DNA of 64,000 nt from Bacillus sp. V5-8f. GTDB lineage: Bacteria > Bacillota > Bacilli > Bacillales > DSM-1321. This document shows, piece after piece, positions 1-64,000 of the stretch. The position numbers and the translations under genes were made by a program. Within the stretch, counting starts at the first letter, position 1. Each line of letters opens with the position of its first letter. The DNA lies in NCBI RefSeq assembly GCF_002863565.1, contig NZ_PGUW01000019.1, positions 1 to 64,000 of the forward strand, read 5' to 3'. The notes beneath the pieces were generated by a model. It did not search any database. It saw only the letters and a program-made list of their open reading frames with translations, and was not told where the DNA came from.

Positions 1-524
1 CTAACTTTATTGGGTCAGATCATAAGAGACGATAGGCTTTGCCTACGTGGTACCACTCTTTTTGGTTCAGATAAAAATCAAACGAACCCACTCAATGACT
101 TGATTACGGCTGTCAACCGTTAAGACCTACATATCAGCCCTACCACTCCTGGGCGAGTTGGGGAATTTATTGACTATCTTTCACCAATCGACAGCTCTCT
201 AAGCAATAAAATATTCCTTAATACTCCCAATCAATGTGTTTTCGTAATTTTTTAAATTTTCTATATTTTATAATTTAATCTTATACTCGTCAACCCACAT
301 TTTAGTCGTTTTTTTACTGAAGTAATCTGCCCCTTTACCACAATAAGAAAAATAATGACGGCTCCACAGATGGGAAAACTTAGCAATTTTACATTCCAGT
401 TAAAACGATTAAACAATCCCAGCCACCTTTTAATGTTAAAAAGAAAGCACCAGGCATTTTTTTGGGTTTTTGCTATTAGAATGAGTACAATAACTGAGTA
501 AATTCGATAGAAGGATGGGATTAC
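1..524. other. No gene recognised
   Basis: No convincing coding region was recognised on either strand. Both strands contain frequent stops, and the one longer minus-strand open stretch has low-complexity hydrophobic composition and no ribosome binding site. The last 20 bases hold the ribosome binding site of the nitroreductase gene that follows. Confidence 0.5.
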
Positions 525-1148
525 ATGACGCGTAAAACGACAGAACAAACAATTTCCGTTCAACAAGCCATTCAATCACGGCGCAGTATTCGGAAATACA
601 AGCAGCAACCTATAGACGAACAAGATCTTCAAAATATATTTGAACTTGTGCGACTATCTCCTAGTGCATGGAATCTTCAACCATGGCGTTTTCATGTGAT
701 AACAGATGATAATCTGAAGAACAAACTTGAAGAAGCTGCTTATGGACAAAAACAGGTTACCTCAGCCCCAGCAGTAATTGTAGTAACTAGTGATATGGAA
801 GATATACTTACAAATATTGCAGACACTGTTCATCCGGGTCTTTCTGGCGAGCAAAAAGAAGAAGAAGTAGCCAATTTAACAGCATTCTTTAATGGTATGA
901 GTGTTGAACAACGTGGACAATGGGGGTTAACACAAACGAACATAGCATTTGGTATTCTCATGGTAGCTGCCCAAGGGTATGGTTATTCAAGTAATCCGAT
1001 GCTAGGATTCGACCAAGATAAGGTAAGGGAATTATTAGACCTTCCTAAACATGTGCAATTCGCAGGAATCCTTCCTATAGGAAAACCTGATAGTGAAGGC
1101 TATCCTCATCATCGATTCAACCTGGAAAAGATTGTTAAATTCTATTAG
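525..1148 (+). CDS. Nitroreductase family protein (MhqN/YodC-like)
   Basis: A 207-residue FMN-dependent nitroreductase-like oxidoreductase, the usual length for the family. The N-terminus carries the flavin-binding RRSIRKY motif (about residues 19-25), followed by SPSAWNLQPW (about 46-55), and a late GYSSNPMLGFD segment that is typical of the MhqN/YodC group. Such enzymes use NAD(P)H to reduce quinones or nitro compounds in the cytosol; in Bacillus several belong to the MhqR quinone stress response. The ATG is preceded by GAAGGATGG at good spacing. It stands alone, with no co-directional neighbour, so the sequence gives no pathway context. The family assignment is secure, but the substrate is unknown. 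Confidence 0.9.
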   Translation: MTRKTTEQTISVQQAIQSRRSIRKYKQQPIDEQDLQNIFELVRLSPSAWNLQPWRFHVITDDNLKNKLEEAAYGQKQVTSAPAVIVVTSDMEDILTNIADTVHPGLSGEQKEEEVANLTAFFNGMSVEQRGQWGLTQTNIAFGILMVAAQGYGYSSNPMLGFDQDKVRELLDLPKHVQFAGILPIGKPDSEGYPHHRFNLEKIVKFY

Positions 1149-1315
1149 TTTAAATTAGGTTAAGGAGTCAGGAATTCTATTCCCGCTCCTTTTTATTAAC
1201 CAAAGATTCTACATTAACCTGCATCGTTAGCCATATATGCAATCACTCTGTTTTAGCAATACAATTAACACAATAAATATCAAAAGAAAGAACATTGAGA
1301 TGTCTCAATGCTCTT

Positions 1316-1837
1316 TTACATTAGGTTGAAATCGGCTCCTTCTGGATATAAAGTGATGTATTCCTCGTCTTCAGGGTTTAAATATGCTATTTTTACACCT
1401 TCAAGCAGATTGTTTTTCTTTAGTTCTTCTATGATTGTTTGTGTTGCCTTCTCAAAATCTACAACAAAGTTGACAATATTAGCTGTACCACTACCTATAT
1501 CTCCGCCATCACAAGAACCGTTGCCTGTCCAACCTAAACATTCATTCATTAAATCCTCAATGTGATGTCGTTTTTCAAGAGTTGCTTCCAGCTGGTCTTC
1601 TTCATAGCTGTATTGAACAACAAGCTCGAAAAGTTCTTCTTCATCTAGATAATCGTATCCCTCATTAGATTTTTCTTCTGCTAATTCATCCATCAACTTT
1701 TCTGCCTTTTGAAATAGTGATAATTTCTTTTCCTTAGTCTCACCAGTATCCCCAACAGTACCGTAATGAATTACAAGCGTTTTACCATCTTGCCAAACTT
1801 CCCAATACAAAACCTCATCATTAACCTGATTAATCAT
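1316..1837 (-). CDS. WGR-domain-like acidic protein
   Basis: A 173-residue protein when started at the internal methionine of MINQVNDEVLYWEVW; the open frame reaches 20 codons further upstream, but that extension is hydrophobic and has no clear ribosome binding site. The first 50 residues (YWEVWQDGKTLVIHYGTVGD) look like a WGR domain, named for its Trp-Gly-Arg motif, with the family's typical W..W..G...HYG..G spacing, although the Arg position is replaced here. The rest is very acidic and ends in a small mixed domain with a glycine-rich WTGNGSCDGGDIGSGTANI stretch. WGR domains occur in PARPs and in small bacterial proteins of unknown role. It is monocistronic. Confidence 0.6.
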   Translation of the reverse strand: MINQVNDEVLYWEVWQDGKTLVIHYGTVGDTGETKEKKLSLFQKAEKLMDELAEEKSNEGYDYLDEEELFELVVQYSYEEDQLEATLEKRHHIEDLMNECLGWTGNGSCDGGDIGSGTANIVNFVVDFEKATQTIIEELKKNNLLEGVKIAYLNPEDEEYITLYPEGADFNLM

Positions 1838-1980
1838 CTTAATCAAGATTAGCACCCCATATCGACATAATATTAGCACTCTAATCAGCAAGGACAATAG
1901 CTATTGTCCACCTTTATTGTTTATGCTAATTTTCTGTTACTTTTATTCAAATTTCAACTTAAACCTTTATTTAGCAATAA

Positions 1981-2021
1981 AAAAGACAAACCAATACTTT
2001 GCTAATTGGTCTGTCTTTTTA
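1981..2021. terminator. Bidirectional rho-independent terminator
   Basis: AAAAGACAAACCAAT is paired with ATTGGTCTGTCTTTTT, giving a long stem with one mismatch, A-rich on the left and T-rich on the right, so it can act on both strands. Confidence 0.75.
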
Positions 2022-2185
2022 TGGTTTATTTTATTGTTTTCTCTCCCAAAGGAGAACCCGTTAGGTCATTCTAACCCTGTTTATGAATTTAGCCTTTTTC
2101 CTTCATCTCTGAGATTTGTCCCGCTAGGCCCTACCCATTTGAGACAGTCTCACCGAATCAATGTTCTCTCTGTTCCTAAAGATTA

Positions 2186-2213
2186 AGGACCCTCCATCTG
2201 GAGAGTCCTTTTA
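2186..2213. terminator. Hairpin terminator downstream of yjcZ-like gene
   Basis: AAGGACCCTCC, loop ATCT, GGAGAGTCCTTTT. The T-run is better on the plus strand, but the hairpin lies just beyond the stop of the minus-strand yjcZ-like gene. Confidence 0.6.
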
Positions 2214-2232
2214 AAAGCCCAAAATTTATTGA

Positions 2233-2340
2233 TTAATAACCGCCGCAAAAGCCAGCGCAGCCAATGATCACCAATAATACGAATATTACAAGGATAAAAG
2301 CAAATTGGCCGCCGTATCCACCGCCAGCGCACTCGCCCAT
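2233..2340 (-). CDS. yjcZ: YjcZ-family small sporulation protein
   Basis: A 35-codon gene. The peptide opens MGECAGGGYGGQF, has one hydrophobic transmembrane segment (AFILVIFVLLVIIGCAG), and closes with GFCGGY. A Gly-rich start, a single membrane helix and a short Gly/Cys/Tyr tail are the hallmarks of the YjcZ family of very small sporulation membrane proteins in Bacillus, which are made in the forespore and have no known molecular function. The start is fixed by an excellent ribosome binding site, AAAGGAGGAG, seven bases upstream of the ATG. It is monocistronic and supports the assignment of the DNA to a spore former. Which YjcZ paralogue this is cannot be decided. Confidence 0.88.
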   Translation of the reverse strand: MGECAGGGYGGQFAFILVIFVLLVIIGCAGFCGGY

Positions 2341-2668
2341 ATAGTCTCCTCCTTTGTGTGTTATTGGAAAAGCTACTTTACACTTTTCATACTATGTACA
2401 ACCCACTAAATGGGACAGGGTAAAGAGTTTGTCCTAATGAAAAATGTGCCTTTTCATCAATTAAATAAATGCTTTAAAAAAGGCAGTCACTTTAACAGCT
2501 TGTACATATTATAAATTAAGCCGTAACCAAACAGCATATTCGCCATTTTCCTCCTAAATGGCATAGCAGTAAGCCTGATAATTAATTCCACTTAATTATT
2601 GGGCTTATTTTCAATTAGCGTTTTCATTTGGTCTTCTCGTTTTCAATCCTTGCTAAAGGGCTACCGAA

Positions 2669-2696
2669 ATAAAAAAAAACCAGCCGCAGCTGGTTT
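2669..2696 (-). terminator. Rho-independent terminator (minus strand)
   Basis: AAACCAGC CGCA GCTGGTTT stem-loop preceded on the plus strand by nine A residues, which is a T-run on the minus strand. No intact minus-strand gene immediately upstream now uses it. Confidence 0.7.
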
Positions 2697-2807
2697 CGCC
2701 TTCTGTCCCGGAAACATGAAGGAGGAAAACACCATTATGTTCCGAAAGTACTCCTAGTTTATCAATTTTATGGTTGTATAGGTGCATGGATTAATGAGAA
2801 ACCCATT

Positions 2808-2842
2808 TTAAATAAACAGCGACCACTCCGAAAAGCGGTCGC
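2808..2842 (-). terminator. Hairpin downstream of decayed small ORF
   Basis: GCGACC and GGTCGC arms around a 12-base loop that can itself pair (CTCCG/CGGAG-like), with an A-rich left flank (T-rich on minus). It lies directly after the stop codon of the small minus-strand frame at 2844-2999. Confidence 0.55.
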
Positions 2843-2843
2843 C

Positions 2844-2999
2844 TCACAGGTGTTCCCATGTTGTCGTCATACCAACCATATATTGATATTCATTTATGAC
2901 TACGGAAATCTCCCGTTTTAATTTTTCATCATTACACTTTGTATAACCATCTATTAGCCGGCCAAGTTCCTTAATAAAAACAGGGTATAATTATTCCAT
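2844..2999 (-). pseudogene. Decayed small hypothetical protein (in-frame stop at codon 3)
   Basis: The minus strand reads ATG GAA TAA and then continues in the same frame for 48 clean codons: YPVFIKELGRLIDGYTKC, a helical charged stretch, and an ending of MVGMTTTWEHL followed by TGA. A terminator-like hairpin follows at once. Codon use is normal for the region, so this appears to be a real small gene of about 51 residues in which the third codon became TAA, or it uses an unusual start further in. The protein family is not recognised. A sequencing error at one base would restore it. Confidence 0.4.
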
Positions 3000-3099
3000 T
3001 ATTTTAACCAACTTTCCGCTATAATTGATACTTATTGTTTCTGTAGAATCGGGGCAAACCCTGCATCTACCGTCCTACAAAAAGGAACATAAAACCTCA

Positions 3100-3930
3100 T
3101 CAAACGATATATTCGACAAATGAAGGGATCCGCAACAGCCCAGCCTTTGTGTAGTTTCGGAATTTCACCCTACATTTAATCTTCGGTTCAATGAAGGTGA
3201 ATTTTTTATCTTCCTCTACAATCAGGTCCCGGTACTGACAATAAAACTGTTTTCTGGCTTCTGATCCCATAAACTCCATTACGCCAGCTGGCTTCAAACT
3301 GCCGTTTTCCTCAATCGCTAAAAGCAATCCGAATTCATCTTTCCGTAACCCTGTGATAACTGTATCAGCATATTGATAATTAATGATCTTGAGCCAATCG
3401 TGCGAACGCTTCTTGATTTGATACTTGGAATTAGCGCGTTTCAGTACAATCCCCTCCAGGTTGTGCTCCTTCACTAAATCACAATATGCCTTACCATTCC
3501 CACTCATCCATTGAACTTTTGCGACATGCTCATCATTATCGATTAAGGATTCAAGCAGTTCTTTTCGCTCCACCAAAGGAAGATGAGTGACCTTCCTTCC
3601 TTCATGGTATATCACATCAAACACACAGAACTGAATGGCATGACTTGACCTTTTTGACATGAACCTCTCCATGACAGCTTCAAAGTCAGGCTTTCCTTCT
3701 ACATCAGAAACAATTATCTCCCCGTCCAGGACAGTGCCATCTGGGATATCAATACTTTGCAACTCTGGAAACTTCGCAGTTACTTCATTGTTATGTCGTG
3801 TATATAGTTTTATTTGATTATTAAACTTGGAAAGTATTAAACGGATTCCATCGAGTTTAAGCTCCGTAACAAAATCATTATCATCGAAAGGATGCTCCGA
3901 TTTTTGTAATAGCATTGGTGAAACAAACAC
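3100..3930 (-). CDS. ligB: ATP-dependent DNA ligase, LigB/YoqV type
   Basis: A 276-residue ATP-dependent DNA ligase. The nucleotidyl-transfer motif I is ELKLDGIRL with the AMP-accepting Lys at residue 25; motif III lies in CVFDVIYHEG, motif IV in EGIVLKR and motif V in HDWLKI (full-length set). An OB-fold-like C-terminal part follows with KFRNYTKAGLLRIPSF. Length and motif set match the short ligase of Bacillus subtilis encoded in the SP-beta prophage (YoqV/LigB) rather than the two-domain LigD, so it may be of phage origin. It seals nicks in duplex DNA using ATP, alongside the NAD-dependent LigA. The start is a GTG with AGAGGTGG upstream. It stands alone. Confidence 0.9.
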   Translation of the reverse strand: MFVSPMLLQKSEHPFDDNDFVTELKLDGIRLILSKFNNQIKLYTRHNNEVTAKFPELQSIDIPDGTVLDGEIIVSDVEGKPDFEAVMERFMSKRSSHAIQFCVFDVIYHEGRKVTHLPLVERKELLESLIDNDEHVAKVQWMSGNGKAYCDLVKEHNLEGIVLKRANSKYQIKKRSHDWLKIINYQYADTVITGLRKDEFGLLLAIEENGSLKPAGVMEFMGSEARKQFYCQYRDLIVEEDKKFTFIEPKIKCRVKFRNYTKAGLLRIPSFVEYIV

Positions 3931-4079
3931 CTAAAACCACCTCTGTATAATCGTAGCACAAAAGTCCTATTTTTCATTGGTTTAAGGCATATGTAAGTTA
4001 TTCCTGCCACCTTCAAGAATCGAAACACCTTATAAAAAGCCTTTATTCCTAAACTCAACACAATACTCACCTTTTGTAA

Positions 4080-4110
4080 ATAAAAAAAAGCACCCGCCGA
4101 AGCGAATGCT
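4080..4110 (-). terminator. Rho-independent terminator (minus strand)
   Basis: AGCATTCGC TTCG GCGGGTGCT on the minus strand: a nine-pair stem (two G-T pairs), a stable TTCG-type loop and a T-run of eight. It follows the stop of the broken gene at 4120-4436. Confidence 0.8.
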
Positions 4111-4119
4111 TTCCTAATT

Positions 4120-4436
4120 TTAAATATGTTCAAACGGAGGTAATTCTGATTCCAGTTCATCAATGTTTTTTTTGATAGTCTCGTTGCAGTTGTTCATGAT
4201 GCGTCAGAACGAGAAGCAAACCTTCCATGATTGCATTGAATTCGACTTCTTCTAATAACTTTCGGTAGTTTAGGTTTTTCACTTCATTATTGAAAAGATT
4301 AATGAATACCGGAAGTTTATCTTCAACAGAAAAAACATAAAGAGTATTTTCTCTTGAATCATGTTTAAGTACAGGCCCTCTTGCACTCCTGTAGTCTGTA
4401 TCATTGCCCGTGTTTACCGAGTAATTCCCGAGTCAT
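4120..4436 (-). pseudogene. Hypothetical protein broken by two frameshifts
   Basis: Three pieces in different frames join into one plausible protein of about 105 residues: a start MTRELLGKHGQ, a middle running from NDTDYRSARGPVLKHDS through LYVFSVEDKLPVFINLF to THHEQLQRDYQKK, and a tail IDELESELPPFEHI with a stop. The first shift is near position 4403; the second is in a run of eight A (minus strand, about 4164-4171). Both shifts are consistent with decay, or the second with a homopolymer sequencing error. The middle part looks like a small soluble helical protein. The family is not recognised. A good terminator follows. Confidence 0.5.
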
Positions 4437-4885
4437 AAATGCTCGTGATTCAGCTGTTGGGCAGGATAATGGATACAGAAACATTTATTAGAAGAAGTAG
4501 GTTGCAGACGCATTTTTTACGAGAAGTAACAGGAAGGAATACAACAAACCGAAACGAACTGAAGTAGGTATTGTAATTTCTTGACGGTGGGGTTACGCTG
4601 GTAGTCAGAAAGATTGACCGTTGGACATGTTCCACTTTCTTCAACTTCGCGAGATAAAAAGAAAAAATAATAGGAGAATTTATAAGCTTATTAAATCTAA
4701 TATGTCACCCAAGGAATAAGGTAATTCAATCCATCTTTGCATTATCTTCCGTTTTTTGTTATGATAGAAAAGAATTATTTTTGTTCGGTGTAAAGGATAG
4801 TATAAGTATCGACTTTTCGTCTTAATAATCACTTTGGGCAAGGATAGTAATACGTTGTGCGTTAACGCACTAGGAGGAAACAAAA
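4437..4885. other. Intergenic region upstream of cspC
   Basis: No gene was recognised. The right half is the cspC promoter and its long 5' leader; the left half (4437-4730) shows no coding signal. Confidence 0.5.
4737..4765 (+). promoter_or_regulatory. Predicted sigma-A promoter of cspC with long 5' leader
   Basis: A -35 box TTGCAT, a 17-base spacer and a -10 box TATGAT. A start about seven bases downstream would give a 5' leader of roughly 115 bases before the ATG. Long leaders that control translation at low temperature are typical of Bacillus cold-shock mRNAs. The promoter is inferred from box match and spacing only. Confidence 0.6.
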
Positions 4886-5086
4886 ATGGAACAAGGTACA
4901 GTTAAATGGTTTAATGCAGAAAAAGGCTTCGGCTTTATCGAACGTGAAAATGGAGACGACGTATTCGTACACTTCTCTGCTATCCAAAGTGAAGGTTTCA
5001 AATCTTTAGACGAAGGTCAAAAAGTAACGTTTGACGTTGAGCAAGGTCCACGTGGAGCTCAAGCTGCTAACGTTCAAAAAGCTTAA
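4886..5086 (+). CDS. cspC: Cold-shock protein CspC
   Basis: A 66-residue single cold-shock domain protein. RNP-1 (KGFGFIE) and RNP-2 (VFVHFSA) are intact. From memory, the sequence differs from B. subtilis CspC at only a handful of positions and fits CspC better than CspB or CspD (starts [14 protein letters not shown], ends AANVQKA). It binds single-stranded RNA and DNA and acts as an RNA chaperone in the cytosol. The gene is monocistronic with a strong TAGGAGGAAAC ribosome binding site, a long leader upstream and a textbook terminator downstream, so its expression is probably controlled at the mRNA leader level as for other csp genes. Confidence 0.96.
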
Positions 5087-5103
5087 TCTTAAATCGATTA
5101 TAA

Positions 5104-5135
5104 AAACAGGCTCTTTATATAGAGCCTGTTTTTTT
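5104..5135 (+). terminator. cspC terminator
   Basis: AACAGGCTCT TTATAT AGAGCCTGTT followed by TTTTT; a ten-pair stem right after the cspC stop. Confidence 0.92.
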
Positions 5136-5155
5136 GTTCTCTGTATAATACTCAA

Positions 5156-5185
5156 TAAAAAACCCTACTCAACGATCGAGTAGGG
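5156..5185 (-). terminator. Rho-independent terminator (minus strand)
   Basis: CCCTACTC AACGATC GAGTAGGG with six A on the left, which is a T-run on the minus strand. It would end minus-strand transcription from the gene-less region to its right, hinting that a minus-strand gene once lay there. Confidence 0.75.
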
Positions 5186-5796
5186 ATATGGTACAGGTAA
5201 AGAAAAAAGATGTAAAGCTTCAAAGGTTTGTTTACAGTATAACATACTAGTTGACAATATGCGGAATGTATATATTTTTTCTTTTCGAATACGACTACAT
5301 TTTATTCTTTCTTATTTCAATAAACTGCCCCGTTAGCTCATTAAGGAATTCAACAATAAGTGCCTTAATCCTCCTTGTACCAATGCAATAGCTCAATGAT
5401 CAACTTCTCCCTATGAGAATATTCGAATCTTTAACTTAATACTAAATCAGATAAGACTTTAATTGTTTTTGGCTTTAACTCAATACCAAGCTGACCAGAA
5501 TTAGACACTTAAACTGAAAAAGATATAGATCCCATACTGCTCCGTAATTCTCGAATGATTGTTTTTGAAGGTTTCAGAGTGGTAAGTAGCTGCTCAAGAC
5601 GTAGACAACAATACAGCGGTTATTCCATCCTGGATCAATACTCGTTAGTTCAACAACCTTATGAAAACGGTTACCGAAAACTTGATGTTACAACCAAAAA
5701 GTGGTATACTAAATAATGTTAATAAATAAATATTACTTTGGGTCTTTTGGACTTTATTTAGTCACTCCCTCCGTAATCGGAAAGGAGACTGTACAG
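5186..5796. other. No intact gene; possible decayed minus-strand gene
   Basis: Stops interrupt all frames. On the minus strand near 5300-5390 one frame gives RIKALIVEFLNELTGQFIEI, a protein-like fragment of unknown family, and an intact minus-strand terminator lies at 5156-5185; together these suggest a lost minus-strand gene. A ribosome binding site for the next plus-strand gene lies at the right end. Confidence 0.35.
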
Positions 5797-6048
5797 ATGA
5801 TACCCAAAGAAAAATTAGAAAAGATATTAGAAGAACTCCTTTATTACAAAGATGTAGAAATTACGCATACATTTTCGCAAAATGAAAAAACAATTCTCTC
5901 AATTATTTGTATAACCCAGGATATTCTGCAAGCCTTCCAGGTTACGTATATCGAAAGCACAACAATTAAAATTTACACTGATGTAAAATCGGCTGTCAAT
6001 GCCATATATGAAGCATTAAATAGTAATCTAGAACCTTCCACTAATTGA
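5797..6048 (+). CDS. Small hypothetical protein (83 aa)
   Basis: An 83-residue soluble protein of unknown function, starting MIPKEKLEKILEELL. The frame extends 27 codons upstream, but AAAGGAGACTGTACAG just before this ATG decides the start. It has an N-terminal charged helix (residues 2-18), then beta-like segments with Ile/Thr-rich sequence (TILSIICITQDI, FQVTYIESTTIKIYTD), and a final helix (VKSAVNAIYEAL). The layout of helix, strands and helix resembles small YisL/YxiS-like Bacillus proteins, but no family is claimed. It is monocistronic, with a terminator overlapping the stop codon. Confidence 0.6.
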   Translation: MIPKEKLEKILEELLYYKDVEITHTFSQNEKTILSIICITQDILQAFQVTYIESTTIKIYTDVKSAVNAIYEALNSNLEPSTN

Positions 6049-6063
6049 TTTAGTGGTTTTTTT
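6035..6063 (+). terminator. Terminator overlapping the end of the 83-aa gene
   Basis: CCACTAA TTGA TTTAGTGG followed by seven T; the left arm includes the last codons of the gene. Confidence 0.8.
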
Positions 6064-6184
6064 ATGCAATAAAGTCCTGAACTCTGTCGCCACTTTTATC
6101 AACTACGAAAATGAAGAAAAATATAGGTGCATTCTTATTCCACTAACCTGCTCCGTTAGTTTGACAAGAGTTTTATTGATACTA

Positions 6185-6677
6185 CTATTTTAATTGAACA
6201 GAAATGTAATTAGTTCTAGAGCAGTTGAACAATGCAACTTCATTATTGGATAACCACTTTAATTCCCCTAAATGTCGTCCAAATACTAATTCATCTGGCA
6301 GCTCAGATGCTACTTTTTTTTGGGCTATCTGTTGTCCGTTCTTATCTTTGACTATTAGATATATATCACAAGAATATAAACCATGTTTCATAAACGCTTC
6401 TGCTTTATAGTTTCAATTTGGGTTTCTCTTTGGTTTTTTTCCAAACATAATTAGTGTGGTATCCAGCTTCTATCACACCGTTATAAGCATCATCGAATGG
6501 AGTTCTGTCCCAATTATTCAGTTCAACCACTCTATCAATACCCTGCTTCAACTTATCTAGTATTCCTTCTTTTTTCTTTTTGTCATCTAGTTTGAAAAAT
6601 TCACTTACATTATAAAGAATTTCTATATCACAAAAGCCACCTTCAACGATTAAATTCGGATTGGGGGCTTCCTTCAC
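6185..6677 (-). pseudogene. Unknown protein, frameshifted and 5'-truncated
   Basis: Two adjoining minus-strand frames make one protein: the first part contains NLIVEGGFCDIEILYNVSEF and NWDRTPFDDAYNGVIEAGYH and ends near KPKLK; the second continues as YKAEAFMKHGLYSCDIYLIV to SRTNYISVQLK. The switch is at about 6409. The first frame stays open upstream to about 6760 without a convincing start and runs into the cut end of the 5'-nucleotidase fragment, so the true 5' end seems to have been lost at a deletion junction. The family is not recognised. The codon use and charged/aromatic pattern indicate a once-real soluble protein. Confidence 0.5.
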
Positions 6678-6745
6678 ACAGAAAACATTGATCTGTTTAA
6701 TATCCGTTGTATTAAACTTTAAGAAACAGCTTTCGTAGAGGGATG

Positions 6746-7132
6746 TTATACATCTAGATTGTGGGATGCAACTTCAAAAGGCCAGCCACTGAAGTCGTCA
6801 CCCGCCGAAAAAAGGATGGTGTTTTCGTGCCCGGCTTTAAGCTTTTTAATGTGAGCGGCCATATATGCCGCACCGCCCACAGTAAGCGGACCATCCGTCG
6901 TCATAATTTGGCCATTTGATTTGTCATTCAATGCCTGAAGGTACCCGTGGAAGTCTGTCAAACTTAGTAATTGGAGATTGATAAGCTCGGTGTTGCCTTT
7001 ACCGTGTCGGGATGTAGCTTGTCCATCTTTTTCGGATGCCAAAGTTTGAGAACTACTCATAAAGATACCACCGCTAAGTACAGCGGCAGTTGAGGCTGCA
7101 CAGAGAATTTTGAGTGCTTTTTTCAATTTCAA
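6746..7132 (-). pseudogene. 5'-nucleotidase / 2',3'-cyclic phosphodiesterase, N-terminal stump
   Basis: Only the first 128 residues of a secreted bifunctional nucleotidase (YfkN/UshA-type metallophosphatase) remain; full proteins are 500 residues or more. A signal peptide is visible (MKLKKALKILCAAS followed by a hydrophobic core and a cleavage region near TLASEK). The first metal-binding motif LSLTDFHGYL and the second, FSAGDDFSGWPFEVASHN, are intact (GDD replaces the common GDN). Immediately after this motif, homology stops and the frame ends within four codons. The ribosome binding site is good (AGGAGG). It would be secreted but lacks the catalytic His residues and substrate-binding domain, so it is surely inactive. 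Confidence 0.85.
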
Positions 7133-7674
7133 CTCCTCCTAAAATGTTGTTATATCAAACATTGTAGAGAATAAAAGTTGAATTTTGGTTAAAAGGATGT
7201 AAACTTCTTTTTAAGTTATAACCTGTTCTTGTATTTCTTCGTGAATTAGCGGAAAAAGGCAATACTTATAAAAAAGTTACAGTTAAAACATACCTTTATA
7301 TTTCCATCTGCAATGACGGAAGCTATATTACTATCCAAAATTGCTTCTCCAATCAGAAAGACAAACACCCAAAATATACTTATAGCGATACTGACAATAG
7401 GAGCCAGAAGACCGATCATGGAAGCAACAAAGAAAAAAAAGTAAAGACAGCCCAAATGGTGTCAACGATTGATAATGAACACCGATCACGACAGAGCATT
7501 AAAATGTTTCTATTACAAGAAAAGGATAAACCATGTTCCTCCAATCTATTCCGTATCCCGGTTGGGTGTACTGACCTGCAGCATAAAAAATTTAGAAAAA
7601 AAAAAAAACAACCAACCTTTTGGTAGCCGCTCTCCAAAAAGTGGTTGTATGAACATCGTGTTCGATTAGTAAAC
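7133..7674. other. No convincing gene; poly-A tract and terminator
   Basis: Contains a minus-strand terminator (7596-7648) and a minus-strand frame at 7246-7455 with two hydrophobic segments (LLAPIVSIAISIFWVFVFLI) but no ribosome binding site. That frame may be a remnant of a membrane protein. Confidence 0.4.
7596..7648 (-). terminator. Terminator with long poly-T (minus strand)
   Basis: On the minus strand CAACCACTTTTTGG pairs imperfectly with CCAAAAGGTTGGTTG and is followed by a run of about 12 T. It follows the stop of the gene at 7675-7914. Confidence 0.7.
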
Positions 7675-7914
7675 TTAATTATTACCGAAATTTCCGGCAA
7701 ATCGTTTCACAACTGCTTGTATTTCCTCCATTTTTTCCGGTTTTATCAGGCTAATCATCTTAGGGATAAACTGTTGAATATCCTCTTGTGAAAAAGTGCC
7801 TTCGTCTTGCTTCCTGAAGTTTTCCAAAAGGATTTCTTTTGCTTCATCCTCCTTGCCCTCTTGAACCCTTTGTAAAATAAATTGTAAAAACATTTCTTGG
7901 CCTTGCTTGTCCAT
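7675..7914 (-). CDS. Small helical hypothetical protein (79 aa)
   Basis: A 79-residue Gln/Glu/Lys-rich protein, all helix by appearance: MDKQGQEMFLQFILQRVQEG, then a DEAKEILLENFRKQDEG repeat-like segment, then QEDIQQFIPKMISLIKPEKM and a C-terminal AVVKRFAGNFGNN. No cysteine, no membrane segment. The start is placed at MDKQ because AGGAGG lies nine bases upstream; the frame is open 12 more codons. Similar small proteins are widespread in Bacillaceae without known function. It has its own terminator. Confidence 0.7.
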   Translation of the reverse strand: MDKQGQEMFLQFILQRVQEGKEDEAKEILLENFRKQDEGTFSQEDIQQFIPKMISLIKPEKMEEIQAVVKRFAGNFGNN

Positions 7915-8102
7915 TTTCTTTTGCCTCCTGCAGAATTCAAAATATACCAACTTTCAGTATCATTCATTATTATAAGACCCAAAGGTGTTATGTCAAATTT
8001 ACTGTAACATCATTTTTCGTATCTAATTTGCTAATTTGCAAATTATAACTTACGGGGGCTGACTTCAATTAGGCACAAACGGACTACAATCAAATTGACT
8101 AT

Positions 8103-8378
8103 CTACCGTTTAGCCGATTGGCCCTTCGTTATGCATACGAGAACGCAATGACGTATATGTGTGTATTCCTCTCCCGAGATTGCTGCCTTAATGGTAAGAT
8201 ATTGACCAGCTTTATACGAAGCTATCGTTTCTCCATCTTTCGGTTTCAAGTAAAATGAAGTGACTTCTTCACTTTCTTTTACTTCGTATCTACATAAAAA
8301 GTCCTGTAGCCTTCCCAACCACCTGGTTGATGTTCTGTTTCTTCATATAGTTTTTTCTCAAGGCTAATAAAAGCCTCA
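8103..8378 (-). pseudogene. hmp: Flavohaemoglobin (Hmp) internal fragment
   Basis: A remnant of the nitric oxide dioxygenase Hmp. One frame gives AFISLEKKLYEETEHQPGGW and GYRTFYVDTK, the end of the globin domain and the linker to the reductase; a frameshift follows, and the next frame gives KESEEVTSFYLKPKDGE and AGQYLTIKAAISGEEYTHIR, the start of the FAD-binding ferredoxin-reductase-like domain. Homology then stops. The heme-binding half and the NAD-binding half are both missing. At its upstream edge it is joined directly to the PduC stump, so a deletion fused two unrelated genes. Confidence 0.8.
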
Positions 8379-8741
8379 GATATATACCCATATGCTTGGC
8401 ACTTTTGTCGGTGTCATTCCCCTTGTCAAATCAGTGACATTTGCCCGGGAGACATTGATATCTACAAGCTTACGGGCAATTTCCACACTATCCATCGCCA
8501 CCACTTCTTCTGTCACACTCGCCTCAATCGTATAATCAGCAATAAATTGGTCCAGCATATCGAGTTCATCCCGCTGCTTTCCATCCAGCTCGATAACCCT
8601 GCCGTTCATCACTTTCACCGAAGGCTTTGGATCATTTGGGCTGGACATCGCAACGAATCCCATCTCAGGCCACTCCGTTACAAAACCATCATTATTCACA
8701 GGTCTTTGTTCCAAAATCTCAAATCGTTTTGAACGTTGCAT
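8379..8741 (-). pseudogene. pduC: B12-dependent diol/glycerol dehydratase large subunit (PduC), N-terminal stump
   Basis: About the first 113 residues of the large subunit of propanediol/glycerol dehydratase (full length about 554). The signature N-terminus is clear: RSKRFEILEQRPVNNDGFV, then MSSPNDPKPSVKVMNGRV, ELDGK, FIADYTIEASVTEE, VVAMDSVEIARKLVDINVSR and TRGMTPTKV. Past this point the sequence runs into the Hmp fragment. The start is set at MQRSKRF with AGGGATC upstream. The substrate- and B12-contacting TIM-barrel residues are lost, so it cannot function. It shows that this lineage once had a B12 diol dehydratase, the core enzyme of propanediol microcompartments. Confidence 0.88.
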
Positions 8742-9288
8742 GGAATAGATCCCTGTTTTCAATACGTGATTAAGAACAATGTCAAACTCACCAACTGTTG
8801 TTTATTATAATTTTCTGACAACCAATACTCCCTGGAGATTTTTTACCTTCATTAGCACTTTCTATACATTTCATTAGTGGACTCCTGTTTTAAGCCCTGC
8901 CTACCTGTTAATACTCTCAATATTTCAAATTCACCCAAAAGATCTTGCTAGTGCACAAACCTCACTGGATGTTTTCTCATCAAAACGTTTAATGGAACAA
9001 CTTAATTGATTTACCAATAAAAAACCTTGAATGCAAAATACATTCAAGGTTAAACCACAACTTATAGGCGAGCTAGCAGGTGACCTATCAGTTAATGTTC
9101 TGCCAATCTTCATCCTCTTCCCAGTTTTCATTTTTTCGTTCAAATATTTCAAAAGACCTCTAAAAATTAGTGAATCATAGGTTCTGCTATTAGTGAACTT
9201 TCTGCTGATTTTGATTCATTTAGTTACTACAATCTTTAGGGTATAAATACATTTTAGCTAGAAGAGAACGCCCTGATTCCGTTTTACA
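8742..9288. other. Gap with terminator, no gene recognised
   Basis: No supported gene. A strong minus-strand terminator lies at 9017-9051. A minus-strand frame crosses it (8931-9152) but has no ribosome binding site and runs through the hairpin, so it is not called. Confidence 0.5.
9017..9051 (-). terminator. Probable terminator of the allantoin operon
   Basis: AACCTTGAATG CAAAATA CATTCAAGGTT, an 11-pair perfect stem with a T-run on the minus strand. It is the first strong minus-strand terminator downstream of allE, about 240 bases beyond its stop. Confidence 0.85.
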
Positions 9289-10053
9289 TTATAGTTCCGG
9301 GTCACGATTGCAATCTTTAGAATAGACATATGCTAAAGGTTCTCTCCCAACGGCATAGGCAGCTTGGTGCACGTAAGGCCCCATGAAAATATAGTCGCCT
9401 TTTTTGACGGGAATCCATTCGTTGTCAAGATTGTACATGCCTTCTCCTGATAGTAAGTAAGCGCCATGCTCCTGCACATGCGTTTCGATAAAAGGGTGGC
9501 TTGCCGCCGGATCGAAGGATAAAATATGAAAATTCATATCAAAATCTAAATCCGCTGGTAATAGGTCTTTAATATGAACATTATGCATATCATCATAATT
9601 CCTAAATTCGATGTGGTTCGCATGTCCGGAAACCACCCATGGCTTTCGACCTTCGAGAGGCCTGTATTTTTGCTTGTAAAGAAAGAGTCTTGAATCTTCT
9701 TCAGCAACATTTTCTATATACATTTTTGTCCCAGGCGGACAATATAGATAGCCGCTCTCTTCTAGAATGTAATCTTCACCAGCTGCTGTTGCTTTTACTT
9801 TACCGCCAAGAACATAAACAAAGCTCTCTACATTCTCCTGGCCGCAAAAGCCTTCACTATTTTTTCCGCCTTTATGCATGGTTACGATATAATCAACAAA
9901 GCTCGCCCCAAGCTTAGGAGAACCTAAAACCGAAATGGTGCAATTTTCGAATCCTGGTATGACGTTGTTCACTAAACCCTCGGGCGCAATAAGAGCGTAT
10001 AACCCGTGTTTAATGATTGACCTGCTTGATAGTAAATCCTTTGGGTAACCCAT
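9289..10053 (-). CDS. allE: (S)-ureidoglycine aminohydrolase
   Basis: A 254-residue bicupin enzyme, close in length to E. coli AllE (YlbA, 261). It converts (S)-ureidoglycine to (S)-ureidoglycolate and ammonia, the step after allantoate amidohydrolase. The first cupin spans about residues 35-115 (ESFVYVLGGKVKATAAGEDY); the second, about 170-245, carries the Mn-binding set in SHPFIETHVQEHGAYLLSG and the strongly conserved YNLDNEWIPVKKGDYIFMG. It is the last gene of the allantoin cluster, about 40 bases after allC on the same strand, with AAGGAG before its ATG. Its presence indicates the E. coli/plant-like ureidoglycine route; the enzyme prevents wasteful spontaneous decay of ureidoglycine. Cytosolic. 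Confidence 0.93.
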   Translation of the reverse strand: MGYPKDLLSSRSIIKHGLYALIAPEGLVNNVIPGFENCTISVLGSPKLGASFVDYIVTMHKGGKNSEGFCGQENVESFVYVLGGKVKATAAGEDYILEESGYLYCPPGTKMYIENVAEEDSRLFLYKQKYRPLEGRKPWVVSGHANHIEFRNYDDMHNVHIKDLLPADLDFDMNFHILSFDPAASHPFIETHVQEHGAYLLSGEGMYNLDNEWIPVKKGDYIFMGPYVHQAAYAVGREPLAYVYSKDCNRDPEL

Positions 10054-10090
10054 GAAAAAACATCTCCTTAATCCATTTCATCATTCTTGG

Positions 10091-11320
10091 TCATTCTTTA
10101 TATGCAAGCTCATATAGGGTACAAATCAGTGCCTTTACACCCACAGCTAAATCTGCCGGCTCTGTATATTCCGCCGGATTATGGCTTATGCCTTTATGGC
10201 TGGGAACAAACAGCATAGCGGTTGGCACAACGGTTGCAAAAATCTGTGAATCGTGTCCGGCACCGCTATGCATCATTTTATAATTCAAATCATTCTCTAT
10301 ACATATATGTTCAATGATTTGCACGATACCGGGGTCCATTGGTACTGGATCGACATCCATCCACATCTCGATCTCCGCTTCCACTTCATGCTCTCTTGCA
10401 AGCGCATTGATGGCATCCTTCATCTGATTTGTAAATTGGCGAATTTCCTGTTTATTAACATGACGGACATCGATGGTAAAGCTTGTTTTCCCTGGTACCA
10501 CATTCACAATGTTCGGCCCTACCTCAAAATGTCCAACTGTGGCCACCAGTGGATCGCCAAACTCCTTGGCAATAGCCATAATCTCACAAATTATCCTGCT
10601 AGCGGCATGGACAGTATCTCTTCTAAGCCCCATCGGTGTGGTCCCAGCGTGATTGGACTCACCAACTAAGTTCACTGTAAAGCGCCTTTGGCCGACTATA
10701 CTTTGTACAACACCAACAGATTTGTTTTCCTTTTCCAGCACAATCCCTTGTTCAACATGCACTTCAACAAAGGCTTTTACATCCTTCCGCTTGCCTTTTG
10801 CTTCTTCTTTAAAGTGAAAGCCTGATTCCTTCATGGCTTCCACAAAAGGTACCCCATTAAAATCTGCAAGGGACTCTACATCTTGTTGTTTTGCAATGCC
10901 CACAATGTTTTTTGAACCCCAGAATGCATAAGGAAAGCGGCTTCCCTCTTCTTCGGCTATCGATACTACTTCAAGATTGCGAAGCGGCTGGCCATACTTC
11001 TCTTTTAAAAAGTTGACGGCAATAATCCCCGCAACAATTCCATATTGGCCGTCATATAACCCGCCGTTTTTGACGGTATCGATATGAGAACCAGTTAATA
11101 TCGTTTCATTTGTCTTTGTTCCTGCTACTGTTCCAAATAAATTTCCTACTTCATCAAAGCGCGCTTCAAAACCTTCTTGTTCTAACCAAGCTTTAATAGA
11201 AGCCTGTGCTTCTGTCCACGGTTTGGAGTAGAGTAATCGAGTAATCCCTCCACCAGGGTCTTTTCCATACTCTCCTAGATTATGTAACTGTCTAACTATT
11301 TCATCTTTCAAACCTTCCAT
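10091..11320 (-). CDS. allC: Allantoate amidohydrolase
   Basis: A 409-residue M20-family amidohydrolase (AllC, called PucF in B. subtilis) that hydrolyses allantoate to (S)-ureidoglycine, CO2 and ammonia. Metal-binding motifs of the family are present in order: GSHIDTVKNGGLYDGQYG, EEEGSRFP, the HVEQG motif near the lid domain, and SGAGHDSQIFA near the C-terminus; the dimerisation domain follows VEVHVEQGIVLE. Length fits the family. It sits between allantoinase and allE, all on the minus strand, in reaction order. N-carbamoyl amino-acid amidohydrolases are close relatives, but the operon context decides for allantoate. The ATG follows AAGGGAAC. Confidence 0.93.
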   Translation of the reverse strand: MEGLKDEIVRQLHNLGEYGKDPGGGITRLLYSKPWTEAQASIKAWLEQEGFEARFDEVGNLFGTVAGTKTNETILTGSHIDTVKNGGLYDGQYGIVAGIIAVNFLKEKYGQPLRNLEVVSIAEEEGSRFPYAFWGSKNIVGIAKQQDVESLADFNGVPFVEAMKESGFHFKEEAKGKRKDVKAFVEVHVEQGIVLEKENKSVGVVQSIVGQRRFTVNLVGESNHAGTTPMGLRRDTVHAASRIICEIMAIAKEFGDPLVATVGHFEVGPNIVNVVPGKTSFTIDVRHVNKQEIRQFTNQMKDAINALAREHEVEAEIEMWMDVDPVPMDPGIVQIIEHICIENDLNYKMMHSGAGHDSQIFATVVPTAMLFVPSHKGISHNPAEYTEPADLAVGVKALICTLYELAYKE

Positions 11321-11493
11321 GTCTACAGTTCCCTTCCTAATATGAGAAGACTTGCTTTTTGAAATATTTTGCTAATTCACTACTAGTTTACACGTTTTTC
11401 GAAACTGATTCATTATCAGCAATAAACAAAACGAACATCTCTTTTTATGCAAAATTGATAAAGTTCACCAGTTTCGGTTTATGTCCGAACTTG

Positions 11494-12846
11494 TTATCGT
11501 GTTCTTCCCATTTCTTTCTTTATTTCACCATTGTGAAAAACGACTTCCCCGTTCACAAGTGTTGTCATTACCTTTCCTTTAAAGGTTTTACCGATATACG
11601 GGGACTGCTGGTGACGATAAAAAAGGTCCTCTTTTTGTAAATCAAAGCTTTCGTTTAGATTAACAATAGCAAGGTCTGCATCGCTACCTGCTTTAATGGT
11701 TCCCTTATTTGGGAACATGCCGAAAAGCTTGGCTGGATTGGCTGCCGTTAATTGAGCAATCTTTTCCAATGGCAACCCGCGTTTAAAATGCCCCTCTGTT
11801 AATAAAATGTTTAAGGTTGATTGGGCACCGGAAATGCCTCCCCAGGCGTTAAAATAGTCGCCGTTCTTTATTTCCTTCATATGGGGTGGAGCCGGGGAAT
11901 GGTCGGATGCAATGACATCTATTTCGCCGTTCGCAACCGCTTTCCAAAGATCCTCTACTTCACTATCATCCCGGAGTGGAGGGCAGCATTTTGCAATCCC
12001 GCCTTTCTCTTCAAGGTCTTTGACTGTTAAAGAAAGATAGTGAGGACATGTTTCAACGGTCACATCCACTCCTCTTTGCTTTGCCTCATTTATAACCTCC
12101 ACTACTTTCCGGCTGCTGGCGTGAACGATATGCAGCTTGCAGCCAGTCGCTTCTGCATAAGTTATAATTCTTCTTACCGCTTCTATTTCTGAAATAATTG
12201 GACGTGATGCCGTAAAATCCCTTGCGGAGGTTTTCCCTTCAGCTATTTTTTCCTGTGCAAGCTGTTCGCATATAACCGTGCTTTCCGCATGAACGGCTAA
12301 TAAAGAACCTAATTTAGCAATTTCCTTCATACCTTTATAAATGGTAACATCATCAACATGATTAAAATCCGCTATTCCGCTTGGGGACATAAATGCCTTA
12401 AAACCAAGTACTCCATCCTCGAAAAGATCTCGTAGATCATTCAGGTTTTCTGGAACCAGACCGCCCCAGAATCGGGCATTCACAATTGACTTCCTATCAG
12501 CTGCTGCTTTTTTCAAAGCTAAATTCTTCCTATTTATAGTAGGCGGAGTACTGTTTAATGGCATATCAATAAAGGAAGTGATTCCTCCTGCCGCCAAGCC
12601 CCTGCTTCCCGTTTCAAGACCTTCCCATTCGGTTCTACCCGGTTCATTAAAATGAACATGTGAATCGATTAAACCCGGGAATACATGGAGGCCCTTGGCA
12701 TCGATCTCGCTTTCCGCTTCAGCATTAAGCGGCTTCCCCACCATAATATCTGTAATTTTTCCATGCTTGATGGCTATATCTCCTTGGACGATTGAATGTT
12801 CCGTTACAATATGGCCATTTCTAATCAGTACATCATATTTTGACAC
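11494..12846 (-). CDS. allB: Allantoinase (copy 1, PucH/AllB)
   Basis: A 450-residue cyclic amidohydrolase that opens allantoin to allantoate. The metal motif DSHVHFNEPGRTEWEG is intact, as are the carboxylated-lysine region GFKAFMSPSG, the later histidine sites in LAVHAEST and HIVHASS, and the final SDHSPAPP. EPGRTEWEG and the VETCPHYL segment are typical of allantoinases rather than dihydropyrimidinases. GTG start behind GGGGGGAGAG. It lies downstream of the permease and upstream of allC. A second full allantoinase lies on the other side of the permease; the two differ throughout, so they are old paralogues rather than a recent duplication. Confidence 0.92.
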   Translation of the reverse strand: MSKYDVLIRNGHIVTEHSIVQGDIAIKHGKITDIMVGKPLNAEAESEIDAKGLHVFPGLIDSHVHFNEPGRTEWEGLETGSRGLAAGGITSFIDMPLNSTPPTINRKNLALKKAAADRKSIVNARFWGGLVPENLNDLRDLFEDGVLGFKAFMSPSGIADFNHVDDVTIYKGMKEIAKLGSLLAVHAESTVICEQLAQEKIAEGKTSARDFTASRPIISEIEAVRRIITYAEATGCKLHIVHASSRKVVEVINEAKQRGVDVTVETCPHYLSLTVKDLEEKGGIAKCCPPLRDDSEVEDLWKAVANGEIDVIASDHSPAPPHMKEIKNGDYFNAWGGISGAQSTLNILLTEGHFKRGLPLEKIAQLTAANPAKLFGMFPNKGTIKAGSDADLAIVNLNESFDLQKEDLFYRHQQSPYIGKTFKGKVMTTLVNGEVVFHNGEIKKEMGRTR

Positions 12847-12990
12847 AGCTCTCCCCCCCGACGTTAAGGAATTGTGATAAAAGCTGTTCCATCACGAGTG
12901 CACCAGGGCTGATACACTTTTGGATATGTGTTCCAACCCTGGTTCCCAATGGGACAGCCTGATTATTTCTTTTGTTTTTTTACACAATAA

Positions 12991-14388
12991 TCACAATTTT
13001 TCGAAAATTGTTCCCGTTTTAAATTTCGAATTTTTAAATGCATACTTCATAAGAAGATAATATGAGATTCCTCCTAGGACCAAACCGATAATCCAAGCCA
13101 GCTGTACCACGATAAAGGCTGTACCCGCCCCAATCAGCATGGCAATGACAGCAGCTGGATTAACACCGGAAAATGGACCGTCTTTTACATACAAATCGTG
13201 AACATTTACTTTTTGCTTTCTTAAAATGTAATATTCTACCAATAAAATCGCAACAATCGGGCCTAAAAAGGCGGAGTAGATCAGAATGAAAATTCCGAGA
13301 CCCTCTGCTGAGGAATCCTGGACAAGCACCCAAGGAAAAGAACAAAGAGCCAGCAGGCCTGTGACCACTACGGCAGGCTTATATTTTAATTTGGTAAGCA
13401 ATGTAATGACATAGGCTGGTGCAATGATGTTAGCTACCATGTTTACACCAATGACTCCAAGAACAATAAATGCGGATACAAAGACCGTAATATAGGAGTT
13501 ATCGACAATGATTGCGAATGCTTTTACCGGATTGGAATTACCAGTGGCAGAAGCCAGCATCGCTCCTACGGTCAACGTCAGGCCATAGGCAATTAAGATC
13601 GGGAGGAAGTATAACATACTTCTTTTGGAATCACTTATACCGGATTTTAATTCCCTTGAATAGTCCGCTGCACTTAGGAAAATGGCTGCGTAATTCCCCA
13701 TAAACATCATGATGAAGGCGAAGAACGGCAATCCCCAGCTCCCTTTTGCTTGAACCCAGTTTTCTGTAACGGCTGCACTATGATTGGTTATTAGAATATA
13801 TAATACATAAACAAGTGCTAAACCAATTACAACGGATACGAGTGTTTCGATCCATTTTATGGCATGGAAGCCATACATGGATAGCCAGATTTGCAATACC
13901 TGAAGAACCATAAAGCAAACGAAAATATTATTAAAGCTGCCTCCCGTGGCAATCTTCGCTATTTCATTCAGGGCAGTACCGCCTATCCAGCTTTGGAAAC
14001 CGTACCAAACGATGGCTGGAATACCACGCAAGAGGGATGAAATGACCGCCCCCTTCTCTCCAAACGACATTCTGAGCTGTACAACATAAGGGATACCAGT
14101 CCTGTAACCGGCTCTGTCATTTAATGCAAAAACAACGGAAATGATAGCAATAGCAATAATCGCTGCAACAAAGGTTTGAACGAGGTTTAATGTTGCAGCT
14201 CCAGCTACAATCAAGCTCGCTCCAAGCGTCATATTCCCTAAGTTTACCCCATCGCCAATCCACATGAATGTATAGGCTAGCTTCCCAACTGTTCTTTCCT
14301 TTTCCGTAGTCGGTTTCAGTGAAGGATCAATACTTGAATCTGGCTGGACCGGACTCTCTACCGCCATTGATTCTAAACTTCCTGACAT
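12991..14388 (-). CDS. pucI: Allantoin permease, NCS1 family
   Basis: A 465-residue NCS1 (nucleobase-cation-symport 1) transporter with about 12 hydrophobic segments. The family signature is near the start of the first helices: FMWIGDGVNLGNMTLGASL, followed by GIPYVVQLRMSFGEKGA and IPAIVWYGFQSWIGG. It imports allantoin across the cytoplasmic membrane with a cation. It is placed between two allantoinase genes on the same strand, matching B. subtilis PucI in the puc regulon. The start has AAGGGAGATG upstream. Uracil, cytosine and hydantoin carriers belong to the same family, so the substrate is inferred from context. Confidence 0.9.
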   Translation of the reverse strand: MSGSLESMAVESPVQPDSSIDPSLKPTTEKERTVGKLAYTFMWIGDGVNLGNMTLGASLIVAGAATLNLVQTFVAAIIAIAIISVVFALNDRAGYRTGIPYVVQLRMSFGEKGAVISSLLRGIPAIVWYGFQSWIGGTALNEIAKIATGGSFNNIFVCFMVLQVLQIWLSMYGFHAIKWIETLVSVVIGLALVYVLYILITNHSAAVTENWVQAKGSWGLPFFAFIMMFMGNYAAIFLSAADYSRELKSGISDSKRSMLYFLPILIAYGLTLTVGAMLASATGNSNPVKAFAIIVDNSYITVFVSAFIVLGVIGVNMVANIIAPAYVITLLTKLKYKPAVVVTGLLALCSFPWVLVQDSSAEGLGIFILIYSAFLGPIVAILLVEYYILRKQKVNVHDLYVKDGPFSGVNPAAVIAMLIGAGTAFIVVQLAWIIGLVLGGISYYLLMKYAFKNSKFKTGTIFEKL

Positions 14389-14514
14389 ATTTCTTCATCT
14401 CCCTTTTCGTATTATGCATTGAACTTAAAGAAGAGCCTGAAGTCGTTTGTATGTAATCAAGAGTTGTAGTAGCTATGTTCATTAGCTCTCTTTTTACCTT
14501 AAGTCAGTAAAAAT

Positions 14515-15903
14515 TCAAGATGTCATCGCTTGTGTTTTTTTATGATTGACAACAAGCTTCCCTATTGGTTCTCCAACAATTCCTTCATTCACATCAAATA
14601 CAAGATTTCCCCGGACAAATGTTTTCGTTACCCGGCAGTTTATTTTTCTGCCAATATAAGGGCTGTGTGGATGGCGGTAGTACAGGCCTTCTTTTTCAAC
14701 CACATAAGATTGGTTCGGATCGATTAAAATGATATCGGCATCCTTGCCAACAGCAATTTCACCTTTGTTTTTAAAATTGAACCGTCGCGCTGGATTTTTG
14801 GCAATCATTCGGACAAAATCCGTCACCGGCATATTTCGCTTTAAAACCGCTTCGTCAAACATAAGGTCCACATTGTTTTGACACCCTGTGATGCCGCCCC
14901 AAACTTCGAAGATATTATTTGATTCACTATGTTTCATATCAGGCGGACACGGAGAATGGTCGGAAGTTATCATATCGATTTTCCCTTCCTTCAGGGATTG
15001 CCACAATTTCCTCTGTTCTTCGTCATCACGCAATGGGGGTGCGCATTTTGCCACTGGCCCCAATTTCTCAAACTGCTCGAGGGAAATCGTTAAAAAATGG
15101 GGGCAAGTTTCAACTGTAACATCCTGGCCTTCTTTTCTTGCCCTCGTGATTTCCTCCACCGCTTCAGCTGTACTGATATGGACAAAATGAAGTTTACAGC
15201 CCGTTTCTTTTGCCAGATATAAGGCTCTCTTTACTGAATCCACTTCCGTAAAAACCGGCCGTGAAGCTGCATAATCGGTTGGAGTGGTTTTTCCTTGCTT
15301 TTCAAATTCCTGTCCCAGTCGGTCTGTAATCTGTGCGTTTTCTGCATGGATGGATAGGAAATGTCCAATCTCTGCTAATTTCTTCATCCCTGTATATAAG
15401 GTATAATCATCAACATTGACAAAATCACCCGGAATATTAGACCCACACGTAGACATGAAACATTTATACGCAACGACACCTTCATCCGAGAGTTCTTCCA
15501 ATTTGCCAAGATTATCAGGAACTAGACCACCGTATAGTGCATAATCCACATAGTTTTTACCGCTTGCTGCAGTCTTCTTTAAATTCAAGGATTCTTTGTC
15601 CACGGTAGCTGGAAGTGCATTTAAAGGCATATCAACATAGCTTGTTGTCCCCCCTGCAGCGAGCGCCTTTGTACCTGTGATAAAGCCTTCCCATTCCGTC
15701 CTGCCCGGCTCACAAATATGAACGTGAGTGTCAATCATGCCCGGCATAACATATTGTCCTTCCGCATTTACAACTTCAACAGCCTCTCCTTCAAGCCTTT
15801 CTCCTATGGCAGTAATCCTTCCATCTTTCACCGCTACATCAACTTGTTTGACCAGATCATTCAAAACCACTTGACCGTTTTTAAAAAGAAAGTCGTACTT
15901 CAT
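14515..15903 (-). CDS. Allantoinase (copy 2)
   Basis: A 462-residue allantoinase-type cyclic amidohydrolase, first gene of the cluster. Start at MKYDFLFKNG with AAGGGGGG six bases upstream; the frame runs 25 codons further but without a start signal. Metal motifs are complete: DTHVHICEPGRTEWEG, the carboxylated-lysine segment AYKCFMSTCG, SIHAEN, HFVHIST and SDHSPCPP. Compared with copy 1 it has ICEPG instead of FNEPG and an extra Cys in the lysine motif. It could be a second allantoinase with different affinity or stereopreference, or a hydantoinase-like enzyme; the neighbours favour an allantoin role. Confidence 0.87.
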   Translation of the reverse strand: MKYDFLFKNGQVVLNDLVKQVDVAVKDGRITAIGERLEGEAVEVVNAEGQYVMPGMIDTHVHICEPGRTEWEGFITGTKALAAGGTTSYVDMPLNALPATVDKESLNLKKTAASGKNYVDYALYGGLVPDNLGKLEELSDEGVVAYKCFMSTCGSNIPGDFVNVDDYTLYTGMKKLAEIGHFLSIHAENAQITDRLGQEFEKQGKTTPTDYAASRPVFTEVDSVKRALYLAKETGCKLHFVHISTAEAVEEITRARKEGQDVTVETCPHFLTISLEQFEKLGPVAKCAPPLRDDEEQRKLWQSLKEGKIDMITSDHSPCPPDMKHSESNNIFEVWGGITGCQNNVDLMFDEAVLKRNMPVTDFVRMIAKNPARRFNFKNKGEIAVGKDADIILIDPNQSYVVEKEGLYYRHPHSPYIGRKINCRVTKTFVRGNLVFDVNEGIVGEPIGKLVVNHKKTQAMTS

Positions 15904-16105
15904 AATTTCCCCCCTTAGGTTCATAACCGGCGACCAATAACCGTTATGTACTGCATCTCTCTGTTGTAAATCACTCATTTTCTGTTCTATAACAATATTG
16001 TAAAGATTTGTATGTAAAAGTCAGTAGCCAAAATAGACAATATTCAAAGTGATTATTTGTGGAAAATGACCTAACATATGTATCCTTTTGCGTGAAACTG
16101 GCTTA

Positions 16106-16127
16106 TCGCCAAGTCTTGGCGTTTTTA
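16106..16127 (+). terminator. Short hairpin with T-run
   Basis: CGCCAAG T CTTGGCG followed by TTTTT; a perfect short stem. It is oriented to stop plus-strand transcription toward the allantoin cluster on the opposite strand from the operon. Confidence 0.5.
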
Positions 16128-16442
16128 TTAACAATCAACAGAGTCAGCAAAAAAAATGAGAAACAAAGGTAATGGTTAACAGTTTTTTGAACCCATAACT
16201 TTTTGCCCCCCTTTCGAACGAGTTTTTACTTTCAGAGTATATAAAAAGAAAGGAAGAAATGACTACAACAATGTAAGATTTTCTGACATATAAAAATGAC
16301 AAGTTTTCTACGTTTCTTTATTTCTGTTGAAAATTTTCTTCCATTCGGTATGGCTCCAATGTCAGAATAGGTGCAGACCATGATAGAAGGAATCCATAAT
16401 CTTATATCTGATGCTTATTTCATGTCAAAAACAGCTGCAAAT

Positions 16443-16489
16443 AAAAAAGCAACCTGAATTCACATGGTATGAATCCAAATTGCTTTTTA
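16443..16489 (-). terminator. Terminator of the cupin gene
   Basis: AAAAAAGCAA and TTGCTTTTT at the base with an inner GAATTCA/TGAATCC helix. It lies right after the stop of the minus-strand cupin gene and can work in both directions. Confidence 0.75.
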
Positions 16490-16504
16490 CCTTTTTAGAA
16501 TTAT

Positions 16505-16873
16505 TTATCCCTCAGGGAGAAATAAATCCATTGGTTGAGGACCAGCTACCCCAACAAAAATGAAGCGTTCATTCCCAGTATTTTTCATGCCATGTTGTTG
16601 ACCCGGGTAAGAAATAATCAAATCACCCTTCGTAATTTCCACTTCTTCACCATTTCCAGGATAAAAAGTACCAGTTCCTTGAATACAGATCCATAGGTCA
16701 TCAGAAGTCGTATGCCAATGCTTATACACTTCCTGACCTGGCTCTAAGCACCATACAGCACCGGCTGTTTTTTCCGTTTCATAAAAAATCGTCTTTTTCC
16801 CTTGGTTTGGATCAAACTGTGCAACTTCATCGAGCTTGAAGAATCTCTTTTTTTCAATTGTTTGATTTACCAT
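16505..16873 (-). CDS. Single-domain cupin protein
   Basis: A 122-residue cupin. Start at MVNQTIEKKRFF, with AAAGGGGAA upstream; an open extension of 25 codons is not used. The cupin motif 1 is in EVYKHWHTTSDDLWICIQG, with the metal-binding HxH and a Glu replaced by an Asp pair, and motif 2 is in GDLIISYPGQQHGMKN with the last metal His. It ends hydrophobic (FVGVAGPQPMDLFLPEG). It lies between the allantoin operon and the divergent pucR gene, so it may take part in ureide metabolism, for example on a side product, but no substrate can be read from the sequence. Confidence 0.7.
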   Translation of the reverse strand: MVNQTIEKKRFFKLDEVAQFDPNQGKKTIFYETEKTAGAVWCLEPGQEVYKHWHTTSDDLWICIQGTGTFYPGNGEEVEITKGDLIISYPGQQHGMKNTGNERFIFVGVAGPQPMDLFLPEG

Positions 16874-17116
16874 GTAAAATTCCCCTTTCCACTGGCAGCT
16901 ATCCAAAACTATCAATAATAAGAAATACATATAACGGTATACTGCCATAAAGAACCTTTATTTTCTAAAAATATATAGCAAATATCCTACAAAATCATTG
17001 GGCAAAACATACAAAAGTGAATATGATATTTATTTAAAGTAAACATATGTTGTTGTATAATCTTATTAAATTATCGAATATTAAAAATATTTGTTATGTA
17101 TCTGGGGGATGTGGAC

Positions 17117-18775
17117 ATGAAAAACGTGGAGGATTTGTTTATCCTGGAGGTCTTTCAAGATGCAAAGATTCTTGCAGGACATTCAGGTTTAAATAGATAT
17201 GTAGAATCCGTTGAAATATCAGAGACGCCTGATGTACTTCACTACATGTCAGCAAACTCATTTTTGCTGACTACTGGATACGCTTTTCAAGATAACCCAA
17301 AAGAATTATGCCAACTCATCTCCGAGATCAATGGTCTCCCGTGCGCCGGAATAGGCATTAAATTAAGAAGGTTCATAGATGAACTGCCACAAGAGGTTGT
17401 GGACCTTGCGAATAGGTTACACTTCCCCATCATACAAATCCCTGTTTCTCTTACTTTAGGAAAGGTCGGGCACCAATTATTAGGATTTTTATGGGATAAC
17501 AAAACGGAAGAACTCCATTATGCCCTGCATATCCATAAGAAATTCACTAATATGATGATGAAAGGTTATAGCTTACAAGCATTAATCGAAAACATTGGCC
17601 TCTTTTTGAAATGTCCGGTTCTTTTAATAAGCCCCTTGGGTGAGGTTACTGCTTATTCCGATCATTTCGACACGCAAAATATGAAACTCTTGAAAGAACA
17701 TGTGGCAGGCGCTTTCAAAGAAAATATGGAGGTTTATCGAAATAAAAATACCATCACGATGAAATACCCGGTTGAAAGTCAACCTGACATTAAATTGAAT
17801 GTCTTTCCTGTTAAGACCATGCGTCTATTTCCCTATTTATTAATCATTTTGAACCAGGATGAACTCCGTTATCCGTCTTCCAAGCTGGCTATTGAACAAG
17901 CCTCGACGGTCATTTCTTTCACCTTATTAAAACATGAGGCTATTCAACAAAATAATCGAATGTTAAAGAATAATTTGTTTGGGTCATTAGTTGATGGAAA
18001 AATTACTTCCAAACAAGAAATCATCCATCGCGGTAAACAATTCAATCTTTTAGATAACAATAGGTATGTCTCTATATTGTGTAAAATCGATGATAATAGC
18101 AAAAATTTCTTTCAACAAAGTGATGAAGGACTTAACCAAATCTATGACCTTTTGTCTGATTATCTAAAAAAGAAGGTAACAAAATCAGGGATTCAAACCA
18201 TTTTTTTTATGAAAGATACCTATTTTGTCATTTTGCTACAGTTCACCACCTCATATGATTCAATAAAGGATTCCATCCGGACAAGCATAGAAGAATTCCA
18301 GCAAGAAGCCTTCGATAGATTAAAGATTTCCCTCTCCTTTGGGATTGGCAACTATGTCAATGAAGTGACTTCCATTCCCATCACTTTTTCAGAAGCATTG
18401 GATTCATGGGACAATGGATTCAAACTTTATCAAAGAAAATTTATAAACTTTTACGAAACAAAACAAATACAAGAATTGATTCGCCTTATTCCAAAACAAG
18501 AGCTGCAAAATTTTTTTGAGAATACACTGAGGTCCCTAGCCTATCCAAGGACAAGGGATGAAGAAGACCTAATCAAAACGTTGGTTGTTTTTTTAGATAA
18601 TAACTGTGAGATTGCCATTACCTCGAAAAAATTATTTGTGCATCGAAACACCGTAAAATATAGGATTGCAAAATGTGAAGAAATTCTAAATTATTCAGTA
18701 GAGGATCCAACAAATTCTCTCCACTTAAGAATGGCACTATTAATGAGGACTATGTTCCATACTGCAGGAGGGTAA
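17117..18775 (+). CDS. pucR: PucR-type transcriptional regulator
   Basis: A 552-residue regulator of the PucR/CdaR family. The N-terminal PucR domain begins MKNVEDLFILEVFQDAKILAG and continues to about residue 120 (LLTTGYAFQDN, GIKLRRFIDELP). A middle GGDEF-like segment is at about 300-420 (LKISLSFGIGNYVNEV), and the C-terminal helix-turn-helix is at about 485-545 (LFVHRNTVKYRIAKCEEIL). ATG chosen at MKNV because GGGGGATG precedes it; seven further codons are open upstream. PucR in B. subtilis activates purine catabolic genes in response to allantoin, allantoate or ureidoglycolate. Divergent position next to the operon supports the same role here. Confidence 0.92.
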   Translation: MKNVEDLFILEVFQDAKILAGHSGLNRYVESVEISETPDVLHYMSANSFLLTTGYAFQDNPKELCQLISEINGLPCAGIGIKLRRFIDELPQEVVDLANRLHFPIIQIPVSLTLGKVGHQLLGFLWDNKTEELHYALHIHKKFTNMMMKGYSLQALIENIGLFLKCPVLLISPLGEVTAYSDHFDTQNMKLLKEHVAGAFKENMEVYRNKNTITMKYPVESQPDIKLNVFPVKTMRLFPYLLIILNQDELRYPSSKLAIEQASTVISFTLLKHEAIQQNNRMLKNNLFGSLVDGKITSKQEIIHRGKQFNLLDNNRYVSILCKIDDNSKNFFQQSDEGLNQIYDLLSDYLKKKVTKSGIQTIFFMKDTYFVILLQFTTSYDSIKDSIRTSIEEFQQEAFDRLKISLSFGIGNYVNEVTSIPITFSEALDSWDNGFKLYQRKFINFYETKQIQELIRLIPKQELQNFFENTLRSLAYPRTRDEEDLIKTLVVFLDNNCEIAITSKKLFVHRNTVKYRIAKCEEILNYSVEDPTNSLHLRMALLMRTMFHTAGG

Positions 18776-18901
18776 GAACAAAATGGCGGATTACAACATT
18801 CCGCCAATGTTTACCTAAAACATCAAAGCAGTGTACTTCATCGTAAATGGCTATATAGGTTGATAAAATTGATAGGAGTTGCATAGATTAGATTCATAGT
18901 T

Positions 18902-19047
18902 CATGGTGATCCATGGTGCAAAAGATTCTCGAGTCCCAATTGAAGATTCAAAACAATTAGTAAACAGAGTTAAGATCCCGGGGCCATCCTGTGCAGTATA
19001 TACGTTTTGATGATGAAGGCCTTCCCTTTCCAAAAAGAAAAATATGA
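18902..19047 (+). pseudogene. Prolyl oligopeptidase (S9) family, C-terminal remnant
   Basis: The plus strand gives FMVIHGAKDSRVPIEDSKQL and then, after a frameshift, GHPVQYIRFDDEGLPFPKRK and a stop. This is the end of the alpha/beta hydrolase domain of S9 peptidases: the HGAxDxRVP motif around the catalytic Asp, then the strand and the (missing) catalytic His region DDEGHG, in which the HG is lost. Only about 50 codons of an original 600 or more remain. Confidence 0.7.
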
Positions 19048-19218
19048 GTGTTGCCTATAGTGCAATCGTTGATTTTCTGAACAGAAACACTGTAATTTAG
19101 GTCCAATTTTTCTTCAAAAAAACCTGATCTAAAGAACAGGTGTATGATATTGAACCAATAATATAACTATATTCATCGGTTTATCCTGCATGACTCAATG
19201 ATTCATAGAAGCTCCCTT

Positions 19219-19267
19219 GGGGGTCAGTCCCCCGCTACGCCAACGCATTAGCGTGGCACTGACCCCT
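19219..19267. repeat. Imperfect inverted repeat, structured element
   Basis: Outer arms GGGGTCAGT and ACTGACCCC (nine perfect pairs) enclose an inner CGCTA/TAGCG pair, about 49 bases in total. It is GC-rich in an AT-rich gap, has no T-run and so is not a plain terminator. It may be a REP-like or mobile palindromic element. Confidence 0.55.
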
Positions 19268-19344
19268 GCCGTTTTCCATTGTTTCGGCTTTGACCTTTTA
19301 TATATCTGGAAATGGGGCAAAAGTATCGTGTAGGAAAAATAAAT

Positions 19345-19395
19345 TACAAAAAAACAACCATAGTCCGGATAACCGCTCTCCAGGCATGGTTGGTT
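19345..19395 (-). terminator. Terminator-like hairpin (minus strand)
   Basis: CAACCAT and ATGGTTG arms with a long loop that has internal pairing, and seven A on the left (T-run on minus). It resembles the hairpin at 7596-7648 in sequence. Confidence 0.55.
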
Positions 19396-19462
19396 TGATA
19401 GTTTACAAATTAATAGGCACTCGGGAATTCCAACAGCAAATTATCGCATACTTAATAAAGAC

Positions 19463-19512
19463 CGAAAAAAACAACTGCCCTCCACATCGGGAATAGGCAG
19501 TTGCCTTTTTCT
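19463..19512. terminator. Bidirectional terminator
   Basis: CAACTGCC and GGCAGTTG stem, with A-run on the left and T-run on the right. It lies just downstream of the CocE-like pseudogene on the minus strand. Confidence 0.7.
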
Positions 19513-19566
19513 CTTTCATGATCAGTAGATTTTTGCCGACTGATTCCCGTGCTTATCTAAGCCCAT

Positions 19567-20075
19567 TTACCTTGGAATGACCGGCAGGATTAAATGGGTT
19601 GGATGCTCCTCATCGTGATATATTTTTTGCGGGGCTTACTATCCGGATATGTTCCATGTTTATCAATTCTGAATGAATTGAGACTTACGTCAAAAGCTGG
19701 GAAGTTGCTGCTTCATAGTTCGACGCGGATTTTATGGCCTTTTTTAAATAGATTACTAGTACTGCCGACATGGAAGCGATATTCATAAATTTCCCCTGGT
19801 TTAATCGGTTTTGAATCTTCATTTGGATCCCTATAGCTTGCCCTCTGAATCCCTTCCAACAGATTGATAGCCTTTCCATCTGGATGGACATCCACCAGTT
19901 TGACGGTAAAGTCCGTATCGTTTGCAAAAGAGGATGCATAGATGACAGCCTGGACTGGCCCGGTCACCTCTAAATCTTGGCTAAGTTCATTAGAAGTATA
20001 AACCAATACATCGTTCTGCCCCTCCATTATTCTCTGGTCCTTAGGGATAACTATATAATGTAGCATGGCAAAACA
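19567..20075 (-). pseudogene. CocE/NonD-type hydrolase, C-terminal domain remnant
   Basis: The minus strand encodes the jelly-roll C-terminal domain of X-Pro dipeptidyl-peptidase/CocE-type hydrolases: IVIPKDQRIMEGQNDVLVYT, SQDLEVTGPVQAVIYASS, TDFTVKLVDVHPDGKAI, KKGHKIRVEL, then an in-frame TGA, SSNFPAFDVSLN, a frameshift and finally YHDEEHPTHLILPVIPR. The catalytic alpha/beta hydrolase part is absent. With an internal stop and a frameshift this is clearly dead. Its 5' end abuts the EamA gene. Confidence 0.82.
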
Positions 20076-20106
20076 AAAGCTACGGCAACACTTGATATAA
20101 ACGCTT

Positions 20107-21021
20107 TTAAATCTCAGCAACCTCCTCTTTCTTCTTATACATGCATTTAATCGAATGAAAATTTGCCAAAACAGTTCCTGTAATAATCGTTAAAGTCCCT
20201 ATTCCTGTGTACCAGGAAATCGCTTCGTGATAGACTATGTGGCCCAATAGTACAGCTATGATTGGAGATATAAATAGCCAGGTGGACGGAAAGACCGGAT
20301 TCGTCCTGGCTATTAGCCAATAGAAAAGACTGTGTCCTATCATGGAGCCAAATACAATTAAATACATCAGTGATCCGAGTGACATGAAGTTAAGGTTTAA
20401 GGCAAATTGACCACGTTCCATTACAAATGATAAAACGATCAGCATTCCCCCGCCCATCATCATTTGGGCGGCATTCAGCGCAATCGGATGGGCATTCTGA
20501 AACTTGTTTGCCACGTGTTTCGAATAAATCGCCCCCGATGCATAAAACACCTCACCAATGATGATCACCAAACAGCCGGCGACCCACACCGAACTCATAT
20601 TAATTGAAATGCTTGGAAAAATCAGAACCAAAATTCCAATCACACCGATTAAGCATCCAATAATCGCTACCCGATTCCCTTTTTGTTTTAAAATCAAATA
20701 CTGAATGACGAGGATCATCATCGGGCCTGTTGCGGACAAAACCGCTGCTACTCCAGAAGTTACATATTGCTCCGCCCAATACAGGGTCGCAAAAGTTCCA
20801 AAAGTCAGACACAGACCCGTTAAAAACATCTCTTTCTGAAACAGCAGCCCTACAGAGGTCTTCTTTCTCCAGGCCATGAACACAAAAAGCAATAATCCTG
20901 CAATAAAGAACCGCATCCCCGCTGATAAAAACGGCGGCAATCCCGAATCGACCCCAATTTTTATTGCTAAAAAGGTTGTTCCAAAAATCAAGCACATCAA
21001 CAAATAATTCACAATGACCAT
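20107..21021 (-). CDS. EamA/DMT-family transporter
   Basis: A 304-residue membrane protein with ten hydrophobic segments formed by two EamA repeats (about residues 5-135 and 150-285). The repeat hallmark is visible as FGTTFLAIKIGVDSGLPP and, late, PVFPSTWLFISPIIAVLLG. Length fits the drug/metabolite transporter superfamily exactly. It likely exports a small metabolite or amino acid from the cytosol; the substrate is unknown. It is divergent from a MocR-type regulator gene 108 bases away, a common pairing in Bacillus in which the regulator controls the transporter. Ribosome binding site AGGAGTC before the ATG. Confidence 0.88.
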   Translation of the reverse strand: MVIVNYLLMCLIFGTTFLAIKIGVDSGLPPFLSAGMRFFIAGLLLFVFMAWRKKTSVGLLFQKEMFLTGLCLTFGTFATLYWAEQYVTSGVAAVLSATGPMMILVIQYLILKQKGNRVAIIGCLIGVIGILVLIFPSISINMSSVWVAGCLVIIIGEVFYASGAIYSKHVANKFQNAHPIALNAAQMMMGGGMLIVLSFVMERGQFALNLNFMSLGSLMYLIVFGSMIGHSLFYWLIARTNPVFPSTWLFISPIIAVLLGHIVYHEAISWYTGIGTLTIITGTVLANFHSIKCMYKKKEEVAEI

Positions 21022-21135
21022 CCTGACTCCTCCTTTTTTACAATGATAAAAGGTAGTGAGTAGAACAGTTTAATTCGAATAGACCAGTTTGCTCTTGTCT
21101 GTGATAAAATGGAGGCATAATTAGGGGGAATGAAA

Positions 21136-22539
21136 ATGGCAAAGGTCACTACAGGAGAAGATTTTCTTTTTCAACAGGTGTACGATTATGTGCTGAACCG
21201 TATTGAGCGCAAGGAGTGGAAGGATAATGACAAGCTACCTTCCGTCAGGCAGCTGGCAGCTGAACTTGACATCAACCGGTTGACAGTATTGAAGGCATAT
21301 AAGCTGCTGAAAAAGCATAACAAGATTATTGCAAAAGATAAGGTCGGCTATTATGTCCAGCCACAGGACCCTATATGTGAAATCTTCGATCATCCGATAC
21401 TGGCCGCCAACGTATCAAAATGTTCATTATCTGAAATCCACCAAGCTCAGGTTGAATATAATTTTTCCCAGGCATTGATCGATCCGAATTTGCTTCCGAA
21501 TAATTATTTCTCCGATTACGTAAAAAGGGTGTTTGACATGTATCCAAAGGTCCTTTCAACATACTCCTCCGTGCAGGGTGATGAGGAGCTGCGTTTCGCT
21601 CTTTCCCGTTATTTTACGGAGCAGTATAAGACCGTACTTACGGCAGAAAATCTATTAATCTTGTCCGGTTCCCAGCAAGGGATCCATCTTGTTGCCGAAA
21701 CGTTCATCAGGCCAAGGGATACCGTATTGTTCGAACGGCCGAGCTACAGTGCAGCCATTGACATTTTCAAGGCAAAGGGTGCCCGGATCCAAACCATTGA
21801 CATCACCCCTAAGGGATATGATCTTGATCAGGTTGAACACTATATGAAACTTTATCGGCCAAGATTGTTTTATCTGAATCCAACGTTCCATAATCCGACC
21901 GGTTATACGGTACCAGATGCACAGCGAAAACAGCTCGTTCAGCTTGCCGAACAGTATCGTTGCCTGCTGATTGAGGACGATGCCTATCATGACATTTACT
22001 TTGTCGAAAAGCCACCCGCTCCGATTTACACCTATGATACCTCTGGGTCGGTTATTTATATCAGAAGCTTTTGTAAATACATTTCGCCGGGCTTAAGGGT
22101 GGCAGCGATCATTGCCCAGCCAGGCATCATGAAATCACTCATCTCATCAAAGGCATTGGTCGATAATGGCTCTCCCCTTCTAAACCAAAAAATCTTTCTT
22201 CATTACTTTTCATCACCAAGACTCCAGCAGCATTTAGAAAAACTGCGAATTGCCCTGCAAATCCGGAAGGAAATCATGGAGGGCGCCTTGTCAGAAACAA
22301 AGTGGGAGTGGCGCAGCCCGGCTGGTGGCTTGAATCTTTGGGTAAAGCTCCCGGACAGCTTATCAACAAAGGGGCTACTGGCTAAATCAATCGAACAATC
22401 CATATCCTTCGTCCCAGGACAGATTTGTGACCCGCTAAAGGAACCTTCCGCTTGGATACGGCTGAGCTACTCATATACAAATGAAAAGCAGATACAGGAA
22501 GGGTTAAAGAAGCTGATTGTTGTTGCTGAAAAATTGTAA
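21136..22539 (+). CDS. MocR-type (GntR/aminotransferase) regulator
   Basis: A 467-residue fusion of an N-terminal GntR-type winged helix (residues about 10-75: KLPSVRQLAAELDINRLTVL) with a fold-type I aminotransferase-like domain (about 110-465). The PLP-binding lysine is expected in RSFCKYISPGLRVA, and the aromatic/Asp cofactor contacts are in FHNPTGYTVP and EDDAYHD. MocR proteins sense PLP or an amino compound and control a nearby gene, here probably the divergent EamA transporter. Start at the second ATG (MAKVTT), with AGGGGG seven bases upstream; the first ATG lies too close to it. Confidence 0.88.
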   Translation: MAKVTTGEDFLFQQVYDYVLNRIERKEWKDNDKLPSVRQLAAELDINRLTVLKAYKLLKKHNKIIAKDKVGYYVQPQDPICEIFDHPILAANVSKCSLSEIHQAQVEYNFSQALIDPNLLPNNYFSDYVKRVFDMYPKVLSTYSSVQGDEELRFALSRYFTEQYKTVLTAENLLILSGSQQGIHLVAETFIRPRDTVLFERPSYSAAIDIFKAKGARIQTIDITPKGYDLDQVEHYMKLYRPRLFYLNPTFHNPTGYTVPDAQRKQLVQLAEQYRCLLIEDDAYHDIYFVEKPPAPIYTYDTSGSVIYIRSFCKYISPGLRVAAIIAQPGIMKSLISSKALVDNGSPLLNQKIFLHYFSSPRLQQHLEKLRIALQIRKEIMEGALSETKWEWRSPAGGLNLWVKLPDSLSTKGLLAKSIEQSISFVPGQICDPLKEPSAWIRLSYSYTNEKQIQEGLKKLIVVAEKL

Positions 22540-22551
22540 GGAGAACTATCG

Positions 22552-23075
22552 GTGAATTATAATCTGGATGAAGCGATTGAGGTTTTGGAACGCACCCCTC
22601 AAACACTGGAGAATTTTTTATCTGGTTTATCTCCCGGCTGGCTTAGCTACAATGAAGGTGAAGGAACATGGAACGCCTCCGAAGTGATTGACCACCTCAT
22701 TGAGGGCGAAAAGACCAATTATATCCTGCGTTTGGAGTGGATACTTCAGGAAGGCGAAAACAAGCCCTTTCCCCTATTCACACCGGTTTGCACATTTGAA
22801 CCAGTTTGAACGGATGATTGAGCAAAAACTTATCGAGTTTAAAACCATCCGGGCAGAAAACATTGCGAAGTTAAAGAGTCTGAAAGAACCGGAAGCAAAT
22901 CTAGAATTCACTGGAGTCCAGCCTGAACTTGGCACCGTAAAGATAAGAGAATTAATATCCACCTGGGTAGTCCATGATTTAACCCATATTTCGCAAATCG
23001 TCAGGGTGATGGCTGAGAGATACCGGGCTGATGTTGGCCCGTGGAGTGTGTATCTTGGCGTCTTAAAAAGAAACA
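22552..23075 (+). pseudogene. DinB-superfamily protein, frameshifted
   Basis: Twelve bases after the MocR gene a GTG start with AAGGAG opens a DinB-like four-helix protein: [39 protein letters not shown]. Near 22790 the frame breaks and continues in the next frame as RMIEQKLIEFKTIRAENIAK, ELISTWVVHDLTHISQIVRV and ADVGPWSVYLGVLKR. The metal-binding histidines (HLIEGE and HDLTHISQI) are all still there, so the frameshift is recent or a sequencing error. Past VLKR the frame runs on into antisense of another pseudogene. DinB proteins are metal-dependent, often thiol transferases. Confidence 0.75.
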
Positions 23076-23109
23076 AATACCCCTCCAAAGTGCGATTCCC
23101 TTCAAAGGG

Positions 23110-23323
23110 GGATGGGGACATGCTGAACAGCATCTGGGAAAATGCCGACGGACGAATTACCAAGCAGATCAGCAATTTTCCTTGCAATATCCAACCTGCC
23201 AGAGGTGGTGATTACCAATGCCTTTTCTGCTTTCAGAGCTTCAATTTCTGATGCTATGTTATGGATTGAATCAGCACCGAATACCACTCTACAGTTGTAT
23301 AAATCATAATTAAAAGGTTTCAT
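23110..23323 (-). pseudogene. Iron-containing alcohol dehydrogenase, N-terminal stump
   Basis: About the first 70 residues of a group III (iron) alcohol dehydrogenase, maleylacetate-reductase-like: MKPFNYDLYNCRVVFGADSI, then LKAEKALVITTSGRLDIAR and FPDAVQHVP. The GGGS cofactor loop and all iron ligands are absent. Its cut end meets the end of the DinB remnant, so a deletion or rearrangement joined the two tail-to-tail. Iron alcohol dehydrogenases (EutG, PduQ) are a normal microcompartment partner, but this N-terminus looks more like the maleylacetate reductase group. Confidence 0.75.
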
Positions 23324-23521
23324 CAATTTATCCTGCCTGTGCATATTTGAGAATTTACCGGAGAATAAAATTTTATATAGCAAAGGTTACAAGGGACTTA
23401 CAAGTAGCCAACTAATAAGTGCTTAATGAAATTTTGAGAAAGTGAGTTTTCGATCGAAATTGTATATGATAAAGGTTCTTTTTTTACCATTCTGATTGTG
23501 CATACTTATTACATAAGCCTA
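23324..23521. other. Short gap, nothing recognised
   Basis: AT-rich sequence between the iron alcohol dehydrogenase stump and the MFS remnant; no features seen apart from the normal upstream region of the stump. Confidence 0.4.
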
Positions 23522-23815
23522 CCAGCCTGGCCAAAACTGCAAAAAACCGACCCAGCCGGTATGAATCAATGCTAATAAATACGTCAGAAGTCCACCTAAA
23601 GCCGCTCCGCTCACAATGCCGATATTAAAAGCCGCAATATTAAGAGCTGATGCGAGAACTACGGGCCTGGAACATAACACTCTGCCAACATGACCACGTG
23701 CACCTCCAAGGTTGGCAGTTCATAAAGGCCACTAGTCCCATGAAAATAACTGTAATGAGCCCTAAAGGGGCCGTAAAGGTTAAGGCAATTAATATAACTG
23801 CCACCTAAACAATCT
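23522..23815 (-). pseudogene. MFS transporter remnant (DHA1 type)
   Basis: Across three frames the minus strand gives ALTFTAPLGLITVIFMGLVA, then LEVHVVMLAECYVPG, then VVLASALNIAAFNIGIVSG and ALGGLLTYLLALIHTGW. The LASxLNIAAFNxGI motif is typical of AraJ/YdhP-like sugar or drug efflux proteins of the major facilitator superfamily. Several frameshifts and the loss of both ends show that it is dead. Confidence 0.75.
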
Positions 23816-23820
23816 TACAT

Positions 23821-23872
23821 AAAAAACCAACCTAATATTGGAAAAGCACTATCCAAAGAAGGTTGGTTTTTA
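23821..23872. terminator. Bidirectional terminator at the end of the BMC locus
   Basis: AAAACCAACCT and AGGTTGGTTTT arms with A-run left and T-run right. It lies about 160 bases downstream of the last gene of the microcompartment locus (minus strand). Confidence 0.75.
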
Positions 23873-24032
23873 TGCTTGGTTGCAACATGTTTCATCTTCA
23901 CCTGAATTTCTCATGACATTTTGGACAGAAGGCCAGATTCAATGTATTGGATAGATGGACCGTTTCAACAATATCAATGATTGCCAGGAACAAATCTTAT
24001 CCCTGTATCGCGCTACTGCCAATATACAACTA

Positions 24033-24965
24033 CTAGCCTGCTGTTAATGTATAATTAATTGTGCCATCAGGACTAATATCAATTAATGCCCCTCTTAACA
24101 TACCTTGATCATAGTCGGTACCAGCATTTATACAAACCGTTTTCCCTATGTGGGTTACACCTCGGCTTTCGTGAACATGACCGTGCAAGGCAAGCAACGG
24201 CTGATAATTTTCAATGGCTTCTCTAACTGCCTTGCTTCCAGCTGGTCCGGTCGCAAGGGAATCACCATCTAGCACCGGTTTTAAATCTGAATCATATAAA
24301 GTTCCTTGATCTAAATCTGTATCATAAGGAGGGATATGGATATTAAATACACATTTATTCATATTCTTTACTTGTGAAGCTAATCTGTTAACCTTTTCAG
24401 CTAAGTCTTCTTCGTTGAACTCACGCGGGTAGTTGAAAACACTGGATTTCCCGCCGCCAACTGAAAGGATTTCAAAGCCACCTATTTCGATTATTCTTCC
24501 ATCCCCATTTTGTACATGCGTGCCTGAGCTGAGGATATCATCCAGGTAAAAATCATCTACACTTCCGGGAATCATAATACAAGGAACATTGATCCTGGCA
24601 AATCTGTCATCAGCCAGTTTAATCCATTCTTTAAGGACATCCATCTGCTTTTCCTTTATAATATACTCTGCATCACTTTCATTTAACTTATTTAACTTTT
24701 CTTCAGAGATAACTAAAGGATAAAAACCGGCATCACGCAAATTTCTTTCCAAGTCTGGCAGTTCACTGGCTTTTTTAACTCTGACTTTTGACCCATAATA
24801 TTTACAAGTATATATTCCGCCCTTTTCAACAATGGGAACTACCATCTTGCCTGTAAAATCACCACCATAAATCATTAATTCCGCACCATAAAATCCGGCA
24901 GCATTCGTAAACTTTCGAAATGCTGTTTCTCCACCATGCAGGTCCCCAGCATAGAATAGTTTCAA
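24033..24965 (-). CDS. Calcineurin-like metallophosphoesterase
   Basis: A 310-residue metallophosphoesterase. Metal motifs in order: GDLHGGE (residues 8-14), YGGDFTGK (about 33-40), PGSVDDFY in place of the usual GNHD, HIPPYDTDLD, and HGHVHESRG near 260. The GSVDD variant marks a less common subgroup, which acts on unknown phosphate esters. No signal peptide. It is the last gene of the minus-strand microcompartment locus, 46 bases after the APC permease, so co-transcription is likely. Since the locus encodes a small-molecule kinase, a phosphatase that removes stalled phospho-intermediates would make sense, but that is inference. Confidence 0.82.
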   Translation of the reverse strand: MKLFYAGDLHGGETAFRKFTNAAGFYGAELMIYGGDFTGKMVVPIVEKGGIYTCKYYGSKVRVKKASELPDLERNLRDAGFYPLVISEEKLNKLNESDAEYIIKEKQMDVLKEWIKLADDRFARINVPCIMIPGSVDDFYLDDILSSGTHVQNGDGRIIEIGGFEILSVGGGKSSVFNYPREFNEEDLAEKVNRLASQVKNMNKCVFNIHIPPYDTDLDQGTLYDSDLKPVLDGDSLATGPAGSKAVREAIENYQPLLALHGHVHESRGVTHIGKTVCINAGTDYDQGMLRGALIDISPDGTINYTLTAG

Positions 24966-25010
24966 AACTCCCCACCCCTATCACTTTTATCTTATCCCTA
25001 CCCCATAGGA

Positions 25011-26612
25011 TCAGTCTGACGGAATCTCTTGGAACTGAATATCAATATCAATCCCTTTTTTAGCATATGAACGTTTCATGACGAAATAAATGAAGATTGG
25101 TATAAACATTAAGAGGAGAGATACGACAATCATAGTAAAAGGTAAATCTCCTCTAAAAAATGGAATTAAAAGGTAGTAACAGATGGAAACGCTGATGGCA
25201 GTCGTTAACCAGCCTAAGATAGTGATTAAATGTATTCCGAAGATTTTCGTTTTAACAACAGGCGGTGAAGAGTTATACAAGATTTTTTTTCTAGACGTAA
25301 ATACAATCCCAGCTATACCTAAGAAAATCCAGGCTAAGAACCAAGTAAAAATAGTATAGGCAATATTAGCTGTCCAGGAAGGGACGAAAATATCCAGCAT
25401 TAAAAAAATCCATGCTCCTACAATTACTGTTCTCAATGCATAAGTAGGTGAATTTGTCTTTGGATTCAGCTCCATAAATTTTTTCGGGATTAACCTGTCA
25501 AACGACCATGCCACAAAGTTGCGTGAGGGTCCAAATCCCAGACCAGCAGCTGAGCCAAATGTTGCAATGGCAAAGCTAATCGCTATCAAAAAGATAAACA
25601 GAGGACTCTTTGTCATAATCCCAATCATGATCGTAATGAAAGGATCATAGCCTTTAAACGGATAAGCTTCATGGCCGGCATTATAAAGATAATATAGGCT
25701 GTTTGACCAAATACCTCCAAAATTCACGTAGCTCATTCCATAGAAAATCGCCCAAATTACCATTAAAATGGCTAAAGAACCAAACAATGCGAGTAATTGG
25801 GATTTTTGCACGTTACGTACTTCCCCGGCTAAATTAGCTCCAAAGGTTGAACCAAGAGTATTCAGAATAATATAAGTAGAACCAGCCATAAAGGTAGCTC
25901 CAAATAGAAACTCAGTTGTGTAGCCATCCTGCTTTGCAATCTTGATAACATCGCCATAGTTTAAACCAGTCAGCTGAGTAAAATTAGCAGCAAAAGTACC
26001 TTGCCCTGTTATTAAGTTGGCGATGACAAATACAACCGCCCCAACAAGGGTTGCGCCCAAAGTAATATACGCCAGGCGAACCATCCACTTCGTTCCTTTT
26101 TGGTAGATAAAATAGATAAATAATAATAAGGCTGTACCAATTATGGCATGCATGTAATTTCTGTTAAAAAATTCTGCTAAGCTTAACCATGTCGCGTTAT
26201 TTCCATAAACCAATGACATAGAATAAAAAAATTGGACAATGGACCACTTAATAATCCAATTTAATAGAATTCCTGTCCACGAGAGTGAGGTGAACGTAAT
26301 CATAAAACTAGCCATGAGACCCAGTGAAGGGTGTAAAATCCGACTAATGTAAATGTACTCCCCGCCCGATCTAGGCATGGATACTGAAAAAAGCCAGTAT
26401 AAACCTGCGATAATGAACATTTGTGAAACAGCCAAAATCGCCCAAACCATATGTGCTCCCGGATATAGGAATGGAGCCCACATAATGTATACAAGTGCAA
26501 ACATAAGACCAGGATTGGCGGCCGAATAAATCATTGTATCAATCGGACTAATTTGACGGGCAATTCCTCCAGTGGATTTCTGCTCGAACAATGCAAGACC
26601 GGTTTTTGACAT
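25011..26612 (-). CDS. APC-family amino acid/amine permease
   Basis: A 533-residue membrane protein with about 12 to 14 hydrophobic segments and APC-superfamily character: SMPRSGGEYIYISRILHP after helix 2 and GSTFGANLAGEVRNVQKSQL near the middle (residues about 255-275). It is the second permease of the locus and is not closely similar to the Eat-type carrier at 41416-42765. Adjacent to the APH-type kinase gene, it plausibly imports the amino alcohol (or amino acid) that the kinase phosphorylates. Ribosome binding site AAGGGTGAGG before the ATG. Substrate not determinable from sequence. Confidence 0.85.
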   Translation of the reverse strand: MSKTGLALFEQKSTGGIARQISPIDTMIYSAANPGLMFALVYIMWAPFLYPGAHMVWAILAVSQMFIIAGLYWLFSVSMPRSGGEYIYISRILHPSLGLMASFMITFTSLSWTGILLNWIIKWSIVQFFYSMSLVYGNNATWLSLAEFFNRNYMHAIIGTALLLFIYFIYQKGTKWMVRLAYITLGATLVGAVVFVIANLITGQGTFAANFTQLTGLNYGDVIKIAKQDGYTTEFLFGATFMAGSTYIILNTLGSTFGANLAGEVRNVQKSQLLALFGSLAILMVIWAIFYGMSYVNFGGIWSNSLYYLYNAGHEAYPFKGYDPFITIMIGIMTKSPLFIFLIAISFAIATFGSAAGLGFGPSRNFVAWSFDRLIPKKFMELNPKTNSPTYALRTVIVGAWIFLMLDIFVPSWTANIAYTIFTWFLAWIFLGIAGIVFTSRKKILYNSSPPVVKTKIFGIHLITILGWLTTAISVSICYYLLIPFFRGDLPFTMIVVSLLLMFIPIFIYFVMKRSYAKKGIDIDIQFQEIPSD

Positions 26613-26857
26613 TTCCTCACCCTTCTTTCAAAAGATCATTTTTTAGTGCCAACCATACCTGTGTGAGAATTTTTTCACCTTATACACTGGTGTTTTATAA
26701 AATTTTCCTTAGCATTAAAGGTAAAAGATTGATTTGGTCTAAAAAGTTTCGCTTGCGGCTTGCAGAGTCTTGGATTATCTATCCTTCCTGAGGTATTTAC
26801 TGGTTACAGCGTCTCAGTCTATCTACCTGAATTAAATGTAAGGGCTTTCATTCAAAT

Positions 26858-27865
26858 CTATTTTTTCAAATAATTCATAGCCAGGACGTCAGTTTCCACG
26901 GTGAAGCCACTTCCTAACTCTCGAGTAGTTTCGTTATCACGGCTTCCAATCCAGGCAATTAACTGCAATCTCCGCATCATAATAAAAGTAGGAATTTCTT
27001 GTTCTTCCTCCCTGGATAGAGAACGGACTTTACGATACCCTTTTAACCATGAAGAGATTAAGTCAGGTACATACGGTTTATGTTCAATAAAACTTAAGGA
27101 CGTGGCAAAGTCATATAGAAACCAGCCAAAGCCGCAATCATCGAAGTCAATGACCTTGATTTGATCCCGGTCCACAAGTAAATTGGCCAGCCGCATATCG
27201 GAATGGATTAACCCATATCGATTATGATTTTTTCCAAACTGCTTCAGCCTTTTTTTAATCTTATTTGATACTTTTTCATAAAGCTGTAGTCTCTCAGGCG
27301 TAATTGCCAAGCCATCCTGCCATCTTCCCCATTTGGGGTCCGATCCTAAAATCGTGTCGTAATCCCATGTTAAACGTGTTATGTTTTGAAGGCTATCTTG
27401 ATATCTGACACTGTGCTCATGCAACTGTGCGGTAATGGTACCAAGCCTTTCAAATTGTTGAATTAAAGTGCTTTCATTATCTTCCTCCGGGGCATTGCCT
27501 TCCAGAAACGTAAAAAGGGTACAATAGAATTCTTCATGATCATGTTCAACAACCTGAACATATTCACCGTTATCCCCGAAAATTGGAAGCGACACTTTCA
27601 GTTCAGAATGCTGATCAATCGATTGCAGCCATTGCAGTTCACTTTCCACTTCAGTTTTCGTATGATATCCAGGACGCCCTACCCGTAATATATATTTTTC
27701 ACTAGTATCTTTTGGATTCTTTATAATATAGGTCGCATTCTCGGAATAATTCAAAAGATCAATATGATACGGTATTAAAAAGCTGAAATGATTTACTGCC
27801 TTTTTTGCAATGGAATTAAATTTGTCTAAAGATTCTTTTAAAGAATCTACGGAAGGATCGCTCAT
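26858..27865 (-). CDS. APH-family small-molecule kinase (candidate amino-alcohol kinase)
   Basis: A 335-residue kinase with the aminoglycoside-phosphotransferase/choline-kinase fold. The catalytic HSDMRLAN (Brenner motif, H221 to N228; D223 catalytic) and the metal-binding IDFDD (D240, D242) are intact; the N-lobe has SENATYIIKN and YILRVGRPGYHTK with a candidate ATP-binding lysine. Similar to homoserine, hydroxylysine and aminopropanol kinases. Cytosolic, no targeting helix obvious. It is in a microcompartment locus that also encodes a class III PLP enzyme and an SDR, the trio found in the RMM compartment for 1-amino-2-propanol. I infer it phosphorylates an amino alcohol such as aminopropanol or ethanolamine; an antibiotic resistance role is unlikely here. 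Confidence 0.82.
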   Translation of the reverse strand: MSDPSVDSLKESLDKFNSIAKKAVNHFSFLIPYHIDLLNYSENATYIIKNPKDTSEKYILRVGRPGYHTKTEVESELQWLQSIDQHSELKVSLPIFGDNGEYVQVVEHDHEEFYCTLFTFLEGNAPEEDNESTLIQQFERLGTITAQLHEHSVRYQDSLQNITRLTWDYDTILGSDPKWGRWQDGLAITPERLQLYEKVSNKIKKRLKQFGKNHNRYGLIHSDMRLANLLVDRDQIKVIDFDDCGFGWFLYDFATSLSFIEHKPYVPDLISSWLKGYRKVRSLSREEEQEIPTFIMMRRLQLIAWIGSRDNETTRELGSGFTVETDVLAMNYLKK

Positions 27866-27925
27866 TTTATAGCCCCCTTTTATCTAGTATTATCAAAATC
27901 TATTGGTCTTACATTTGAAAACTGC

Positions 27926-28702
27926 TTATAAAGGATCTGCAATTAAAAGCTCTATTTCCATTTTAGCAAGGATGTGTTTCCACTCATTTGGACAATTCTT
28001 ATCTGTGATAATCATGGATACCTCCGTTAAAGAACACATATGTGCGAAAGTCGTTTGACCGAATTTGGAGTGATCACCCAAAATAATAACCTGATCCGCA
28101 CGTTCAATTATTTTACGCGATACACTTGAACCGCTTAGATCATAATCAGTAATACCGTTTATCGTAGATATCCCTCCGGCAGAAATAAACGCTTTATCTG
28201 CCTTCATCATCTCAAGCATTCTTTCTGTTAAGGGACCACTCGTATATTTTTGATTTTTTTCGAATTCCCCGCCTATAAAAATGATACGTCCTTTAAAGAA
28301 CTCCATTGCAAGGAGCATCACAGGCATTGAATGAGTAATCAGGGTGATATCTGTTTTGTGCGCCAAATAGCGAACGATTTCTAAAGGAGTGGTTCCATTC
28401 CCGATCATTATAATATCGCCATCTTCAACTAAATTGGCAGCGGCTTTACAAATGGCCTGTTTTTCCTGGTTATGAATAGTGGTTTTTTCATCAAAGGGTA
28501 GTTCCCAATTTTGGATCTTCATTTTGACAGCTCCACCATATACTTTCTTAAGGAATCCTTCCTTTTCTAAACGGTCTAAATCACGGCGGATTGTTTCATC
28601 CGATACCCTAAACTGATTGGCCAGCTGTCTAACGTACACCTTTTCTTCTTTATCTAATGCAGCTAATATTGTAAGTTTTCTTTCTTCAAATGAGATTGAC
28701 AT
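27926..28702 (-). CDS. DeoR-family regulator (copy 1)
   Basis: A 258-residue DeoR regulator. Start at MSISFEERK with AGGTGG seven bases upstream. N-terminal HTH (residues about 5-58: VSDETIRRDLDRLEKEGFLKK, written here in part, then VYGGAV) and a C-terminal sugar-phosphate-isomerase-like effector domain (about 75-235) with MIGNGTTPLEIVRYL, SAGGISTINGITDYDL and DHSKFGQTTFAH. DeoR proteins respond to a phosphorylated small molecule, which fits a locus with a kinase. Copy 2 at 44231-44998 is clearly related (shared GGISxxNGxTDYDLxGxSxSRK). It lies between the SDR and kinase genes, minus strand. Confidence 0.9.
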   Translation of the reverse strand: MSISFEERKLTILAALDKEEKVYVRQLANQFRVSDETIRRDLDRLEKEGFLKKVYGGAVKMKIQNWELPFDEKTTIHNQEKQAICKAAANLVEDGDIIMIGNGTTPLEIVRYLAHKTDITLITHSMPVMLLAMEFFKGRIIFIGGEFEKNQKYTSGPLTERMLEMMKADKAFISAGGISTINGITDYDLSGSSVSRKIIERADQVIILGDHSKFGQTTFAHMCSLTEVSMIITDKNCPNEWKHILAKMEIELLIADPL

Positions 28703-28741
28703 ATCTGGGACCACCTACTATGAATTGAGATAAGCAGTAAA

Positions 28742-29500
28742 TTAGTTTTCTGGTAAGATTTGTCCACCATCAACAATAATCGTTTGACCGGTTATAAATC
28801 CCGCTTCCTTTGTAGCCAAAAAAAGTGCCGCATATCCAATATCTTCTACAGTGCCTAGCTTATTCATTGGAATAGATGCGGCCATCTCTTGTAAATAATC
28901 ATCACCCAAGCCTTCTAAGCCTTCAGTTAAAATGTTACCCGGCAATACTGCATTTACAGTAATGTTTTTACCAGCCAATTCCAAAGCAGCAGTTCTCATG
29001 AAACCTAATTGTGCCGCCTTGCTTGCCGCATAGTGGGACCATCCTGGATAACCTGTGACAGGTCCGGTTATCGACGAAGTAATGACGATTCGGCCATATT
29101 CTGCTTGTTTTAAGTAGGGAATACAGGCCTGTACTGCATGAAAAGTCCCCTTTGCATTTGTATTCATGACTAGATCCCAATCTTCATTCGTCATAACTTC
29201 AAGATTTGCCGAAGGGAATATTCCAGCATTTGCACATAATACATCCACACTTCCAAACCTCTCAAAAACCTCTTTCGCTACACCCGCCATGGATTCACGA
29301 TCAGTAACATCACCGCAAATCGCATAAACATTTCCATTATCTCCGCCTAATTCACCAACACAAGCCTCAGCCATATCCAGATTACGAGCTACAATTACAA
29401 CACTTGCCCCCTGATCAGCAAACGTTTTTGCAATTCCCTTTCCAATTCCTTTACTGCCGCCAGTAACGATGACCGTTTTTCCTTTAACTGATTGATACAC
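28742..29500 (-). CDS. Short-chain dehydrogenase (FabG-like; candidate aminopropanol dehydrogenase)
   Basis: A 252-residue SDR. Cofactor motif TGGSKGIGKG (about residues 13-22), NAG (CANAGIF, about 90), catalytic Ser in SSITGPVTGYPG and the YAASK motif (about 160), and C-terminal TGQTIIVDGGQILPEN. GTG start at codon MYQSV with AAGGAG eight bases upstream. The SSITGP-TGYPGWSHY segment and short ending are, as I recall, close to the SDR of the RMM microcompartment, an (S)-1-amino-2-propanol dehydrogenase, but this could not be checked. It may oxidise an amino alcohol or reduce an aldehyde to recycle NADH. Located in the accessory part of the BMC locus. Confidence 0.85.
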   Translation of the reverse strand: MYQSVKGKTVIVTGGSKGIGKGIAKTFADQGASVVIVARNLDMAEACVGELGGDNGNVYAICGDVTDRESMAGVAKEVFERFGSVDVLCANAGIFPSANLEVMTNEDWDLVMNTNAKGTFHAVQACIPYLKQAEYGRIVITSSITGPVTGYPGWSHYAASKAAQLGFMRTAALELAGKNITVNAVLPGNILTEGLEGLGDDYLQEMAASIPMNKLGTVEDIGYAALFLATKEAGFITGQTIIVDGGQILPEN

Positions 29501-29509
29501 AAACAACAC

Positions 29510-29962
29510 TCCTTTTCTTGATTATTAAGGTACCATTGAAAAGCCACAGCTTACGGCCATTATTCAGTTTTTGTTCTCTTGGATTGATGTTTGATGTTGT
29601 GGATTTCAAATATTAGTAATGTGTATGCCTCAAGGTAGCAAAATATCCCCCGGGCAACCAGATACTTTGCATAAGGGATGGCAGGACAGTGGGCCGGAAT
29701 GATCACCCTAGTTTATGGATGGGAAAAATGAACTCCAAAAGTGCACTTTCCGATTTTATGTTCATTAGGGGATTAAAAAATAAGCTTGAAAGATAATAGG
29801 CAGGAAAAACTCTAGTCTGGATTGTATCGAACAAGCAGGAAACAGCAAGTGGAATATTATGAGGTTACTGCGTGAAACTTTTTCTTCTTGATGCCACAGA
29901 AGGATTTTCATTCAAAGAGAACTTTGGTTAGGTACTGTCTCTTTTTCCGAAAAAAACTGGGA
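29510..29962. other. Regulatory gap between SDR and mdh
   Basis: About 450 bases with no gene recognised. It is the largest gap inside the locus and so the likeliest place for an independent promoter driving the SDR-regulator-kinase-permease-phosphoesterase module. No clear catabolite-response site was found by eye. Confidence 0.45.
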
Positions 29963-30925
29963 CTAGGAACCGGTCCCCTCGTCCCAAGAAAGGATTTGCA
30001 CCATCTTCTTCACATCGTTGGCAGAAATATCAAGCTGTGCCATTTCTGCATGCGTGAGAGGGAGTTCTATGATACTTTCAATCCCGCTGCCCCCAAGTAC
30101 GGTTGGCACCCCAAGAAATAAATCATTGTAGCCATATTCACCTTCCAAATAGGCAATGACAGGCAGGACTCGTTTCTTATCTTTGATAATAGCCTCCACC
30201 ATTTCAATAAGGGAAGCAGCAGGAGCATAGTAGGCACTTCCGTTTCCAAGAAGCTCTACAATTTCTCCTCCACCGGTTCTTGTTCTTTTAATGATGGCTT
30301 CAATTTGTTCTCTGGACATGAGTTGTTCCAGAGGAATACCGCTCACATTGGAATAGCGGATGAGCGGTACCATGCTGTCACCGTGCCCGCCAAGAACAAA
30401 CCCTGTAACATCTTCCACAGAAATATTCAGTGCCTCTGCAACAAAAGTTTTAAAACGAGCTGTATCAAGCACGCCTGATTGACCGATTACACGATTTTTA
30501 GGGAAACCCGTTGTTTTAAAACATGTATAAGTCATTACATCGACCGGATTACTCAATACAAGTATATAACTGTCTGGTGCGTATTCTTTTATCTTCTTGG
30601 AAACCTGGACCATAATTTCTTTATTTTTCAGGACGAGGTCCTCACGGCTCATCCCGGGCTTTCTGGCAATGCCTGCAGTAATAATGACCATGTCTGCATT
30701 CTGGATATGGGCGTAATCAGATGTTCCTTTAATCGAAACATTAAATTTTTCCATAGGCCCTGCTTCCAGCATATCCAGCGCTTTTCCCTTTGACGGTTTT
30801 TCCATTTCCGGTATATCAACCAGTATGATATCCCCCAACTCTTTTTGGGCCAGCATTAGAGCAGAGGTCGCTCCAGTATGACCAGCTCCGATCACGGCCA
30901 ATTTTCTTCTTTGAAACGTCTTCAT
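29963..30925 (-). CDS. mdh: Malate dehydrogenase (accessory copy)
   Basis: A 320-residue LDH-like malate dehydrogenase, highly similar to B. subtilis Mdh by eye. NAD-binding [10 protein letters not shown], the specificity loop [10 protein letters not shown] with the malate-selecting Arg, NPVDVMTY, and the catalytic HGD in [12 protein letters not shown] are all intact. ATG start MKTFQRRK chosen, with AGGTGA six bases upstream (an earlier ATG overlaps that site). A short tail SWDEGTGS follows the usual end. It interconverts malate and oxaloacetate with NAD. Its usual place is next to citZ-icd; here it sits between a BMC shell gene and an SDR. I infer it may balance NADH made by the aldehyde dehydrogenase. 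Confidence 0.92.
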
Positions 30926-31064
30926 CGCCATTCACCTCTATCCGTATAACCTGGAATTGAAAGTTCACCTGCTCCGGAACTTCATTTTTTACTTACCGCA
31001 CGCCCGCGTTCAATCTCTTGTTTACATTTTCTTTTATTTAGTAGGGTCCGTTCTTTACTGGTTC

Positions 31065-31334
31065 CTATTTTAAAATAAGTTCTTTGGTTTCCGCATCCGG
31101 ATTAGGGATAATTAAATGAGATACCACCAGTCCAAACCGGTTTGCCGCCTCTGTTCCCGCTTCTACAGCCGCCTTTACAGCACTTATATCGCCTTCTGCA
31201 ACAATAGTCACTAATGCTGCATCAACCTTTTCTTGCCGCACAAGCGTTACATCGGCTGCCTTCACCATGGCATCTGCCGCTTCGATGGAGGCTATTAGTC
31301 CCCTGGTTTCAATCATGCCAAGCGCTTTACTCAC
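31065..31334 (-). CDS. BMC-H microcompartment shell protein (copy A)
   Basis: An 89-residue single-BMC-domain protein forming hexagonal shell tiles: SKALGMIETRGLIASIEAAD, then AEGDISAVKAAVEAGTEAAN and a tail VVSHLIIPNPDAETKELI. Typical PduA/EutM length. The pore loop is degenerate relative to the 40705-40995 copy (KVDAALVTIVAEGD instead of GGG-type). GTG start with GGGTGGTG upstream. It is the last shell gene on the minus strand of the operon, downstream of the aldehyde dehydrogenase, and may tune shell permeability for a particular metabolite. Confidence 0.94.
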   Translation of the reverse strand: MSKALGMIETRGLIASIEAADAMVKAADVTLVRQEKVDAALVTIVAEGDISAVKAAVEAGTEAANRFGLVVSHLIIPNPDAETKELILK

Positions 31335-31428
31335 CTTTTCACCACCCTTTCATCCTTCCCCGATACCTCATTTCGGCCATATATCTCAGTTTCCGTCTAA
31401 GAATTCGGTCAAGGCCATGGTGCTTTCA

Positions 31429-32952
31429 TTATTTTTGAATCTGTGAAACTACCTTCTGCACTAGACGCGTTAAGTCGTTCTTGTCCATTGATTTTTTATC
31501 CATCTTCAGATTCGCCAGGACATTGCCAACAATCTCTTGAACCTTTTCCACTTCACTATTCACAGAAAAAATTGGCCGTGTGGATTCTTGTGGAATGGTG
31601 GCCTCTTTTGTGACAAAGGCCAGTCGTTTAATGTTGATGAGGTGCCGAGCTGAAATGTTATCAGATGTAATATTCCCGCCATAAGAACCGCATCCGAGAG
31701 TAAAGGAAGGCTTCAAACCGGTTGTTGCGCCCACCGCACCAATAGATGCTAAGGTATTTACCATGATCCGGGAGACAGGCATGGCACTAGCAAATTCTTC
31801 TGCAACTTGAAAATCATTCGTGTGGATAGATAAACTATGTCCTCTACCGCCAAGGTTCAACAATCCAATACAAATTTCCTTAGCCTTTTCGTGGTTTGCT
31901 GCCGTATAAAGAGCCAGGATGGGCGAAAGCTTTTCAATCGAAAAAGGGGCTGATTTTTCAAGTCGGTCCTCTTCTGCAATAATGACCCGAGTGTCCTCCG
32001 GTATCTTAATCCCGGCCATATCCGCAATTTCAAGGGCTGATTTCCCGACAATATGTGGATTTAACTGACCGATCATTGGCGAGATGATCTTTTCCACCTT
32101 TCTCTTCTCTTCACCTTCAACAAAATAAGCGTGATTTTTTTTGAGCTCCCGAATCATGACTTCCTTGACATTTTGATCTACGACAATCGCTTGTTCAGTC
32201 GCACATATCGTCCCATTATCAAAGGTTTTGCTGTCGATAATATTCTTCACAGCCTTAGCTATATTGGCCGTTTTTTCAATATAGGCAGGTACATTTCCCG
32301 GCCCCACTCCATATGCCGGTTTTCCTGAGCTGTAAGCCGCTCTTACCAGTCCTACCCCGCCTGTGGCTAGAATGACATTCGTCAGTCTGTGTTTTATTAA
32401 CTGTTCGGTTGCTTCTAAAGACGGCTTTGAAATCCAGCCGATCAATCCTTCTGGTGCCCCAGCCTCTATCGCCGCACTATTGCACACTTTTAACGCTTCA
32501 ATTGTACAGTTGGCTGCTCGCGGATGCGGACTCGCGACGATCGCGTTACCGCTTTTTAAAGCGATCAAGGTTTTATAAATCGCAGTTGACGTAGGATTGG
32601 TCGTTGGAATAATCGCTGCCACGACCCCGAACGGATAAGCAATTTCCGTTACTTTCGACACATGGTCTCGATGAATAATCCCGATTGTTTTTTCATCTTT
32701 TATAGACTCATACACGTCGCGGGAACTTACTTGATTTTTCATTTTCTTGTGAATAGCGACTCCCATTCGCGTTTCTTCAACTGCCATGACAGCAAGTCTT
32801 TCGGAATCACGGAAAGCAGCATCGGCGACTTTTTTTACGATCTGATCGACTTGCTGCTGTGAGAAGGTCTCATACACTTTTTGCGCTTCATGTGCTTTTG
32901 TAACAGCGTCTCTCATTTCCTGTATGGATAGAAGGTCTTGATCAAAACTCAT
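31429..32952 (-). CDS. eutE: CoA-acylating aldehyde dehydrogenase (EutE/PduP-like) with C-terminal targeting helix
   Basis: A 507-residue aldehyde dehydrogenase that turns the aldehyde produced in the compartment into acyl-CoA with NAD. Catalytic Cys250 lies in DNGTICATEQA; the family's IPTTNP motif (about 115-120) and the glycine-rich GVGPGNVPAYIEK (215-227) are present. It is longer than E. coli EutE (467): the extra C-terminal residues after a Lys/Asp linker read MDKNDLTRLVQKVVSQIQK (about 489-507), an amphipathic helix like known encapsulation peptides, so cargo targeting seems C-terminal here. Ribosome binding site AGGAAGGTGA. Substrate may be acetaldehyde or propionaldehyde. Confidence 0.94.
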   Translation of the reverse strand: MSFDQDLLSIQEMRDAVTKAHEAQKVYETFSQQQVDQIVKKVADAAFRDSERLAVMAVEETRMGVAIHKKMKNQVSSRDVYESIKDEKTIGIIHRDHVSKVTEIAYPFGVVAAIIPTTNPTSTAIYKTLIALKSGNAIVASPHPRAANCTIEALKVCNSAAIEAGAPEGLIGWISKPSLEATEQLIKHRLTNVILATGGVGLVRAAYSSGKPAYGVGPGNVPAYIEKTANIAKAVKNIIDSKTFDNGTICATEQAIVVDQNVKEVMIRELKKNHAYFVEGEEKRKVEKIISPMIGQLNPHIVGKSALEIADMAGIKIPEDTRVIIAEEDRLEKSAPFSIEKLSPILALYTAANHEKAKEICIGLLNLGGRGHSLSIHTNDFQVAEEFASAMPVSRIMVNTLASIGAVGATTGLKPSFTLGCGSYGGNITSDNISARHLINIKRLAFVTKEATIPQESTRPIFSVNSEVEKVQEIVGNVLANLKMDKKSMDKNDLTRLVQKVVSQIQK

Positions 32953-33032
32953 TTTTTATCACCTTCCTATTTAAATTTAGCGTCGGTTATGATTTTCCTT
33001 ACTTTAAGGAACAAAATAATCCTAATAGAGCC

Positions 33033-33686
33033 TTACATATGCTTTGGTTTCAGGGCAACCTGTTTTACTGCTTCCCGAAAAGCATTCGCTGCAGCCTCAC
33101 ATGCAGATTGAGACCCGGTCAAGAGCCCGCCGCCAAAGTTGGTTTCAGAAGGTGGTTTAAATAGGGACTTCAATTCTACTTCCGCTTCTTTTAAGGCTGC
33201 ATCAATCCCGAACATCGCTTCAAGCGGGGGTGCAATTAGATAGGCGATCGCTTCCCCCTCTTTAATGCCAGCCTCTTTTGACAGCAGCTTGCCTGTACGG
33301 GGAACCACATGAGCAAAAAAAGCATGGGAGGGGTCTTCATTAAGTGCTTCAAAATATGCATGTCCGTTCACTGTTTCGATAACTGCATCCATCCCGCTTT
33401 TTACTTCTTCATTATTGGAACCAGATAAAATTCCAATAAATTCTCCGGACAATGGTCCTGACGCATGCCCTGAACCTGCATAAAAGGAATGTTTATAAAC
33501 CGCTTCGACATCGGCTTGTTTGGTTGCTTCATCCAACGCCACCATCCCAACGTCATCAATGGTGACGGTAAATATTCCTATACTGTGGTGCCCGGAAGGC
33601 AATTCAAACTCCTTGATCATGTCAGGATGAACATTGGAAATGATTCGAACCGCTAAAATTCGCGCGTAAACTGGCTTGAGCTTCAT
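33033..33686 (-). CDS. eutL: EutL, trimeric (tandem BMC) shell protein
   Basis: A 217-residue tandem-BMC shell protein, close to E. coli EutL (219). Start at MKLKPVYARILAVRII (the family N-terminus) with AAAGGAGAG upstream. Family-typical segments: HSIGIFTVTIDDVGMVALDE, FYAGSGHASGPLSGEFIG and, at the end, ETNFGGGLLTGSQSACEAA. EutL forms trimers with a gated central pore thought to pass larger substrates and cofactors. It starts 14 bases after eutC, so is translated in line with it. Minus strand, between eutC and the aldehyde dehydrogenase. Confidence 0.95.
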   Translation of the reverse strand: MKLKPVYARILAVRIISNVHPDMIKEFELPSGHHSIGIFTVTIDDVGMVALDEATKQADVEAVYKHSFYAGSGHASGPLSGEFIGILSGSNNEEVKSGMDAVIETVNGHAYFEALNEDPSHAFFAHVVPRTGKLLSKEAGIKEGEAIAYLIAPPLEAMFGIDAALKEAEVELKSLFKPPSETNFGGGLLTGSQSACEAAANAFREAVKQVALKPKHM

Positions 33687-33699
33687 GCAGGGCTCTCCT

Positions 33700-34647
33700 T
33701 TACTCTTCCTTTTGAACAAGAGAAATTCCGCTAGCTTTATATCTCAAAATCTTTTCAACAACTATCCCAAGATATGCTCCAGCCTCAACAGGCGGAATTC
33801 CGCCTTTGTGTATATTGGATACCACCATGCGATCCGCTTCAATTGTGCCAATTCTCGGCTGATAGCATAAATAAGCGCTTAAAGATTCGGCACTGACCAG
33901 GCCCGGACGTTCTCCGATTAATAAAACAACAACCTCCGGCTCCAATAAATCGCCAATTTCATCCATTACTGCCACTCTGCCTCGTTCTATATAAAAGGAT
34001 GTTCCCAGCCCGAAGCCTAGGCTCACCAGTGATTGATGAAGGGATAGATAGACATCTTCCACATTTTCTTCTATGGCTTTTGAACTCAGTCCATCCGCTA
34101 CTATAATCTGAACTGTTGGTCGGTACACACATTTTTCTTTTATTATTCGTTTCGCTTCCTCGGAAAGTCTTCTTCCGTAATCGGGGCGCCTGATATACAC
34201 TTCCTTATCGGCTGCCAGGGTTGTAACGGAAAACAACTTAAGCTGTTTCAATATGAAATCTCTCACTTCACCTGAAACCGTGTCTACCGCTGCTGCATGG
34301 TCATATCGAAACGTAATCCATGTATTGGTTCGCGGCCGTGGTCCAGACCTCCCAACACCAATTCGCGCCGGTGTTTTCTTTCGCATCTCGAGCCATTGTT
34401 CAGGAACAGCTTCAACCTCTTTCAGCCGGCATTCTGCTATTCTATCCTGCTCTGACTCCAGTTCGTCCCTTTCATCGCCTGTTCCATCCAAGACCCTGCC
34501 AAACTCGGGAAGATTCCCCTTTTCCATCTTCTCGTTATTGTTAATGGCATTTGGAATGACATCAACCTCATGGCTTACAGCTTCTTCCTTCTCGGAAAGT
34601 TTAGATACGATCATATTCGTGATCTTTTCTATTAACTGTTCATCCAT
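33700..34647 (-). CDS. eutC: Ethanolamine ammonia-lyase small subunit
   Basis: A 315-residue small subunit of the adenosylcobalamin-dependent ethanolamine ammonia-lyase. Start at MDEQLIEKITNMIVSKL with GGGGGTGGAG upstream; the frame is open 15 codons further. Characteristic segments: GVGRSGPRPRTNTWITFRYD, ADGLSSKAIEENVEDVYLSL and IGERPGLVSAESLSAYLCY, with the C-terminal KASGISLVQK. The N-terminal amphipathic helix is a likely compartment targeting peptide, as known for EutC of Salmonella, separated by a 60-residue acidic, low-order linker. With EutB it converts ethanolamine to acetaldehyde and ammonia inside the shell. Confidence 0.95.
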   Translation of the reverse strand: MDEQLIEKITNMIVSKLSEKEEAVSHEVDVIPNAINNNEKMEKGNLPEFGRVLDGTGDERDELESEQDRIAECRLKEVEAVPEQWLEMRKKTPARIGVGRSGPRPRTNTWITFRYDHAAAVDTVSGEVRDFILKQLKLFSVTTLAADKEVYIRRPDYGRRLSEEAKRIIKEKCVYRPTVQIIVADGLSSKAIEENVEDVYLSLHQSLVSLGFGLGTSFYIERGRVAVMDEIGDLLEPEVVVLLIGERPGLVSAESLSAYLCYQPRIGTIEADRMVVSNIHKGGIPPVEAGAYLGIVVEKILRYKASGISLVQKEE

Positions 34648-34660
34648 GTCTCCACCCCCT

Positions 34661-36028
34661 TTACCTATTAAAAATAGTTGGGTTGCCGGCAATATCGCTT
34701 AACCGGCCTTCCTTTTCAAGGATTCCCATCTCTATCAGCCAGCGGTTAAATTCCGGTGCTGCCCTCTTATTCATTGTCTGTCTCAACGTTGCAATATCAT
34801 GATAGCTTAATGATTGGTAATTGAGCATGCAGTCATCCCCCATTGGAGCTGCAATCACGAAATTCACTCCCGCAGCGGTTAATAACACGCCCAAATCTTC
34901 CATATCGTTTTGATCCGCTTTCGCATGATTTGTATAACAAATATCCACACCCATAGGAAGCAAGTGCATTTTCCCCATAAAATGATCCTCTAGTCCTGCC
35001 CGGATAATTTGCTTATTATTATATAAATACTCTGGACCTATAAACCCAACGACCGTATTGACGATAAAAGGATCATAGCATCTTGCAAATCCGTAATTTC
35101 TGGCTTCTAACGTCAGTTGATCGATATTGTGATGAGCTTCTGAGGATAACTCTGAGCCCTGGCCCGTTTCAAAATAAAAACGCTCCGGACCTGTGCCTGT
35201 CCCCTCTTTCCTTACCAGCTCATTCGCTTCCCATAATAGCTCGGCGGTAATTCCGAAAGACTGGTTTGCCTTCTCCGTTCCTGCGATACTTTGGAAAATC
35301 ATATCGGCAGGTGCCCCTTGTCTAATCGCTTTCATTTGGGTTGTCACATGTGCCAGCACGCAGTTTTGGGTTGGAATCTTCCAGCTGCGAATAAAATCAT
35401 GTGTGGCATGCAATAATCTTTTTACACTCTCAACAGAGTCATCGACCGGGTTAATCCCGATTACCGCGTCTCCAATTCCATAGGAAAGCCCCTCCTTAAT
35501 AGAGGCCATAATCCCGGCTACATCATCTGTTGGATGATTTGGCTGGAGTCTTGATGAGAGTGTCCCTTTTTGTCCGATGGTAATGTTGGATTTTGTTAAA
35601 ACCTCTATCTTATTTGCGGCAAAGACTAAATCCATGTTTGACATTAACTTGGCTACTGCCGCGATCATCTCACTAGTAAGACCATAGCTAATCCGTTTTA
35701 ACTCGGTATCTCCGGTGCGATCCGACAGGATGTATTCCCTCAATTCAGAAACAGACCAATTTTTTATAGATGCATAGATTCTTTCGTTCAGCGAATTCTC
35801 AATCATCCGTGATACTTCATCCTCCTCGGGAGAAAGTAATGGATGATTCCGTATTTCTGCCAGTGTTAAGGTGCTTAACACTTCCTTGGCAGCGATTCGT
35901 TCCTGTACGGTTTCAGCAGCTATTCCGGCCAAACGGTCGCCTGACTTTTCTTCATTCGCTTTTGCAAATAGTTCCTTTAAATCACGAAAAGAATATACTT
36001 TGCCTATATGTGTTGTACGCAGCTTCAA
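34661..36028 (-). CDS. eutB: Ethanolamine ammonia-lyase large subunit
   Basis: A 455-residue large subunit (E. coli EutB 453). TTG start at MKLRTTHIGKVYSFRDL with AGGAGGTGG eight bases upstream. Recognisable blocks: LMSNMDLVFAANKIEV, TLSSRLQPNHPTDD, GDAVIGINPVDDSVES, FYFETGQGSELSSEAHHN and CYTNHAKADQNDMEDLG. These include the substrate-binding residues of the TIM barrel and the cobalamin interface with EutC. It starts 31 bases after eutA on the same strand. Together with EutC it forms the signature enzyme of ethanolamine compartments; intact here, so the locus does carry the B12 route. Confidence 0.97.
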   Translation of the reverse strand: MKLRTTHIGKVYSFRDLKELFAKANEEKSGDRLAGIAAETVQERIAAKEVLSTLTLAEIRNHPLLSPEEDEVSRMIENSLNERIYASIKNWSVSELREYILSDRTGDTELKRISYGLTSEMIAAVAKLMSNMDLVFAANKIEVLTKSNITIGQKGTLSSRLQPNHPTDDVAGIMASIKEGLSYGIGDAVIGINPVDDSVESVKRLLHATHDFIRSWKIPTQNCVLAHVTTQMKAIRQGAPADMIFQSIAGTEKANQSFGITAELLWEANELVRKEGTGTGPERFYFETGQGSELSSEAHHNIDQLTLEARNYGFARCYDPFIVNTVVGFIGPEYLYNNKQIIRAGLEDHFMGKMHLLPMGVDICYTNHAKADQNDMEDLGVLLTAAGVNFVIAAPMGDDCMLNYQSLSYHDIATLRQTMNKRAAPEFNRWLIEMGILEKEGRLSDIAGNPTIFNR

Positions 36029-36058
36029 TAATTGCCACCTCCTGACCAGAACGTCCCA

Positions 36059-37498
36059 TTAATGAAAGGCTAATGTTTTCGTTACGACTGGAACAACTCC
36101 TGATTGCAGCTGTTTCCCGATATCCAGATAATCGCCGTGTTCCACTTTAATTTGGTCAATGCATATACACATCTGTTTGGGATCTTTCACCTGCAGGGAT
36201 TGTCCCAATGCTCTCGCCATATCTCTTTCAAGGACAAGAACCAACACCTGCGAAGGATTCTTTTTGTACCGGTTTCCTTCAATAAGAACTTCAGCGAGCT
36301 GATGTATTTCCCGAAAGCCTAAGAGCGGAATGTTTGCTAAATAAAGGGCAAAATTCTGGCCTTCATGAAATGGATCATATAGGTTTGTTCCTTTTTTTAT
36401 TTCCTGACCGATAACAGCCAAAGTATTCGTGAAGTGATTTCGAAATTCAATTCGATGTACAGGCAAATTTCGGATTGGCAGTAATGAAGGTTCGACCTGA
36501 ATAGTTGCCCCGCTTATTTCCGTTGTTTGTGTCCCGGCTCCTATTACCGTCGCACGAACTGTCGCGTCCGGTTTTCGCCACTCAAATTCTGCCAAGTGAG
36601 GATTTTCAAAAATGGACTCTGCCAGCCGCAGCCCTATATCATCATAGGAGGTTGTATCTTGTATATCGTTTTCATAGCGATACATACATTCTGCTACACC
36701 TCCGGAAAAGGTGATGACATCAATCTTTTTGTCCCAATTTGGCTGATGGCCGAGCAAAAACGGTTGATCTTCAGCCCTTAGCTGATTGTGCAAGGCACGT
36801 GCAAGAACAGCGGCTAAATGAACGCTGAATGCTTTCAAACTTTCATCTTCCACAGGGCTTCCTTCTGTGATATCAATTCCAATCAGGTCAAAAGATTTCC
36901 TTACCTGATGGGATACATAGCTTATTTTTCGATTCTCAAACTCTATTAGTTTTCCGCCAATGTGCAGCGTACAGGTTCCTATCAATTTTCCATATTGGCA
37001 GACAGCAATATTAGCTGTACCTCCGCCAATGTCAATGTTCGCAAAAACTTTATCAGACTGCCTAGATGCATCGTATAGACCCGATCCCTTAGCAGCAATA
37101 ATGGCTTCCAGGTCCGGACCTGCTGCAGCCACCAGAAAGTCTCCGCTTCGACTTGAAAGGTGGTAGAGCACTTCCTCCGCATTTGCTTTCGTTGCTGCCT
37201 CACCTGTAATAATCGCTGCTCCTGTTTGAACAGCCCGAGGCGATATGCCTGCCGCGCGATACTGATCCAATATGATCTGTTCAATGGCATCCATATCGAT
37301 TTCTGTCCTGGACAATAAGGGTGTCCGAAAAATGGCACTCTTGTAAATAATCTCTCTGTCAATGATGTGAATCGAGGGAACGCGTGAAACTCCCGCCGTG
37401 TTCTTTAGCAGAAAACGACTAATCACCAGTTTGGTCGTACTCGTTCCGATATCAATGCCAACACTGATCATGGACTCGCCTTTAGGAATATCGCTCAT
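36059..37498 (-). CDS. eutA: Ethanolamine ammonia-lyase reactivating factor
   Basis: A 479-residue ASKHA-fold ATPase that releases damaged cobalamin from EutBC. The phosphate-1 loop is GIDIGTSTTK (about residues 13-22) and the second phosphate motif is FANIDIGGGTANIAV; a later ITFSGGVAECMYRYEND corresponds to the adenosine segment. The start is the first ATG because AGGAGG is eight bases upstream, whereas the later MISVGID lacks such a signal. Placed directly upstream of eutB as in most Firmicutes eut operons. No cobalamin adenosyltransferase (EutT) is found in the window, so adenosylcobalamin must come from elsewhere. Confidence 0.94.
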   Translation of the reverse strand: MSDIPKGESMISVGIDIGTSTTKLVISRFLLKNTAGVSRVPSIHIIDREIIYKSAIFRTPLLSRTEIDMDAIEQIILDQYRAAGISPRAVQTGAAIITGEAATKANAEEVLYHLSSRSGDFLVAAAGPDLEAIIAAKGSGLYDASRQSDKVFANIDIGGGTANIAVCQYGKLIGTCTLHIGGKLIEFENRKISYVSHQVRKSFDLIGIDITEGSPVEDESLKAFSVHLAAVLARALHNQLRAEDQPFLLGHQPNWDKKIDVITFSGGVAECMYRYENDIQDTTSYDDIGLRLAESIFENPHLAEFEWRKPDATVRATVIGAGTQTTEISGATIQVEPSLLPIRNLPVHRIEFRNHFTNTLAVIGQEIKKGTNLYDPFHEGQNFALYLANIPLLGFREIHQLAEVLIEGNRYKKNPSQVLVLVLERDMARALGQSLQVKDPKQMCICIDQIKVEHGDYLDIGKQLQSGVVPVVTKTLAFH

Positions 37499-37564
37499 TA
37501 GGAAATCCTCCTGCTAAACTACAATGAGTTCAAGGTACAATAAATATTGGTGCGTAAAGCCGAA

Positions 37565-38062
37565 TTATTCATGAAAAATAACTGCTTCTGGCTGTGATGC
37601 TTTTGTAAAGTCCCTCATCTCCTGGATACTTGAGCATGCCACAAGCTCTCTTAATTCCTGAACTCCTATCGCTGTATAAGAGGACGTAACAACTATAGGG
37701 CCGGTTGTTATCGCCTTTTTTAAATGCCCAACTGCCCGATCAACATCCGCATTCTCATGATCACATTTGGTGACAACTCCGATAATCAACTTGTTTATGC
37801 CTGCGGCGAACCCTGGGGGAAAAATGGAAGCCTTTTTCGTAGCGTCCTGAATAAAAAGGACATGAGTGACTTCTAACATGGTTGTCATAATACTTTTGTA
37901 ATAAAAGGGATTCTCTGTGTATTCGCCTGGTGTGTCAACAATCCAGTCATAATAGATTAAGCTTTGTGTTTTTCGCGGTTTTACCTTCTTCCCTAATAAC
38001 ACTTGCCCCAGTGTTGTTTTTCCAGCTCGAATGGCTCCGATTAGCATTGCCCTGTTTTTCAT
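37565..38062 (-). CDS. eutP: EutP/PduV-family GTPase-like protein
   Basis: A 165-residue Ras-like small P-loop protein. Start at MKNRAMLIGAIRAGKTTL with GGAGTGAT upstream; an alternative ATG seven codons earlier has no ribosome binding site. Walker A is GAIRAGKT (usual EutP has GPSQCGKT); the switch/Walker B region is IVDTPGEYTENP and the base motif is VTKCDHE. EutP of Salmonella has acetate kinase activity and PduV binds the compartment shell; either role is possible here. It sits between eutS and eutA on the minus strand, the order seen in Firmicutes eut operons. Confidence 0.92.
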   Translation of the reverse strand: MKNRAMLIGAIRAGKTTLGQVLLGKKVKPRKTQSLIYYDWIVDTPGEYTENPFYYKSIMTTMLEVTHVLFIQDATKKASIFPPGFAAGINKLIIGVVTKCDHENADVDRAVGHLKKAITTGPIVVTSSYTAIGVQELRELVACSSIQEMRDFTKASQPEAVIFHE

Positions 38063-38084
38063 AGTCAGAATCACTCCAAGCATT

Positions 38085-38426
38085 TCATGATTTTGTAAGA
38101 AATGTGGGAGTATAACGTAAAGCCTGAGCCAAAAAATGATTCACTTCAGCAAGAGCCGTCTCCACCTCTGATACACTGCCAACCAAAACAAGACTTCCTG
38201 TAAACCGATCAAGAAATCCAATTTTGACTCTTGCTGCCTTTGTCGCATAATCCCCGGCTATTATCACTGTTTCACTTGGTGTAAGCGTCAGTATTCCTAA
38301 AGCTCCCGCTTCCTCCAGGCCCAGCTTGTCGTAGAGGTCTGGGTCGGGATTGGCAATCAAGTGACTAAGTGTTACTTGTTTCCCGGGCACAAACTCTTGG
38401 ATAAAACGTTTTTTTTCTTCTGTCAA
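38085..38426 (-). CDS. eutS: EutS, permuted BMC-H shell protein
   Basis: A 113-residue circularly permuted BMC shell protein (E. coli EutS 111). Segments [19 protein letters not shown] at the start and [19 protein letters not shown] in the middle are typical; the end is [19 protein letters not shown] then a short helix. EutS hexamers are bent and thought to allow edges or faces to curve. TTG start with AGGTGA six bases upstream. The gene lies 23 bases before eutP. Confidence 0.95.
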
Positions 38427-38565
38427 CTTTTTTCACCTACTTTCCCAAAAAACCACTTAAAGTGTGCCTAGATTTGAAGTGAATAAGAGAAACTGCAATT
38501 TATAAAAAACAATGGATAGTAATCCAAGAAAAATGAAGATTACAGTAAGCTTTAGTTTAAGGGTT

Positions 38566-38838
38566 CTATTCAACGATCAATCTTTCAAGGGTTTGACCAT
38601 CAGCTGCTGAAATGACCGAATAAGCGACCAGAGCACCAGTCTGTTCTGCCGTTTGTTTACCTACTTCTATTGCTGCATACACGGCAGTTACGTCACCGGC
38701 AATATAGGTTGTTATGAGAGCCGGGTCTGTTTTATTCACCTGAAACAGCTTGACATCAGCCGTTTTTAGCATTCGGTCCGTTGCTTCAATGGCAGTCGCA
38801 ATACCTATTGTCTCAATCATTCCAACAGTTTTTCTCAT
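38566..38838 (-). CDS. BMC-H microcompartment shell protein (copy B)
   Basis: A 90-residue single BMC-domain protein: RKTVGMIETIGIATAIEATD, YIAGDVTAVYAAIEVGKQTA, LVAYSVISAADGQTLERLIV. Start at MRKTV with AAGGG nine bases upstream; an upstream ATG that overlaps the EutN stop codon is possible (three more residues). It differs from the other BMC-H copies at the pore loop (LITTYIAGDV) and tail. The gene overlaps or abuts eutN, showing translational coupling with the pentamer vertex protein. Confidence 0.92.
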   Translation of the reverse strand: MRKTVGMIETIGIATAIEATDRMLKTADVKLFQVNKTDPALITTYIAGDVTAVYAAIEVGKQTAEQTGALVAYSVISAADGQTLERLIVE

Positions 38839-38843
38839 GACAT

Positions 38844-39116
38844 TCATCCCTTCAGTTCTTTAGGGTCAACAATTCCAATAATAAGCGCATCGATAGGCAC
38901 CGACTGCTCGTTAAAGGCTGAAGCGGGCGTACCTCGTGTCACAATTACTTTATCGCCGGTTCCTGCACCAATCCGGTCCACTGCTACAAGAATGGAATCA
39001 GTGGCGCCAGCGTCCCGCTCGAAACCATCTATGTGCACCTCTAGCAATTTTAAACCTGTTAGCCCCTCCTCTTTTCTGGTGGCCCATATGCTCCCTACTA
39101 CAGTTCCAATGACCAT
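38844..39116 (-). CDS. eutN: EutN/CcmL-type pentameric vertex protein
   Basis: A 90-residue BMC-P protein that caps the vertices of the shell. MVIGTVVGSIWATRKEEGLT is the family start, and AVDRIGAGTGDKVIVTRGT is the typical OB-like beta segment; the end is IDALIIGIVDPKELKG, close to other EutN proteins. Ribosome binding site GGGAGG. Its stop codon overlaps the upstream ATG option of the next shell gene. It is the only BMC-P gene in the window, and one type is enough to close a shell. Confidence 0.95.
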   Translation of the reverse strand: MVIGTVVGSIWATRKEEGLTGLKLLEVHIDGFERDAGATDSILVAVDRIGAGTGDKVIVTRGTPASAFNEQSVPIDALIIGIVDPKELKG

Positions 39117-39367
39117 CCTTTAAGCCTCCCTGACTTTAAATAAAGGCTTTGTGCTACGATTAGAATCCACTATTTAACCTTAAAAAGGGGATCCAGGATC
39201 ATTCAACCCCTTCGATGCCACTTTTTTTCGTTTATTTCCAAAACTAAGATTCATTCAGCCTCTTTGTTGACAATTTTTCCTTCTATTACTAAAATCAGGA
39301 CTCATTCAGTCCCTTTAATGACCGCCATTCAGCTTTTTTGCTGGATTCATCTTGAAGCGTTAGGTTC
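39117..39367. repeat. Three degenerate ~50-bp tandem repeats inside the operon
   Basis: The 250-base gap between eutN and the next upstream gene holds three imperfect copies, starting near 39197, 39248 and 39298, with the shared core A-TCATTCA-CCCTTT (second copy CATTCAGCCTCTTTG, third CTCATTCAGTCCCTTT). The first copy lies inside AAGGGG/CCCCTT arms. No reading frame fits. They may bind a protein or be remnants of a duplicated segment. Confidence 0.45.
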
Positions 39368-40012
39368 TTATAAAAAAGTAATCTTGATACCAAGCTCCCT
39401 AGCTTTATCCATCGCAAGCGGGGTAATAATTGTCCCTTGTTTTACCACAAGCTCTGTGCCGGTATGATTGTCTACTTTTTCTTGGGTAATGAGGGTTTTG
39501 GAAGGTTTCCTTTGAATCTGATCATGAGATGGTTTACTTTCTTTCAGCGGCTTTAGTTCTTCCAGTCGAAGAAATGTGACTCCAAAGCTTTCAATGGTAT
39601 TTTTATAGGCACGAATATGTTCTAGATAGCCTGAGTATCTGTGCTCGTTTCCGTCAGTTTGGATCAATTTTTGCAACGTTTGATCAAGTACAAAAGATAT
39701 CGGTATCTCCATAGTCATTAATTGAACAAATCGTTTATTTTCAAGAGTATCAGTAAAACCAAGCGCTGCCTTTACCAGGGTAGTTTGATCGACATTCAGA
39801 AATACAGCTTGCTGTACATCTGGTAATGAATCATTTTCTTGGATATTCCCACTTACTACATTCCAGTACGACTCTAAAATGCTGAGCTCCTTAGCGATAC
39901 TTTCACCTTGTTTAGAGATGACTAGAAGCCTTGATTTTGGAGATTCGCGGTTCGTTTCAATTTGGCCAAGGACCTCTCTAACAATACTTTCAATTAGTTT
40001 AGGATCTATCAT
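39368..40012 (-). CDS. Ethanolamine utilisation protein, TIGR02536/PduM-like
   Basis: A 214-residue protein typical of non-proteobacterial eut operons, described there as an ethanolamine utilisation protein of unknown function. N-terminal MIDPKLIESIVREVLGQI is an amphipathic helix of the targeting type (residues 1-18). A linker and a mixed alpha/beta domain follow (LVKAALGFTDTLENKRFVQL). The C-terminus TELVVKQGTIITPLAMDKAR then GIKITFL resembles the end of PduM, a compartment assembly protein. ATG overlaps the pduL stop (ATGATA), so translation is coupled. Probable role: assembly or cargo organisation. Confidence 0.75.
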   Translation of the reverse strand: MIDPKLIESIVREVLGQIETNRESPKSRLLVISKQGESIAKELSILESYWNVVSGNIQENDSLPDVQQAVFLNVDQTTLVKAALGFTDTLENKRFVQLMTMEIPISFVLDQTLQKLIQTDGNEHRYSGYLEHIRAYKNTIESFGVTFLRLEELKPLKESKPSHDQIQRKPSKTLITQEKVDNHTGTELVVKQGTIITPLAMDKARELGIKITFL

Positions 40013-40680
40013 ATTACATCACTCGTACGGATTAACTCCGCGAAATCTCCTGAAATAACATTCGCCGCATTGGCTTCGTCCGTATCGATATGCATTTCGA
40101 GAACGTAGTGGGGAGATTCCCGCACTTTCACCTTCTCGAATGAAATCGGCCTTCTTTCGTTATTTATTTTCACCCGGACAAAATCCCCGTCCTGTACACG
40201 AAATCTCGCAGCATCACTCGGAGACATATGAATGTGTGCCTGTGCAATGATAAGTCCTTCCTCTAAATAAATACTTCCTTTGGGGCCGATGATTGTAACA
40301 GGTGATGAGTTTGCAATATTCCCAGACTCCCTAATCGGCGGTTTTAGACCAAGCTTTACCGAATCGGATATGCTAACCTCAACTTGCGTGTGTTTCCTGA
40401 ATGGGCCGAGTACTCTTACCTTTTCAATGCTTCCTTTAGGACCTGCTATGGCTACTGTTTCATTTGCTGCAAACTGGTCGGGTTGCAAGAGGTCCCCTTT
40501 TTTTGTAAGGGAACCTTCTTTCCCGAAAATTTTAGCAAAATCTTCTTTCGATAAGTGGCAGTGACGCGCTGACACTCCGATTGGGATTGGGCGGCCTGCC
40601 GTCTTTTTATCGATGTTTTCCGTAACGGAAAGCTTTTTTACAATTTCATCAACTAAATGATCAAGTTCGATTCTTTCCAT
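40009..40680 (-). CDS. pduL: Phosphate propanoyl/acetyltransferase PduL type
   Basis: A 223-residue PduL-family phosphotransacylase, which converts acyl-CoA to acyl-phosphate and recycles CoA inside the compartment. The dinuclear zinc set is seen as SARHCHLS (H40, H42), AQAHIHMSP (H149, H151) and LEMHIDTDEAN (H197). N-terminal MERIELDHLVDEIVKKL is an amphipathic targeting-type helix before the linker. No Pta-type EutD is present in the window, so PduL covers this step. It starts 24 bases after the EutM-type shell gene stop. Confidence 0.95.
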   Translation of the reverse strand: MERIELDHLVDEIVKKLSVTENIDKKTAGRPIPIGVSARHCHLSKEDFAKIFGKEGSLTKKGDLLQPDQFAANETVAIAGPKGSIEKVRVLGPFRKHTQVEVSISDSVKLGLKPPIRESGNIANSSPVTIIGPKGSIYLEEGLIIAQAHIHMSPSDAARFRVQDGDFVRVKINNERRPISFEKVKVRESPHYVLEMHIDTDEANAANVISGDFAELIRTSDVI

Positions 40681-40704
40681 TTAGCAGCACCTCTAAGACT
40701 GTTA

Positions 40705-40995
40705 TTAGTTCTCCCCGACCTTTGGCAAAATCCCGATCAATTCATTATGAGGACGAGGGATCACATGAACAGATAGAAGCTCGCCGACTCGTTGTGCGGC
40801 TGCACTGCCCGCCTCCGTTGCGGCCTTTACGGCGCCTACATCACCTGTCACCAGAACAGTTACGATTCCGCCTCCAACATGAACCTTCCCTACGATATTG
40901 ACATTTGCAGCCTTCACCATGGCATCAGCTGCCTCAATGGAACCTACAAGCCCTTTCGTTTCAATCATTCCAAGTGCACCATTAAAAGATGACAT
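40705..40995 (-). CDS. eutM: EutM/PduA-type BMC-H major shell protein
   Basis: A 96-residue BMC-H protein, the most canonical copy in the window: [20 protein letters not shown], then [20 protein letters not shown] with the GGG pore motif, and [20 protein letters not shown]. Probably the main facet protein, with the KAAN and pore loop typical of EutM. AGGAGG ribosome binding site and ATG. It is the first shell gene of the operon, downstream of the small targeting-helix protein at 41051-41332. Confidence 0.95.
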
Positions 40996-41050
40996 AACTG
41001 ATTCCTCCTATAATCTGTAATAGTTTTATAACTCTTTTTATAACTGACTG

Positions 41051-41332
41051 CTAAGAGTATTTTATAAATCTAGCTTTATTGCCGTTTTCCTTGTACTTTG
41101 AGTGGACGCTATAGGAATATGAGTGGGTACATCGGGCCCAATCTTCAACCTCGGCATCTGAAAGCGGCTTTAGATATCCGTTATGGGACTTGGCCTCTGA
41201 AGGATTGCCCAGATGCAAAGAATTCCAGTCCTCCAATTCGTTGTCATCTAGTGACACAGTATATTGGTCTTCGGTGTTCACCAAACGCTCAAGTACTAGC
41301 CTAGTGATTCTTTCAACTAACTCCTTATCCAA
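41051..41332 (-). CDS. Orphan small protein with targeting-type N-terminal helix
   Basis: A 93-residue protein without recognised family. TTG start at MDKELVERITRLVLERL (GGGGG eight bases upstream). Residues 1-17 form an amphipathic helix that resembles those of EutC, PduL and the TIGR02536-like protein of this locus. The rest is polar, with two similar motifs (DDNELEDWNSLH, residues 29-40, and SDAEVEDWARCTH, about 57-70) and a basic tail YKENGNKARFIKYS. No catalytic motif is seen. It could be a truncated cargo protein whose catalytic domain was lost, or an adaptor joining cargo to the shell. It sits between the permease and eutM genes, minus strand. Confidence 0.65.
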   Translation of the reverse strand: MDKELVERITRLVLERLVNTEDQYTVSLDDNELEDWNSLHLGNPSEAKSHNGYLKPLSDAEVEDWARCTHSYSYSVHSKYKENGNKARFIKYS

Positions 41333-41415
41333 TGTCGGAGCCCCCTTTCAAATGTCAGAGCTGGAAAGGCAAGCCTGTTCGCGGCTTACCTTATTTGCCA
41401 TTTCTGTTTTATAAC

Positions 41416-42765
41416 TTATACAGCGTCGTCAACCTGCTCTTCAGGCGCATCCTTATTGATGTGATGCTGGGCCCAGACATAGTAATAGATGATCGCTACA
41501 ACAAAGACTCCAATGCTGATCATGAAGAAGGTAATGTTTGCAAACACACTCGCAAAGATAGAAATGACCGCCAGCACTAATGAAACGATTGGTGTAAAGG
41601 GATATAGCGGTGTTTTGTATGAACGTAGAAGATTTGGATCTTTTTTTCTAAGGATTAAGACAGAGAGGTTCATAGAAATATAAGAAACAAGAGCTCCGAA
41701 GGTTGAAATCAAAATTAAATCATTGGGATCGAATAACACGACTAGAACCAACCCAATGATACCAGGCAAAATGATCGCTAAATATGGCGTTCTCCTGGTC
41801 TTGTGCAATGAAGCCAGCTTGGCAGGCAAATATCCTGCACGTGATAGCGCAAAGATTTGGCGCGAGTAGGCCAGAATAACACCCGAGAAGCTGGCGATTA
41901 ATCCCACAAGACCAATTGAAGCCAAAATTTGCGCTAACCAGTAGGTTTTGCCGAATGCTGCTGCAATCGCCGACGGAAGCGGGTCACTGGCCGTACTCAT
42001 GACTTCAATGCCGCCAAGCCCGATGGCAACTGTCGTAGTCAAGACGGAAAGGATCATTAATGTAACAATTCCGGAGATAATCCCTTTCGGCATATCTTTT
42101 TTGGGATTACGGGTTTCTTCAGATAGCATCGGGAGCATCTCAATGGCTAAAAATAGCCACATCGCATACGGCAGCGCAGCCCATACACCTTTCAGCCCGT
42201 TCGGAATCAGAGGATCATTCCCGGAGCCGAAAAGCTTCTCAAACCGAATTTCAGGTAATCCTACAAAGTACATAAGGACAAGCAGAGCTAACGCAATAAA
42301 GACTAAAACTGCCTCTATTGTTGCATACTCCTTGATCCCGATAATGTGGATCACCATAAAAAACACATACATGATCGCCGCTGCCAAGATGGTACTAACA
42401 ACCGGAAACAAGAAATTAATGTAGGCGCCAATTCCAATGGCAATCGTCGGAGCTGCGATCACATATTCAAGAATGACACCTATGCCAGTTAAGTAACCCG
42501 CGAGCGGACCCATTGCCCGTCTAGCAAAAGAATAGGGGCCGCCTGCATGAGGCAAAGCAGTAGACAGTTCCGAGATTCCTAAGCACATAAACCAATACAT
42601 GATTCCCATAATTGAAGTGGCTATTAACATGCCAACATAACCTGATTCTGCCAACCCATAGTTCCAGCCAAAGAAATTCCCTGAGATTACGATACCTACA
42701 CCAATTACCCACAGGTGAAAAGGTGTCAATGTCTTTTTAAGTTCTAAATTGTTTGAACCTCCCAT
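41416..42765 (-). CDS. eat: Eat-type ethanolamine permease (APC family)
   Basis: A 449-residue membrane protein with about 12 hydrophobic segments, matching the ethanolamine permease subfamily: LKKTLTPFHLWVIGVGIVIS, GNFFGWNYGLAESG and STALPHAGGPYSFARRAMGP. AAAAGGAGGAAAGG before ATG. It would import ethanolamine (or a close amino alcohol) across the cytoplasmic membrane, replacing the EutH carrier of proteobacteria, which is absent from the window. It lies after the class III PLP enzyme gene and before the shell genes. Confidence 0.9.
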   Translation of the reverse strand: MGGSNNLELKKTLTPFHLWVIGVGIVISGNFFGWNYGLAESGYVGMLIATSIMGIMYWFMCLGISELSTALPHAGGPYSFARRAMGPLAGYLTGIGVILEYVIAAPTIAIGIGAYINFLFPVVSTILAAAIMYVFFMVIHIIGIKEYATIEAVLVFIALALLVLMYFVGLPEIRFEKLFGSGNDPLIPNGLKGVWAALPYAMWLFLAIEMLPMLSEETRNPKKDMPKGIISGIVTLMILSVLTTTVAIGLGGIEVMSTASDPLPSAIAAAFGKTYWLAQILASIGLVGLIASFSGVILAYSRQIFALSRAGYLPAKLASLHKTRRTPYLAIILPGIIGLVLVVLFDPNDLILISTFGALVSYISMNLSVLILRKKDPNLLRSYKTPLYPFTPIVSLVLAVISIFASVFANITFFMISIGVFVVAIIYYYVWAQHHINKDAPEEQVDDAV

Positions 42766-42924
42766 TTCCTTTCCTCCTTTTGAATCTTACTCGATACAAC
42801 GCCCTGGAGTACTTACCATGGTATGACTGGTTATTCTGTACAGGTTTTTAACCGGAAAGGTCAACTGTTATGTCTGACATCAGGTTCAATGGATTTCTGG
42901 CTTCCCCCCTTTCAATACGTCTGT

Positions 42925-44184
42925 TTAATAACTAAATGCAGGCTTCCTGGATGCTTCCTTAATGCTTTTTTCACAGCGCTCTAGCAATTCATCACAATAG
43001 GGCTTATCCAACAATAAACCAGGCTTAAATTGCAGCACCTTCGTGTCCAGCATGGAATAAATCGCCCATACACCATTATTGTAAAGAGCACGCATAACAT
43101 CCTTGGCCGCATCTTGTTCCCTGAACTCTAGTCCCATAATGACACCGAGCTGGCGGATTCCAACAAAATAATCTGGATACCTTTGCTTAATTTGCTCTAA
43201 GCCTGATCGCAAATAACGAGAAACATAGTTTACATTTTTGACAACGTCTGGGCGCTGGGAAATCTCCAACACTTTGTCTGCGACCACGCAGCCAAGCTCT
43301 GCTCCGCCGAATGTCGAGATATGTGCGAGGCCATCTTCATTCATCCATCCGCCCGCACGTTCGCTCACAACAGTTGCAGCGATTGGATAGATGCCTCCAC
43401 TAAGCCCTTTTGCAGTAACAAGAATATCAGCCTCTACTCCATAATGCTCAATTCCCCAGAGCTTTCCGCTTCTCATGAGTCCTGTTTGAACCTCATCTGC
43501 TATGTAAAGAGAACCGTATTTTTCACAAAGCTTTTTCACCGTGTTTAAGTAGTCTTGCGCCGGCATCGGAAATCCATAGGTAGCTGGAACCGTTTCAAGT
43601 ACGACGCAAGCAACATCTTCCTGATTGAGTGCTTTTTCCATGGCATCGGGATCGTTAAATGGCACTTGGATAAATAAGCCCGGCTCACCTTGGCTTAGAA
43701 ACGGCCCGGAGTATCTAACATGCCCCAGGGAAACCGCTAATCCGCTATGGCCATGGTACCCATTTTGAATGGAAACCACCTTTTTACGCTTTGTGGCATA
43801 GCGTGCACATTTTATGGCTGCATCAATAGCTTCACTGCCTCCGCTTGCGAAGATGGAATACTTGACACTATTTGGAGTGGAGCGAGCAAGAGAATCAGCC
43901 AGCTTCGCACGCCCGATTGCTGGAAAATGATGATTCCCGATATCGAATTCATCCATTGCTTCTTTTAGCGTTTGGATAATTTCCGGATTTCGGTGTCCCA
44001 GATTGAACGTTCCTCCATTTAAATGGAGATTCATGAGCTCTTTCCCCTGCATATCGTATACATAATAGCCTTCGCGTTTTCCCATCACAAAATCAATGCC
44101 ATCCTCTTGCCATTGACGCGTTTTACCTGGATTCCACGAATCGATCGATTTTTTGAGAACTTCCCCTTTGTTTAAATTAAGCAT
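42925..44184 (-). CDS. Class III PLP aminotransferase/phospholyase
   Basis: A 419-residue class III (omega-aminotransferase-like) PLP enzyme. SGGSEA (residues 114-119, phosphate cup), IADEVQTGL (228-236, with the PLP-pyridine Asp230) and the Schiff-base Lys259 in TAKGLSGG are intact. The start is typical of ethanolamine-phosphate / aminopropanol-phosphate phospholyases rather than GABA or ornithine transaminases by context: the locus also has a kinase and no obvious amino-acid pathway. I infer it eliminates phosphate and ammonia from a phosphorylated amino alcohol to give an aldehyde, but a transaminase activity (for example with beta-alanine or alanine) is possible. AAGGAG before ATG. First structural gene after the DeoR regulator. 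Confidence 0.85.
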   Translation of the reverse strand: MLNLNKGEVLKKSIDSWNPGKTRQWQEDGIDFVMGKREGYYVYDMQGKELMNLHLNGGTFNLGHRNPEIIQTLKEAMDEFDIGNHHFPAIGRAKLADSLARSTPNSVKYSIFASGGSEAIDAAIKCARYATKRKKVVSIQNGYHGHSGLAVSLGHVRYSGPFLSQGEPGLFIQVPFNDPDAMEKALNQEDVACVVLETVPATYGFPMPAQDYLNTVKKLCEKYGSLYIADEVQTGLMRSGKLWGIEHYGVEADILVTAKGLSGGIYPIAATVVSERAGGWMNEDGLAHISTFGGAELGCVVADKVLEISQRPDVVKNVNYVSRYLRSGLEQIKQRYPDYFVGIRQLGVIMGLEFREQDAAKDVMRALYNNGVWAIYSMLDTKVLQFKPGLLLDKPYCDELLERCEKSIKEASRKPAFSY

Positions 44185-44230
44185 GTCCTTAACTCCTTTA
44201 AAACGTGATTGGATTTTTTGATTGCGTCAC

Positions 44231-44998
44231 TTAACCTATCACAATGTTCATATCAAGCAAGTCGATTATTGTACGCCATTCACTAGACAGGATGGTGTCA
44301 GTCACTAGCGTCGTTGATTCCAAGAGTGGTGATATATGGGCAAATGTCGTTTTACCAAACTTCGAATGGTCAGCAAGTATGATCACTTCGTCCGCCCGTT
44401 CCATCATTTTTCGTGACAGACTCGCCCCATAAAGGTCATAATCCGTTAATCCATTATTTTTAGATATGCCCCCTGGGGCTATAAAAGCTTTGTTTGCTTT
44501 AATGTGCATCATTACCTTTTCGGCAATAGGCCCAGCTGTAAGCTTCTGGTCTCTGCCCATCTCTCCACCACTAAAAATTACTTTTCCTTCAAAGCCTTCA
44601 AGGCACATTATTAGAATATGAATCGATGATGTTACAACTGTAATATGTTTCTTTTGAGCCAAGTACGGAACCATATATGAAGTTGTTGTTCCATGACTAA
44701 TCATAATAATGTCCCCATCCTCAACCATCCCGGCTGCTGCTTTACAGATGCGACGTTTCCCATCCGCATTCACCATCAGTTTTTTCTCAAATGGAGGCTC
44801 AAGGTAACGCTCCCTTTGTTTAACAGCTCCTCCATGAACCTTTTTGAGTAAATGCTCTTTATCCATTCTGTTAAGATCGCGACGGATTGTTTCGCCTGAT
44901 ACACCAAGCAAATTGGTTAACTCTGTAATTCTAACCCGTTCATCCCGGTCCAAAATATCAACAATAACCCTTTTCCTTTCCTCATATGGAATTGACAT
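44231..44998 (-). CDS. DeoR-family regulator (copy 2)
   Basis: A 255-residue DeoR regulator, paralogue of the one at 27926-28702. Start at MSIPYEERKR with AGGTGA five bases upstream; a TTG start five codons earlier is possible. HTH region LLGVSGETIRRDLNRMDKE (about 22-40) then VHGGAVKQRE; effector domain with GTTTSYMVPYLAQKK, GGISKNNGLTDYDLYGASLS and DHSKFGKTTFAHIS. It is the first gene of the minus-strand BMC locus, 46 bases before the class III PLP enzyme gene. No EutV/EutW or EutR is found, so the two DeoR proteins are the only local regulators. Confidence 0.92.
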   Translation of the reverse strand: MSIPYEERKRVIVDILDRDERVRITELTNLLGVSGETIRRDLNRMDKEHLLKKVHGGAVKQRERYLEPPFEKKLMVNADGKRRICKAAAGMVEDGDIIMISHGTTTSYMVPYLAQKKHITVVTSSIHILIMCLEGFEGKVIFSGGEMGRDQKLTAGPIAEKVMMHIKANKAFIAPGGISKNNGLTDYDLYGASLSRKMMERADEVIILADHSKFGKTTFAHISPLLESTTLVTDTILSSEWRTIIDLLDMNIVIG

Positions 44999-45341
44999 CA
45001 GCTTCACCTGCAATTTTATTAAGGGAGTAACATAACACTTACTCTCTTTTCTGCAAACCTCGTACCAGGTAACTGTCAGTTACTTTTTCAAAATTCACAA
45101 AATACAACACGGTTTCTGAGGTTTCATTAGGAATTCTTGTTGATTTACTTTGATTTTATGTCCTATTCGAACTAGATATTCTGGAGTAGTGCTTCTTTTT
45201 GAAATATTTTGATAATAGGGGCTAGAGATAACAATACGGTTGTTGTCGGGGGTTATTTATTATTCCATCTTTCAAATATATTATGGAGGTAAAAAAATAG
45301 TGATTATAAAAAGGGGAATTTGATACTTGAATTGAGCTGTT
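44999..45341. promoter_or_regulatory. Upstream region of the BMC locus
   Basis: About 340 bases between the defence genes and the DeoR gene, with no gene recognised. On the minus strand TTGCAG, a 16-base spacer and TATGTT lie close to the DeoR start and could be its promoter. A TAACTGACAGTTA palindrome (about 45071-45083, plus strand TAACTGTCAGTTA) just upstream is a candidate operator. Confidence 0.5.
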
Positions 45342-45572
45342 TCAAAATCCTCTTAAAATGGTGAAAACCCATGGTGAAATTTTATCTCTCCATGGGTTTT
45401 TTAATGAGTTTAGTTTTCTGCCTAAATCAGGCGGTTCCTCTTCGACTAAAGAAGCGTGCTTATAACGCCAGTGAAACCACACTTCATTAATTAATCCAAT
45501 ACTTGCGTTGACCATCTTATTAAGCTTCACAATATCTTTAGGAGTGTGAACACTTCCGCTAAAATCCAGCAT
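45342..45572 (-). CDS. Small hypothetical ORF downstream of the McrC-like gene
   Basis: A frame of 76 codons from the first ATG (MLDFSGSVHTPKDIV) that is in fact open from just after the stop codons of the McrC-like gene (GRLSENVTLLQK before the Met). No ribosome binding site. It has a Trp-rich end (NEVWFHWRYKHASL, NPWRDKISPWVF). A terminator hairpin overlaps its last codons. It may be a remnant or a small accessory of the restriction genes; function is unknown. Confidence 0.25.
   Translation of the reverse strand: MLDFSGSVHTPKDIVKLNKMVNASIGLINEVWFHWRYKHASLVEEEPPDLGRKLNSLKNPWRDKISPWVFTILRGF
45363..45402. terminator. Terminator of the McrBC-like operon
   Basis: AAACCCATGG and CCATGGGTTT arms around a 15-base loop, T-run on the plus strand and A/T-rich on the other side; likely ends minus-strand transcription of the defence operon. 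Confidence 0.6.
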
Positions 45573-45611
45573 CTTTTGAAGCAGCGTGACGTTCTCACTT
45601 AATCTGCCTTA

Positions 45612-48080
45612 TCAAAGAAATGATAGAATCTTCTTAAACACTAAAGAAGGCTGGCTCACTAACAAATCTAAGGGCATCTTTTCTTCCGTATCTTCTTTTA
45701 TCAAGTGGATAACATCATTATTTCTATCAATTTGAATCTTGATATTTACAAAAGAGAACTGTTCAACCATAGAGGCTTGATCAATTGTTGCATGATCTAA
45801 TCCGATCTCTACCTTGTCCGATATTCTTCTCAACATCCGCCATAGAGTGGTTTCTTCTCGAGTTTTCATGTATAGTTCTGGTAACTCTTCGGCGTCCTTT
45901 AGCAATGAGAAAGTGGTCATCATATAAGTAGCGATGCCGTAGTGTACTGGTTTAATCAATTTCATATTCGTCCATACATCAACGCTAAAGCGAATATATT
46001 CTTCTTCCTCTCGTCTTACTGTACTAACGTAATTTACCTTGCCATATTCAGAAATACCGTTCGGCAAGCCTATCCCCGCTTTAGCATATAAGGCAATATA
46101 CTTAGCTTCCTGCCAACCTTTTTTCAACTGCTTGACCGGGATCTCGTAATATCCATTTTGTATAAATCCTTTATACTGTTCAAAATCAGCTACAAGGCCT
46201 ACGAGTACTTTTTCTTCTAAACTTGAGTTCCATGCTTCCTTTGTGCCCCTAGGGAGTATACCTTCCTTTTGAATCTCTTCTGGACTTTTCTCTATTAATC
46301 TTTCAACAAATTGTTCAACTAGAGCCGTCGCGTTAGGTAAAAAAGGCAATCCCCCTATGTTTACTTTATCAATACTTTGATAAAAATGATGCTGCACGTA
46401 ATCTGTTTCATCATACCAAGGGAATAACACATAAGCGCCAAAAGCTGTTCGTTCATATGGTCCTTCATTCATAACAACGAGTGAATCCCTATAACGATGC
46501 ATAGTATTGATGTCCTCTTCTAAAGGGCCAGCCTTTTTATATCGCTTGTTGTAATAGCTTCCTTCCTGGGCATAATCAATCCGATACTTAGCATCAAAAA
46601 CGTAATTATACTTGTGATCCCTACCCTTTTTTTCAATGGTGAGCATGGTATCCGGTTTTTGTGAAATGGTAGGAAGATGATTTTCTAGTTTTTGATACGT
46701 AAGAATAATTTTTTCCCTAGTAACTGAATGAACAAAAATTCTCTGCGCGGATCGATTTGCCTCTAGGTTAACAAATAAACCATCTCTACTAACCTGTACA
46801 ACGTTCTGGCTGATTTGTTCATACTTGGTATGTAAGATTTGCCCCAGCTTTAAGAATGTCCAGTATTCATATAATGTCGCCACATCCTTAACCGACATTT
46901 GATAGATCTTACCTTGCAGCATTAACCCTTTAGAAATGGTTAAGAATATTTGAAAGGCATCTCTATAACCTGGAGCCATTTGTAAAACTAGACTCATGAC
47001 TGATCGATCAAGCCTGCCAATGTCTCTCCAGAACGGATTCTTCAATTTGGACACCAGTTTTTTTTTCATATCGGTTATTCTTTCAACCAACTCTGGGTCA
47101 GGTTGTTCAGTCCACCGTTTTGTTTGGTTAAAGACTGTGTCTAACAGGTCATCAAGCTTATCAATCAGTCGGTTCATGATGTACTTCACGTAACGGTTCT
47201 CATAGGTGTCATACACTAATTCTTTCTTCGCCTTTAACCCAGTGATTGGCATGAAATCTCTATCTTCAATGTTGATCCCACGATCTACTTCTACTAGAAG
47301 CTGTGTTCGCTTCTGTAAATATTTTCGTGTAGTTGTATCTGTTTTACTTAACTGATCGCCTCTTGCTCTTATGTATGTTTTTTCTAGGCGGTGATGAGGC
47401 TGTCTTTCAATACGTGTGATAGCCTGAAGAAACTGATTAAAATGCTTAGTGATTAAACGATAAAATTCCGTTCGACTGGGCTTTCCATCTAATTTTATAC
47501 TTGCCCCTAAATAAGTCTTCTTAATAAAATGGAAAGCCAAGTTATAAATTTCCTCGTTTACTTCTTCTAATAACCGTTGATAATCTTTCTTATAATCTAG
47601 TTTCGTGGGGAAAATTTCTAACGTTACCTCTAGAAGCGTGTCCTTCCCTGATTGAATTTCAAAGGTTGTTAAGCCAACCTCATTTTGAAATTGTAAATTC
47701 CCCATTAACATTCGGGTCCCTGCCAACTGAACCATTGAGATCGCTTGTCTCAATAAGGGATGTTCATGATAGAAATAAAGCTCTTTATCTTTTTCCTTTG
47801 GCATAACAATAACTTGATAGTTTCCATTTTCGAAAAAGATCGGGCGTAATTTCTCAGATGTTGATAATTCTTGAGCCTCAATATCATAAACTTGTATACT
47901 TCCAAGACCACTACCCTTGACTGAAAAACCCATCACATCATGGTAGTCCATGGCTCGATATTGCTTTAGGCCCTCATACCTATGATGAAATGGCTTCCCT
48001 TTTATCACTAATGAGAAATCATTGTGTTCAATAAGGACTAGCTCTACATCTTCACGAGATCCAGAAGGAAGTAAAGCCAT
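45612..48080 (-). CDS. McrC-like nuclease subunit (DUF2357/PD-(D/E)XK)
   Basis: An 822-residue protein of the DUF2357/DUF524 type found beside McrB-like AAA+ genes. The N-terminal half is all-beta then helical (DUF2357-like); a PD-(D/E)XK nuclease core is suggested by the segment DKHKYNYVFDAKYRIDYA-like (KYNYVFDAKYRIDY, about residues 485-500), with the Asp and the Glu/Lys pair as DAK. Its start overlaps the end of the AAA+ gene by 29 bases, so translation is coupled. Acts with the AAA+ partner as a modification-dependent restriction system (McrBC-like), probably cutting methylated or otherwise modified foreign DNA. Specificity unknown. Confidence 0.8.
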   Translation of the reverse strand: MALLPSGSREDVELVLIEHNDFSLVIKGKPFHHRYEGLKQYRAMDYHDVMGFSVKGSGLGSIQVYDIEAQELSTSEKLRPIFFENGNYQVIVMPKEKDKELYFYHEHPLLRQAISMVQLAGTRMLMGNLQFQNEVGLTTFEIQSGKDTLLEVTLEIFPTKLDYKKDYQRLLEEVNEEIYNLAFHFIKKTYLGASIKLDGKPSRTEFYRLITKHFNQFLQAITRIERQPHHRLEKTYIRARGDQLSKTDTTTRKYLQKRTQLLVEVDRGINIEDRDFMPITGLKAKKELVYDTYENRYVKYIMNRLIDKLDDLLDTVFNQTKRWTEQPDPELVERITDMKKKLVSKLKNPFWRDIGRLDRSVMSLVLQMAPGYRDAFQIFLTISKGLMLQGKIYQMSVKDVATLYEYWTFLKLGQILHTKYEQISQNVVQVSRDGLFVNLEANRSAQRIFVHSVTREKIILTYQKLENHLPTISQKPDTMLTIEKKGRDHKYNYVFDAKYRIDYAQEGSYYNKRYKKAGPLEEDINTMHRYRDSLVVMNEGPYERTAFGAYVLFPWYDETDYVQHHFYQSIDKVNIGGLPFLPNATALVEQFVERLIEKSPEEIQKEGILPRGTKEAWNSSLEEKVLVGLVADFEQYKGFIQNGYYEIPVKQLKKGWQEAKYIALYAKAGIGLPNGISEYGKVNYVSTVRREEEEYIRFSVDVWTNMKLIKPVHYGIATYMMTTFSLLKDAEELPELYMKTREETTLWRMLRRISDKVEIGLDHATIDQASMVEQFSFVNIKIQIDRNNDVIHLIKEDTEEKMPLDLLVSQPSLVFKKILSFL

Positions 48081-50619
48081 CGTCCCTCAACCTCCTAAGC
48101 ATCTCAACTACTTTTGCTGCACTAATTGGATATTTCGCAGCTTTAAAATCCAGCTCCAAATCGTCACTTTCCTCGAGAAATTCTTTTCCCGTAAACAATC
48201 GATAAAGTCCCATTAACAGCCTCTCTACTCTCGAATCACTTCCGGAAACACGAGGAAGAATTTTTTGTAAGATACAATAATCAAACGCTTGGTCATAGTC
48301 CAACAAATCACTAGCCTCGTTATAGGCCAAATAAAAGCAAATCTCATCTCGAACACGATAACCGATATGTGCATTAATGAGCTGTAATGATTGATTAATA
48401 AATTCCAACTCTGATGTCGTTTTTAACACCAGGTCTTTATTCTTTTGATAAAGATCTTTTAAATGTAAAAACTCAGAATGAAATTTCTTATCCGAAACAC
48501 TAATAGGTTCTACTTCCTCAAGCTCTTCTAAAAACGATACATTCGATAACTCGACCCGATTAAATTCAATGGTATTGGCGCGATCCAATACCTTCTTACT
48601 AAACGGATGTGTCGTTTCATCCATATTAACTGTACCGATAATATATAAATTTGTAGGAAGTTTTATATCACTCCCCGCCACTTCTGTAGACAACAAGTTG
48701 GATGTAACCATTCTTCCATCCTGCCACTTTCTACTTTCCATAACACTTAAGATATCGCTAAAGTAATGCTCCACCCTTGCTAAATTCATCTCATCCAGCA
48801 GTACAAAATACGGCAAATCAGGGTTGCCTTCCGCTCTTTGTATAATCTTGGTCAATTGACCTTCTTTAAAATCCCCTTTTATATCAACGTACCCAAGCAA
48901 ATCCGAACCATCGTTCCAATCTGGACGAATTGGAATTAAAGTAAATTGTCCATTTTCTTCCGTAGCGCCTACACTTTCCGCAAACCACTGAACAATCTTC
49001 GTTTTTCCTGTACCTGAAATACCAGACAGGATTACAAAGGGTTTGGTTTTAAGGGAGAGGAATAAGTTGATAACTTCTTCCCTTGTGTAGAAAAAACCTT
49101 TACTTTTTATAAAGGAATGAATATGATCTATTAATTCCTGATTATTTTGAAAGAATTCTTTTTCCTCTAAGATCATACTATTGCCATGAACTGGTTTATA
49201 TTGGTTTGTTTTTAATTCAATAAATTCCTCATAGTAAACGATCATTAGTGATAAATCATGTATAATTTCCTCTTGTGAAGGTAGTTTACTTAAGTCATAT
49301 TCAATATAAGCAGCGGTAGATGTTGCATATTGCTTAGCTCGATTACTGTCTCCCAAATAAATGTTATCATCCCGTTTTACTTGCTGCTCCATCTTAATTT
49401 CGTTTCGAATCTCTTGCTTAATACGAAGCATATCTTCTTTTGAAGTTTCCGTGACTCCCTGTGCAAAAGATAAATAGAGTCGTTTCATATCTTCACTAAA
49501 TAAATAAACGAGATAATATCCTTTTTGGGTTGAGTTTGTCACTTCTTTATTTAAAATAGAAATCCACGGTACTGAGGTCCAATTTCCTTTTCCGGCAGAT
49601 GCCGCAACTAGATAATTGGTGTTATTTAAAACTGATAATCTACCAAATTCGTTTGGAACGTCATGTCTAATAAAGCTAGCTAATGGATTCCCTCCAAACT
49701 CTTGTCTTCTTGAGTCTAAGTATTCATTTGCTATTTTTAATAGGTATTCTCTAATTTGAGTTTCCACTTTTTGCACCTTTCCAGACAAGTTAAGATCTAT
49801 GGGTGTCCAATCTGAATCTATGAGCTGTAGATCTTCAAGCCAAGTTAATAAATTTAATGTTCTCTGTTTTGCAACAGATTCAACCATCAAATTGTCACCC
49901 ATTGAATTACGTACTATCAACATGCCCAATTCCTCAAGGGCCCTCCTTTTTTCAGACTTCGAAAAATCTTTGAGAATGGACAAACAAGTGAGTGTTATTT
50001 GAAAATATTGGTGGTTTTGTACTAAATTCTGAATCATCTGTTTCTTATTATCTATTTGGAGGAAAAGTTGTAATACATCTTGGTTTATGTCGTTATTTTT
50101 ATTTAATACCCCGATAATCCTCAAATCCTGACGACTATTCGATTTAACTTTGTAAAGATCAGCATTGACTTGTTTACTTAAATGTTTTGGATCGTATGTC
50201 CCTAATATAACGTCCTCCAGAAATTGGATTACTTTGTCCAGTTTTTCACATGGTAAATCATCAGTCTTAAATTCCTTTAACTTTACCGCCATAGATCCAT
50301 CCACATTCACTACTTCTACAAACGGAAGCTTAGAAATCATAGCCATTAAAAATGAAGAACGTCCACGTGTTTTAATAAATTCATTAGCAGTAGCGGTTCT
50401 TGCTATCGTGAATTCCTTCCAAGCCTGTTCAATGAAATCAAAAGAGATATGTTCAAAGGGGTTGTCCTTCGTTCCATTCTTAAATTTCTCGCGTGAAGAA
50501 TGCGTTTCAACATATATTCCATTATGGTCTTTTTTTGTAATAAAATTTGATTTACCGGTACTTAAAGTAGTGACTTCAGATATATTTTCTGCTAGCTTAC
50601 CCAGCATTTTTTCGAGCAT
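48052..50619 (-). CDS. McrB-like AAA+ NTPase with MrcB_N DNA-binding domain
   Basis: An 855-residue protein. Residues about 295-480 match the MrcB N-terminal (DUF3578) DNA-reading domain: FIRHDVPNEFGRLSVLNNT, VPWISILNKEVTNSTQKGYY. The AAA+ module follows: Walker A SGISGTGKTK (about 533-542), Walker B YFVLLDEMNLARVEHYF and the sensor GTVNMDETTHPFSKKVLDR. The first 290 residues form an extra helical domain of unknown role. It translocates or remodels DNA with its nuclease partner encoded next. Minus strand, two-gene operon. The canonical McrB MNTADRS is NMDET here, a variant seen in MoxR/McrB relatives. Confidence 0.85.
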   Translation of the reverse strand: MLEKMLGKLAENISEVTTLSTGKSNFITKKDHNGIYVETHSSREKFKNGTKDNPFEHISFDFIEQAWKEFTIARTATANEFIKTRGRSSFLMAMISKLPFVEVVNVDGSMAVKLKEFKTDDLPCEKLDKVIQFLEDVILGTYDPKHLSKQVNADLYKVKSNSRQDLRIIGVLNKNNDINQDVLQLFLQIDNKKQMIQNLVQNHQYFQITLTCLSILKDFSKSEKRRALEELGMLIVRNSMGDNLMVESVAKQRTLNLLTWLEDLQLIDSDWTPIDLNLSGKVQKVETQIREYLLKIANEYLDSRRQEFGGNPLASFIRHDVPNEFGRLSVLNNTNYLVAASAGKGNWTSVPWISILNKEVTNSTQKGYYLVYLFSEDMKRLYLSFAQGVTETSKEDMLRIKQEIRNEIKMEQQVKRDDNIYLGDSNRAKQYATSTAAYIEYDLSKLPSQEEIIHDLSLMIVYYEEFIELKTNQYKPVHGNSMILEEKEFFQNNQELIDHIHSFIKSKGFFYTREEVINLFLSLKTKPFVILSGISGTGKTKIVQWFAESVGATEENGQFTLIPIRPDWNDGSDLLGYVDIKGDFKEGQLTKIIQRAEGNPDLPYFVLLDEMNLARVEHYFSDILSVMESRKWQDGRMVTSNLLSTEVAGSDIKLPTNLYIIGTVNMDETTHPFSKKVLDRANTIEFNRVELSNVSFLEELEEVEPISVSDKKFHSEFLHLKDLYQKNKDLVLKTTSELEFINQSLQLINAHIGYRVRDEICFYLAYNEASDLLDYDQAFDYCILQKILPRVSGSDSRVERLLMGLYRLFTGKEFLEESDDLELDFKAAKYPISAAKVVEMLRRLRDDGFTSFWIS

Positions 50620-51085
50620 AACAATTCCCCCAAATGAATTACACTTGATGTAAACTACAAAATATCTAGTACGTATTATCTATATAAAATTCCAATTGTT
50701 CACCTATTCCTTTACTGAGAAGAGGCACATTACATATGATACCGTTTCGTTCAAACTCAGGTATCAAAACTAACGATATTTAACTTTTCCCTCATTAAAT
50801 TTAAATACCTTCAGTCTCGAAAAAATCTGTTTTTACAATAAATTGGAATACTTTCATGTAATCTTTTTTTCGTGGCACAACCATTCATTTTATTATAGGT
50901 TTTTACTATTAAAATTAATAGAAGCTTTATAGCTATCATTTCAGATACTATAACTGCATTTTGATAAATTGAATACAATGTCATTTAGAAACAAGGGTAA
51001 CCCTTCCAAATTCATGCTGAAATAGGAATCAATTTTGAATTTACGTTATACTTGTTAAGAAGAAATTAAAAAGGATGGATAAGAA
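50620..51085. promoter_or_regulatory. Divergent intergenic region of the defence island
   Basis: AT-rich stretch of 466 bases between the minus-strand McrBC-like operon and the plus-strand GmrSD-like gene; it must hold both promoters. TATACT at 51047 is a candidate -10 for the plus-strand gene. No gene recognised. Confidence 0.5.
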
Positions 51086-52882
51086 TTGTCTAATTACAAT
51101 GTAAACAATAGTACAGTTGAGTCAATCATTAGTTGGATAAAGAATAAAATGATTGCCATCCCGGAAATTCAGAGACCCTTTGTGTGGGATGCTTCTAAAG
51201 TAAGAGATTTAATGGATTCTCTTTATAAAAATTACCCTGTAGGTTATATCATTACCTGGCAAAACCCAGATACGAAACTTAAAGATGGTTCTATATCTAT
51301 GGGGAAGAAAATACTAATTGACGGACAACAACGTATTACCGCATTGACTGCAGCCATAACTGGGGAAGAAGTAGTTGATTCCAATTACAAAAAGAAGAAA
51401 ATCCGAATCGCTTTTAACCCTATAGAAGAAAAATTTGAAGTAACAAACCCTGCGATTTTAAAAAATTCCAGATGGATCCCAGACATTGCAAATGTATTTG
51501 CTCCTGATTTTGATTCATTTAGTTTCATAAATGACTATTGTAATAGAAATACTGATATAACTCCTAATGATATGAACAAAGTTCTCCAGAAGTTAATGCA
51601 AATTAAATATAGTAGTATAGGTATGATCGAGTTGTCACATAACCTGGACATCGAAACAGTAACAGAGATTTTTATTAGAATAAATTCTGCAGGTGTAGTC
51701 TTGAGCCAAGCTGACTTTGCAATGTCGAAGATTACCGTAAATGAATTGTACGAAGGCCCAATTATCCGAAAGACAATTGATTATTTTTGCCATATGATAA
51801 AAAATCCATCTGATTATTCTCATATCGAAAATAATGACGGTGAGTTTGCTTCAACAGAAAGTTTTCAAAAAATAAAATGGGTAAAAGATTATCATGTATC
51901 CATCTATGAGCCTAGTTATTCTGATTTATTAAGAGTTGCATTTACTTACAAATTTTTAAGAGGAAAGATTGCGAACTTAGTAAGTCTACTGTCTGGACGT
52001 GATTTCGAAACACGTGAATACAAAGAAGAAATAGTTGAATCTTCATTCAGGAGTTTAAAGGAAGGCGTATTGGAGTTCATAAATGAAACAAACTTCAAGC
52101 GGTTTGTAATGATTGTTAAATCTGCAGGTATCATAACACCCAAATTGATCCGTTCTAAGAATGCCCTAAACTTTGCTTATACTCTGTTTCTATTACTTAG
52201 AGAGAAAAATATTGATGGTAGTGAAATTAATCGAATTGTCCGAAAATGGCTGGTTCTATCAGTACTAACAGAACGTTATTCAGGCTCCCCTGAAACCATG
52301 TTTGAATTTGACATTCGCCGATTTAATCTTGCAGATACACCTGATAAATACCTCAACAGTGTTGAAGCCGGAGAGCTTTCGGATGCCTACTGGAATAATA
52401 TCCTGGTTACAAACTTGGATACATCCGTCACAAGCAGCCCTTATTTCAATCTGTTCATTATGGCACAAATTTATGATAAAGATCATGCATTTTTGTCAAA
52501 ATCGATTACAGTGAGCAATCTGATCGAAGAACGAGGAGATGTGCATCACATTTTCCCTAAAAAATACCTGCAAAAAAACGGAATAAACAATCGGGGAAAA
52601 TATAATCAAATTGCTAACTACGTTTACACCGAACAAATTGTCAATCTTGCTATAAAGGATAAAGCTCCTTCTGAATATATGGAGATGGTAAAAAAGCAAA
52701 CCAGTGGTGAAAAAAATGTTATTGGTGAAATTACACACCCTGCTGAACTGGAATATAACATGGAAATGAACTGTGTCCCACAATCATTATTTAATTTAGA
52801 TCATTCCAACTATGAAGAATTCTTAATTGAACGCCGACAGCTTATGGCTAACAAGATTCGTAAGTTTTATGAAAAGTTATAA
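51086..52882 (+). CDS. GmrSD-like DUF262/HNH (DUF1524) restriction protein
   Basis: A 598-residue protein. The N-terminal DUF262 (ParB/sulfiredoxin-like NTPase) domain has IPEIQRPFVWDASKVRDLMDS and the signature IDGQQRITAL (about residues 78-87). The C-terminal DUF1524 His-Me (HNH-like) nuclease is marked by DVHHIFPKKYLQ (catalytic HH near 486-487) and NQIANYVYTEQIVNLAI. Single-chain GmrS+GmrD fusions act as type IV enzymes that cut glucosylated-hydroxymethylcytosine or other modified phage DNA. TTG start with AAGGATGG seven bases upstream. Divergent from the McrBC-like operon, and followed by a strong terminator. Confidence 0.85.
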   Translation: MSNYNVNNSTVESIISWIKNKMIAIPEIQRPFVWDASKVRDLMDSLYKNYPVGYIITWQNPDTKLKDGSISMGKKILIDGQQRITALTAAITGEEVVDSNYKKKKIRIAFNPIEEKFEVTNPAILKNSRWIPDIANVFAPDFDSFSFINDYCNRNTDITPNDMNKVLQKLMQIKYSSIGMIELSHNLDIETVTEIFIRINSAGVVLSQADFAMSKITVNELYEGPIIRKTIDYFCHMIKNPSDYSHIENNDGEFASTESFQKIKWVKDYHVSIYEPSYSDLLRVAFTYKFLRGKIANLVSLLSGRDFETREYKEEIVESSFRSLKEGVLEFINETNFKRFVMIVKSAGIITPKLIRSKNALNFAYTLFLLLREKNIDGSEINRIVRKWLVLSVLTERYSGSPETMFEFDIRRFNLADTPDKYLNSVEAGELSDAYWNNILVTNLDTSVTSSPYFNLFIMAQIYDKDHAFLSKSITVSNLIEERGDVHHIFPKKYLQKNGINNRGKYNQIANYVYTEQIVNLAIKDKAPSEYMEMVKKQTSGEKNVIGEITHPAELEYNMEMNCVPQSLFNLDHSNYEEFLIERRQLMANKIRKFYEKL

Positions 52883-52901
52883 GTCAAATAACTAAAAACA
52901 T

Positions 52902-52940
52902 ATAAATAACCGGTGTATAAATGTACCGGTTATTTATTTT
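52902..52940. terminator. Terminator of the GmrSD-like gene
   Basis: AAATAACCGGT and ACCGGTTATTT, an 11-pair perfect stem flanked by A/T runs on both sides; bidirectional. Confidence 0.85.
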
Positions 52941-53142
52941 ATGTTACGATTATTGGGTGCTGTTTATTTCAAGGAGTGATAATAACCAAATAAAAACGTA
53001 CGACCCAATATTCAAACAAGCCGCTATGTAACAAAAAACAATTACTTCCACTTATGCTACTAGAAATCTCAGTGAAGTCTCGCACGATGCACCTCATCCA
53101 ATCCAGAATCACTTTAAATATGTAACTAAATTGTATAAATTT

Positions 53143-53985
53143 CTATTCCGGCCTCCGCTCAAAATGATAATGCAGCCTATACTCACAAATATCTTTAGTT
53201 ATATCAAACAGAATCTGCCAATCCTCCGACAGAACATCAAATTCCAATTTAAAAGTAACATCTTCATACGAAATTAAATTGCTACTGCCGCTCCACTTTG
53301 TCATAGGCATTGTGGCAATGAGCTTACTTATTTTTGCTTCATCATAATCCCAAAGACTTCTGGTCCCTTTTGAAGCATATACTTCAATACAACCATCTTA
53401 TAGCTTATTGCCATTCCGGTTTTCTCGACTTCGACTATCCATTCCCTATATCTTATGTACACTTCTGTTCGGCTTCAGAAAGTTCGTCTGCCCATTCCAA
53501 AAAACCATAGTACGATGAAATCTCCTCCGGTAATGAGACGACTCCGAAGCCCCCTTCCCCCTTCAAGTGCAACTCAAGATAGGAAAGTCTTCTGCCCAAT
53601 TCCTGCTTTAACATAAGGTAATAATTTAAAAACTTTTCTTTCCTCGGCTGTTTCTTTCTAGCCATTTCCTTAAATAGATTGATAACTTGTGTATCCAAAT
53701 GGATTTCACACAGCTCCGGAACAACTGGCTCTATTAAATCAATGATCACACAGTAGTCCTTGGAATCACGCAGACGTGCAATCCCCTGCCAATTTGTTGG
53801 GTAAAAACAGTTAACGATTCAGTCGGTCGGACAAATAAAAGTGTATCAACCGTTGGAATGTCGACACCTTCATTAAACAAATTTACTGTAAAGATGACAT
53901 CCAGTTCTCCCTTTGCCAGCTGATCAATGGAATCTTTTCTGCCATACTCTTTTTGTTGGGAATGCAGGCTTACTCGGTTACTAGA
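53143..53985 (-). pseudogene. SF2 DEAD/DEAH helicase, C-terminal remnant
   Basis: Several minus-strand frames join to one helicase C-terminus. In order: HSQQKEYGRKDSIDQLAKGE, VNLFNEGVDIPTVDTLLFVR (motif V region), PTESLTVFTQQIGRGL (motif VI), RLRDSKDYCVIIDLIEPV, then a long helical part ending WADELSEAEQK; after another shift VEKTGMAISYKMVVLKYMLQ, and last LWDYDEAKISKLIATMP to ICEYRLHYHFERRPE. At least three frameshifts, and the N-terminal ATPase half (Walker A/B) is missing. Such helicases accompany nucleases in defence islands. The 5' cut lies within a few bases of the left copy of the 17-bp repeat at 53991. Confidence 0.82.
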
Positions 53986-53990
53986 AATTA

Positions 53991-54007
53991 ATTACATCAT
54001 GCCGCCC
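53991..54007 (+). repeat. 17-bp direct repeat, left copy
   Basis: ATTACATCATGCCGCCC, identical and in the same orientation to 61484-61500. The copies bracket the MATE and ABC transporter block. Confidence 0.6.
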
Positions 54008-54172
54008 CAAAGGTGAGAGTGTGTAATATCGTTACCGATGTGTGCTAAAAGTGCGGTATATATAGGTTTTGTAAATTTCTGTCTGTAACATCTTTAACGA
54101 GAATTTATTGTTTTTCATTGGATTGCATTAGCAAAATGTTAGCATTTCATTTACGCATCTTTCTAAAAATGG

Positions 54173-55519
54173 TTAGTAAAATTTTTGACCAGTTAATTTG
54201 GGAACAAATAACGATAAAAAGAAAGAACGAGAAAAACTAAATGTGACAAATGCAAGCCATAATCCGTGATTTTGATATAGAGGGACAAACAACCAAAGAG
54301 TTATTAAAAAGACAATCAATGCTAAAGCAATGGAATCCCGAATTGATTTTGCTTCAGTAGCACCTGAAAAAATTCCTTCTAGCTGCAAACCCCAGAATCC
54401 AACTATTGGAAACACTAGCATCCACACTAGGAAATCTTCTGACATAGATTTAACATCTGGTATAGTTGTAAATAACGCAATTATACTATCACCAAAAATA
54501 AGCACGATTAAACTCAAAAGAATGGCTGAAGCTAAACCCCACTGAGCGGAAAGAGTAAGCGCACGCTTATAAAGAAACAAGTTTTCTCCACCAATAGCTC
54601 TGCCAACCAAGATACTAGAAGCATTCGCGAAACCACCAAATAAATAAGCGATAATATAGTGAATTTGTAGTAAGATGGCATTGGCTGCTAACGTAACTTC
54701 GCCCATACTTGCCCCGATAGAAGTAAAAGTTACGGTCATTGTAAGCAAACATACAGTCCTTAGGAATAAATCCCTGTTCACTTTCATCATTTTTAATATG
54801 GGTTCTGTTTCTAGCAACATCGATAACTTTATACTAGCTAGTTTCTCTCTATTGGTAAGGTATAGAAGCAACGCTCCTAACACAACAGCACTAACCTCAG
54901 CGATAAGAGTAGCATAAGCAACGCCCTTCACTCCCATTCCTAATCCAAAAACAAAAACAAGATCCAATATAATGTTTAAGACGTTCATCCATATTTGAGT
55001 AGCTAATGCTAAACGAACCTTTCCCATTCCAATTAGCCAACCAATAATGACGTAACTTAGTAGAATGAAAGGTGCTCCCCAAATTCGAATAGAAAAATAG
55101 GTGGAAGCAAAGGATGATACTGCTTCACTTCCTCCAATTAATGATAAGGCCATGGTTAAAATGGGCCCCTGTAAAATGATAAAAAATAAGCCAAACAATA
55201 TGGCTAATATCATTGGCCTAAGAAACGATAATACCATCTCTCTCTGGTTATTTGCTCCTTCTGCCTGAGCAGTAAATCCACTTGTACTAACTCTGAGAAA
55301 CCCAAGCAGCCAGTACATCGTATTAAAGATAACTGCCCCAACAGCGACTCCACCAATGGAAGCCGGGTCAGGAATCCTTCCTATTACCGCTGTATCGACA
55401 GCTCCTAAAATAGGTGTTGAAATGCCTGATATAATAAGTGGAACTGCTAACACTAAGTACTGCCTATGACTAAAGGATACAGTGCCATTTAAGGTCATTG
55501 GTTCTGTTGCCAACTTCAT
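54173..55519 (-). CDS. MATE-family multidrug/metabolite exporter (DinF-like)
   Basis: A 448-residue membrane protein with 12 hydrophobic segments in two similar halves. Typical sequences are VPLIISGISTPILGAVDTAV at the start of the first half, and ILLQIHYIIAYLFGGFANAS in the second. DinF subgroup by length and start. It exports cationic or organic compounds using a sodium or proton gradient. It is downstream of a Fur-controlled ABC importer in the same orientation but 447 bases away, with a terminator between; an iron-chelator export role is possible, but not shown. No ribosome binding site problem: AGGAGGAA before ATG. Confidence 0.88.
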   Translation of the reverse strand: MKLATEPMTLNGTVSFSHRQYLVLAVPLIISGISTPILGAVDTAVIGRIPDPASIGGVAVGAVIFNTMYWLLGFLRVSTSGFTAQAEGANNQREMVLSFLRPMILAILFGLFFIILQGPILTMALSLIGGSEAVSSFASTYFSIRIWGAPFILLSYVIIGWLIGMGKVRLALATQIWMNVLNIILDLVFVFGLGMGVKGVAYATLIAEVSAVVLGALLLYLTNREKLASIKLSMLLETEPILKMMKVNRDLFLRTVCLLTMTVTFTSIGASMGEVTLAANAILLQIHYIIAYLFGGFANASSILVGRAIGGENLFLYKRALTLSAQWGLASAILLSLIVLIFGDSIIALFTTIPDVKSMSEDFLVWMLVFPIVGFWGLQLEGIFSGATEAKSIRDSIALALIVFLITLWLFVPLYQNHGLWLAFVTFSFSRSFFLSLFVPKLTGQKFY

Positions 55520-55966
55520 ATTCCTCCTACTTTTTGCATAACTTAATCAATTGAAGCTACTTGAATTATGGCTTTCCACATTGTTAATACAACCTGAGAA
55601 CATTTTAATCATTCGAAACGTTAACAATTGTTGTATTTGGAGATTATGGGGCGCACCTATAGATCTAAAGGTTTTCTATCCCATCATAAAACATTCCGAT
55701 TTAAAAGAACATCTATAAACCCAAACCAAACAAGTAGTGAGAATTACATAATAGCTTAAAGTTTACTCCCTTTCATTATGTAGAAAAGGACAGGTTTCCC
55801 TGTCCTTACGCATATTTTACAATATTCTTCCATCTTGAAGATGATCTTCATCGCGGGAATAAATCTGTTTTACCCTAATGATATAAATACAGAATTTTTC
55901 GTTTTAGATTTCTTTTGAGCCGTCTTTAACATCAAATTCTATGTTTTATTTTATCTGACTTCACGA
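55520..55966. other. Gap between ABC importer and MATE genes
   Basis: No gene. Holds a terminator at 55785-55810 and, nearer the MATE gene, its promoter region. Confidence 0.5.
55785..55810 (-). terminator. Terminator of the ABC importer operon
   Basis: AAGGACAGG TTTC CCTGTCCTT, a nine-pair stem with T-rich flank on the minus strand (CTTTTC), about 155 bases beyond the end of the last ATPase gene. Confidence 0.65.
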
Positions 55967-56809
55967 TTATTTAGATAATCTATTTGTGTTATTCCAGTTT
56001 GCTTTCGTTGTAAGTGTACGAAAACGTGGATGTTCAGCAAGGATGGAGTCTCTTAATCGTTTAACAATGGGGTGTTTTGAGGAAAAAAATTGGTCTTTTG
56101 AATCGTAAAGCTCAATCAGTTCTCCATTTTCAAGGACACCAATTTGATCTGATATTGAAAAAGCTGCCTTAATATCATGTGTAATAAAAAGATAGGATAA
56201 ACCGAAGTCATCCTTTAATTCATTTAATAATTGCAAAATTAAGCTTTGTGTAACCATGTCTAAACTACTTACTGATTCGTCAAGAACGATTAACTTCGGT
56301 TTTAGAGCAATTGCTCTAGCAATATTTATCCTTTGCAATTGTCCACCACTAAACTGGTGAGGGTATTTTTTCAGATCCTTTTCACTTAAGCCAACTCTTT
56401 CTAATAGCTCAATGACCCTTCTTTTTTGTTCTCCTACAGTTAGCTTTTCAAAGTTCTCTAATGGCTCTCTTATAATTCGTTCTGCTGTCATTCGGGGATT
56501 AACAGCAGAATATGAGTCCTGAAATACAACTTGGAGATCACGGCGTATTTTTTGTCGGGTAGCTTTATTCACATTGTAAATATCATGTCCTTGAAACAAA
56601 ATCTGACCTTGCTGTGGGCGTTTAATCCCAAGAATTACTTTCCCTAAGGTACTTTTACCAGCTCCACTTGTACCAATTAAGCCCAAACATGTCCCTTCTT
56701 CAATAGCAAAGGAAATCTCATTAAGAATCTTATTTGTTTGATTCTTCCCTTTAAAAAGCTTTTTAGAATTATAGCTAAAGCTTACTCTTTTTACCTGTAA
56801 TAAGCTCAA
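55967..56809 (-). CDS. ABC importer ATPase (NikE/OppF-like)
   Basis: A 280-residue ATP-binding subunit. Walker A GTSGAGKSTLGK (about 48-59), signature SGGQLQRINIARA, Walker B KLIVLDESVSSLD, and the H-loop in YLFITHDIKAAF. TTG start (MSLLQVKRVSFSY) with AGGGG eight bases upstream; this matches the usual NikE N-terminus better than the GTG three codons earlier, which would sit on the ribosome binding site. Fifth gene of a nik/opp-type operon on the minus strand. It hydrolyses ATP at the inner face of the membrane. Confidence 0.9.
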   Translation of the reverse strand: MSLLQVKRVSFSYNSKKLFKGKNQTNKILNEISFAIEEGTCLGLIGTSGAGKSTLGKVILGIKRPQQGQILFQGHDIYNVNKATRQKIRRDLQVVFQDSYSAVNPRMTAERIIREPLENFEKLTVGEQKRRVIELLERVGLSEKDLKKYPHQFSGGQLQRINIARAIALKPKLIVLDESVSSLDMVTQSLILQLLNELKDDFGLSYLFITHDIKAAFSISDQIGVLENGELIELYDSKDQFFSSKHPIVKRLRDSILAEHPRFRTLTTKANWNNTNRLSK

Positions 56810-56841
56810 TGGTTTCACCCCTAGGAAATTCGATTTGTCCG

Positions 56842-57672
56842 TTACAACATGTAGGTGTAGGGTTGTTTTTGAGAATATAAGGTTGGTCTTGTCCTTAACA
56901 GCTTCTTCGTGTACTCATGTTGTGGATCATCAAATAATTCCAACACATTTGCAGTTTCTACTATTCTTCCATGTTGCATCACGATTACATCATCAGCCAA
57001 CTCTGAAATAACTCCAAGATCATGAGAAATGAGTAAAATAGATGTTCCATACTCAGAACGTACCTTATCTAATAGACGAAGCACTAATAATTGGCTATGA
57101 AGATCAAGTGCTGTAGTTGGCTCATCGGCAATTATAACGGAGGGTTGTAAGCACGCAGCCATCGCAATCATCACTCGTTGAAGCATACCTCCACTTAATT
57201 GAAAAGAATAGTTTTTTAACAATTTGTCGGGATTTGGCAAATTTACACTTTTCAACACATCAATCGCAAGCTCCTTTGCTTGCTTTTTATTTAATGAAGT
57301 ATGAGATTTAATCGTTTCAATAAATTGATGGCCAATCGTAAAAACTGGAGTAAATGCATTCATCGGATTTTGCATAATGAAAGCAATATCCTTCCCTCGA
57401 ATTTTCCGCATTTCTCTGTTTTTTAACCCATTCAATTCCCTACCTTGTAGTGTAATGCTTCCTCTAATATCCATATTCTTTTTATCATGCAGCTGTAGGA
57501 TAGACATACTTGTAACGGTTTTACCACTACCGCTTTCCCCAACAAGACCTAGTATCTTTCCTTTTTTAATTCCAAAATTAATATCCTGAACAAGTGTGGA
57601 AATACCTTCTTGGGTTCTTACTTGTACATGTAAGTCTCTGACATTTAGAATAATTCGCTCTTTTGTTTCCAT
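56842..57672 (-). CDS. ABC importer ATPase (NikD/OppD-like)
   Basis: A 276-residue ATP-binding subunit. Walker A GESGSGKTVTSM, Q-loop FIMQNPMNAFTPVFTIGHQ typical of the Opp/Nik/Dpp group, signature QLSGGMLQRVMIAMA, Walker B SVIIADEPTTALDLHSQ and LLISHDLGVISELADDV. It forms a heterodimer with the next gene's product. It lies 20 bases after the second permease gene, minus strand. Start ATG behind AAAGGAC. Confidence 0.9.
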   Translation of the reverse strand: METKERIILNVRDLHVQVRTQEGISTLVQDINFGIKKGKILGLVGESGSGKTVTSMSILQLHDKKNMDIRGSITLQGRELNGLKNREMRKIRGKDIAFIMQNPMNAFTPVFTIGHQFIETIKSHTSLNKKQAKELAIDVLKSVNLPNPDKLLKNYSFQLSGGMLQRVMIAMAACLQPSVIIADEPTTALDLHSQLLVLRLLDKVRSEYGTSILLISHDLGVISELADDVIVMQHGRIVETANVLELFDDPQHEYTKKLLRTRPTLYSQKQPYTYML

Positions 57673-57692
57673 TATTTATCAGTCCTTTTTTA

Positions 57693-58523
57693 TTAGCGGC
57701 GTTTAACATCAAAACGTTCAGATAGTGCTTCTCCTAATAAATTAAAGGTAACAACAACTAGCATAATCATTAACCCCGGATAAATCATTAATGCTGGATT
57801 TGTTCTAATATATGACTTCCCTTCATGAATCATCGCCCCCCACTCGGGTATAGGGGGTTGCACACCTAATCCTAAGAAGGACATGGATGATAAATTCATA
57901 ATCGCCCAACCCATTTCTAATGTTCCCATTACCGCTAATGATGGAAGAACATTAGGAATAATATGTTTTTTCATGATGGTCCAAGTAGAAGATCCACTGA
58001 TTTTAGCTGCAGTAATATAGTTCTGTTCTTTCAGACTTAGAACCATTCCTCGAATTACCCTTGCGTAATAAACCCATTGTACGAGAATTAATCCTAAAAC
58101 AACTTGCATAAGACCTGCTCCCCAAATACCAACAAAACCAAGAACAAACAAGAGACTTGGGATCGCCATCAGACCATCACCAAATCTCATTAACAATCGA
58201 TCAACCCAACCGCCTATATACCCAGCAATGATACCAATGATTAAACCAATACTTAAAGCTGAAATAAAAATAAGCATAGCATACCCAAGCGAAATTCTTG
58301 CTCCGATTAAAATCCGTGAAAGTGTACATCGACCTAAATGGTCTGTTCCTAATGGATACTCTACAGAAGGTTTCTGTAGTTTATGAGATAAATTTACAGC
58401 GATAGGGTCATTAGGTGCAAGCCACGGAGCAAAGAGGGTGATCAAAAATAACATACACAGTATAAGAGAACAAAAGACAATCACTCTTTGACTTCTTAAC
58501 ATATCACGAAACTTTGCTATCAT
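57693..58523 (-). CDS. ABC importer permease (NikC/OppC-like)
   Basis: A 276-residue inner-membrane permease with six hydrophobic segments. Typical OppC/NikC N-terminus with the FAPWLAPNDPIAVNLSHKLQ motif and the later PSVEYPLGTDHLGRCTLSRI; the EAA coupling loop is ITAAKISGSSTWTIMKKHII. The start overlaps the stop of the first permease gene by four bases (ATGA), so they are translationally coupled. Conserved GTDHLGRC agrees with Nik/Opp families. Confidence 0.92.
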   Translation of the reverse strand: MIAKFRDMLRSQRVIVFCSLILCMLFLITLFAPWLAPNDPIAVNLSHKLQKPSVEYPLGTDHLGRCTLSRILIGARISLGYAMLIFISALSIGLIIGIIAGYIGGWVDRLLMRFGDGLMAIPSLLFVLGFVGIWGAGLMQVVLGLILVQWVYYARVIRGMVLSLKEQNYITAAKISGSSTWTIMKKHIIPNVLPSLAVMGTLEMGWAIMNLSSMSFLGLGVQPPIPEWGAMIHEGKSYIRTNPALMIYPGLMIMLVVVTFNLLGEALSERFDVKRR

Positions 58524-59464
58524 TCGTACTGCCTTCCTTTTCTTAAAATACGTGGGTCAATATACATTTGGATAAGGTCGACAATTAAGTTACTTATAAG
58601 GAATAATCCTGCTGCTAACAGCACATAGCCTTGAATAACAGGAACATCACGGTTAAAAACAGCCTCAATAAAATATCGTCCAAACCCAGGCCATGAAAAG
58701 ACTGCCTCTACAATGATTGCTCCAGTCATTAAGTTTCCTAAATTCATCCCAAGTCCAGTAATCATAGGAGAGATGGCAATTCTTAATACATGCTTTCCCA
58801 TTATAATTTTTTCATGAATCCCTCTCGTCCGTGCAAAAAGGACATAGGGCTCGTGAAGATTTTCAATAACACTTGCACGTAACAGTCGGGTATATAAAGC
58901 TATTAAAGGGAATGCCAACGTGACAGAAGGCAATATCAAATGCCTCCATGTCCCTGTACCCTCCACTGGGAAAAGGTCTAGCTTTACTGAAAAGAAAAAA
59001 ATGAACAAATATCCAAGCCAAAAGGATGGGACAGATGCCCCAATAAAAGATAGGAATCGACTTAAATGGTCCATTCCACTGTTCTTCTTTATTCCAGCTA
59101 AAAACCCAATAGGGACACTGACTATGATAGCAATGAATAGACTACCTGCCGTTAACTGAATAGTTGCTGGCAGGCGAGAGGAAATCTCTTCCCATACAGG
59201 TTTATTCGTAACATAAGATATGCCAAAATCAAGTTGGCATATCTTAATAAGTGCATTTGCATATTGGATTAGGAGAGGTTGATCTAAGCCGAACTCATGT
59301 CTTTTTTGTTCCAACATCTCATCTGTTGGTTGGATATGTGCTGCAGCAAAGTAAGCTTCAGCTGGATCCACTGGTGATAGATTAATCATTCCAAATGTTA
59401 CTAGAGTGGCCAAAAGAAAGATTGGAACAATGGTGATTATTCGTTTAAAAACATAAATAGCCAT
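58520..59464 (-). CDS. ABC importer permease (NikB/OppB-like)
   Basis: A 314-residue inner-membrane permease with six hydrophobic segments, of the OppB/NikB type. Start MAIYVFKRIITIVPIFLLAT and ending VDLIQMYIDPRILRKGRQYE are typical. The coupling loop LLRASVIENLHEPYVLFART with the following RGI is well conserved. It follows the binding protein gene by about 20 bases. Ribosome binding site GGAGAGG before the ATG. Confidence 0.92.
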   Translation of the reverse strand: MAIYVFKRIITIVPIFLLATLVTFGMINLSPVDPAEAYFAAAHIQPTDEMLEQKRHEFGLDQPLLIQYANALIKICQLDFGISYVTNKPVWEEISSRLPATIQLTAGSLFIAIIVSVPIGFLAGIKKNSGMDHLSRFLSFIGASVPSFWLGYLFIFFFSVKLDLFPVEGTGTWRHLILPSVTLAFPLIALYTRLLRASVIENLHEPYVLFARTRGIHEKIIMGKHVLRIAISPMITGLGMNLGNLMTGAIIVEAVFSWPGFGRYFIEAVFNRDVPVIQGYVLLAAGLFLISNLIVDLIQMYIDPRILRKGRQYE

Positions 59465-59483
59465 GAAAAACCTCTCCTGTTAC

Positions 59484-61112
59484 TTACTTGTTTACACTTA
59501 TTCCTGTAAATGGATGTTCATCGCGATTTGCTGGGAATGTAAAATCTGAAACATTATTTTGATAGATTGCTATTTTCCTAATATAAGATATAGGTACAAT
59601 TGCACCTTGCTCTTGTAAGGAACCTAAAATACCTGTGTACAACTTTTCACGCTCTTCTTCATCCGTAGTTTGCTGAACTTCAGCTATTTGCTCCAGTAAC
59701 TCCTCCTTATTAGGATAAGATGAAATAGCTTCCCTAAACCCAAATCCTTCTGTTGCGACTATATTTACGAAAGTATGTGGGTCATATGGAGCTCCATAGT
59801 TACTGAAGAAGTTCATATCAAACTCATTCGCTTTGAATCTTTCAACTTGAGTGGTAAGCTCAACACCAACAATATTTAATTTTACGCCTAATGCTGCCCA
59901 CTCAGATTGTAATGTTTCTGCCATTGTTTTTTGAATGGATTCAGCAGAGTTGTACATTAACTCAATTTCTAGAGGCTTCCCATCTTTTTCGCGAATATTT
60001 TTACCTTCTGGTAACTTCCATCCTGCTTCATCTAATAATTGTTGTGCTTTTTCAACATTATAATCAACTACTGTTGCATCAACATTTGAAGTATAAGGGA
60101 AATTTGTTGGTAAGATATAGTCAGCCTTCTCCTCCAAGCCAGATGTCACACCCTCAACCATTGCTTGTTTATTAAATCCATAATGTAATGCTTGACGAAC
60201 ACGTAGATCTGAAAGCTGTTCTTTATTCGTATTCAGCACTAGCTGTCTAGTAGCGACTGGCTCAGAAATGCTAGTTCCATAGGAACCTGTGGACTCTAAT
60301 TGCTTAAAAGAATCTATACTGATAACACCTTCACCATACACAAGGTCTAATTCACCTTTTTCGAAAGCTAGCACTCGTGTTTCAGCATCCGGAATAACTT
60401 TGACTTTAATTCGCTCAACACTTGGGAGTTCACCCCAATAATTTTCGTTACGTTTAAATACAGCAAATTCATCTGCTTTATATTCATCTAATACCCAAGG
60501 GCCAGTCCCAATTGGCTTTTCTACACCTTTTGAAGTGTCTCCATCTTGAGGGAAACCAGATTCCCCTAAGAATCGAACTGGGCGCACAACAGCTAACTCT
60601 TGAATTGTAGGATAATACGCTTCTGTTAATGTTAACTTAAATGTATACTCATCAATAACCTCTGTTTGAGCAATCTTCGGAATAAATCCTAACCACCCAT
60701 GCATATCTGCATTTTTTAATATGGCATCAAAGTTCTTTTTTACAATATCTGCATTAAAACTTGTACCATCAGAAAACTTTACATCTTGACGTAGTTTGAA
60801 CAGATACTCTTTCCCATCATCGGAAATTCCCCATGATTCTGCTAAATGTGGTTTTAACTCTCCACCAGCTTGATAGCTAACTAAAGGTTCATATATCATA
60901 GATTGTGCAAATAATTGAGATGGATTATAGACATGTGGATTCATTGTGCCTACATCCCTTGGCCAAGCAAAAGTAATTATATTTTCACTTTCAGCAATAG
61001 ATTCAGATTCATTTTCAACAGATTCACTTGTACAACCAAGTAAAGCCATAGATAAAATAAGGACCATTACGGACATTAGTAAAAATTGATTTTTATTTTT
61101 AGAGTTTAACAT
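59484..61112 (-). CDS. Substrate-binding lipoprotein, NikA-like (nickel/metallophore)
   Basis: A 542-residue solute-binding protein of the Opp/Nik family. Start at MLNSKNKNQF with AGGAGG nine bases upstream. Lipobox ALLGC gives a lipid-anchored Cys near residue 27. It is more like NikA than OppA: TFAWPRDVGTMNPHVYNPSQ, MIYEPLVSYQAGGELKPHLA, PIGTGPWVLDEYKADEFAVF, NENYWGELP and GAPYDPHTFVN all match blocks of the nickel-binding protein as I remember them. A Fur-type box overlaps the promoter, so the cargo is likely an iron or metal chelate rather than plain nickel. Confidence 0.9.
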   Translation of the reverse strand: MLNSKNKNQFLLMSVMVLILSMALLGCTSESVENESESIAESENIITFAWPRDVGTMNPHVYNPSQLFAQSMIYEPLVSYQAGGELKPHLAESWGISDDGKEYLFKLRQDVKFSDGTSFNADIVKKNFDAILKNADMHGWLGFIPKIAQTEVIDEYTFKLTLTEAYYPTIQELAVVRPVRFLGESGFPQDGDTSKGVEKPIGTGPWVLDEYKADEFAVFKRNENYWGELPSVERIKVKVIPDAETRVLAFEKGELDLVYGEGVISIDSFKQLESTGSYGTSISEPVATRQLVLNTNKEQLSDLRVRQALHYGFNKQAMVEGVTSGLEEKADYILPTNFPYTSNVDATVVDYNVEKAQQLLDEAGWKLPEGKNIREKDGKPLEIELMYNSAESIQKTMAETLQSEWAALGVKLNIVGVELTTQVERFKANEFDMNFFSNYGAPYDPHTFVNIVATEGFGFREAISSYPNKEELLEQIAEVQQTTDEEEREKLYTGILGSLQEQGAIVPISYIRKIAIYQNNVSDFTFPANRDEHPFTGISVNK

Positions 61113-61131
61113 AAAAGTGTTCCTCCTGAGT

Positions 61132-61152
61132 TGATAATGATAACTATTATCA
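61132..61152 (-). promoter_or_regulatory. Fur box at the ABC importer promoter
   Basis: TGATAAT, seven bases, ATTATCA: a near-perfect palindrome matching 17 of 19 bases of the classical GATAATGATAATCATTATC Fur box. It covers the predicted transcription start, the position from which an iron-loaded repressor blocks RNA polymerase. Confidence 0.85.
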
Positions 61153-61181
61153 ATAGTATGGCTTGAACATATGATTGTCAA
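61153..61181 (-). promoter_or_regulatory. Sigma-A promoter of the ABC importer
   Basis: On the minus strand -35 TTGACA (61181-61176, perfect) and -10 TACTAT (61158-61153) with a 17-base spacer. The Fur box begins directly after the -10 element. Confidence 0.82.
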
Positions 61182-61794
61182 TGAATTTTCAGATATTTTA
61201 CAAAGGATTCAAGTTATTAAGTTTAATAATTATTTTGACAACCTTAAGTCTATTTGTGATGAGCTACGGTTAGGTAAAATAGTACTTTGATTAGGTTCTA
61301 AATTAATTTGATGCCTTTTACCCTAGAGATATTATGAGTTAACACCCCATTCAAAAAAATGAAAAAAGAGACTTCTCAAAAGTTTAAACAACTAATGAAA
61401 AGTCTCTCTTAATTCTGCATTATGTTAGCATTTTGTTCGCCTACTTCTTAATATACCCTTATATACCAAGGGACTGAGCAGCTATTACATCATGCCGCCC
61501 ATTCCACCTATTGACTTTAGTGAGGTATTCCTGCACAGCGTTTTCTTCTCACTTTTTAGCACAACCCCTTTGGTAGTCAAAATCCTTTTGTAGTAACGTC
61601 TATTTACACTATCTTACTTAACAATTCTCCCTTATAAAAAACCAGGCTGTTTGTTTCCCTTTGTTAAAATTAGATTTATTAAGCACATTCAAAGTGTGTT
61701 GTTTATAGAAACATCTGCTTCTGATCTACTTAAGACTCTTTTCTAAACTGTGTCGAACATAGAGAAAATATGGAGCAGATACTTTGTGTAAATA
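61182..61794. other. Gap with direct repeat, no intact gene
   Basis: No gene recognised. Contains the right copy of the 17-bp direct repeat (61484-61500) and a TGTTAGCATTTTG motif (61429-61441) similar to one near the left copy. A short hairpin-like TTATA... region at 61450 is not convincing. Confidence 0.4.
61484..61500 (+). repeat. 17-bp direct repeat, right copy
   Basis: ATTACATCATGCCGCCC, identical to 53991-54007. It lies outside the promoter of the ABC importer. Confidence 0.6.
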
Positions 61795-61992
61795 TCACAC
61801 TGACCCGTATATTTCACATAAACGTTTAGAGAAATTAAGAATCGCATTTTTAACCGCTTTATGTTTATCGAATAAATCAGTACCTCTTCCAATTCTTTCA
61901 TTAATATCATAGGATAATGGTTTTTTTGATGCAAAAGCAATAAAAAGATTACTATCCTTAAAAACTTCTACATAGTAATTTTCATCATTCAT
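61795..61992 (-). CDS. Small hypothetical protein (65 aa)
   Basis: A short frame of 65 codons: MNDENYYVEVFKDSNLFIAF, then KKPLSYDINERIGRGTDLFD and a helical AVKNAILNFSKRLCEIYGSV. AGGAC lies upstream but further than ideal. It is just downstream of the GIY-YIG remnant on the same strand, and could be a small accessory or decayed piece of that gene. Family not recognised. Confidence 0.35.
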   Translation of the reverse strand: MNDENYYVEVFKDSNLFIAFASKKPLSYDINERIGRGTDLFDKHKAVKNAILNFSKRLCEIYGSV

Positions 61993-62032
61993 CACATAGT
62001 CCTAAATATAACTAGTTCCAAATTTTTATTAT

Positions 62033-62200
62033 TCATTTTCTATTCACCTCATTTTTTATTAGGTGTTCCCGATTATGAATTGTTAACCTTTCTGCAAAGT
62101 AATTCTTAGATTCATTCATATAGACTCTGATTGTTTGATCGTCGTAATCCTGGCCAAATAGAAAGTACACTCCCATATTTTTCAAACCCATTTTTTCCAT
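62033..62200 (-). pseudogene. GIY-YIG-type nuclease fragment
   Basis: A 55-codon frame: MEKMGLKNMGVYFLFGQDYD, then TIRVYMNESKNYFAERLTIH. GVYFLFG and VYMNESKNYFAERLTIH match the GIY-YIG motif pair (GVYFL...VYIGE....RL..H) with Tyr-Met-Asn in place of Tyr-Ile-Gly. The remainder of the nuclease (catalytic Glu and C-terminal domain) is missing. Upstream, a degenerate frame reads DYYGKNGF. Probably a remnant of a DUF4357/GIY-YIG mobile or defence gene. Confidence 0.5.
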
Positions 62201-62486
62201 AGTAGTCTACCTTATTCCATGAAATATAAACAGCATGAATAGTTTGACAGTTATATCGGCAATCTTAATTCCTCTAGGCGAACCAAGAGGCAAAAAAAAT
62301 TGTATCATTCTAAGTTGCATACATACCAAGCCTTCTACCGATTTCTTTTTTTATACTTATAGGTTCTGTCCAAAATCTCATAATATACTTCTTTTATTCT
62401 ATAATTATACACAAAAATATCCTGAAACTAGGCGTTTCAGGATAAGACAGATTAAATTATGCCGCTGACTATTCCCTTCCTTAGAT
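62201..62486. other. Gap with terminator of the hydrolase gene
   Basis: No gene. ATCCTGAAAC and GTTTCAGGAT at 62419-62443 form a perfect ten-pair stem followed on the minus strand by ATTTTTG. Confidence 0.5.
62411..62443 (-). terminator. Terminator of the secreted hydrolase gene
   Basis: Perfect stem ATCCTGAAAC/GTTTCAGGAT with a five-base loop and TTTTT downstream on the minus strand. Confidence 0.75.
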
Positions 62487-63938
62487 CTATTTTCCAATCC
62501 TAGACTTAGCTGCGTCTTCCCGTATCATCTTTGCATCTTCTTCCAACAGGAAGCCCTGCTGCCTTAACAATTCGTTAGTTGCCTTATTGACACGGGAGAC
62601 GTATGTCCCGTGATTTGGGTAGAGAGTCCGTAGCTTCTCTTGGCTGAAAGGTTCATGGGAACCGTAGAGAAAACAGAAACCTGCGCCTGAATTCATCCCG
62701 GTATTCGTACCCGTTGGAACTGAGTGTTTAGGTAAACGTATGCCACCAAGAGCATTGCCATTACTATCCCGTGCTATCACTACAGGAGAACTGGTTTCAA
62801 CCTGGATTCGATCTCCTTTTGGCGGAGAAATGCCGGCTTTTATCCATTTCGAAAGGTGTTCATAAGCCGCATTCACCACGTATCCGGAAGGAACACGGCT
62901 TAGTCCAGGCCGATTGCAAACATTTAGGTTCGGTAAGGGTAGGTCATCACGCTCCAAAAGCCCTAATCGGTAGTCCCAGCTTTGATAGCCTACATGTGAA
63001 GTACCAGCAACCTCCCACGTGCGAAGAACGTCTGAATCATCTTGGCGGGCCGCTACCTCTCCAAGACTGATAAGGTCATTTTCCGTATTCACCTTGATTA
63101 CCTTGGTTTTTAGATCCGTACGCAACTTATCACCAATGCCAAGGTACATCATATAGCCGTCGAAAATATTCGTGAGTGGATGTATCTTGTTGTAGTACCT
63201 TACAAGGTAGCGCTCAGACTGTGAAGCTCCTGCAGCAAGAATCATCTTTGGTTTCAAATTTCCTAATGGATTAATCCCTTTAGGATGACGGATAGCCTGA
63301 GCTGCTTGTGAGTAAATATCGAAGGATAAAGAGTCATCGTTTATCGTGCCGCCATCCGTTACATCAAGCGTACCATATCTCTCTGGGCTCCATTTTTTCA
63401 GCCCTGTTGGGAGTTCCCCTGGTTGTTCCCCTCTGTGAACGCCCACTGTTTGGACAGAAACACCGACATAAGCATATCCTTCACGAAGAAAATGCTCGGA
63501 GGATGCCATCCACATGGCGTCCAGATTGTAACCACTTGTGACGTTCAGCCACTCCACGACAACTTTTCCATTGAAGTTTTCTGAAGAAATAGGTCTTCGG
63601 ACCAACATACGTGTTTTATAAGGATGACCGCTGGAGATTGGAGTTGCTGTCTCAAGAGATTGCTCGGTGTTGTACCTGGCAGCTTTTCCCTCAAAGAAGA
63701 ATTCTTCTTCTGTGAATCCATGCTTTTTTAGATCGATACTCGTTGCTAACTGCGGATAGTTATGGGAGGGATCGCCTAATTCATTTGACTTAATCGGGCC
63801 AGTTACGGTTGGATTCGGTACGTTTGACATCATTTCTTTTTCACCTACATTCATGTTAGATGCAGACGCTGAAGAGTACAATGAGGAAGTAAGTGTGAGA
63901 GCTGCTAAGATGGCTAGAGGTTTTTTCAACAATCTCAT
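62487..63938 (-). CDS. Secreted alpha/beta-hydrolase-domain protein
   Basis: A 483-residue exported protein. Start at MRLLKKPLAILAALTLTSSL with GGAGATG nine bases upstream; 17 upstream codons are open but lack a signal. A Sec signal peptide with a cleavage site near SSASASN is plain. The mature part matches the alpha/beta-hydrolase domain family of uncharacterised proteins: VVVEWLNVTSGYNLDAMWMA, GVSVQTVGVH, the nucleophile elbow AAGASQSERYLVRYYN (Ser within GASQS), and VAGTSHVGYQSWDYR with a candidate catalytic His. Substrate unknown; esters or polyketides are possible. The last gene in the window, minus strand. Confidence 0.85.
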   Translation of the reverse strand: MRLLKKPLAILAALTLTSSLYSSASASNMNVGEKEMMSNVPNPTVTGPIKSNELGDPSHNYPQLATSIDLKKHGFTEEEFFFEGKAARYNTEQSLETATPISSGHPYKTRMLVRRPISSENFNGKVVVEWLNVTSGYNLDAMWMASSEHFLREGYAYVGVSVQTVGVHRGEQPGELPTGLKKWSPERYGTLDVTDGGTINDDSLSFDIYSQAAQAIRHPKGINPLGNLKPKMILAAGASQSERYLVRYYNKIHPLTNIFDGYMMYLGIGDKLRTDLKTKVIKVNTENDLISLGEVAARQDDSDVLRTWEVAGTSHVGYQSWDYRLGLLERDDLPLPNLNVCNRPGLSRVPSGYVVNAAYEHLSKWIKAGISPPKGDRIQVETSSPVVIARDSNGNALGGIRLPKHSVPTGTNTGMNSGAGFCFLYGSHEPFSQEKLRTLYPNHGTYVSRVNKATNELLRQQGFLLEEDAKMIREDAAKSRIGK

Positions 63939-64000
63939 AACATTATCATCTCCTATACATAACCATATTGGACAAGAGCTTAACCTCATTTCACCTCCTA

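Follow-up and report, generated by a model that had tools for sequence, protein, structure and literature searches.

A run of 23 genes, all on the minus strand (24033-45013) of the 64,000-nucleotide stretch of Bacillus sp. V5-8f DNA analysed here (the window), combines a bacterial microcompartment (BMC) shell, EutABC and a PduL-type transacylase with a kinase, a PLP enzyme and an SDR, and includes one copy of an acylating aldehyde dehydrogenase (AldDH) (Table 1). We think it reasonably probable that the locus encodes a single microcompartment in which one shell serves two amino-alcohol routes, and that it originated by fusion of an EUT with an AUT locus. The same-strand run of shell, Eut and kinase/PLP/SDR genes had been proposed in the original prediction and is confirmed here; a decayed locus was ruled out, as the genes are open, full-length frames. 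The malate dehydrogenase (MDH), the two DeoR regulators, EutP, the TIGR02536-like protein and the small protein EPorf are additions to the earlier gene list.

Table 1. Genes of the fused locus, with the evidence for each assignment (positions in the window).
Gene product	Position	Strand	Evidence
MPE, calcineurin-like metallophosphoesterase, final gene of run	24033..24965	-	PF00149, 22.9 bits (Pfam cut-off 21.5)
APC2, amino-acid/amine permease, known also in AUT loci	25011..26612	-	PF13520
APHkin, putative amino-alcohol kinase (AutD-like)	26858..27865	-	PF01636 92.1 bits; PDB 6ef6, 239.9 bits
DeoR2, DeoR/GlpR-family regulator of AUT loci	27926..28714	-	NCBIfam, below equivalog cut-offs
SDR, aminopropanol dehydrogenase / aminoacetone reductase-like	28742..29509	-	PDB 6ci9/6ci8, 320.2 bits
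MDH, malate dehydrogenase, possible NADH recycler	29963..30931	-	TIGR01763 469 bits (curated cut-off 352)
BMC-H shell protein a	31065..31334	-	PF00936 93.8 bits
AldDH, CoA-acylating aldehyde dehydrogenase, EutE type	31429..32952	-	TIGR02518 598 bits (cut-off 620)
EutL, BMC-T shell protein	33033..33719	-	TIGR04502 327.8 bits (curated cut-off 300)
EutC, ethanolamine ammonia-lyase small subunit, N-terminal EP-like helix	33700..34692	-	PRK05465 279 bits (curated cut-off 230)
EutB, ethanolamine ammonia-lyase large subunit	34661..36028	-	tblastn to annotated EutB, 59-62%
EutA, reactivating factor	36059..37498	-	position and orthologs beside EutB in relatives
EutP/PduV-family protein	37565..38083	-	TIGR02528 115 bits (cut-off 138)
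EutS shell protein	38085..38426	-	PRK15468 131.7 bits (curated cut-off 123)
BMC-H shell protein b	38566..38847	-	PF00936 73.9 bits
EutN/CcmL pentamer (BMC-P)	38844..39116	-	CcmL 55.4, EutN 41 bits, below cut-offs
TIGR02536-like protein, N-terminal EP-like helix	39368..40012	-	29 bits (cut-off 152.6)
PduL-type phosphotransacylase	40009..40680	-	PRK15070 254 bits (curated cut-off 209)
EutM-like BMC-H shell protein	40705..40995	-	PF00936 95.8 bits
EPorf, 93-aa, EP-like helix	41051..41332	-	no match in Pfam or NCBIfam searches
EatPerm, ethanolamine-permease family transporter	41416..42765	-	TIGR00908 465 bits (curated cut-off 382)
PLP, class III PLP enzyme, predicted phospholyase (AutA)	42925..44184	-	PF00202 254 bits
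DeoR1, DeoR-family regulator, heads window-type fused locus	44231..45013	-	NCBIfam, below cut-offs

In the proposed scheme, ethanolamine would enter through the Eat-type permease and be split to acetaldehyde by B12-dependent EutBC, while a second amino alcohol, for which 1-amino-2-propanol is the likeliest candidate, would be phosphorylated by the APH kinase, after which the PLP enzyme would cleave the phosphate ester, yielding an aldehyde (propionaldehyde). The SDR may also make 1-amino-2-propanol from aminoacetone. Within one shell, the sole acylating AldDH would oxidise both aldehydes and hand the products on to PduL, and malate dehydrogenase may recycle NADH. From the earlier two-route, one-shell proposal, the RMM type of the kinase/PLP/SDR set and the single AldDH were upheld, and the phospholyase step stays a prediction from sequence.

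EutL, EutC, EutS, the PduL-type transacylase, the malate dehydrogenase and the ethanolamine permease scored above curated NCBIfam cut-offs, and the kinase, the PLP enzyme, the SDR, both permeases and the EutM-like BMC-H protein above those of Pfam, which the metallophosphoesterase (MPE) barely passed; EutP and EutN fell below their NCBIfam cut-offs. EutB was identified from tblastn matches annotated as EutB, and EutA from its position and its relatives, the orthologs adjoining EutB in other genomes being 37-74% identical. As in EUT loci, both ethanolamine ammonia-lyase subunits and the reactivating factor lie beside shell genes, and the EUT2 core of a PduL-type transacylase and an EutE-type AldDH is present, the latter slightly below the equivalog cut-off. 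The whole genome yielded six BMC-domain matches, all inside the window, one of which (the second half of EutL) is below the cut-off.

The kinase, the only match of its kind in the genome, and the SDR have as top PDB matches 6ef6 and 6ci9/6ci8, respectively, which we take to be mycobacterial aminopropanol enzymes. The motifs HSDxRLAN and DFDD were seen in the kinase by eye, and the best 120 of the 7286 matches from its protein search were all close kin. As in RMM/AUT loci, the RMM-related kinase, SDR and class III PLP enzyme adjoin shell genes, and an RMM-like locus (L098) has relatives of all three (PLP 55%, kinase 41%, SDR 56%); shell genes were present in one of ten wider stretches taken for the RMM-like reference. 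Moreover, the kinase accompanied the PLP enzyme in 24/24 loci with a PLP ortholog of at least 65% identity, which bears out the RMM type claimed for this set and rejects a chance neighbourhood of antibiotic kinase and transaminase. Amicoumacin kinases matched at only 72 bits against 240 for 6ef6, which also speaks against such a neighbourhood. Spread on known plasmids was rejected too, since all plasmid matches of the PLP enzyme and the kinase were below 60% identity.

The PLP enzyme is a predicted amino-alcohol-phosphate phospholyase. The kinship with ordinary transaminases and antibiotic kinases that had been named as a test of the original prediction was found for one of the two proteins: the nearest solved relatives of the PLP enzyme by sequence are transaminases, such as putrescine aminotransferase, whereas the kinase is nearest to 6ef6. 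Gln385 of the PLP enzyme occupies the site where some transaminases carry Arg, presumably the Arg of the 2-oxoglutarate site with the role it has in ornithine aminotransferase. Four transaminase-type rows carry Arg there and five further homologs Gln; Arg is also missing from rows without a kinase link (Lys in L109, Val in L114, and Gln in L078, which lies beside phosphonate genes), so the Gln is suggestive only. Were the PLP enzyme to work as an ordinary transaminase, with either the free amine or aminoacetone as its substrate and the kinase acting on a later product, this would agree with the best-matching structures and with the assignment of AutA and AutD as described in PMC6620236. Nevertheless, we regard it as very improbable: all eight AUT/RMM-type rows have Gln at the Arg site, though four others have Lys or Val, and the kinase not only stands by the PLP enzyme in every locus counted above but also adjoins a 50% homolog of it on a Pseudomonas plasmid (L079).

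The second-best match to the AldDH in the genome reached only 42.5 bits, leaving one BMC-type acylating AldDH, which both arms must therefore share if both run in the shell; under that condition, the earlier claim of a common enzyme for both aldehydes holds. Likewise, the fused genomes G061, G062, G098 and G076 have one BMC-type AldDH each, further matches, where present, being 35-47% identical, with one in an AdhE-sized frame in each of G061 and G076. In two genomes (G063 and G066) the unfused AUT locus lacks an AldDH and the sole one found is in the EUT locus. Each locus clearly had its own AldDH in only 7 of the 16 genomes with both loci unfused, which makes a shared AldDH less special to the fused loci.

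In most relatives the EUT and kinase/PLP (AUT) loci lie apart; in the window and in four other genomes the two are joined around one BMC-type AldDH. A fusion peculiar to strain V5-8f was rejected, since those in the other genomes also bear shell genes. For the McrB-like gene near the locus, the nearest named kin are from Peribacillus (63-64% identity), a match that does not fix the genus. The window, L041, L042 and L069 form one clade in the AldDH tree (support 100/100) and in the EutB tree (100/99), and the Alkalihalobacterium elongatum fusion lies outside both clades; the EUT/AUT fusion probably happened in at least two events. The kinase has been swapped between fused loci, an exchange which indicates that the kinase step was kept. 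DeoR1 orthologs (62-66%) stand first in L013, L042 and L069. At the other end, from SDR through DeoR2, kinase and APC2 to MPE, G+C falls from 0.41-0.45 to 0.38-0.40 and the genes resemble Neobacillus AUT loci; APC2 orthologs (82-91% identity) occur in 8/17 AUT loci, with MPE at 73-79% identity directly after APC2 in 7/17. We infer that a Bacillales EUT locus fused with an AUT (RMM-like) locus, and that EutV and EutH would have been lost as DeoR-type regulators took over. Beyond the original prediction lie the fusion origin, the absence of EutV, the kinase swap and the small protein with an EP-like helix.

The two-component regulator and EutH of Firmicute EUT2 loci are lacking: no EutV ortholog was found in the genome (best match 63 bits, from receiver domains), and the locus with its 23 genes includes neither EutH nor EutW. 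A two-component regulator occurs in 87% of EUT2 loci according to PMC4207490. The EutV ortholog is missing in five of the six genomes where EutB adjoins the PLP enzyme; the RH52 MAG (G061) has an EutV on another contig, which shares 96% identity with the Neobacillus Q6967 protein and may stem from another EUT locus or from contamination of the bin. Nor does the locus carry the GntR regulator and RMM-type AldDH of RMM/AUT loci; its regulators are of the DeoR family, with DeoR2 present in 15/17 AUT loci and 0/20 EUT-only loci. MDH occurs in 10/17 AUT and 9/20 EUT-only loci. Judged from gene content, the DeoR regulators and the Eat permease may stand in for EutV and EutH. The run may comprise more than one transcript, with 453 bp between MDH and SDR, and this gap together with the G+C drop suggests that the SDR-DeoR2-kinase-APC2-MPE part may be a separately controlled unit. 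A promoter and terminator scan of the locus gave counts no higher than in shuffles, no common operator was found among its intergenic stretches, and the only Rfam matches, a T-box and a cspA element, lie far outside it.

An alternative is that the kinase/PLP arm provides a B12-independent by-pass for ethanolamine, the choice of enzyme depending on cobalamin supply. The TIGR00908-type permease is found in 6/17 AUT loci and 0/20 EUT-only loci, two fused loci (L042 and L069) have kinase and PLP enzyme without the SDR, and L045, which has no shell genes, joins both enzymes to EutABC and the permease, all of which would suit such a by-pass. On the other hand, the SDR, a relative of aminopropanol dehydrogenase, is present in 20/24 kinase/PLP loci, G071 has PLP enzyme and kinase without any EutB match in its genome, and 16/24 genomes retain a separate EutB, redundant for one substrate unless B12 supply matters. 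We therefore consider the by-pass quite unlikely.

The two systems could also be mere neighbours, an EutBC-only shell next to a cytosolic pathway of kinase, PLP enzyme and SDR that has a DeoR regulator to itself, perhaps with a common AldDH. No EP-like ends were detected on the PLP enzyme, kinase or SDR (best 3.4 bits), so these may be cytosolic, in a test that is weak, as the window's PduL scored 2.3 bits and the AldDH C-terminus 5.2; EutC and the TIGR02536-like protein reached 24.8 and 14.4 bits. The 453-bp gap and G+C step point the same way, as do L045 and L072, two kinase/PLP loci that showed no shell gene in the 20 kb of sequence covered. However, the PLP gene lies at the opposite end of the run, before the Eat permease, EPorf and shell genes, and EPorf occurs in 22/22 kinase/PLP loci, with the two shell-less loci, which both lack it, excluded, and 21 of these 22 have shell genes in the stretch read (the exception being L019). 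We consider mere neighbourhood unlikely.

EPorf has an EP-like helix, two L-x-x-x-E-L-x-x-W-type repeats and a basic/aromatic C-terminus. It is absent from all 20 EUT-only loci; in one of these (L060), a free-standing ORF of 73 aa carries an EP-like helix and matches the EPorf profile weakly (E 5e-4). The profile gave no match in the RMM-like L098. Tentatively, EPorf could be the adaptor of a metabolosome with two signature enzymes, in which a B12 radical lyase (for ethanolamine) and a kinase/PLP phospholyase pair (for aminopropanol) would feed one aldehyde core, its helix entering that core and its Trp repeats recruiting kinase, PLP enzyme or SDR, a reading that we find possible, if doubtful.

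Compared with EUT2 of Firmicutes as described (Axen 2014, PMC4207490; Sutter 2021, PMC8217296), the locus shares EutABC, EutL, EutS, EutM, EutN, EutP, PduL and the EutE-type AldDH, lacks EutW, EutH, EutG, EutT and EutQ (and the genome EutV), and adds kinase, PLP enzyme, SDR, DeoR regulators, Eat permease and EPorf. With the RMM1/AUT/aminoacetone compartment of Mycobacterium and Rhodococcus (PMC4207490, PMC6620236) it has in common the PLP enzyme, APH kinase, SDR, acylating AldDH, amine permease, BMC-H and BMC-P, but has DeoR in place of GntR, and PduL, MDH, EutS, EutL and EutABC besides; EutM is 66% identical to that of L098, the AldDH only 36%. AUT genes are known in Bacillales from Brevibacillus agri and Lysinibacillus fusiformis, whose cluster shares AutA/AutB/AutD (PMC6620236). 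In our comparison, the PLP enzyme of Lysinibacillus and Brevibacillus loci is 73-75% identical, and unlike in the window, EutB is distant or on a separate contig. PDU/EUT fusion loci (PMC4207490) and the EUT satellite modules merged into SPU6/EUT3 (PMC8217296) are precedents both for merged BMC loci and for a movable EutABC module, with another partner, of the diol dehydratase or sugar-phosphate type. The earlier statement that no described BMC type was known to hold both chemistries stands in part: we found no report of such a fusion in the literature, although these loci may already bear an EUT2 subtype name, and what may be new is the EUT/AUT fusion, both chemistries and the Bacillales AUT genes being known (PMC6620236).

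The locus addresses whether one metabolosome can house two unrelated signature chemistries. In Salmonella, regulation is described as preventing the mixing of Pdu and Eut parts (PMC8217296), and in the Listeria PDU/EUT fusion the two halves are reportedly under independent regulation (PMC4207490, PMC8217296). Bacillales offer a graded series, from separate loci with separate AldDHs through AUT loci without an AldDH to two fused designs, in which mixing, the sharing of shells and the take-over of regulation can be tested directly, and the fused locus is a natural test of organelle content mixing in bacteria. If EPorf is an adaptor, it would offer a compact component with which foreign enzymes could be brought into shells, and a second pathway could be plugged into an existing organelle.

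A single minus-strand run of 23 genes over 21 kb, from a metallophosphoesterase gene (24033) to a DeoR regulator gene (45013), carries the gene sets of both the B12-dependent ethanolamine (EUT) and the kinase/PLP/SDR (AUT) microcompartment types, and in this respect the original prediction proved sound on family matches. Six shell genes (three BMC-H, EutS, EutL and EutN) accompany EutABC, EutP, PduL and an EutE-type CoA-acylating aldehyde dehydrogenase (AldDH), together with an Eat-type permease, a second APC permease (APC2), an APH kinase, a class III PLP enzyme, an SDR, a malate dehydrogenase, two DeoR regulators (DeoR1 and DeoR2) and two small BMC-associated proteins. The whole 4.43-Mb genome has six BMC-domain matches, all within this locus, and it contains neither a second BMC-type AldDH copy (next best match, 42.5 bits) nor any other kinase match. 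Dual chemistry, proposed earlier as one shell serving both pathways, is the best available reading of the locus. The malate dehydrogenase, with Arg by eye at what we take to be its substrate-specificity site, could recycle NADH with oxaloacetate; its gene also occurs in 10 of the 17 AUT and 9 of the 20 EUT-only loci read. The locus adjoins a McrBC-like restriction pair (DUF2357/PDDEXK_7 and MrcB_N/AAA) and a GmrSD-domain protein; farther off, genes for a cupin, an M20 peptidase, a cytosine/purine-type permease and a PucR regulator probably form a cluster for purine or allantoin catabolism.

Among PDB entries, the kinase matched 6ef6 best (239.9 bits; runner-up 71.6) and the SDR 6ci8/6ci9 (320 bits; remaining matches at most 299), which we take to be the (S)-1-amino-2-propanol kinase and dehydrogenase that Mallette and Kimber described from Mycobacterium smegmatis. 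Locus L098 (genome G807) encodes a permease, PLP enzyme, AldDH, BMC-domain protein, BMC-P, BMC-H, kinase, SDR and GntR regulator, matching the RMM1 content (the mycobacterial/rhodococcal aminopropanol type) given in PMC4207490. Its identities to the window proteins are 55% (PLP enzyme), 36% (AldDH), 66% (BMC-H, to EutM), 41% (kinase) and 56% (SDR), the kinase/PLP/SDR set being RMM-like, as predicted, with kin of all three enzymes in one RMM-like locus. G807 is one of 24 genomes, among 396 of its phylum, with a PLP match at E < 1e-80; wider stretches around this gene in 10 of the 24 held shell genes in L098 only, several of these stretches being ones in which the ORF finder missed the PLP frame itself.

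A kinase gene accompanied the PLP gene in all 24 genomes with a PLP ortholog at 65% identity or more (including G043, G098, G322 and the window's own), and the SDR gene was present in 20 of these 24 loci (absent from L042, L069, L026 and L045). Residue 385 (window PLP numbering) in 21 aligned class III enzymes is Gln in 13, Arg in 4, Lys in 3 and Val in 1. Gln385 is found in eight AUT/RMM-type enzymes and five homologs at 39–57% identity, and the Arg sequences are transaminase-type; in ornithine aminotransferase the equivalent Arg forms the site for the keto-acid carboxylate. Gln385 and the constant kinase pairing thus favour, without proving, phosphate elimination over transamination as the predicted reaction. 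A transaminase role has been proposed for the AutA-type PLP enzyme in PMC6620236. On a Phyllobacterium plasmid (L078), a PLP homolog at 57% identity adjoins an alkaline-phosphatase-family gene, DUF1045 and PhnF, suggesting a phosphonate- or phosphate-ester-handling relative.

A PLP scan returned 28 loci: 20 in Bacillales (72–88% identity), one in Chloroflexota (47%) and seven at 25–32%. Among 397 genomes of the order, eight had a PLP match at E < 1e-110 (that of G179 only 41% identical) and 53 had EutB. Up to 20 kb around each of these genes was read and compared with the window genes. Shell genes lay within the stretch in 17 of 20 EUT-only and 16 of 17 AUT loci. Fuller EUT-only loci contain a two-component pair, EutH, EutS, EutP, EutABC, EutL, AldDH, EutM, PduL, a TIGR02536-like protein, EutN, BMC-H and malate dehydrogenase; fuller AUT loci contain SDR, DeoR2, PLP enzyme, kinase, EPorf (described below), AldDH, EutM, PduL, a TIGR02536-like protein, EutN, BMC-H and malate dehydrogenase, with Eat permease, HAD hydrolase, APC2 and metallophosphoesterase as optional members. 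The HAD-family hydrolase of some AUT and fused loci, Pfam-based for L069 only, is missing from the window locus. Several Bacillales EUT loci (L047, L050, L054, L076 and those of several further genomes) encode EutB twice, about 8 kb apart; the second copies are about 55–58% identical to window EutB, and the four examined form their own clade.

Shell-bearing fused loci numbered five: the window, L041 (MAG RH52), L042 (Calidifontibacillus erzurumensis), L069 (genome G098) and L028 with L046 (Alkalihalobacterium elongatum). No shell genes were in reach in L045 (PLP-kinase-EutABC-permease) or L072. In 16 other genomes with both PLP enzyme and EutB, the two lie on separate contigs or far apart (nearest, 37 kb in G043); no EutB match was found in G071 (E 0.001) or, at a stricter threshold, in G322.

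Trees of AldDH (28 sequences), EutB (30) and kinase (24) drew on near-full-length copies from the loci read, leaving out shorter or more distant matches and the duplicate AldDH found in L046. Both AldDH (100/100) and EutB (100/99) place the window, L041, L042 and L069 in a single clade. A. elongatum lies outside this clade for both, and its AldDH sits with those of AUT loci at modest support (80/89). In the EutB and kinase trees, well-supported branches require the fused label to change twice, in the AldDH tree only once; taken together with the different gene order, we consider two fusions likelier than a single one followed by replacement. The window and L041 kinases are paired (99/97) inside a group (96/90) made up of Neobacillus-type AUT kinases and others, and that of L069 groups with L031 and L045 (100/99). 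The nearest compared relatives of window DeoR2, APC2 and metallophosphoesterase are in Bacillus sp. V3-13 (77, 91 and 79%), and those of the SDR in L041 (84%), then Bacillus sp. V3-13-type AUT loci (83%). As this SDR-DeoR2-kinase-APC2-metallophosphoesterase end also has a lower G+C (0.38–0.40 versus 0.41–0.45 elsewhere), it looks to have been exchanged, with the kinase step kept.

A single AldDH at 64–83% identity to that of the window is present in each of the genomes G061 (MAG RH52), G062, G098 and G076; G061 and G076 show additional matches at 35–47%, one per genome lying in an 886–898-aa frame as in AdhE. Seven of the 16 unfused genomes clearly have one AldDH per locus (G043, G064, G068, G072, G073, G074 and G077). 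G063 and G066 have no AldDH in the AUT locus, and the only copy detected lies in the EUT locus, an apparent sharing in trans; others (e.g. G069, G070 and G075) have AldDH in the AUT locus and none in the EUT stretch read. AldDH sharing may therefore extend beyond the fused loci.

In the EUT-only locus L050, EutH scores above the NCBIfam cut-off and its response regulator and histidine kinase neighbours are, by position, EutV and EutW. With a EutV query from G077, which also served as control, no ortholog was found in the window's genome, G062, G098, G076 or G065 (only receiver-domain matches of at most 69 bits); G061 has one at 96% on a separate contig. DeoR relatives occur in 15 of 17 AUT loci and in 0 of 20 EUT-only ones; DeoR1 stands at the head of the window-type fused run. 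Because DeoR effector domains commonly bind phosphorylated metabolites, we infer an amino-alcohol phosphate as candidate inducer.

EPorf, an ORF with an encapsulation-peptide (EP)-like helix, matches no family in Pfam or NCBIfam. A profile of 10 members, all included in the count, detected it, at E values no higher than 1e-15, in 22 of 22 kinase/PLP loci apart from two shell-less ones, L045 and L072, which lack it; L019 has it with no shell gene within 10 kb. It was found in 0 of 20 EUT-only loci, the best match (4.8e-7) being the similar helix of EutC; L060, of this type, has a free-standing 73-aa EP-like ORF (E 5e-4). A search of 5.8 billion proteins gave 22 matches including the window's own, the other 21 being hypothetical or without named function except one labelled kinase. 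The EP-like helix is accompanied by two Trp-bearing repeats (three in some members), and M1, I9, T10, V13, L28, W36, L57, E61 and W65 are invariant in 12 aligned sequences. By eye, the V-K/R-F motif at the EPorf C-terminus is similar to motifs present in the EutC linkers of EUT loci. A profile test of low sensitivity found no EP-like ends on the PLP enzyme, kinase or SDR. EPorf is an undescribed small protein family, limited among the loci read to kinase/PLP loci, and we hypothesize that it acts as an adaptor.

Coordinates of features in the window and in compared loci (L numbers)
Feature	Locus	Coordinates	Strand	Length
Malate dehydrogenase	Window	29963-30931	minus	
EPorf	Window	41051-41332	minus	93 aa
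EPorf ortholog	L041	16788-17069		
EPorf ortholog	L042	14911-15207		
EPorf ortholog	L069	8361-8645		
EPorf ortholog	L027	12320-12718		
EPorf orthologs	Others			
HAD-family hydrolase	L069	7613-8368		
HAD-family hydrolase	L015	13751-14497		
HAD-family hydrolase	L031	13780-14523		
HAD-family hydrolase	L042	3155-3895		
PLP homolog	L078	8971-10260		
Restriction pair and GmrSD-domain protein	Window	45612-52882		
Cupin to PucR cluster	Window	9289-18775		

In the portions of each source available, PMC4207490 sets out RMM1/2 and also covers PDU/EUT fusions, PMC8217296 deals with the merging of EutABC satellites into other BMCs, and PMC6620236 reports that Brevibacillus agri and Lysinibacillus fusiformis have AUT genes transferred from Actinobacteria. 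An EUT-AUT fusion is not described in those portions or in the further literature searched. The two chemistries themselves are not new; what is new is the fused locus with its single AldDH, its probable repeated origin, its changed regulation and the EPorf marker.
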